Virus record (IMG/VR): IMGVR_UViG_3300020448_000034
Location: 1-26,916 of that record
Reading direction: 5' to 3' (one strand)
Source: a virus
Length of the DNA stretch: 26,916 nucleotides
Of the stretch, positions 1 to 26,916 are shown piece after piece. The notes under the pieces were generated by a model. The model did not search any database. It had not been told where the DNA came from and saw only the letters and a program-made list of their open reading frames with translations. Within the stretch, counting starts at the first letter, position 1. Every line of letters starts with the position of its first letter. A program made the position numbers and the translations under genes.

Positions 1-19
1 AATTTAAAGACTGTGTGTG

Positions 20-646
20 CTAATTGCCAAAGATCTTTGCACCTTGAAGGAATCCGTTGGAAACAAGGTGATCTTGTACCTGATTTTTAAGACTGTTTAT
101 TGTTGCGTTATTTTCAAATACAGCATTAAAATTTGTATTTGCCCATGCCCATTCTGATGCGTGTACATCCTTAGGTTTCTGCCCAATGTCCTGATACATT
201 CTAAACCACATAGGCAGTTGTCCACGTTTTACCCACCAAACTTCACCACCTAGTTCTTGGATCATATTTGCTTCATTTTCAAATCTCACATCAGGTATTA
301 CCCAATTAATCTGTGGATTATCTTTAAGTTTCTTTTTCACTAAACTAACCCATATGCCATCATAGAATCCATCTCTCATGCACTCTGTACCAAACTTTTG
401 CAATACAAGTCTTGGAGTCACTTCATGTTTCAATTCCATACTCCAGAAAGGATCCATTTGTTCACGCCATTTTCTACTTTGTTCTGTTTTGCCATCCAGT
501 AGATCTCTGTTCCAATCAAACATTGTGGCAACACTGTCTTTTAGTTTGTCTGCAAAAGATAATTTTACAAATGAATGATCATCAACTAAATGATCTGCTA
601 TTGTGTCTTTGCCTGATCCAATCAAGCCACATATTCCTATAATCAT
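20..646 (-). CDS. Deoxynucleoside monophosphate kinase, T4 gp1-like
   Basis: A 208-residue cytosolic kinase that would phosphorylate dNMPs to dNDPs for phage DNA synthesis. The N-terminus has a P-loop (GLIGSGKDT, residues 7-15), of the form used by T4 gp1 and related dNMP kinases. The stretch LSFADKLKDSV (about residues 29-39) and the core VIPDVRFENEA (about residues 116-126) are also typical of that family. T4 gp1 is somewhat longer (241 residues). Its ATG overlaps the stop of the upstream oxygenase gene by 4 bases (ATGA), so translation is probably coupled. Both genes lie downstream of the sigma70-like promoter at 1293-1321, which fits early or middle expression. The family call is firm; the substrate range is inferred. 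Confidence 0.9.
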   Translation of the reverse strand: MIIGICGLIGSGKDTIADHLVDDHSFVKLSFADKLKDSVATMFDWNRDLLDGKTEQSRKWREQMDPFWSMELKHEVTPRLVLQKFGTECMRDGFYDGIWVSLVKKKLKDNPQINWVIPDVRFENEANMIQELGGEVWWVKRGQLPMWFRMYQDIGQKPKDVHASEWAWANTNFNAVFENNATINSLKNQVQDHLVSNGFLQGAKIFGN

Positions 647-1284
647 ATTTCTAATTGTTTTGTTCCTGATCCAATTTTTCCTACAGGAAAACTATTAAAA
701 GCCAAACTGATTCTTGCCACATCAGCAGGTTGAGGATATACTGTATGTTCCAACCAAGATGGAAACATCAATACTTCTCCTGGCTTAGGCTTAACACCAT
801 AGTAGTCTGTGTTGTATTCGTTTTTGTTGTTTTCTTCATACGTAAGTTGAACATTTTGATGTGCAATATTTGTGTACAAATAAGGCTTCTCAAATATTAT
901 AGGTGCACAATCGGGTGTTGTTTCTATGTAGTACACACCACTTATCACACTGTTAGGATGTGAATGTTTATATATTTGTTCGCCTTTGTTGTTTCTGTTG
1001 ATCCAACTTGTTGTGATTCTAAATTCTTCTTTTATGCCCAGCACATCTTTTGTAAAATGTTTTAAACTTTTTTGTATATTTGCTTTCAAGGATTTCAATT
1101 GTGGAGTATCCAATAAATGCATACCTCTATTTTCAGGTGGTAAGTGATCATCGGAATGATCTGTACCAACACTTTGTGGTGGGAAATCTAACTCTCTGAT
1201 CCATGTTTTTTGGAGGACATCCAATTCACCTATTGATGCTTTGTACAAAGGCACGGAGAATAATGGAATCATTTGATGTTGCAT
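643..1284 (-). CDS. 2OG-Fe(II) oxygenase family protein (TIGR02466-like)
   Basis: A 213-residue protein resembling the phage and bacterial 2-oxoglutarate/Fe(II) dioxygenase-like family often annotated as TIGR02466. The jelly-roll core has HSHPNSVISGVYYIE (residues 107-121), then MFPSWLEHTV (about residues 173-182) supplying the distal His180, then RISLAFN (residues 191-197) with the Arg expected to bind 2-oxoglutarate. The probable iron ligands are a His from the 107-109 pair, a nearby second ligand and His180; the exact assignment is uncertain. The substrate is unknown. Such genes recur in marine T4-like phages. It overlaps the dNMP kinase by 4 bases. The annotated ATG starts about 8 bases after a strong -10 box, so the transcript may have almost no leader; M5 is an alternative start. 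Confidence 0.83.
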   Translation of the reverse strand: MQHQMIPLFSVPLYKASIGELDVLQKTWIRELDFPPQSVGTDHSDDHLPPENRGMHLLDTPQLKSLKANIQKSLKHFTKDVLGIKEEFRITTSWINRNNKGEQIYKHSHPNSVISGVYYIETTPDCAPIIFEKPYLYTNIAHQNVQLTYEENNKNEYNTDYYGVKPKPGEVLMFPSWLEHTVYPQPADVARISLAFNSFPVGKIGSGTKQLEI

Positions 1285-1292
1285 ATCATACG

Positions 1293-1321
1293 ATAATACA
1301 ACAAAAATACTAATATGTCAA
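1293..1321 (-). promoter_or_regulatory. Sigma70-type (early) promoter for the oxygenase/dNMP kinase pair
   Basis: On the minus strand there is a perfect -35 box TTGACA (plus positions 1316-1321), a 17-base spacer, and a -10 box TATTAT (plus positions 1293-1298), which is 5 of 6 to consensus. It lies in the 44-base gap between gp13 and the oxygenase gene, pointing into the oxygenase. Transcription from it would begin about 2 bases before the ATG at 1284. The match is seen directly; activity is inferred. Confidence 0.7.
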
Positions 1322-1328
1322 TATGGAA

Positions 1329-2087
1329 TTAGCCAATTAAGAATGAATAGCCTTGACCACCAGCAGTTTGAGTTTTGACTTCTGCTTCTAGTCTATCCAT
1401 TTCTGCCTGTGCTTCTTGTTTTAAAGTGTCACCATTTAATGAAGTACCACCTTGTGGACCTGCTATTGTGTTGAATTTGCTTCTGGCTTCACCGAGCATA
1501 AACTTGCATTTTGCCAAAGTATAGTCTTTGATCCATTTTTTAGCCAAATAATCTTTGAATAATTCTGAATCTGGTCTGTACATATACACCATCATTAACA
1601 CTTTTTCGTTTGCTCTTGGTCTTTGCAGGATAGTTAATTTTTTTGTTGTTGTGTTCCATTTAAATTCAATAAATGAACCAAACATACGTCCTACTAGTTC
1701 TTGGTATTGTGAAAACAAGTTGTATGTTGCTACACCACCCATATTAGAACTGGCTAAAAGGTATGTGTTTGTGTATGCTAAATTGAATGGTTCAAAGATT
1801 GTACCACCTTCTCCACCACCTGATCTTGACCCAATTGATCTTCTGAATATTTGACGTACTTCTATTATTTCATTAGCAAGAGTGTAATCGTTCACATCAT
1901 TTTCAAGGGGCAAAAATATGTAACTTTCTTCTACTGAATTGTCTGCTCTCTGTCTAAATCTGTCTAATGAATCCTGTAATGCTGTTTCGTAGTGTGAAGG
2001 ATCCAGTTCTACATCTACCATTCCGCCACCTAGCGAATTGAATACGTAGTCAAATATCTCTTGTTTTTCTGTGGTTAAATTGCTCAT
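1329..2087 (-). CDS. gp13: Neck protein, T4 gp13-like
   Basis: A 252-residue structural protein assigned to the T4 gp13 neck (head-completion) family. The N-terminal pattern, an acidic short helix followed by LGGGMVDVELDPSHYETALQ and DSLDRFRQRAD, matches marine T4-like gp13 proteins, which carry a similar 'LG.P.idi.vd..q..d..dda' segment. The C-terminal part is predicted helical and Gln/Glu rich. T4 gp13 is 309 residues. With gp14 it would close the portal after DNA packaging and present the tail-binding surface. It has a good Shine-Dalgarno AAGGA (plus 2096-2100, 8 bases from the ATG) and a late-type promoter just upstream. Unlike T4, it is transcribed away from gp14. Homology was judged by eye only. 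Confidence 0.72.
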   Translation of the reverse strand: MSNLTTEKQEIFDYVFNSLGGGMVDVELDPSHYETALQDSLDRFRQRADNSVEESYIFLPLENDVNDYTLANEIIEVRQIFRRSIGSRSGGGEGGTIFEPFNLAYTNTYLLASSNMGGVATYNLFSQYQELVGRMFGSFIEFKWNTTTKKLTILQRPRANEKVLMMVYMYRPDSELFKDYLAKKWIKDYTLAKCKFMLGEARSKFNTIAGPQGGTSLNGDTLKQEAQAEMDRLEAEVKTQTAGGQGYSFLIG

Positions 2088-2099
2088 TTATAATATCCT

Positions 2100-2117
2100 T
2101 ACTGATATTTATCAGTA
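2100..2117. repeat. Inverted repeat in the gp13/gp14 divergent intergenic region
   Basis: A 7-base perfect inverted repeat, TACTGAT and ATCAGTA, separated by 4 bases (ATTT). It sits midway between the two divergent neck genes and contains the minus-strand late-promoter motif. It could be an operator or a cruciform/hairpin, or simply chance in AT-rich DNA. Confidence 0.5.
2106..2113 (-). promoter_or_regulatory. T4-type late promoter (NATAAATA) for gp13
   Basis: Minus-strand GATAAATA, matching the NATAAATA/TATAAATA late promoter of T4-like phages. It is followed after 6 bases by the Shine-Dalgarno AGGA and 8 bases later by the gp13 ATG. Transcription starting about 6 bases downstream would put the ribosome binding site at the very 5' end of the RNA. 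Confidence 0.55.
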
Positions 2118-2127
2118 GTGACCATCC

Positions 2128-2135
2128 GATAAATA
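2128..2135 (+). promoter_or_regulatory. T4-type late promoter (NATAAATA) for the gp14 operon
   Basis: Plus-strand GATAAATA ends 7 bases before the gp14 ATG at 2143. No Shine-Dalgarno is visible between it and the start, so a transcript from this promoter would be leaderless or nearly so. It would drive the whole plus-strand operon through the heptose genes. Confidence 0.5.
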
Positions 2136-2142
2136 TAACAGT

Positions 2143-3300
2143 ATGCCTAGATTAAGTCTATATAAACCCGAAAAAGGTCATGATTACACGTTTTTAGATA
2201 AAACAGTAGCAGAAATGTTCACTGTTGGCGGTACTGATGTCTTTGTACACAAATACCTAGGACCTAAGAATCCAAGTGAGGATGATGCCACAGCCGCCCA
2301 GCCTAGATACAATGCAGTCAAAGAAACCAACATTCAGGATATGTTATTCTTAGAAAATAGGGATAGAAAGTATGATCCTGATGTGTACAAACTTCGTGGA
2401 ATTTACAACGTTGCAGACATAGACTTTGATATGAGTCAATTTGGACTTTTCTTAGCCAATGACACACTGTTTATGACTATACCAATTACTTCAAGTGTAA
2501 AAACTTTAGGCAGAAAAATTATGCCTGGCGATGTATTTGAATTACCACACTTGAAAGACGAGTATGCATTGAATGATTTTCAAGTTGCACTTAAACGTTT
2601 TTATGTTGTAGAAGATATTAACAGAGCGGCAGAAGGTTTTTCACCTACTTGGTATCCACATCTTTATAGAGTAAAATTAAAACAAATTTACGACTCACAA
2701 GAATTTAAAGACATACTTGATTTGCCTACAGAAGAAGGTTCTTCACAAAAATTACGTGATGTACTTTCTACATATGAACAAGAAATGCAAATTAATAATG
2801 CAGTTGTACAACAAGCAGAAGCAGATTCAGGCAAGTCAGGATATGATATTGCACATTTTTACACACTACAAGTTGATGATAAAGGCAAACCTGAACTTGT
2901 TACAACCGATACAAGTACATTAGATACATCCACACAAAATACATTGGCTGACAGAGTCAATCAGACTCCAAGTAAAACTGGTTATGATGGTTACTTGCTA
3001 GGTGACGGACTTGCACCTAACGGTGAAGTATTTGGATTTGGAATAAGTTTCCCAACTGCTTCAGACAAAGGGGACTATTTTTTACGTACTGACTTTTTAC
3101 CAAATAGATTGTTTAGATATGATGGTGGACGTTGGGTGAAAATGGAGGATAATATACGTCATACATTATCACAAACAGACACAAGAGCAACACAAAAAGG
3201 AACATTTATTAACAACACAAAAACTAGAAATGTTGGTGGCGAAACAGTTAAAGAAAGACAAAGTTTATCAAAAGCATTAAGACCTAAGGCGGATGAGTAA
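2143..3300 (+). CDS. gp14: Neck protein, T4 gp14-like, with C-terminal extension
   Basis: A 385-residue structural protein. Residues about 25-195 have the layout of T4 gp14-family neck proteins: a 'TDVFVHKYLG' strand, an acidic central block (about residues 92-112), the loop MPGDVFELPHLKDE (residues 127-140), then KRFYVVEDI and YPHLYRVKLKQI. T4 gp14 is 256 residues, so this one carries roughly 130 extra residues. The extension has a low-complexity linker and then a short module at residues 312-336 (YFLRTDFLPNRLFRYDGGRW) of a type seen in other phage structural proteins. It opens the plus-strand operon, and its stop overlaps the next start as TAATG. Role: closes the head and joins it to the tail. 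The family is inferred from pattern and from gene order next to gp15. Confidence 0.7.
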   Translation: MPRLSLYKPEKGHDYTFLDKTVAEMFTVGGTDVFVHKYLGPKNPSEDDATAAQPRYNAVKETNIQDMLFLENRDRKYDPDVYKLRGIYNVADIDFDMSQFGLFLANDTLFMTIPITSSVKTLGRKIMPGDVFELPHLKDEYALNDFQVALKRFYVVEDINRAAEGFSPTWYPHLYRVKLKQIYDSQEFKDILDLPTEEGSSQKLRDVLSTYEQEMQINNAVVQQAEADSGKSGYDIAHFYTLQVDDKGKPELVTTDTSTLDTSTQNTLADRVNQTPSKTGYDGYLLGDGLAPNGEVFGFGISFPTASDKGDYFLRTDFLPNRLFRYDGGRWVKMEDNIRHTLSQTDTRATQKGTFINNTKTRNVGGETVKERQSLSKALRPKADE

Positions 3301-3461
3301 TGAAATTAAAAGAGTTATTTGGCATAGTTGGGATACCAATGGATCATACAGCAGGACCACAAGGACTCAAAAAGGTAACTAAAAAATATATGGGAAAAGT
3401 AAGAACATATTACGCACCCAAAAGTAAAAAATTTAACGAGAAAAATAAAGAGAAAAAATAA
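3300..3461 (+). CDS. 53-residue basic hypothetical protein
   Basis: A small reading frame beginning MKLKELFGIVGIPMD and ending in a very lysine-rich tail (KSKKFNEKNKEKK). Its ATG overlaps the gp14 stop (TAATG), and its TAA overlaps the gp15 ATG in the same way (TAATG). AAGG lies about 9 bases upstream of the start. The two coupled junctions and the lack of any other explanation for the 160-base gap support it as a real gene. No family was recognised. Marine T4-like phages often carry a tiny gene between gp14 and gp15. It might be an assembly factor or a nucleic-acid-binding peptide; this is inference. Confidence 0.72.
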   Translation: MKLKELFGIVGIPMDHTAGPQGLKKVTKKYMGKVRTYYAPKSKKFNEKNKEKK

Positions 3462-4918
3462 TGCAACATTTTTACGATGGACAAATTAGAAGATATATTA
3501 CACAGTTAATTCGTCTGTTGAGTAATTTTTCATACAAAGATGGCGATGGTGCTCTTAGACAAATACCAGTAATGTATGGAAATATCACAAGACAAGTTGC
3601 ACACATTATAAGAGACAATTCCGAAAATAAATTACCTTCTGTTCCAAGAATGGCGGCATATGTACAAGGCTTAGAAATGGATAGAACAAGAATTGCAGAC
3701 GCAAGTTTTGTTAGTAAAATACACATTAGAGAACGTGCATATGACAGTAATAACAAAGAATACTTAAACACACAAGGTAAAAATGTTACTGTAGAACGTT
3801 TAATGCCTACACCTTACACATTAACAATGAATGTTGATATGTGGACAAGTAACACAGAACAAAAATTACAAATCATGGAACAAATCATGATGTTGTTTAA
3901 CCCTAGTTTAGAAATACAAACTACTGACAACTATGTAGACTGGACAAGTTTAAGTGTTGTTGAACTAACAAACATAACATTTGCTTCTAATACAATTCCA
4001 ACAGGCACAGAAACAGAAATAGATGTTGCATCAATGACTTTTCAAATGCCAATATACATCAGTCCACCTACAAAAGTTAAAAAGTTAGGAGTTATCACTC
4101 ATATTATAACAAGTATATTCAATGAAAGAACTGGAAACATTGATTTAAGTCAAACAATGCCAGAACTTATGGCATATCAAGATGATTATGAGAAAAGTAT
4201 TAGAGCAGATATCAGAGCAAGTGCAGATGGTTCTATTGATTCAAGTGTTGCAACAAGAAAAGATACAAGTTCTGTACAAGGAACAACAGGCACACAATTT
4301 GATGTGTATGTGTTAAACAGTGTTGTACAAATTATAGACAAAGGTGTAATAGGTGGAATAGTATGGGACGGATATTTAGATGTAATTCCAAATTTTAAAA
4401 CTGGATTAAGTCAAATATCTCTACATAGAGAAGGAATAGATGTGCCAGTAATTGGTACAGTGGCAGTGAACGAAACTAATCCTTTTCAACTTTTAGTCAC
4501 ATGGGACGAAGACACTATTCCAACTGACACAGTAATAGTTGGTCCAGTAGATACGAGAGGATCTGTAGACTTTATTGTTGATCCAACAACATACAATCCA
4601 TCAAGTGTAAAACAAAATGGAAAAAGATTATTGTTATTAAAAGATATAGGCAGTGCTTCAAATGTTGATGGCGCAGATGCTTGGAAAGGTATCAGTAATA
4701 TTGATTTGGTAGCAGGTGCTAATGACATTGTTGAATGGAATGGTACCAATTGGGAAATTATTTTTGATTCAAGTGCAAATCCTGATCCAGGTGACAGCAC
4801 ATTTATACCTTCATACATTACCAATTTAAAAACTGGTGTGCAATACAAATGGAATGGTAGTGAATGGTTATTATCATTCGAAGGTGAATATCGAAAAGGC
4901 ACTTGGAAGATCTCTTAG
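3461..4918 (+). CDS. gp15: Tail sheath stabilizer/completion protein, T4 gp15-like, long form
   Basis: A 485-residue structural protein. The first 220 residues resemble gp15 of T4-like marine phages: MQHFYDGQIRRYITQLIRLL at the start, 'PSVPRMAAYVQGLEMDR' (about residues 59-75), the PTPYTLTMNVDMWTSNTEQK block with a following IMEQIM helix (about residues 116-143), and a jelly-roll-like end at 'MTFQMPIYISPPTKV'. gp15 caps the tail tube and sheath and binds the neck. T4 gp15 is 272 residues; the extra C-terminal half is beta-rich and has two copies of a [YW][DN]Gxx W motif (VEWNGTNWEI near residue 425, YKWNGSEWLL near 463) like that in the gp14 extension. Its ATG overlaps the preceding stop. Confidence 0.72.
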   Translation: MQHFYDGQIRRYITQLIRLLSNFSYKDGDGALRQIPVMYGNITRQVAHIIRDNSENKLPSVPRMAAYVQGLEMDRTRIADASFVSKIHIRERAYDSNNKEYLNTQGKNVTVERLMPTPYTLTMNVDMWTSNTEQKLQIMEQIMMLFNPSLEIQTTDNYVDWTSLSVVELTNITFASNTIPTGTETEIDVASMTFQMPIYISPPTKVKKLGVITHIITSIFNERTGNIDLSQTMPELMAYQDDYEKSIRADIRASADGSIDSSVATRKDTSSVQGTTGTQFDVYVLNSVVQIIDKGVIGGIVWDGYLDVIPNFKTGLSQISLHREGIDVPVIGTVAVNETNPFQLLVTWDEDTIPTDTVIVGPVDTRGSVDFIVDPTTYNPSSVKQNGKRLLLLKDIGSASNVDGADAWKGISNIDLVAGANDIVEWNGTNWEIIFDSSANPDPGDSTFIPSYITNLKTGVQYKWNGSEWLLSFEGEYRKGTWKIS

Positions 4919-4934
4919 TCACATAATTAATTAC

Positions 4935-5366
4935 ATGAGCAGTAAAATAACCGGGTGTGGAGCACTCTTCTATACCTTAGACACACAACGTTTCTTGTTG
5001 TTACATAGAACACAAAGTAAACAAAATCAAGTATGGGGATTAGTTGGTGGCACAACTACCAATGAAAATTTATGGGAAGGTCTCCAAAGAGAAATAAAAG
5101 AAGAAATTGGTGAACAAAAAATTATAAAAAGAATACCAATGGAAACTTTTATTAGTAATGATGAAAACTTTTTGTACCATACATACATTTGCGTTGTTCA
5201 AAATGAATTTATTCCAAAATTAAACACAGAACACGATGGCTATGCTTGGGTAAGTTTTGGTCATTGGCCTAAACCTTTGCACCAAGGATTACGTAAAACT
5301 ATCCAAAATAAAATGAATCAAATGAAATTGGACACAGTGTTCAAAATGTTAAAATTAATGCAATGA
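4935..5366 (+). CDS. Nudix hydrolase
   Basis: A 143-residue Nudix-fold pyrophosphohydrolase. The Nudix box Gx5Ex7REUxEExG is intact at residues 38-59 (GGTTTNENLWEG, then LQREIKEEIG); the position after the last Gly is Glu rather than a hydrophobic residue. The frame is open upstream to 4836, but the ATG at 4935 gives a compact Nudix N-terminus (MSSKITGCGALF) and does not overlap gp15, so I chose it; no clear Shine-Dalgarno precedes it. The stop overlaps the hldE start as ATGA, so the two are coupled. Possible substrates include nucleoside diphosphate sugars, oxidised nucleotides or NADH/ADP-ribose. The adjacency to an ADP-sugar pathway is suggestive but not proof. Confidence 0.85.
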   Translation: MSSKITGCGALFYTLDTQRFLLLHRTQSKQNQVWGLVGGTTTNENLWEGLQREIKEEIGEQKIIKRIPMETFISNDENFLYHTYICVVQNEFIPKLNTEHDGYAWVSFGHWPKPLHQGLRKTIQNKMNQMKLDTVFKMLKLMQ

Positions 5367-6622
5367 TTAAAATAATTGGTGATGTAATGCTAGACTCCTG
5401 GATTGAAGGAGACTGCGATAGAGTCAGTCCTGAAGCACCAGTCATTGTACTCAAAGAAAAAACTAAAGACTTCAACGTTGGAGGGGCAGGAAACCTCGCT
5501 TTAAACCTGTCAAACTTGGGCACAGACACGTGGCTATATGGTGCCGTGGGCAAAGACATTGCCGGGCACAAAATTATTGAAATTTTACTGCAAAATAACA
5601 TATCGTCACGTGTTTGCCAAGATGCAGAAATGACCACAATCAAAACAAGAATGGTGGGACAAAATGGTCAACATCTATTGAGAGTAGACAAAGAATTTTC
5701 ATATACCAAAAGCACAGTTGAAGATGAACTATTAAAAGACCTTACAGACGCTGACACTGTGTTGATCAGCGATTACAATAAAGGTGTAATACAAAAAGAT
5801 ACAGTTCAAAAAATTTTAAAAAAATGTAAAAATGTTTATGTAGATCCAAAGCAAGGATTCAGTAGATATATTGGAGCATTTTTAATAAAACCAAACATGA
5901 AAGAATACGAAGCATGGTTTGGTAAATTTAACATAGAAATTGCACAAGATAGATGCAAATCAAATTTATGGACTTGGTTAATTGTAACTGACGGTGCAAA
6001 TGGAATCCATGTGATAAGCAAAGATTCCTACAAACACATAAAAGGTGATGCAATAGAAGTATCAGATGTTAGTGGTGCAGGTGATTCTGTACTTGCCATT
6101 ATTGCTCATTACAGTCAATACAAAGATATTCCTGATGCTTGTGAACTGGCATACAAAGGTGCTCAGAAAATTGTACAAAAAAGAGGAGTATCTATTATTT
6201 CTAAAACAGATATTGAAGACACCATTGTATGGACAAATGGTGTGTTTGATATATTGCATAAAGGACATTTTGAATTATTAAAATTTGCAAAACAACAAGG
6301 GGATATTCTTATTGTTGGAATTAATTCAGATGCAAGTGTCAAAAGATTAAAAGGTGATGATAGACCATTTAACAATGCTATCATACGTGAACAACAATTA
6401 TTACAATTACCTTGGGTAGATAAAGTTGTTGTGTTTGAAGAAGATACTCCGATAGAAGCAATTAAAAATAATGGACCAGATATTATAGTCAAAGGTGGAG
6501 ATTATACTGTGGCAACAACAGTAGGAAATGAATTAGCAGATGTAAAAATCTTTCCAACGGTAAAAGGTTTTTCAACATCTAATATAGTGGACAAAGTTAA
6601 TGAACAAAACAATAAAAAATAA
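5363..6622 (+). CDS. hldE: Bifunctional heptose-7-phosphate kinase / heptose-1-phosphate adenylyltransferase
   Basis: A 419-residue HldE (RfaE) protein, catalysing C1 phosphorylation of D-glycero-beta-D-manno-heptose 7-phosphate and, after GmhB acts, ADP transfer to the 1-phosphate. Residues 1-285 are a PfkB/ribokinase-type kinase: GDVMLDSWIEGDCDRVSPEAP at the start, the substrate region VGGAGNLALN, and the ATP/anion-hole motif DVSGAGD (235-241) with the catalytic Asp241. Residues 288-419 are a nucleotidyltransferase: TNGVFDILHKGH (291-302, HxGH motif), GINSDAS, KRLKGDDRP, FEEDTP, VKGGDY, and STSN near the end. E. coli HldE has 477 residues, so loops are trimmed but all motifs stay. It overlaps both neighbours, which fits one translationally coupled operon. 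The gene is unusual in a phage structural region. Confidence 0.93.
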   Translation: MIKIIGDVMLDSWIEGDCDRVSPEAPVIVLKEKTKDFNVGGAGNLALNLSNLGTDTWLYGAVGKDIAGHKIIEILLQNNISSRVCQDAEMTTIKTRMVGQNGQHLLRVDKEFSYTKSTVEDELLKDLTDADTVLISDYNKGVIQKDTVQKILKKCKNVYVDPKQGFSRYIGAFLIKPNMKEYEAWFGKFNIEIAQDRCKSNLWTWLIVTDGANGIHVISKDSYKHIKGDAIEVSDVSGAGDSVLAIIAHYSQYKDIPDACELAYKGAQKIVQKRGVSIISKTDIEDTIVWTNGVFDILHKGHFELLKFAKQQGDILIVGINSDASVKRLKGDDRPFNNAIIREQQLLQLPWVDKVVVFEEDTPIEAIKNNGPDIIVKGGDYTVATTVGNELADVKIFPTVKGFSTSNIVDKVNEQNNKK

Positions 6623-7202
6623 CAAAATTATCATTACAGATGCTTTGAGTAAAGAACAATTTCAAGGTATTAGTGACATAATGTTTAGTGACAAATTTCC
6701 TTGGTTTTATCAAGATCACTTGGTACATCCACACCAAGCAAACACAGATGAAAGATTGCAAATACAATTTGTACACAAATTTCACGAAGTAAGCAACATT
6801 GTAACAGGACCAGAACTATGGAATATGTTAATACCAATATTTACTGTGTTACAACCACATACTTTTTTACGTGTTAAAGCAAATAATATTCCTAGTCAGA
6901 GTGAAATTGTCACTCATGGTATGCATTGTGATGTAAGTGTGCCATTAAGTTACACAGCAATTTTTTATTGTAATACAAACAACGGATACACAGAATTTAA
7001 AGATGGTGATAAAGTTCCTAGTGTTGCAAACTCTATGGTTATATTTCCTAGTTATATGGAACACTCAGGTAGCACTTGTACAGATGTGAGGTCTAGAGTA
7101 AACATCAATATTAATTATGTTGCACATCATTCAGATCAATTAACAAAAGATATAGCGCCAAAAGGTTCAGAAGATATTATAAAATTGTGGAGTAATACGT
7201 GA
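6600..7202 (+). CDS. 2OG-Fe(II) oxygenase (prolyl-hydroxylase-like fold)
   Basis: A 200-residue 2-oxoglutarate/Fe(II) dioxygenase. The facial triad is visible as HCD (His109, Asp111) and His155 in YMEHSG, with Arg164 or Arg166 in RSRVNINI positioned for 2-oxoglutarate. The segment between (YTAIFYCNTNNGYTEFKDG) is the usual jelly-roll pair of strands. The start chosen (6600) overlaps the end of hldE by 23 bases, and the stop overlaps the GTG of hldD, so it sits inside the heptose operon. The substrate is unknown; it could hydroxylate a sugar, a lipid A/glycan precursor or a phage protein. It is not closely similar to the oxygenase at 643-1284. Confidence 0.82.
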   Translation: MNKTIKNNKIIITDALSKEQFQGISDIMFSDKFPWFYQDHLVHPHQANTDERLQIQFVHKFHEVSNIVTGPELWNMLIPIFTVLQPHTFLRVKANNIPSQSEIVTHGMHCDVSVPLSYTAIFYCNTNNGYTEFKDGDKVPSVANSMVIFPSYMEHSGSTCTDVRSRVNININYVAHHSDQLTKDIAPKGSEDIIKLWSNT

Positions 7203-8017
7203 GGATTTGTTTAACAGGATATAAAGGATTTATAGGCAGTCATTTAGGAATGCAATTAGCAAAAGAAGGACACGAAGTTATTGGTTTTCCTTGGGAAAAC
7301 TACAATCATTTTCCAGATCCTTCTTTATACGATTGGGTAATACATCTTGGAGCAATATCAAGAACAACTGAAAGAAACGTAGATAAAATTTTAAAACATA
7401 ATCTAGAATACAGTATGAAACTTTTAGAAATGTGTGATACAATGGGCACAAATTTTCAATATGCCAGTTCGGCAAGTGTGTATGGTAACACTGGAAACTT
7501 CAAAGAAAATGGTGATGTGTATCCACTTAATGCTTATGCCTGGAGCAAATATATGTTTGATAGATTTGTTGCAAGTATAATGGGTGAATTTAAAGTTCTT
7601 GTGCAAGGTTTTAGATACTTTAATGTGTATGGAAACAATGAAGAAAGCAAAGGCGATCAAGCATCACCAATTACTAAATTTGCAAACCAAGCCAAAACAG
7701 GCAAAATAAAATTATTTGAAAACAGTGACAAATATCTAAGAGATTTTGTAAGTGTAAATGATGTGTGCGAAGTGCATGGCAAAATGCTTACAAAAGATGT
7801 GTCTGGAATTTTTAATATAGGTACAGGAGCACCTATTTCTTTTCAAAAAGTTGCTGATTTGGTTGCCAAAAAATACAATGCTGAAATAGAAATAGTGCCG
7901 ATGCCTGGTAAATTACAAGGACAATATCAGACCTACACCTCAGCAGATTTGACAGAATTAAATAAACATATACAACACAAATTTAAAACAGTTGAAGAAT
8001 TTTTAAATGATCAATAA
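7199..8017 (+). CDS. hldD: ADP-L-glycero-D-manno-heptose 6-epimerase-like (HldD), SDR family
   Basis: A 272-residue extended short-chain dehydrogenase. It has the NAD(P)-binding GxxGxxG (residues 7-13), the S91 / Y113xxxK117 catalytic set (ASSASVYG, YAWSK), and several stretches characteristic of HldD rather than of generic UDP-sugar epimerases: GFRYFNVYG, LRDFVSVNDV, VSGIFNIGTG, PGKLQGQYQTYTSADLT and FKTVEEF. HldD inverts C6 of ADP-D-glycero-D-manno-heptose to give the L,D form used by LPS heptosyltransferases. The start is GTG, with the GTGA overlapping the oxygenase stop. It is shorter than E. coli HldD (310). Another epimerase specificity within the family is possible, but pairing with hldE strongly supports this call. 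Confidence 0.88.
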   Translation: MRICLTGYKGFIGSHLGMQLAKEGHEVIGFPWENYNHFPDPSLYDWVIHLGAISRTTERNVDKILKHNLEYSMKLLEMCDTMGTNFQYASSASVYGNTGNFKENGDVYPLNAYAWSKYMFDRFVASIMGEFKVLVQGFRYFNVYGNNEESKGDQASPITKFANQAKTGKIKLFENSDKYLRDFVSVNDVCEVHGKMLTKDVSGIFNIGTGAPISFQKVADLVAKKYNAEIEIVPMPGKLQGQYQTYTSADLTELNKHIQHKFKTVEEFLNDQ

Positions 8018-8390
8018 AGAAGGTAAAGTAGATAAATCTTGGGGTTACGAATTAATATTCTCTTCCAATGATCTGTATTGCGGAAAACTTTTAGTATTCA
8101 CAAAAAAGAATGCTAAATTTTCTATGCATTTCCACAAAACAAAAGATGAAAGTTGGTTTGTTAATTCAGGTAGATTTTTATTAAGTTGGATTGATACGAA
8201 AGACGCAACACTTTACACAAAAGAATTGAAAGAAGGCGAAACATGGAGAAATTTGCCTCTAATGCCACATCAACTACAATGCATCACCGACAATGGCAGT
8301 ATTACTGAAGTTAGCACTGCTGATGATCCTGAAGATAATTATCGAATTATAAAAGGTGATAGCCAATTAAAACCTTTAGAAGAAAAATAA
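8007..8390 (+). CDS. Cupin protein (mannose-6-phosphate isomerase type II C-terminal-like)
   Basis: A 127-residue single-domain cupin. It begins KVDKSWGYELIF, like the cupin domain of type II phosphomannose isomerases and related small sugar-processing proteins. Metal ligands are visible as H41xH43 with Glu48 and Gly55 (cupin motif 1) and His88 in the MPHQLQ segment (motif 2). The ATG lies 11 bases inside the end of hldD, so it is the last gene of the heptose operon. A sugar-phosphate isomerase or sugar-modifying role fits the context; it could substitute for a missing step in heptose supply, but that is speculation. The stop is 1 base from the stop of the convergent 2341-residue gene. Confidence 0.8.
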   Translation: MINKEGKVDKSWGYELIFSSNDLYCGKLLVFTKKNAKFSMHFHKTKDESWFVNSGRFLLSWIDTKDATLYTKELKEGETWRNLPLMPHQLQCITDNGSITEVSTADDPEDNYRIIKGDSQLKPLEEK

Positions 8391-8391
8391 A

Positions 8392-11300
8392 TTACGCTTG
8401 TGCTTCTGACCAACGTAGTGTAACCGTTCCTGATACACCACCTGTACCTGCTGTTCTGTAAACGTTAATTGCCAACACGTCTGGACCATTAGGGAACGTA
8501 CCACGTCCACCTAGTGTTGTGTTAGTCAATACTTTGATCTTGTCAAGTGCCAAGTTTGCACGTTCACCCGGTACCGCAATGAATGAAAAGATTGTTTCAC
8601 CCGGTTGTGCGTATGGTGGTTGACCAAATACAAACGTTATGTTACTACCCGCTGTAATAGTTCCTGTTGATGTCTGTGTGAACACCACTCTGTAGAAGTT
8701 TGTTGCGCCAAATGTATCTAGTGGGTCAACCTGTGACACTGTTGTACCTGGTGGGAAATTAGCATAAGCCGTATCAACTTCTGTACCACTTACTGCACCT
8801 GAAGCCTCCCAAGTTGCTTGATCCATGTACAAGAAGTTTGTACCTGTTAGGTCACCACCTAGTGCAAAGTCAACTGCTTGTCCACCTGATATACCTGTGT
8901 GTCTATTGTTAAATCTTACAAAGTAGTATGAGTTATAGTCAATAATCTGTGTAACAACTGTACCTGCAGGGAATTGTCCTGAAGTAACTGACATACCAAC
9001 TCTTAAACCTTTGCCTTCCCATTGTGCTTCAAGGAAGTATGCATAGTTTCTGTTACCACCTAAGTTGAACCAATGGTTTGCTGTCGCAGTCATCTGTGCC
9101 TGTGTAGCCGCTGTTTGAGTTGTAGTTGATGCACCACCGTTCCAGTTAACTGAACCACCTGCCGCTATCTGACCAAAACTTGGCTGACCACCTTGGGCAA
9201 CACCCGTTAAGTCTGCCCAACCAATATCTGCTGGATCAATTGGATAGTTTTGTGGATTCAATACACCTTGTACGACCAACTGACCTTGGTCACCTGCTGT
9301 TGCAGGGTTAGATGTAATTTCAATACCGTCAAGTAGCAACTGTGCCCTGTTCAATAAGTCTCTGTCTCCTAAATCACCTGTTAATGCATTTGATACTGAT
9401 GGTGCTAGTCTTAATAGGAATACAGTTTGTCTTGTTGTTGTTAAAGAAAGACCTGTCGCCGCGTAACTGAATAGGTATCCTCTATCTTCGTCGAAGTTAC
9501 CATCTGTTAGATATGCTGATCCCCAGTGTGATATGTTTGGAGATGCTGTGTTGGATATCAATACAACACCTGAATTTCTAAAGTGTGTACTTGCTGTACC
9601 ACCTGTGTATGATCTTGTGGCACCTGAAGCAAAGTTTGTTAACTGTGCCGCACGTGTACAACCTGTTAATGTGTCACCAGACACACCTGTAAATGTAATA
9701 ACTTCGTTATCAATGTAAACTGTTCCACCTGTTGTTGGGAAGAATGAAGCATCAACTAACGGCACAGTAGTTTGTACAGCAGTCATATCTGCTTCTAGTT
9801 TTCCATTTGGACCTTCGTTTGTAACTTCATAACGTACAGGTTGGTTACCTGTTCTCATAAATGCTTCTGTGTTAATGTTAGAGTTTCTCATTCTGTGAGC
9901 AAATATAAATTCACCTTTGTGTCCTCTTGCCATCCAGTCAATAAATCCAGCCCCGTACCATGAAAATTGTATCCCAATCATCTGCATCTTAGATACGTTC
10001 CAATTGTATCCACTAGCACCTGTGCCATCCATCTTATCTCTGTTGAATTCTGATTGTTTTGCTTTTTTATCAACAACTGCACAAATTTTAACACCAGCAG
10101 AAGTGTTAACACCTCTATAATCTGGAGTAACGTTCATAGATGTATTACTTGCCACACCTGCAACCACGTGTGTCATACCTCTAATTACAACTCTATCACC
10201 TGCTTTAAGTTGTTCTCTAAATCTTGTACCAACACCTGTCACTGTGTTTGAGTCTGGAGTAACTGTTACAGTACCAGCCAACTGTCTTGTTGCTGTACGT
10301 TGTACTGCATTTGTTTGTTGTCCATCATATTCCCAGAAAATTCCGTTTTGATCATCAAATATACCTGACCTTACAGTTGCACCATTCCATTGATACAATG
10401 ATACCTGTGGTTGATCAGTAAATTCTGCTGTTGTGGCTCCTAGAGTAATTTGTGCTGTAACAGTTAACACTCTTTCACTTGTTACTGAAGCAACTGTGTA
10501 TGTTCCATCATATCCTGATGTTGCAATACCAACTAATCTTATTTTTGCACCAACCTGTAAATTGTGATCTACATCATCTACTGTTACTGTAATTGTTGAA
10601 CCAGAATTTGTACCATCTGCTGTTACATTTAAAATATCATAACTTGGAGCAAACAAGGCACCAGTTGTGTACATACAACCTTTACCTGATTGATATCTAA
10701 TATATTTTTTAGATTGACGTATTGCCTGTGCACCGTGTGCCGGACCACCTGTACCTAATTGTACACCACCATCAAATGGTCTGTGTACGAAGAATGAATC
10801 TGGTCTACCATACACAAATCCTTGCCATCCTGAATCTGTTATAGCACCTGGAGATCTAACTTGATATCTTAATTGTGTTGGTGATGGAATTGCTGTTGCA
10901 AGGAATGGTCCTGATGCAAGTATGTGATTGTTTGCGCCATCATCTGATTGTATTACTACAAGGAAAGCATTTCCTGGAACTAGTCCATGAGGTGTTGCAA
11001 AATCAATCTGCATTGTCGCCAATGCACTGTAAGTAATTGTTTGTGTTTGTGCTATGTTCTGTGATGTTGGATCTGATATTGTAACAGAACTGAATACTTG
11101 TAAACCTGTACCACCAACTGCTGTACCTTCGTGTGTACTTGCAAGGATTCCACCATTCGTATTAACTTGTTGTACTCTTACTGTGATATCATTTGTTATA
11201 TTTTGTCCACCTAAATTAGCACCTGAAATAATTAATTTGTCACCTACTGCATAGTTTGATCCTGTGCTAGTAACTTGACATTCTGTATATGCTGTTGATG

Positions 11301-14300
11301 AGTCCGTTTGGTTTGTTCTTGTTACACTGTATTGTGCACCAACACCTTGTGGTGTTCTGTTTGTACCTGCAACATTTAAACTTTGACCTGTACCTGTGTT
11401 TGCTGTACCTGATATATTAGCCAAAGAAGTTACAACACCTGTGCTTTGTGCATCTACTCCGCCAATATCAAATGTTAAATCATTTGTTGGTGTTGCACCA
11501 AATAATGTAGTACCTGGTATTGTAAATGATTGGTTAGCATTGTATCCTGAACCTGCATTGTTCAATGTTACTGTGTATGTTCCACCTGATAGTTCAACAT
11601 CAACAGATAAGCCAACACCTGTTCTGTATGCTTTGTTAACATTTGTGTATGTTTGTGTGTTTACTGCTGTACCAGTTACTGTAAATGTTGCAACTGCACC
11701 TGCTGATACTGTGTTAACAGTAATTTGACAATCATTTGCTGGTGATGATCCACCTAATTCCGTACCCGCAATGTCTATTGTTTCTGAACCTACAAACGAA
11801 TTACCATTGTTGCTGAAAGTTGCTGTGTAAACTGAACCTGTTCTGTTTATGTCAAACACTGCACCAGCCCCTGAAGCGGATGTTGTGTATGTTGGACTTG
11901 TATAATCAACATTGGCATCTGTACCTGTACCTGTTACCGCTAAACCTGTAATACCACCTTGTCCATTCACAGTTGAAACTGAAACATATGCATCATTCAC
12001 TGCCGCTGAACCACCAGCATCACCTCCATTGATAACATACAAGTCGCCTACATTGTAACCTGAAGTACCATCAACAGGAGCCGCTCCTGCTGAACCTGAG
12101 TATGCTTGTGATATTGTGCTAATTGGACCAGCACCAGTTCCACCAGTAACTGCTGTCACTGTGACTGTGACGTCATGCACACCATCCTGTCCACCAAATA
12201 GTGTACCTAATAATAAAATTTCTTGACCTACACCGTAATCATCTCCTGCCGCATTTACAGTAACAGTTGCAACTGCACCTGAAATTGCAATATCAAATGT
12301 GCCTGATGAACCAACAAGGTTTACACCTGTTGCTAATGCAGTGTAATCTTTTGTGTCAACTGCTGTACCGCCTACAGTGAAAGTTAATATACCACCGTTG
12401 CCATCAACTGAATCTACAGTGATTGTTGCATCGTTGGCAGTTGTCGCACCACCTAAATTTGTTCCTAAGAAAGTTAATACCTCATTTTGTACATAACCAG
12501 AACCAATACCAGTGATAACTGCTGAGTAAGTAGTTCCAGTTCTTGTTACATTGAACTGAGCATTAACACCTGCTTGGTTGGAAGTAAATGCTGGTGAATT
12601 ATATGTAACTTCTTGTGCTGGAGCATTACCACCTGCAGTTATAGTTTGTATTTCTCCGCTTCCGCTTACTGCTGTGACTCTTATATTCAAGTGATTTGAA
12701 GTAGTACCACCAAACTCTGAACCTGTAATTCTTATCACATCATTTTGTGCATAACCTGAACCTGCGTTGTTAATTGCAACTGTGTAGTTACCGCTTGCCG
12801 CTGTAACATCAAACGTTGCATTTGAACCACCTGGTGTTGTTTGTGTACCTGAAATGTTTGTGTATGTTGGTGAATTTAACGCAACTGAATATGTTCCATT
12901 TGTTTTTGTTAAATTTAATTGTGCACCTGTACCTGCATTACCATTGAATGTAGGTGCAACACCTGTGGCTGTACCTGTACCAGTGAATGCTGATCCACTT
13001 GCTGTTACTGTTAAAATTTCTCCACCTGTGTCAATCGTTTGAACAAGCACTGTACAATCATTTGCTGGTGTTGATCCACCTAAGTCTGTTCCTGATATTA
13101 CTATTGCATCACCTACTGCATAGTTTTCACCTGATGCAACTATTGCCGCAGAATAATTTCCACCTGTTCTTGTAATATTAAATCTTGCTAATTGTCCTTG
13201 TGGTGAATAATTAGCACCTGCTAAACTTGTATATTGAGTAACATCACCTACCAGAGGTTGTGTCAATGGTGCTGACAATGTTAAGGAATTTCCTGCAACG
13301 TTTGTGATTGTTACTGCATAACCATCACCTCTATCAATTACAGAGTTTTGTACAATACCTGCTGAATCCGCCACTTGGATTTCTGTTACACCTGCAAGAT
13401 AATCACCTGTTACAGTTGGAGAAGCCAATGCACCACCTGTTCCATTGATTGCTGTAATTTGTGTTCCAGTTTGAATACCCGTTCCTGTTAATGGAGCACC
13501 AATTGGTGGAGTTGCTCCAGAGTATGGAAGGAATGTTGTGCCACTTAATGCCGCAAGTGCTGTTACAATACTACCAGATGAACCATTGTCCGACACACTG
13601 AAAGTTGGAAAACCAATTGCCGCACCTGTGTAAAATGCACCTTCTCTTAATTGTGTTGCATTTGTACTAATTGTTGTTGGATTAACTTGTCCAACTTTTG
13701 CTTTTGCGTAATATGTAAATTGTGTTGTGCTGACAACTGTGTTTACTGTGAAAGAACCAGCGGCTCTACTTGCACCTTGTACACCATTGTCAAAACCTGT
13801 AATTGTTAAAGGTTGTCCTGCTTCAAAACCGTGCGGTCCAACAGTTGTTACTGTTATTAAAGATGAACCAATACCTTGTGTACCTGCTGATGCATCTGAT
13901 GTCACAGTTGAAACGTCAAAGTCTGTTCCTGGTACTTCATAAATTGATGGATAACCTCTTTGTGTAGAAATTGCACTCCACTTCGTTGGCTGAAGACCGT
14001 ATTCAAAGTCAGCGTCAAGCATTGATTCAGGTTGTGCAACCCTCATACGTTCAATAGCATCTGTACCAAAGTCGTAAGGTCTAACTGTTAATTGATTATC
14101 TTCTACGAAAATTTGTATTCTATCTGTTGCGTTGTCAGTTGATGTATCTGTTTCTAAAAATAATGTTGTAATTGTGTCATTACCGTGAAATGCTTGTGGG
14201 AAATCTGGATCAACAAAAGCAGTTGGATTTGATGTATCTTCAGCATACTCTCTTCTGTATTCAACTGTTGCGCCTTTTGCCGGATCATTAAATGTGTACA

Positions 14301-15417
14301 ACACATTGTTGTCAGATGCATTTGTGATTAAAAGTAATCTTTCTAATTGTATATTTTCAGGAACTTTAACACTTGAAATTCCGTTGTTAACCTGTGCAGG
14401 TAAATTATCTAAACCATTTATAACAACATCGGTAATAATATTAAATAATTCTGTCACACGTGTTGTTGCACCTGCTTCACCTGGTGTGCCTAAAATTGTT
14501 TGTTGTGTTACAACAGGATTTTGTCTTGTTGTAAAAGCATTTCCTGGTATTACATAATTGTTTATGATATTTCTTACTTCGTTTTTAACAGCCTCTTCAG
14601 GTTGTCTATCACCACTTAATACTGATACTGTACCAACCCAATATGTTGATGCATTATATCTTGATTGTTCATTACCACCATATCTTAAATCTTTTAGAAT
14701 ACCATCAATGTTGTAACCAATATCTCTTTCACATAGATATGAATCATATGTATAGTTTTCAAACACATAAATTGAACTTACCAATGCTGGTAATGTTAAA
14801 ATACCATTGTCTATTGCATTTACAATGACATTATGATTTGTTGTGTAACCTGATACACCGCCTGCTTCGCCGTTTGTACCTGTTGTATTCTGTGAAAAAC
14901 CATCTGTGTTTATAGTGCTGTATGCTATTCCTGGTAAAATATAATTTACAACAATGTCTCTTGCTTTTGTAAGATAAGCAATTTCTGGATCACCATCATT
15001 TGCTAATTGTAAAACACCGTCAGCAAAGTATGTTTCTGATTGTGCTCTTATATTTTCGTTACCACCATATCTTGTATCTCTGTAAGCCGCATTAACAACT
15101 TTACCTGTGTCAGTTTTTATATCTGCCGCAAGTTTTGTATAACCTGCAAATGGTGATATGTTGCCTGCAACTTGTACTGCTACCCAAGCCGCCACTTCTG
15201 CTTTGATGTATTCTAAATTATTTGTAATTCTGTTTGATGCATTAGGATATAAATCAGCCGCTGTGTCTTGTGCAATTTTAAAATCTATAAAAGCATTTGA
15301 TTCATCTTTTAACCATTCTTTGTTAGCATTGATTTGTGCCCAGGCATTAGGATACAGATTACCACTTAATGGAATACCTGGTGTAAATTTATAATTTTCT
15401 ATTCGTCTTTTTGCCAT
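8392..15417 (-). CDS. Giant tail fibre/virion structural protein (2341 residues)
   Basis: A very long structural protein, probably a distal tail fibre or baseplate-attached adhesin, resembling large virion proteins of marine T4-like phages. Residues 1-350 are helical and contain an imperfect duplication, each copy with a DxRYGGN motif. Residues 450-580 hold 'AQPESMLDADFEYG' and a TVGPHGFEAG beta module. Residues about 735-1445 are about nine beta repeats with consensus GSGY..GD.I.I.GT.LGG..P.ND..I.V..V. A second HGL module follows near 1475. The C-terminal third (about 1800-2341), starting YNWNVSKMQMIGIQFSWYG, has the features of conserved cyanophage fibre ends. A Shine-Dalgarno AGGAG lies in the end of the preceding gene, 12 bases from the ATG; AAGAG nearer the start is an alternative. 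Which end binds the host is unknown. Confidence 0.8.
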   Translation of the reverse strand: MAKRRIENYKFTPGIPLSGNLYPNAWAQINANKEWLKDESNAFIDFKIAQDTAADLYPNASNRITNNLEYIKAEVAAWVAVQVAGNISPFAGYTKLAADIKTDTGKVVNAAYRDTRYGGNENIRAQSETYFADGVLQLANDGDPEIAYLTKARDIVVNYILPGIAYSTINTDGFSQNTTGTNGEAGGVSGYTTNHNVIVNAIDNGILTLPALVSSIYVFENYTYDSYLCERDIGYNIDGILKDLRYGGNEQSRYNASTYWVGTVSVLSGDRQPEEAVKNEVRNIINNYVIPGNAFTTRQNPVVTQQTILGTPGEAGATTRVTELFNIITDVVINGLDNLPAQVNNGISSVKVPENIQLERLLLITNASDNNVLYTFNDPAKGATVEYRREYAEDTSNPTAFVDPDFPQAFHGNDTITTLFLETDTSTDNATDRIQIFVEDNQLTVRPYDFGTDAIERMRVAQPESMLDADFEYGLQPTKWSAISTQRGYPSIYEVPGTDFDVSTVTSDASAGTQGIGSSLITVTTVGPHGFEAGQPLTITGFDNGVQGASRAAGSFTVNTVVSTTQFTYYAKAKVGQVNPTTISTNATQLREGAFYTGAAIGFPTFSVSDNGSSGSIVTALAALSGTTFLPYSGATPPIGAPLTGTGIQTGTQITAINGTGGALASPTVTGDYLAGVTEIQVADSAGIVQNSVIDRGDGYAVTITNVAGNSLTLSAPLTQPLVGDVTQYTSLAGANYSPQGQLARFNITRTGGNYSAAIVASGENYAVGDAIVISGTDLGGSTPANDCTVLVQTIDTGGEILTVTASGSAFTGTGTATGVAPTFNGNAGTGAQLNLTKTNGTYSVALNSPTYTNISGTQTTPGGSNATFDVTAASGNYTVAINNAGSGYAQNDVIRITGSEFGGTTSNHLNIRVTAVSGSGEIQTITAGGNAPAQEVTYNSPAFTSNQAGVNAQFNVTRTGTTYSAVITGIGSGYVQNEVLTFLGTNLGGATTANDATITVDSVDGNGGILTFTVGGTAVDTKDYTALATGVNLVGSSGTFDIAISGAVATVTVNAAGDDYGVGQEILLLGTLFGGQDGVHDVTVTVTAVTGGTGAGPISTISQAYSGSAGAAPVDGTSGYNVGDLYVINGGDAGGSAAVNDAYVSVSTVNGQGGITGLAVTGTGTDANVDYTSPTYTTSASGAGAVFDINRTGSVYTATFSNNGNSFVGSETIDIAGTELGGSSPANDCQITVNTVSAGAVATFTVTGTAVNTQTYTNVNKAYRTGVGLSVDVELSGGTYTVTLNNAGSGYNANQSFTIPGTTLFGATPTNDLTFDIGGVDAQSTGVVTSLANISGTANTGTGQSLNVAGTNRTPQGVGAQYSVTRTNQTDSSTAYTECQVTSTGSNYAVGDKLIISGANLGGQNITNDITVRVQQVNTNGGILASTHEGTAVGGTGLQVFSSVTISDPTSQNIAQTQTITYSALATMQIDFATPHGLVPGNAFLVVIQSDDGANNHILASGPFLATAIPSPTQLRYQVRSPGAITDSGWQGFVYGRPDSFFVHRPFDGGVQLGTGGPAHGAQAIRQSKKYIRYQSGKGCMYTTGALFAPSYDILNVTADGTNSGSTITVTVDDVDHNLQVGAKIRLVGIATSGYDGTYTVASVTSERVLTVTAQITLGATTAEFTDQPQVSLYQWNGATVRSGIFDDQNGIFWEYDGQQTNAVQRTATRQLAGTVTVTPDSNTVTGVGTRFREQLKAGDRVVIRGMTHVVAGVASNTSMNVTPDYRGVNTSAGVKICAVVDKKAKQSEFNRDKMDGTGASGYNWNVSKMQMIGIQFSWYGAGFIDWMARGHKGEFIFAHRMRNSNINTEAFMRTGNQPVRYEVTNEGPNGKLEADMTAVQTTVPLVDASFFPTTGGTVYIDNEVITFTGVSGDTLTGCTRAAQLTNFASGATRSYTGGTASTHFRNSGVVLISNTASPNISHWGSAYLTDGNFDEDRGYLFSYAATGLSLTTTRQTVFLLRLAPSVSNALTGDLGDRDLLNRAQLLLDGIEITSNPATAGDQGQLVVQGVLNPQNYPIDPADIGWADLTGVAQGGQPSFGQIAAGGSVNWNGGASTTTQTAATQAQMTATANHWFNLGGNRNYAYFLEAQWEGKGLRVGMSVTSGQFPAGTVVTQIIDYNSYYFVRFNNRHTGISGGQAVDFALGGDLTGTNFLYMDQATWEASGAVSGTEVDTAYANFPPGTTVSQVDPLDTFGATNFYRVVFTQTSTGTITAGSNITFVFGQPPYAQPGETIFSFIAVPGERANLALDKIKVLTNTTLGGRGTFPNGPDVLAINVYRTAGTGGVSGTVTLRWSEAQA
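11083..13215 (-). repeat. About nine tandem 75-95-residue beta repeats within the giant tail protein
   Basis: Protein-level repeats covering residues about 735-1445. Typical copies start near 740, 865, 950, 1035, 1180, 1265 and 1355; a truncated copy lies near 825 and one lacks its first strand near 1117. The shared core is 'Y-x-V-x-I-x-x-x-G-S-G-Y' followed by 'G-x-x-[LF]-G-G-x-[ST]-x-x-N-D-x-x-[IV]-x-V'. The DNA copies are diverged, so this is old duplication rather than recent expansion. The repeats probably form a beta-sheet shaft or a string of Ig/jelly-roll units. Confidence 0.75.
14398..15135 (-). repeat. Internal duplication in the N-terminal part of the giant tail protein
   Basis: Two diverged copies of about 115 residues (residues about 95-208 and 225-340). 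Both read D..RYGGNE..R..[AS].[ST]Y, then a GD..PE stretch, then 'N.Y[VI][IL]PG.A[YF][ST]T', then GEAG and a final NGI/NGL...LPA segment. The copies are adjacent, which supports a tandem duplication event. Confidence 0.7.
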
Positions 15418-15424
15418 TCTCTTT

Positions 15425-17287
15425 TTATACTCCTAATGCAATCGCTAACACTGTGGCTGTGTTATCAACGTACTGCTTTTTAGTTACGTCATCAGCACTG
15501 CTTGGGTCGTTTGTTACAGTCGCACCTGTAAAAGCCGCCGAAGCCGCAGTGGTTAAACCTATTGTAGTACTATTTAACGTTCCTTGGGCAGAAACAATAT
15601 TTGAAAAGGTTCCATTTCTTGGAATAACTCCCCCAATAGTAACGTTATCTACAGCACCTAAATCAATCGGTCTTATTGATAAATTTCCACCTGCTTGTGG
15701 ACTAATAGTTACATCAGCATTTGGTGTCAAACTAACATTATTTGTTGCTGTCAATTGCTCTGCATTCACGTTCATGTTAGTGATCGTACCAACTGTTGCT
15801 GGTTGAATAGTTACTAAACCTGTTCCTGTTGGTTTAATTTCAACATTTGCATTTACGCCATTGTTTAAAAAATTTCCTGTGTTTAAAATTGAACTGAATA
15901 CACCTGCTCCAATTAATGAAGGTTGTGCAACTGTGATTATACCTGCTGGAATTCCATCTGCATCACCGTAAAATAAAGAATCTGGAGCATCAACAGGAAC
16001 TTCATAAGTCAATGTTCCTGATTGTTTACCTTGTGCTTCTGCACCTGTCAGTGTAGTTGAAACTGGAATATCTATATAAGATGAAACTGTAATTTGTGTT
16101 GTAATTTGACTTCTTATATTGTTTTGATAATTGGCAAAATTATTTGCAACATCAAGATAACTGAATAATCTAATATCGCCTGATTCATAAGAAATTAATT
16201 CACTGCTGTCAGGTTGTTGAACACCTGTAGTCTCTTTAGTTGCGATAGTACTATCTGCCTGTGCCATCGCATAAATCGTATCTACTGCACTGTATAAAAC
16301 TTGGTTCTGATATGTACCGCCGTTATAAACATAATTTAATTCATTTTTACCATTGAACATAGTAACTTTTTTACCTGACAATGGTGTAACTGCTGACCAA
16401 TTTACTATTGTAGAATTATCTGTGTTTTGTGGATCTAGAGTATAGTTGTAAAAAGTTGGTCCTGCTGGTAAGTATTGGTCTTCATGCAACAAACCATTGT
16501 AGGTTATGATGTGTTTTACAGATGCGTTCTGAGTATAGTTTGAATATTGTAACGCCAATTGTGCACCATTACCAAAACCAACTATTGCTATTTCTCTTGT
16601 GTCAACATTATCGTAACCATCTAAACTTGCTATGATCGAATCTATTAATGCAATATCATTTGCTTTACTTGTTTGATAACCAACGTTCCATTCATTGCCA
16701 TAACCTTGTGGAGCAATTAAAATTCTGTCGTTAACCCAGTTTACTTTTGCAATACCTTGTCCTTGTGTTTCATTTGTGTCATGTAAAACAATTAAAACTG
16801 GAATTTTTTTACCTGCTAAGGCTGTGCCTGTTGTATTAGGAACAAGTACCTGTGCTGTTCGGTCATAACCACTTTGTTGTTGTGCCCATGTTTGCGAAAA
16901 AGTTAATGAACCTGTTGCAAGTGTACTACCTGTAACAATATTTTGATGACTTAAACCTGTGCTGTATAAATTTCCTGGTGTGTTTGAGTCATTAGAATCA
17001 GGTTGGAATACATTGAAAGTTAAACTTGATAGATTTAATACAAAATTATAAGTTTTACCACGTTCAAGTGTTATGTTAGGATTATTTCCTGAAACAGCCG
17101 TACCATCTTTTAACCATGTAAACGCACCCGCAGTCTCATTTGCGTTATAATCTGGTGCTGGTGGAGTAACTGGTGGAGTGTATGTGTTTGTAATAGTTCT
17201 TACAACAACATTTCCAGCATTATCAACCGTAAATCCAGGACTTTTAAATCCGTGTTCCGTTTCAAATTGTTTTAATACAACTGCCAT
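15425..17287 (-). CDS. Tail protein with embedded degenerate PHB-depolymerase/LpqC-type esterase domain
   Basis: A 620-residue structural protein. Residues about 45-130 form a beta domain with an 'ITLERGKTYNF' strand often seen in phage tail modules. Residues about 135-395 follow the alpha/beta-hydrolase layout of the PHB depolymerase/LpqC esterases: PVLIVLHD, ILIAPQGYGNEWN, a VDTRE strand, then GFGNGA where the family has G-x-S-N-G. The nucleophile Ser is Gly239, the acid is Glu316 by alignment, and the final His falls on Asn382. Residues about 400-620 are a fibre-like tail end, with IRPIDLGAVDNVTIG, 'RNGTFSNI' and TKKQYVDN. The domain is therefore probably a binding module rather than an enzyme. 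It lies between the 144-residue and 2341-residue genes in the tail operon, with a 1-base gap upstream. Confidence 0.72.
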   Translation of the reverse strand: MAVVLKQFETEHGFKSPGFTVDNAGNVVVRTITNTYTPPVTPPAPDYNANETAGAFTWLKDGTAVSGNNPNITLERGKTYNFVLNLSSLTFNVFQPDSNDSNTPGNLYSTGLSHQNIVTGSTLATGSLTFSQTWAQQQSGYDRTAQVLVPNTTGTALAGKKIPVLIVLHDTNETQGQGIAKVNWVNDRILIAPQGYGNEWNVGYQTSKANDIALIDSIIASLDGYDNVDTREIAIVGFGNGAQLALQYSNYTQNASVKHIITYNGLLHEDQYLPAGPTFYNYTLDPQNTDNSTIVNWSAVTPLSGKKVTMFNGKNELNYVYNGGTYQNQVLYSAVDTIYAMAQADSTIATKETTGVQQPDSSELISYESGDIRLFSYLDVANNFANYQNNIRSQITTQITVSSYIDIPVSTTLTGAEAQGKQSGTLTYEVPVDAPDSLFYGDADGIPAGIITVAQPSLIGAGVFSSILNTGNFLNNGVNANVEIKPTGTGLVTIQPATVGTITNMNVNAEQLTATNNVSLTPNADVTISPQAGGNLSIRPIDLGAVDNVTIGGVIPRNGTFSNIVSAQGTLNSTTIGLTTAASAAFTGATVTNDPSSADDVTKKQYVDNTATVLAIALGV

Positions 17288-17288
17288 C

Positions 17289-17723
17289 TTAACTTGTTAC
17301 CTGAGTTCCGCCTACCAATGCGTTCTGTGTTGAAAAATAAGACGCACCAAAAATTACTTTACTGCCTGTGTATTTTTCTGTTTGTGATTTATCTGCTGGA
17401 TCAACAGTTACTTTCACAAGTGAATTATCCACAGTGCTGTTTAGTTTTATTAAATTATTACCTAAATTTGATCTGCCATATATTGTAAGACTTGATTGAT
17501 TAGGACTTGCTACTACCAAAACTTTTAACATTTCTTTGTTGTTTGTATCGTAATCTACACTGATTGTATATTCTGCAGACGTGAATGTATTCACGTGCCA
17601 TTGGTCTAAAACTAGACCTTCTTCTACGACTAGATATGGTCCATTATATGAAAAATTTAAGCCATTCTTCAATAATAGAGTGTTTCTGTCTCCTTTGCCA
17701 AAAAATCTTGATACATCAAACAT
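17289..17723 (-). CDS. Hypothetical virion-associated protein (144 residues)
   Basis: No enzyme motif. The protein is beta-rich, with 'AEYTISVDYD', KMLK-like 'EMLKVLVVA', SSLTIYGRSN and a final VIFGASYF strand, as in small structural proteins found beside fibre genes of marine T4-like phages. It has a Shine-Dalgarno AAGGAAA upstream, and its stop is 1 base from the start of the 620-residue tail gene, so the two are likely co-translated. It could be a tail fibre connector or chaperone. The start is separated by 66 bases from the glycosyltransferase stop, with no clear promoter. Confidence 0.6.
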   Translation of the reverse strand: MFDVSRFFGKGDRNTLLLKNGLNFSYNGPYLVVEEGLVLDQWHVNTFTSAEYTISVDYDTNNKEMLKVLVVASPNQSSLTIYGRSNLGNNLIKLNSTVDNSLVKVTVDPADKSQTEKYTGSKVIFGASYFSTQNALVGGTQVTS

Positions 17724-17789
17724 ATAGAAATTTCCTTGTTATAGTGTATTTACCTAATTGGCGGGAGTTGTGTTGTGTGTATAAAAAGG

Positions 17790-18767
17790 CTATTTACGGG
17801 TATTTTTACCGTGTTTTATCAATCTATGTACTGACTTCACGATTCTATCCTCAGTTTCGCCATCCATAGCCATAATGCCTTCATTTATACGGTCTGAAAA
17901 CTCGTCTGATGTAACTCTTATAGGACTGTATACTCTATCGTCTTTTCCTAAGTCAATTACATTGAATTTTTCTTCATCTGGAAAACTGGTGTTTATAGGA
18001 TAAGTTGAACCTATCACAACTGTTGCTGTTTTATCATAGGAATAAGCCATGTGTTGTCCTACACTATCGCAACCAAGGAAATGATCTGCTTGTTTTATCA
18101 CAGCCATCCATACTCTAATGTGTACTCCCATTGGAGTCGCAACAGGCTTGTTCATGTGTTTTTGAAAGTCTAATGGAAATTCGCTCATTATCATTACACC
18201 AACATCTTTGGATAATTGACGCACAATGTTCCAGATATTTTTAAGTTCAATACTTCTGCCTGTGACATCAACAATATCCGGTGTTTTTTCTTTCTCGCTT
18301 TCTTTTAATTCTTCAGGTTGAGCACCTCTTCCGAATGGTTGGAAAACAATAACTTTGTCTTTACCAGTTTTTTCTTTTACTTCTGCAATCATTTTTCTTG
18401 CAAGTAATAATTCTTCTTTAGAAAGTCTTAAATTAGGTTTTGGTAAGTCTCTTATTCCTTTATCATTTATAGCAATATCATATGCCTGTGCTAAATTACA
18501 TTTTTGATTGTAGTATTCCCATATTCTATATGGTTCTGGACTGATTAAATCTCTATCTTTCAGTAAATCTTGGAATAAATTTTTGTGCCAATTGTCATAT
18601 GCTCTGAAATGCAACTTAGGATGACCTTTGAATACATCTGTACCACCCTCACAAATCAGTATTGGGTCTTTATCTGGATTTTCTTCTAGATATTTTTCTA
18701 CTGCTGGTATGGAACTAACCATTCTACCAGCACCGCCATTTAAAAAGATTGCTGTTTTTCTATCCAT
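17790..18767 (-). CDS. GT9-type (heptosyltransferase-like) glycosyltransferase, copy 2
   Basis: A 325-residue protein with the two-lobed GT-B pattern of GT9, the family of ADP-heptose:LPS heptosyltransferases. The N-terminal lobe begins with a Gly-rich 'FLNGGAGRMVSSIPA' turn (residues 8-22). The C-terminal lobe has VFQPFGRG (residues 141-148) and the donor-site motif FLGCDSVGQHMAYSY (230-244), followed by 'ATVVIGSTYP'; the usual family form is D-T/S-G-x-x-H-L-A. It is clearly paralogous to the gene at 20593-21543, sharing HKNLF, SPEPYR, NQKCN and SKEELL stretches. Its start overlaps the end of the carbamoyltransferase by 8 bases. The donor sugar is inferred from the family and from the phage hldE/hldD. 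Confidence 0.78.
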   Translation of the reverse strand: MDRKTAIFLNGGAGRMVSSIPAVEKYLEENPDKDPILICEGGTDVFKGHPKLHFRAYDNWHKNLFQDLLKDRDLISPEPYRIWEYYNQKCNLAQAYDIAINDKGIRDLPKPNLRLSKEELLLARKMIAEVKEKTGKDKVIVFQPFGRGAQPEELKESEKEKTPDIVDVTGRSIELKNIWNIVRQLSKDVGVMIMSEFPLDFQKHMNKPVATPMGVHIRVWMAVIKQADHFLGCDSVGQHMAYSYDKTATVVIGSTYPINTSFPDEEKFNVIDLGKDDRVYSPIRVTSDEFSDRINEGIMAMDGETEDRIVKSVHRLIKHGKNTRK

Positions 18768-20589
18768 TTTTCACTTTCACTAGTTTATTGTATTCAGGCA
18801 AGTACAAATATTCAATTTCACTATGTATTAATGTTCTTACAGCATCATCTAATGTTTCAACTAATGGTTCTCCACCTAAATTAAATGATGTGTTGAAAAT
18901 AATAGGACAATCTGTTTGCTTATGAAATTCTTTTATTAGATCATAATACAAAGGATTCTGTTCTCTCTTAACAGATTGTATTCTACAAGTGCCATCTACG
19001 TGTATAATACTTGGAATTTTTTCTTCAATGCCTGGTTGACAATTTACAGCATACATCATATGAGGTGTTTCGTCCATGCCTCTAAGGTCAAACCATTCAT
19101 GTACGTAATCATGTAAAATCGTGCCTGCAAATGGTCTAAAATATTCTCTATGTTTTACCGTGTTTACGTGATCTTTACCATTAGGGTCTCTTGGATCATA
19201 CAATATTGATCTGTTTCCTAATGCTCTTGGCCCGTTTTCTGATTGTCCTTGGAAAATAGACACAATATTTCTATCAGCAATTATTTTCACAACTTCTTCT
19301 TTTGTTGCATCAACTAATTCTACACCTGGTTGACTGCAAATTTTTTCAATTTGTTCTGTAGTATATGTTCTTTTTGGACCTAAGTATAGTGTAGGTTCAT
19401 CAACTTTCTTTTCTTTTGTTTGTGTTAAACTATAATAGAACAACATTGCGGCACCCATTGCCGTACCCGCATCATTTGACACTGGTTCTACATAAAATTT
19501 AATGCCGTCTTTTTGTAAACTTTCTAAATAATAATAATTTGCTACACAATTTAATCCATAGCCTCCAGAAAACACAACATTTTTACAACCACTCATTTCA
19601 ACTGCTTTGTAAATTAAGTCTAAACATTGTTTTTGTGATTCTTTTTGTACAGCATAAGATAAATCTCTTCTACTTTGCAATTTTGTCCAGTCATCTGTCT
19701 TGTCAGATGAAGGTGTTTCATCTAAAAATGGATAGTGCTGACTGTTTACGACCGATGCATTAGGATATGTTGGAATAATTAAATTCCTATTTGATAATTC
19801 AAAGTGACCTTCTTTTTGAAATAATGGTGGAATTACATCATTTTTCTTTCCATAAGGAAACAATCCCATTGTCTTGCCTGCTTCAATGGCACTGAATCCG
19901 CAATATTGTGTGACTGCTTCGTAAACTTTTACAATACCTGCTTTGTCTGAAAATATTGCCTCGTGGGTATGTCCTGCTTCTCCTATATTTTCTGAATCCA
20001 TTTGTGGATAATATGCTCCAGGTGTTGCGTTACCTGTGCCATAATGTTTGTAAAGTGCAAAAATATCATTTGGATAATCACAACTAAAAATACTTTCAAC
20101 TTCAAAAACAGTCATATCGCCTGCAATACTATTTTGTATAGGAATAAAAGTTCCTGCACCGTCTACAATTACTGCAACTGCTTTGTCAAAGCCTGATCTG
20201 TAAAATGCACACGCGGCATGAAGTTTGTGATGTATATGTGATAAGTCAATTACTTGAGGATGTTCTGTTTTGTGTATGTGTTGATCAATTAAACCAAGTT
20301 TTCTAGCCATACCTGTGTACACATCATCACCTGAGTAATCTACTCTTCCTGTTGAAGGATCTTTAAGTGACTGTGTATGTGCAATAACAAGATAGTCAAT
20401 TTTGTCTGTGTATTTTAAAATCTCTACCATGGATGCATATGGACCGCCATCGTATTTTCTTCTAGATAATCTTTCTTCTTCAATAGAAAATACTACTTCA
20501 CCGTCTTTTAATAAACAAACACCTGCATTGTGTCCTCTGGCTATTGCGGCAATGTAACCTGTTTTGTTATATTGTTCTATGTTGTCCAT
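18760..20589 (-). CDS. NodU/TobZ-family carbamoyltransferase
   Basis: A 609-residue protein with all hallmarks of O-carbamoyltransferases that use carbamoyl phosphate and ATP via a carbamoyladenylate. The N-terminal Kae1-like domain begins GHNAGVCLLKDG, with 'EEERLSRRK', a metal-binding HHKLHAA (His120, His121, His124) and a D143-G-A-G stretch. Further on are SGGYGLNCVAN (341-351), EPVSNDAGTAMGAA, and the C-terminal domain with GPRALGNRS (453-461), REYFRPFAGT and NTSFNLGGEPLV (566-577). No key residue seems lost, so it is probably active. Shine-Dalgarno GAGGAA precedes the start. It is flanked by two GT9 paralogues, which points to a sugar acceptor made by them. NodU-type genes occur in some marine phages; the acceptor here is unknown. 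Confidence 0.92.
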   Translation of the reverse strand: MDNIEQYNKTGYIAAIARGHNAGVCLLKDGEVVFSIEEERLSRRKYDGGPYASMVEILKYTDKIDYLVIAHTQSLKDPSTGRVDYSGDDVYTGMARKLGLIDQHIHKTEHPQVIDLSHIHHKLHAACAFYRSGFDKAVAVIVDGAGTFIPIQNSIAGDMTVFEVESIFSCDYPNDIFALYKHYGTGNATPGAYYPQMDSENIGEAGHTHEAIFSDKAGIVKVYEAVTQYCGFSAIEAGKTMGLFPYGKKNDVIPPLFQKEGHFELSNRNLIIPTYPNASVVNSQHYPFLDETPSSDKTDDWTKLQSRRDLSYAVQKESQKQCLDLIYKAVEMSGCKNVVFSGGYGLNCVANYYYLESLQKDGIKFYVEPVSNDAGTAMGAAMLFYYSLTQTKEKKVDEPTLYLGPKRTYTTEQIEKICSQPGVELVDATKEEVVKIIADRNIVSIFQGQSENGPRALGNRSILYDPRDPNGKDHVNTVKHREYFRPFAGTILHDYVHEWFDLRGMDETPHMMYAVNCQPGIEEKIPSIIHVDGTCRIQSVKREQNPLYYDLIKEFHKQTDCPIIFNTSFNLGGEPLVETLDDAVRTLIHSEIEYLYLPEYNKLVKVKNG

Positions 20590-20592
20590 AAT

Positions 20593-21543
20593 TTATTCCT
20601 CAATCGGATCACCGTTTACTGCTGATACCACGTAATCTTCTATTTCTGGAGTCATAGTCATAATGGTTTCATTTTTTCTGCTAATTCTTTCATCATAACT
20701 TATTCTGATAGGATCATATTCTCTTGTCATTTGTCCTAAATCAATTATATTAAAATTTTCTACATCAGGATATGAAGTGTTTTCAGGATATGTAGCACCC
20801 AATACAACATTTGCTGGTGTACCAACCGCATATGCTAAATGTTGACCAACTGAATCACAACCTAAAAATACATCTGCATATTTTATTATGCCTGCCCATT
20901 GTCTTAACTGTACTTTTTCAGGTAATGCAACCTCATCTGGAAAACCTGCGTCTTTAAAATCTATGCCAAATTCGGACATAAGCACAACTGCAAAGTCTTT
21001 TTTCATTAATTTACGTATTATATTTTTCAAATTATGAAACTCAATACTACGATTACTTGCGTCTACAAAAGAATTGTCTATTTGTTTTATAGCACGTCCA
21101 AACGGTTGTATAATAACAACTTTTTCTTTTTTTGTTTTTTCTTTAATTTCGTCTATGGCTTTTCGGGCAGTTAATAATTCTTCTTTACTTAAAACCAAAG
21201 TTGGTTTAGGTAAATCTCTTACTCCTTGCTTGTTAATTAAAATATCGAATGCTTGAGCAATATTACATTTTTGATTGAAATATTCATTCACCCTGTAAGG
21301 TTCTGGACTTACAATATCCATGTCTATTAATTTTGTATGAAATAAATTTTTATGATACATATCATAAGTTTTTCCGTCCAGTGTTGGATGTCCATTTAGT
21401 ATGTCACATATTCCTTCTATCACAATAATAAAGTTAGGATCGGTGTTTTCTTCATGGTATTTTTCCAAGGCAGGTATTGCAGATATGATTCTACCCATTC
21501 CACCATTAAGAAAAAAAGCCTTAGGTCTTTTATTTTCTGTCAT
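20593..21543 (-). CDS. GT9-type (heptosyltransferase-like) glycosyltransferase, copy 1
   Basis: A 316-residue paralogue of the gene at 17790-18767, on the other side of the carbamoyltransferase. The Gly-rich turn FLNGGMGRIISAIPA (residues 11-25), IIQPFGRA (144-151) and the donor-site FLGCDSVGQHLAYAVG (226-241), then 'ANVVLGATYP', match GT9. By eye, the two copies look about half identical across their length, with similar spacing, so both are probably functional and may add successive residues. The stop is 3 bases before the carbamoyltransferase ATG. No Shine-Dalgarno is visible before its own start. Confidence 0.77.
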   Translation of the reverse strand: MTENKRPKAFFLNGGMGRIISAIPALEKYHEENTDPNFIIVIEGICDILNGHPTLDGKTYDMYHKNLFHTKLIDMDIVSPEPYRVNEYFNQKCNIAQAFDILINKQGVRDLPKPTLVLSKEELLTARKAIDEIKEKTKKEKVVIIQPFGRAIKQIDNSFVDASNRSIEFHNLKNIIRKLMKKDFAVVLMSEFGIDFKDAGFPDEVALPEKVQLRQWAGIIKYADVFLGCDSVGQHLAYAVGTPANVVLGATYPENTSYPDVENFNIIDLGQMTREYDPIRISYDERISRKNETIMTMTPEIEDYVVSAVNGDPIEE

Positions 21544-21581
21544 TTTAATTACTTATAGGTTGAAAAATTGCTGTGGTTTAA

Positions 21582-22229
21582 TTATGGCTTGATTGCAGGC
21601 AAGTCTGGACACTTAATCTTATAGTGCTTGACATTTTTATATCGTGTTGGTGCTATTTCTAGCCATTGTTTGTAATCTTCAAATGCTTTTAGATCGGCTT
21701 CTTGGTATACATCTGAGCCTCTGGCAAGTTCTCTAATCATATCTTGTCTATGCACTTCTAAAAGTTCCCAAAATTGTTTTTCATCTATAGGATGTGTATG
21801 AACTTCTGGACGTGTGAATTCTCCATTCTTGTAATAAATGGTATCCGTTTTAAAAATATGTGGAATCACAGCATTAGTATCAGAATAAGTGTACTCCCAA
21901 ACTTCATCATCAACGCCTAACTTCTCACTCCAGTTAGGACAAGGTTCGTGATTATATTTAGAAGTAAATGCCGCACACTCAAATGGATTTTTCCAGCAAT
22001 CTATTTCAAGTGTGTACTTGTCATCATCTACAAAATATTGAATGTTACCTTTTTCTTTATCACTTTTGCTGTACTCTGCAAGTGGTTCTTGCACTAGATC
22101 ATCTTTTTTACGCACTGCAACCAAAACAAATCTTTCACCCACGTATGTTGCTTCGTGTGTGATTCCTTTTTCGAATTTGTCTTGATGTGGTTCGTCCCAG
22201 ATAGGTATTTGAAATTTTATTCGTTCCAT
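21582..22229 (-). CDS. Hypothetical protein, paralogue of the 217-residue neighbour
   Basis: A 215-residue protein of unknown function, beta-rich at the N-terminus and helical at the C-terminus. It shares with the gene at 22276-22929 the pattern ATY[VI]G.R[FY], a central WEYT[YW]...A/GVI...I, a F...E...PE..[TG]H[PA][IL] stretch, and an ending YK.WLE...T[RK]Y..V.H[YW]KI..P..P. No signal peptide or membrane segment is seen. It is one of two copies placed between the cysteine-rich adhesins and the glycosylation cassette. A tail-fibre chaperone or a virion component is plausible, without direct evidence. No Shine-Dalgarno precedes the ATG. Confidence 0.6.
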   Translation of the reverse strand: MERIKFQIPIWDEPHQDKFEKGITHEATYVGERFVLVAVRKKDDLVQEPLAEYSKSDKEKGNIQYFVDDDKYTLEIDCWKNPFECAAFTSKYNHEPCPNWSEKLGVDDEVWEYTYSDTNAVIPHIFKTDTIYYKNGEFTRPEVHTHPIDEKQFWELLEVHRQDMIRELARGSDVYQEADLKAFEDYKQWLEIAPTRYKNVKHYKIKCPDLPAIKP

Positions 22230-22275
22230 AGTAATCGTACTTATGGAGTTTTTAGATTGTAATTTTTAAAACTGA

Positions 22276-22929
22276 TTATTTGAAATCAGGGAATTGTGGG
22301 AAAGGAATTTTCCAGTGATCAACAGCCGCATACTTCGTTGAAATACCTTCTAACCAAGTTTTGTAAGTTGTAATTGCTGTTTTTTCATCATCTGTGTAAA
22401 CATCATCTCTTGCCAATTCTGCTGTGCATTGGTCAATTTGATTTGTTACTGTTTCGTTGAATGAATCAGCCGTTAGTGCGTGTCCTCTGAACTCTGGAGC
22501 CACTACTGCGTTGTTTTCGAATTTTGCAGTACCTTGTAAGTAAATCTGATGAATAACACCGTTGTCATTCCATACATATTCCCAAGTTTCTGCATCACCA
22601 TTATCATCTGTTGTGCCTAAATCTTCTGAATAGTCAGCAACTTCACCTGTTTCATACATATTGTTTAAGTATGCCGCAACCAATGTTTCTGAATCTGCAT
22701 CAATAACTGTAGAAGTGTGATTTTCCATTACTGCTGATGGACCTTCATTTAGGTCTTCCATCGTGTCACCTTCATTGATAATGTTAGCAATATATTTTGT
22801 GTCGTTGTGATATTGAACTTTTAAATATCTTGGACCAATATAAGTAGCCGCCTGTACTTTTCCCTCGCTGAAATCTTCAACGTACGGCTTGTTTGGCATT
22901 GCAATATTAAAACTTTTGTTCATTGGCAT
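22276..22929 (-). CDS. Hypothetical protein, paralogue of the 215-residue neighbour
   Basis: A 217-residue, acidic protein similar over its length to the gene at 21582-22229 (see shared WEY and YK.WLE blocks). It has its own late-type promoter and a Shine-Dalgarno AGAGGAT 7 bases before the ATG; a second ATG two codons on is an alternative start. The tandem pair is probably a duplication. The position directly after three cysteine-rich proteins suggests a helper or a partner of them. Function not recognised. Confidence 0.6.
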   Translation of the reverse strand: MPMNKSFNIAMPNKPYVEDFSEGKVQAATYIGPRYLKVQYHNDTKYIANIINEGDTMEDLNEGPSAVMENHTSTVIDADSETLVAAYLNNMYETGEVADYSEDLGTTDDNGDAETWEYVWNDNGVIHQIYLQGTAKFENNAVVAPEFRGHALTADSFNETVTNQIDQCTAELARDDVYTDDEKTAITTYKTWLEGISTKYAAVDHWKIPFPQFPDFK

Positions 22930-22950
22930 AATTTTATCCTCTTACAGTTT

Positions 22951-22958
22951 TATTTATC
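22951..22958 (-). promoter_or_regulatory. T4-type late promoter (NATAAATA) for the 217-residue gene and downstream cassette
   Basis: Minus-strand GATAAATA, then 8 bases, then the Shine-Dalgarno AGAGGAT, then 6 bases to the ATG. This is the same compact layout as at gp13 and at the 110-residue gene, and supplies an internal start for transcription of the paralogue pair and the glycosylation genes. Confidence 0.5.
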
Positions 22959-22970
22959 TAACTCCATTTA

Positions 22971-23942
22971 TTATGATGGTTGAAACTTGATTCTAATTCC
23001 ACCAAATCCACCTCTAATTCCGTGATCTCTTACTTCTGGACAAGGGTTTGGACCAATACCGCCTGTTCCTACAGGTAGGTAATTGTTACATCCTTGCATT
23101 TCGTAACAACCACAAGATCTATCTGATCTCCAACAGTAACTTAATGGGTTACCTTGATATGGAGATTTAGTAGCCAAGTTAAGTGCCGCATAGAACTGGA
23201 ATAATTGGTTACCTGACCATTGCGACATTGGCGTACCGTCTGATTCTTTTTGGAACGTTATTAACGCTCCATTTTCTGCAAATAAACCTGCTGGCGTTGC
23301 CACGTGCTGTTGGAATTGACACTTACAGTGTGGACAACATCCGAAGAAACTTGAACATGATAATTGACCGCAACAGTTTTTACCTGTATCACCGCCGTAT
23401 CCTAGTGCCTCCCAAGCACCTTCACACCAGTTACAAACCATTCCACAATTATCATTATTACATCTTACAGTACAGAAACCTTGTGCTCTGAAACAACAGT
23501 ATAAAGAACTTCCTGTTGTACACATAGTTTTACCACCGTAACCACCTCTTGCACAAATACAACCATTTCCGTTAGATGCTGTTACCCAACATACACCAGA
23601 TGCATTTGAACAACCTGAGTGACATAGTGGGTGTGCATAACAAGGCATACCTGTACAGCCTGTCATTGTGTCACCTGTTTCTACTGTAATTGTTTTTTTA
23701 ACATAAGCACCTGCATTGCCTGGTAATCCGTCACCACAACAACACATTCTAGCACCTGAACCACCTGCTCCCCAAACTTCAATAATTGCTGTACCGTTGG
23801 CTTTTGCAGTCCAACATACACCATTACAGAAATTTGTATAGTTAGTTCCAGGAGTCCATGAATAGATATAACCAGTTTCTAGGTTGTCTTCAACCATCTC
23901 TGCTGGGTTTCTAACAGTAAGTAATCCTTTTAAACTTGCCAT
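22971..23942 (-). CDS. Cysteine- and glycine-rich putative tail adhesin, copy 3
   Basis: A 323-residue protein with 32 cysteines. After a short N-terminal segment (MASLKGLL, then 'NLETGYIYSWTPGTNY') it enters a Gly-rich domain, 'IIEVWGAGGSGARMCCCG' (residues 53-70), of the type used in phage fibre tips, in which many usual glycines are replaced by cysteine. Further conserved groups include YCC (about 147-149) and CGMVCNWC. The C-terminus has NPCPEVRDH and GGFGGIRIKF. It lacks transmembrane or signal segments. The cysteines are probably disulphide-bonded in the virion or bind metal; which is not determined. Shine-Dalgarno AAGGAGT lies upstream. Confidence 0.7.
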   Translation of the reverse strand: MASLKGLLTVRNPAEMVEDNLETGYIYSWTPGTNYTNFCNGVCWTAKANGTAIIEVWGAGGSGARMCCCGDGLPGNAGAYVKKTITVETGDTMTGCTGMPCYAHPLCHSGCSNASGVCWVTASNGNGCICARGGYGGKTMCTTGSSLYCCFRAQGFCTVRCNNDNCGMVCNWCEGAWEALGYGGDTGKNCCGQLSCSSFFGCCPHCKCQFQQHVATPAGLFAENGALITFQKESDGTPMSQWSGNQLFQFYAALNLATKSPYQGNPLSYCWRSDRSCGCYEMQGCNNYLPVGTGGIGPNPCPEVRDHGIRGGFGGIRIKFQPS

Positions 23943-23964
23943 ATACTATATTTACTCCTTTTTA

Positions 23965-24981
23965 TTACGGTGCACTAGGTAAATCGTAATCGTTAGTGTC
24001 ACTTATAAATTTAATTCTTATCATTCCAGGGCCACCCATGTGTGCGTGATCTCTTACACCATCGCACGGTGTTGGTCCTTGACCACCTAAGCCTGCTGGC
24101 ATAAATGGATTTCTTCCGTTTGCTTGATAACAACCGCAACTTCTGTTACCTGTCCAACAAGCAGTGTATGGTCCACCTCTTGTAGGTGATCTTGTTGCCA
24201 AGTTATAACCATGTGATGCGTTCATCCAACCACCCATTCCAGACCAATCTGATCTTCCTGAGTTTTCGTCCATTGTGTAGTGTACTTCACCACCCAATGT
24301 TGAAATCATTCCTGGAGGGAATTTAGAAACTTCTACACGTCTACAGTTACAGTTAACTCTGCAACCTCTCCAAGATGTACAACTGAAACCACCGTAACAG
24401 TTTACATCACCTCCATATGCTTGAGCACAAAATTCTGGGTTTGCACTAGCATCTTTAAAATTACAAATAATACCGCAGTATTGGTCACCGCCTTGTGTAC
24501 CGCAGAAGCCGCCTGCTATAAAACAACAGTATGGTGAGTTACCTGTAGAACAGTATGATCTACCACCCATTCCACCTTGAACACACATACAACCGTCGCC
24601 ACCAGCATTACCAAACCAACATACTTGAGTTGGTTCACCGCAACCTCTAAAACATAAATCGTCTTCGTTTCTGCATGGCATACCAAGTATTGCACAAATG
24701 AAACAACCTTCAGCCATTGTAACTACTTTTTTAGAATATGCACCTGGGTTTCCTGCAATTCCAAAACCACAACAACACATTTCAGCACCAGATCCACCAG
24801 CACCCCAAATTTCAATAGTTGCTGTACCAGCCGATGGTGCAACCCAACAAACGTGACATCTGAAGTTCATCTGTCTGCTTGAGAATGATGCGTATTGATA
24901 GATTCTACCTTTTTCAAGGTTAGTTTCATTTCCTACTACGAAATCATATTTGGTTTGAAGTAATGTTGTTAAACTTGCCAT
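23965..24981 (-). CDS. Cysteine- and glycine-rich putative tail adhesin, copy 2
   Basis: A 338-residue paralogue with 29 cysteines. The same order is seen: MASLTTLL start, NLEKGRIYQY, IEIWGAGGSGAEMCCCG (residues 56-72), LCFRGC, YCCF, 'GGDVNC', RSCGCYQ and a C-terminal RDHAHMGG stretch with IRIKF. It differs from the other two by a longer, acidic C-terminal tail (DTNDYDLPSAP) and by loss of one of the paired cysteines at several places. It lies 22 bases after the previous gene in map order, with 9 bases between it and copy 1. Confidence 0.7.
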   Translation of the reverse strand: MASLTTLLQTKYDFVVGNETNLEKGRIYQYASFSSRQMNFRCHVCWVAPSAGTATIEIWGAGGSGAEMCCCGFGIAGNPGAYSKKVVTMAEGCFICAILGMPCRNEDDLCFRGCGEPTQVCWFGNAGGDGCMCVQGGMGGRSYCSTGNSPYCCFIAGGFCGTQGGDQYCGIICNFKDASANPEFCAQAYGGDVNCYGGFSCTSWRGCRVNCNCRRVEVSKFPPGMISTLGGEVHYTMDENSGRSDWSGMGGWMNASHGYNLATRSPTRGGPYTACWTGNRSCGCYQANGRNPFMPAGLGGQGPTPCDGVRDHAHMGGPGMIRIKFISDTNDYDLPSAP

Positions 24982-24990
24982 AATATCTCC

Positions 24991-25953
24991 TTAAGCCGTA
25001 AACCTTATTCTGACACCACCGTGTCCACCTCTGATTGCGTGATCTCTAACACCTGGACAAGGGTTAGGTCCTCTACCACCTGTTCCAATAGGCATAACAG
25101 GTACACAACCATCATTTTCATAACAACCACAAGCCTTACTCGCTCCCCAACAAGTTGCAAAAGGTATACCACCTCTTGGGAATCTTCCTGATCCAAGTAC
25201 ACCTAAGTGTTGGTGGTGACCTGAACCTGACCATTGAGCAAAGTCATTGTCGTTTTCTCTTGTATAAGACATCATTGCGCCTTCTTTAGAAAACATTCCA
25301 GCCGGAGTTGGAACGTGATCAATAAACATACATACGCATGAAGGGTAACAGCCAAATGCTGATACACATGAAATTTTTCCTGGACAGTTAACATCTCCAC
25401 CATATGCACACGCTATCCATGAACCGTTGCAATGGTTACAAACAATTCCGCAGTTGTCATTGTCTGTTCTTGTTACACAGAAACCATTTGCTCTGTAACA
25501 ACAATAATATGAAGGACTAGTTGAACAATAAGTTAATCCGCCTTTACCACCTTCTGCACAAACGCAGGTCTCTGTCCCACCTAAGCAGAATCTAACTTGA
25601 GTTGCTTCTGAACAACCTCTAAAACATAACGCAGTTGCGTTACCACAAGATTGTCCAATGTATCCACAAATGAAATCTCCTGGAGCCATAGAAACTGTTT
25701 TACGCACATAAGCACCTGCATTTCCAGGTGTACCAAATCCGCAACAACACATTTCTGCGCCTGATCCGCCAGCACCCCAAACTTCTACTACCGCTGTACC
25801 TGATGTATCTGGATGGAAACAAAATCCGCACCAGAGTCTTGAGTAGTTAGTTCCAGGAGTGTAAACGTAAATTCTGCCTTTTTCCAAATTTTCTTCGGTG
25901 ACAGATACGAATGCGTCTTGCTTACTTCCTAGTAATGATTTTAAACTAGCCAT
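24991..25953 (-). CDS. Cysteine- and glycine-rich putative tail adhesin, copy 1
   Basis: A 320-residue paralogue with 30 cysteines, beginning MASLKSLLGS and NLEKGRIYVYTPG. The Gly-rich segment VVEVWGAGGSGAEMCCCG (residues 55-72) is followed by LCFRGC, YYCCYRANGFC, DNDNCGIVCNHC, 'YGGDVNC', KACGCYENDGC and GPNPCPGVRDH with a GGHGGVRIRF end. This is the first of the three in transcription order. The shared ends across the family suggest conserved attachment and tip parts, with the middle cysteine-rich loops differing. Shine-Dalgarno TTGGAG precedes the start. Confidence 0.7.
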   Translation of the reverse strand: MASLKSLLGSKQDAFVSVTEENLEKGRIYVYTPGTNYSRLWCGFCFHPDTSGTAVVEVWGAGGSGAEMCCCGFGTPGNAGAYVRKTVSMAPGDFICGYIGQSCGNATALCFRGCSEATQVRFCLGGTETCVCAEGGKGGLTYCSTSPSYYCCYRANGFCVTRTDNDNCGIVCNHCNGSWIACAYGGDVNCPGKISCVSAFGCYPSCVCMFIDHVPTPAGMFSKEGAMMSYTRENDNDFAQWSGSGHHQHLGVLGSGRFPRGGIPFATCWGASKACGCYENDGCVPVMPIGTGGRGPNPCPGVRDHAIRGGHGGVRIRFTA

Positions 25954-26000
25954 TGTTTCAATTTCTCCAAGTTAATAATAATGTTGTACAATATAAAATA

Positions 26001-26333
26001 TTATACAGCACCTACTATCCAACCATAAGTTGGACCAGTGTAAATTAAAGTCATAATAGCGCCATTCAAGTCAGCAGTTAAATCGTCTGCCGCTCCTTGA
26101 ATCAAAGAGCCATTTCTTGCTATTGTTACTGCATTAGTACCAAAGTTTGAAGTAGCATCTATGACTTGAATTGTATCATTAACTAATAATGATGCATTCA
26201 AAGGTAGTGTGATTGTGAAACCAGCACTTGAACTGTCTGCTAAGATTCTATCATTTACAACTGCTTGGTAAGTTGTATTCACTTGTTTAGTGACTACGCC
26301 AGCAGTTCCAGTTGTTGATATATATCTTCCCAT
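26001..26333 (-). CDS. Small virion/fibre-like protein (110 residues)
   Basis: A short beta-type protein with the NDRILADSSSAGFTITLP segment, then 'NDTIQVIDATSNFGTNAVTI' and 'ARNGSLIQGAADDL', a repeat unit common in tail fibre and head-fibre proteins of marine phages. It starts MGRYISTTG. It has a strong Shine-Dalgarno (AAAGGAA) and a late-type promoter immediately upstream. Probably a single-module structural protein in the tail-fibre operon. Confidence 0.68.
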   Translation of the reverse strand: MGRYISTTGTAGVVTKQVNTTYQAVVNDRILADSSSAGFTITLPLNASLLVNDTIQVIDATSNFGTNAVTIARNGSLIQGAADDLTADLNGAIMTLIYTGPTYGWIVGAV

Positions 26334-26353
26334 TTTAATGTTTCCTTTTTATA

Positions 26354-26361
26354 TATTTATG
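26354..26361 (-). promoter_or_regulatory. T4-type late promoter (NATAAATA) for the 110-residue gene and Cys-rich triplet
   Basis: Minus-strand CATAAATA, 5-6 bases before AAAGGAA and about 20 bases before the ATG at 26333. It would start a transcript covering the small fibre-like gene and the three cysteine-rich genes, none of which has another clear promoter. Confidence 0.55.
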
Positions 26362-26376
26362 TTACTTTACTCAAAA

Positions 26377-26697
26377 TTATGCTGTACTAGTTTCAATGCC
26401 CATTACCACAACTGAAACATTAGCACCACTTGATCGTGCTACTAACAGTTGTCCAGCATTTAAAACAAGTCCAGTTCTTTCTAGAACCCCATGAGACAGT
26501 ATTTCTGTCTCAAATTCAACGTATTCTGATGAATCTGGAGTCGCCGCGTCCGCCACCGCTAATCTTACTGTGATGGCTTGATTACCTCTGTTACAAATAC
26601 TCACTGTTGCAACTGTGAAAGTTGAAGCAGGTGTAGTATAAACAGTCGTATCGGTAGCGGCTGAAAGATTTGATTTTCCTATTCTTCCTGAAGCCAT
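26377..26697 (-). CDS. Small virion structural protein (106 residues)
   Basis: A 106-residue protein with 'TDTTVYTTPASTFTVATVSICNR' followed by ITVRLAVA, a D.SEY[VI]EFET strand, GVLERTGLVL and VVVMGIE, a pattern I associate with small virion proteins of marine phages. It is beta-rich and has no enzymatic motifs. AAAGGAG precedes the ATG. It sits between the partial gene and the 110-residue protein in the tail operon. Confidence 0.7.
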   Translation of the reverse strand: MASGRIGKSNLSAATDTTVYTTPASTFTVATVSICNRGNQAITVRLAVADAATPDSSEYVEFETEILSHGVLERTGLVLNAGQLLVARSSGANVSVVVMGIETSTA

Positions 26698-26710
26698 GTC
26701 CTATTCTCCT

Positions 26711-26916
26711 TTAACTATGTATTAAGTAGTTCATCGCTATCGGAACACCAGTTACACCTTTTTCAAAGTTCACCGAGCTCTGCATATTGATTGCTACTCC
26801 GTTACTTGTACTTATCGTATTACCTGTAATTACCACTAATCCAGCAGTAATTAAGTTAACATTGAGCGAACTTGCACCACCACCGATCTGTGAAGCGATA
26901 TAAGTTCTAATTGCTC
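26711..26916 (-). CDS. Structural protein, partial (C-terminal 67 residues, start outside window)
   Basis: The open frame runs off the right edge and ends at a TAA at 26711-26713. The visible part has the small-residue, beta-rich composition of fibre proteins (NLITAGLVVITGNTI) and closes with VNFEKGVTGVPIAMNYLIHS. Its stop lies within the ribosome binding region of the next gene, as in an operon. The family cannot be named from the fragment. Confidence 0.6.
   Translation of the reverse strand, partial: AIRTYIASQIGGGASSLNVNLITAGLVVITGNTISTSNGVAINMQSSVNFEKGVTGVPIAMNYLIHS

Follow-up and report, generated by a model that had tools for sequence, protein, structure and literature searches.

The closest described counterparts of the locus analysed here are the T4-GC 302-308 gene clusters of the cyanophages P-SSM2, S-SSM7, S-CAM1, S-CAM3 and Sf-FS3. 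Sullivan et al. 2010 noted that clusters 304, 305, 307 and 308 co-occur, and in the same work the possibility was raised that cyanophage LPS genes are 'stuffer DNA' (PMC3037559). The clusters adjoin tail fibre genes and, except in P-SSM2, neck genes. A second point of comparison comes from the phages Bellamy and SynMITS9220M01, which carry the GDP-D-glycero-D-manno-heptose genes for HddA and HddC. In bacteria, carbamoylated heptose is known from the LPS core of Pseudomonas, where WapO acts on HepII (PMC8005017). Elsewhere, 'carbamoyltransferase' has been described as a pyrimidine-synthesis gene (PMC9146016, PMC10436341).

The window, by which we mean the whole 26.9-kb stretch of viral DNA analysed, is a complete record, yet represents a fragment of a larger genome. 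Its relevant features are the following.

4836..5366, plus strand: Nudix hydrolase (Pfam NUDIX, 7.5e-14), first gene ahead of hldE, start codon uncertain
5363..6622, plus strand: HldE, fused heptose-7-phosphate kinase and heptose-1-phosphate adenylyltransferase (NF008454, TIGR02198, TIGR02199)
6600..7202, plus strand: 2OG-Fe(II) oxygenase of the prolyl-4-hydroxylase type (phrog_274, phrog_81)
7199..8017, plus strand: HldD-type ADP-glyceromanno-heptose 6-epimerase, short form, 272 aa (TIGR02197)
8007..8390, plus strand: cupin, candidate sedoheptulose-7-phosphate isomerase (profile and Pfam similarity)
8392..15417, minus strand: giant virion structural protein of 2341 aa, separating the two gene groups (phrog_5838)
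17790..18767, minus strand: GT9-like protein b (phrog_8954)
18760..20589, minus strand: O-carbamoyltransferase (CT) of the NodU/TobZ family (Pfam Carbam_trans_C and Carbam_trans_N)
20593..21543, minus strand: GT9-like protein a (phrog_8954; Pfam GT9)

We propose, with a probability of roughly 0.55, that both gene groups constitute one late-gene module that makes, transfers and carbamoylates heptose, with the cupin as its first step and the tail as acceptor. The original prediction had named hldE, an hldD-like gene and a cupin on the plus strand and GT9, carbamoyltransferase and GT9 genes on the minus strand, and all are found in place. The plus-strand and minus-strand transcription units abut at 8390/8392. 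Genes of the plus operon overlap one another by 4-23 nt and those for CT and GT9-like protein b by 8 nt, and the minus-strand trio is embedded among tail genes. The Nudix gene, which the original prediction left out, overlaps both the end of gp15 and the start of hldE, and is probably not a member of the heptose set, because it adjoins gp15 even in contigs that lack the heptose genes. No copy of the T4 late promoter TATAAATA occurs in the window, and late-gene status is therefore assigned from gene position only. Scans of the window for sigma-70 promoters and terminators performed no better than chance.

The heptose enzymes are recognizable despite considerable divergence. A single 419-aa ORF combines the PfkB kinase (PF00294) and RfaE-II nucleotidyltransferase (PF01467) domains of HldE, matching NF008454 across both rfaE domains (317 bits, E 1.5e-94) as well as TIGR02198 (233 bits) and TIGR02199 (144 bits). 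Its best PDB match is the heptose-7-P kinase 4e84 (E 1.9e-33), with 5x9q also found, and the catalytic motifs DxxGAGD (PfkB) and GxFDxxHxGH (nucleotidyltransferase) are kept across 22 homologues. The score of 317 bits lies below the NCBIfam equivalog cut-off of 521 bits; judged from its sequence, the protein is HldE-like in predicted function and divergent. The HldD-type SDR is short in its N-terminal half and, at 231 bits, falls below the TIGR02197 cut-off of 274.6 bits; its counterpart in the related contig L106 reaches 266 bits. Its nearest solved structures are HldD enzymes (1eq2, E 2e-48), and the E. coli active-site residues S116, Y140, K144 and K178 correspond to the conserved S91, Y113, K117 and K151 of the window protein. 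Between hldE and hldD, overlapping both, lies the oxygenase gene (phrog_274, 1.2e-43; conserved HxD...H...R residues H109, D111, H155 and R166), which the original prediction did not list.

The two GT9-like proteins are paralogues (54% identical) of PHROG family 8954. Protein a narrowly exceeds the 22-bit Pfam GT9 cut-off (22.8 bits, E 6.7e-5), and a Pfam search with protein b gave no match. The family sequence profile had no match in the PDB, so we turned to a structure model of protein a (pLDDT 85), which has a GT-B fold and for which the best 30 PDB fold matches are all GT9 (E 3.8e-11 to 1.4e-7) and include 3tov, WaaC, WaaF and TibC. Compared with WaaC, WaaF and the protein heptosyltransferase TibC, the phage proteins are predicted to share the fold and carry the same C-terminal DSxxxH nucleotide-binding motif, but have NGGxGR in place of the catalytic LGD motif. 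An invariant arginine (R18, 30/30) thus stands where GT9 enzymes have the catalytic Asp (WaaC D13), an equivalence drawn from motif and secondary structure, as the profile did not align the N-terminal half. We regard one or both as putative heptose transferases that would use ADP-heptose.

The CT exceeds the Pfam cut-offs for Carbam_trans_C (PF16861, 197.3 bits, 1.8e-58) and Carbam_trans_N (PF02543, 84.1 bits, 1.6e-23), is nearest in the PDB to 7xb6, GdmN and TobZ, and is 62% identical to its S-SSM7 counterpart. Its metal/ATP-site motifs HxxxH, DG and GPRALGNRS (H120, H124, D143, G453-S461) are conserved in 20 sequences. It is of the NodU/TobZ O-carbamoylation type and not a pyrimidine-synthesis gene, which corrects the annotation; linkage is what makes heptose its putative substrate. 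Presumably it resembles WapO at the family level. The phage set has heptose and a carbamoyltransferase in common with the 7-O-carbamoyl heptose of the Pseudomonas LPS core, but an LPS acceptor is not indicated for the phage CT.

The window is not from a cyanophage: its gp13 is nearest to those of the jumbo phages PA5oct (46%) and Phosso (45%), and gp23 of a sister contig is 67-70% identical to those of Phosso, Vibrio 2.275.O, GAP32 and PA5oct. We detected psbA in 0/17 related contigs, which are incomplete, and a DNA-level search of the window against named phages returned no match. HldE does not permit a host call, its best bacterial relatives (SAR116 and other Alphaproteobacteria) being 37% identical.

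Across relatives, the two halves of the set are strongly linked; the original prediction, which a lack of co-occurrence would have refuted, survives this check. CT (at least 45% identity) and GT9-like proteins (at least 38%) occur in an identical set of 23 named-phage records, all of which encode HldE; HldD (at least 39%) is found in 22 of these, the remaining record being a 4-kb fragment. P-TIM68 has heptose genes but neither GT9 nor CT. Among 38 GT9-bearing metagenomic contigs, 25 carry HldE and 26 the cupin, and both halves are present on every contig longer than 45 kb (13/13). The whole set forms one operon in the contig L043 (GT9-CT-cupin-GmhB-adenylyltransferase-kinase-HldD), so the two-operon split is a local arrangement; L106 has the order HldE-cupin-HAD-HldD. 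In P-SSM2, P-SSM5, S-CAM1, S-CAM3, S-SSM7, Sf-FS3 and single-cell marine virus contigs the set is almost contiguous. The suggestion that such a complete set was unprecedented in a T4-like phage is therefore not supported, and part of the set was already noted in 2010 (PMC3037559). T4-GC 302-308 comprises the same GT9-like protein, CT, adenylyltransferase, heptose kinase, cupin and HldD, but its kinase and adenylyltransferase are separate genes rather than a fused HldE, a HAD phosphatase is present, there is a single GT9-like gene, HldD stands alone on the opposite strand, and the phages belong to a different clade. New here are the presence of this set in a marine jumbo T4-like clade and, as described below, the reassignment of a cyanophage protein as a HAD phosphatase and the cupin as a candidate replacement for the mostly absent GmhA. 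In three contigs, GT9 and CT are present and the heptose genes are missing from the expected place. We count these breaks in linkage against a module, along with R18 in place of Asp, the HldE and HldD scores below NCBIfam cut-offs and the lack of a phosphatase in the window.

The substrates, direction of reaction and acceptor that we infer would combine as follows. The cupin would most likely convert sedoheptulose 7-phosphate to heptose 7-phosphate, a step for which bacteria need GmhA. HldE would then phosphorylate D-glycero-D-manno-heptose 7-phosphate and, once the 7-phosphate is removed by a phosphatase (in the window phage presumably supplied by the host), activate the product to ADP-heptose. 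One or both GT9-like proteins may transfer the heptose, and CT would add an O-carbamoyl group using carbamoyl phosphate and ATP. The original prediction that the phage makes, transfers and carbamoylates heptose holds in so far as family assignments, intact HldE, HldD and CT active sites, the GT9 fold and strong co-occurrence argue for one functional set; the replaced catalytic Asp of the GT9-like proteins speaks against it. Both GmhA and GmhB are missing from the window, as had been claimed, and no other phosphatase gene was found in this genome fragment. Relatives encode a heptose phosphatase, either a GmhB homologue (L043) or a small HAD protein (L106 and cyanophages), and no copy of the L106-type HAD was found in 19 relatives. 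The cyanophage 'phosphoheptose isomerase' is in fact a HAD phosphatase, and its running annotation should be corrected.

The role of the cupin is the first point on which readings diverge. Its family profile has D-lyxose ketol-isomerase 2y0o as top PDB match (E 3.5e-5), Pfam Lyx_isomer is found in 14/18 members (best 7.7e-7; the window protein, with PF07385 E 9.7e-4 and 18.8 bits, is below the cut-off of 20.8), and the HxH/E/H metal site is invariant. This similarity to sugar isomerases makes it a candidate replacement for GmhA, and the phage heptose sets always include it. The odds are nevertheless even that it is instead a metal-dependent oxygenase or nucleotide-sugar tailoring enzyme, with heptose 7-phosphate coming from host GmhA: its PHROG label is 'cysteine dioxygenase', and fold searches return a mixture of oxalate decarboxylase, quercetinase, D-lyxose isomerase and cysteine dioxygenase. 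We found the cupin in 0/80 bacterial hldE loci, and a search of the available literature revealed no cupin heptose isomerase. Counter to the non-isomerase reading, the profile and Pfam evidence leans to D-lyxose/mannose-type isomerases, gmhA is missing in 9/10 complete carriers, and it was not detected in Synechococcus elongatus, our cyanobacterial control. TIGR00441 (GmhA, SIS-type phosphoheptose isomerase) matched 0/22 phage records, 5 of them complete, and 1/7 further records; the exception, SynMITS9220M01, encodes a weak GmhA-like protein (47 bits) beside a cupin, which again favours a non-isomerase. In this phage and in Bellamy, the same cupin overlaps the genes for HddA and HddC, a GHMP kinase and a guanylyltransferase that are non-homologous to HldE and replace it; Bellamy also has a glycosyltransferase and a carbamoyltransferase nearby, as in the window, although the CT is just 26.6% identical. 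That the cupin accompanies ADP-heptose genes in some phages and GDP-heptose genes in others fits an early step shared by the two routes.

As acceptor, we lean towards tail or adhesin proteins of the phage itself rather than host LPS, because the cassette is embedded in tail genes in each of the two phage clades, homologues of the giant structural protein track it, and cyanobacterial LPS is reported to be heptose-free (PMC4390846). Long homologues of the C-terminal part of the giant protein (79-96% coverage) occur, among named phages, only in S-CAM1, S-CAM3 and MH319766, all carriers of the cassette, and this protein is a possible acceptor; the small tail protein p144 has no homologue in named phages. 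The tail-gene neighbourhood could also merely mark a variable region. The same chemistry directed at host LPS or another surface glycan, changing receptors and thereby preventing superinfection or the rebinding of phage to debris, is a tentative alternative. Proteobacterial LPS often contains heptose, phages related to that of the window in their capsid and neck proteins have proteobacterial hosts, carbamoylated heptose occurs in the Pseudomonas core, and phage LPS genes are usually read in this way (PMC9602691, PMC7029224). Yet the genes lie in late tail-gene blocks rather than beside early genes, cyanophages carry the set even though their hosts' LPS reportedly lacks heptose, and we saw no membrane or polymer-export partner among these genes. 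Very unlikely, in our view, is a random accumulation of unrelated surface-glycan genes in a variable region: the LPS clusters of cyanophages are sizeable and variable, the window set is incomplete and linkage fails in three contigs, but the operons overlap, catalytic residues are conserved, and the genes are rearranged yet co-retained in two divergent phage clades. We give still less credence to CT and the oxygenase modifying phage DNA beside heptose genes that are adjacent by chance. Carbamoylated DNA bases exist, 5-carbamoyloxymethyl-cytosine being an example, NodU/TobZ-like proteins and 2OG oxygenases are common in these phages, and other CTs adjoin thymidylate synthase in S-RIM44. Counter to this, the CT subfamily follows the GT9-like gene exactly among named phages and overlaps one in the window, and no base-modification gene was found beside it.

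Returning to the carbamoyl-heptose module, its boldest form appears improbable to us: the cupin as a sedoheptulose-7-phosphate isomerase of a new and non-homologous class, giving a self-contained pathway without host GmhA, an Asp-less GT9 placing carbamoyl-heptose on the phage's own tail, and a module that cyanophages and marine jumbo T4-like phages have exchanged. If the cupin is an isomerase, a new enzyme class would fill a hole in the pathway. More broadly, if the module is real, two distant lineages of abundant marine phages would have a portable heptose module in common, one that makes a sugar reportedly missing from the LPS of cyanobacterial hosts. Thus, the question posed in 2010, whether such LPS genes are functional or stuffer, would become experimentally addressable.

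The genes predicted to transfer and carbamoylate heptose are usually found with those predicted to make it. A search of 50,697 named phage records places the carbamoyltransferase (at least 45% identity) and the GT9-like gene (at least 38%) in an identical set of 23 records, all of which fall within the 48 that carry HldE. These 23 represent around ten lineages, as S-CAM1, S-CAM3 and P-SSM2 are each represented by several records. HldE is encoded by 25 and the cupin by 26 of the 38 metagenomic contigs retrieved with the GT9-like gene, and both occur in all 13 contigs longer than 45 kb (in one, G010, also L043, the kinase and adenylyltransferase are separate genes). Thus, the linkage implied by the original prediction, that the phage makes, transfers and carbamoylates heptose, holds across related genomes. 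Three short contigs (L040, G034 and G039) have GT9 and carbamoyltransferase genes but lack heptose genes in the expected place; these may lie elsewhere in the genome. In G034 and G039 (L229 and L228), it is the interval from the Nudix gene to the giant structural protein that is devoid of heptose genes. The converse association fails: P-TIM68, S-SM2 and S-T4 carry heptose genes but lack this GT9-carbamoyltransferase pair, and have other glycosyltransferases. Transketolase-like genes adjoin the heptose genes of P-TIM68 (L007) and S-SM2 (L211), and might feed sedoheptulose 7-phosphate.

The window comprises an entire virus record of 26,916 bases, only a fragment of the phage genome. The predicted gene list proved correct, with profile matches far above chance.

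Features of the window and of related sequences (L numbers)
Window, plus strand, in order: gp14, gp15, Nudix, HldE, 2OG oxygenase, HldD-type epimerase, cupin
Window, minus strand, right to left: two small tail proteins, three Cys/Gly-rich paralogues, two phrog_9740 proteins
Window, minus strand, continuing leftward: GT9-like a, carbamoyltransferase, GT9-like b, p144, p620, 2341-aa structural protein
Window 2101-2116, between the divergent gp13 and gp14: near-perfect palindrome ACTGATATTTATCAGT
Window 15425-17287: tail protein with an internal weak carboxylesterase-like domain (Abhydrolase_2, E 4.4e-4)
Window 22971-25953: the three Cys/Gly-rich paralogues, one after another (320-338 aa; numerous CC and GG motifs)
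L002 13312-13656, L003 13597-13917, L004 19055-19390: small HAD phosphatases (TIGR01689) labelled phosphoheptose isomerase
L078 11863-12648, L097 11861-12646, L036 10942-11847: proteins with an SGNH-hydrolase-like start, MK(R)LFTFGCS(Y/F)T

The last five plus-strand genes have overlapping reading frames, and the structural protein gene ends 1 nt from the end of the cupin gene. Gene position suggests that the cassette is late; no late-promoter match was found in the window. The inversion of gp13 is retained in relatives. The Cys/Gly-rich paralogues (phrog_4205 for the two tested) are probably tail-tip adhesins, and the tail protein with the Abhydrolase_2-like domain is possibly a surface-glycan esterase.

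The predicted split between two convergent operons exists in the window but is a local trait, as gene order differs elsewhere. L043 has GT9, carbamoyltransferase, cupin, GmhB, adenylyltransferase, kinase and HldD in one row, and L106, another rearranged version, encodes HldE, then the cupin, a HAD phosphatase and HldD, their starts overlapping. In P-SSM2, S-CAM3, S-SSM7 and Sf-FS3, a single strand carries GT9, carbamoyltransferase, adenylyltransferase, kinase, HAD and cupin, with HldD opposite and facing.

HldE has both domains with conserved motifs. The nearest solved structures to the epimerase are HldD, whose active-site residues are kept (S91, Y113, K117 and K151, the counterparts of a set that includes the second base, K178). 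Both proteins score under the curated NCBIfam cut-offs, which is unsurprising in divergent phage versions and makes their substrates putative. In the carbamoyltransferase, both Pfam domains of the TobZ type are present and their conserved residues are retained. Its close cyanophage relatives that we examined are likewise NodU/TobZ O-carbamoyltransferases; cyanophage carbamoyltransferases have been presented as pyrimidine-synthesis genes (PMC9146016, PMC10436341). The SGNH-like protein (261-301 aa), whose gene in relatives is inserted into the heptose operon or adjoins the carbamoyltransferase gene, is a possible further acyl- or glycan-modifying enzyme.

Sequence evidence for the GT9-like proteins is weak: Pfam GT9 matches one copy at 22.8 bits and the other not at all, and a PDB profile search with the family gave no match. 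An AlphaFold model built from 30 window and contig sequences (pLDDT 85) has GT9 enzymes as all of its first 30 structure matches (E 3.8e-11 to 1.4e-7), including WaaC, WaaF and the protein heptosyltransferase TibC. In a profile comparison, the half that aligns with two bacterial GT9 proteins is the C-terminal, nucleotide-binding one. Whereas GT9 enzymes have LGD with the catalytic aspartate, all 30 phage members have GxGR at this place, a position assigned from predicted secondary structure and the motif at the N-terminus, outside the profile alignment. Together, the model and this substitution indicate a GT9 fold with an altered active site.

The gmhA model matched none of 22 phage records (5 complete) and, among seven more (5 complete), gave one weak match, in SynMITS9220M01; gmhA was absent from nine of ten complete cassette carriers. 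The same search of the cyanobacterial control, Synechococcus elongatus, found no match. The cyanophage "phosphoheptose isomerase" (T4-GC 306, 106-114 aa) bears the HAD motif DxDGT, and its match is to the capsule phosphatases of TIGR01689 and not to GmhA; the label is a propagated misannotation. The cupin, found in every cassette arrangement examined and with relatives in 35 cyanophage-type records among named phages, is a tentative candidate for the GmhA step, at somewhat under even odds. Its profile best matches D-lyxose and related sugar isomerases in PDB, as do 14 of 18 members in Pfam, and such enzymes interconvert ketoses and manno-configured aldoses, the chemistry of GmhA. In Bellamy and SynMITS9220M01, the cupin overlaps an HddA-type kinase and HddC-like guanylyltransferase, a route non-homologous to that of the cassette and sharing only early steps. 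Fold searches were mixed (oxalate decarboxylase, quercetinase, lyxose isomerase, cysteine dioxygenase).

Parts of the system were known, and in this respect it is not unprecedented. T4-GCs 304, 305, 307 and 308 were reported together in P-SSM2, S-SM2 and S-SSM7 by Sullivan et al. in 2010, with the question of whether they are functional (PMC3037559); the heptose genes of SynMITS9220M01 were named in a 2020 announcement (PMC7378029), and rfaE was recorded in pelagimyophages (PMC7029224). Our literature search found no paper uniting GT9, carbamoyltransferase and heptose genes as one phage system, and none describing a cupin heptose isomerase.

Window gp13 and sister-contig gp23 group the phage with the jumbo T4-like PA5oct, Phosso, Vibrio 2.275.O and GAP32, and not with the cyanophages. 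In contrast, the cassette genes are nearest to cyanophages among named phages (carbamoyltransferase 62%, GT9-like 55%, HldD 47.5%), and exchange between phage clades is the simplest reading. Among named phages, long homologues of the giant structural protein's C-terminal part occur only in S-CAM1, S-CAM3 and MH319766 (79-96% coverage, 44-48% identity), all of which bear the cassette. This hints that the protein moved together with the cassette, whose substrate it could be. Alternatively, it may have hitch-hiked within a host-recognition region.

What the cassette modifies has two serious candidates. LPS is a strong rival to the virion, given that carbamoylated heptose is a known feature of the Pseudomonas LPS core (PMC8005017) and that relatives of the window phage infect proteobacteria. 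Cyanobacterial LPS, however, is reported to lack heptose (PMC4390846), and in both phage clades the cassette sits within tail-gene blocks. On these grounds, we lean towards the virion itself as the target of the modification.
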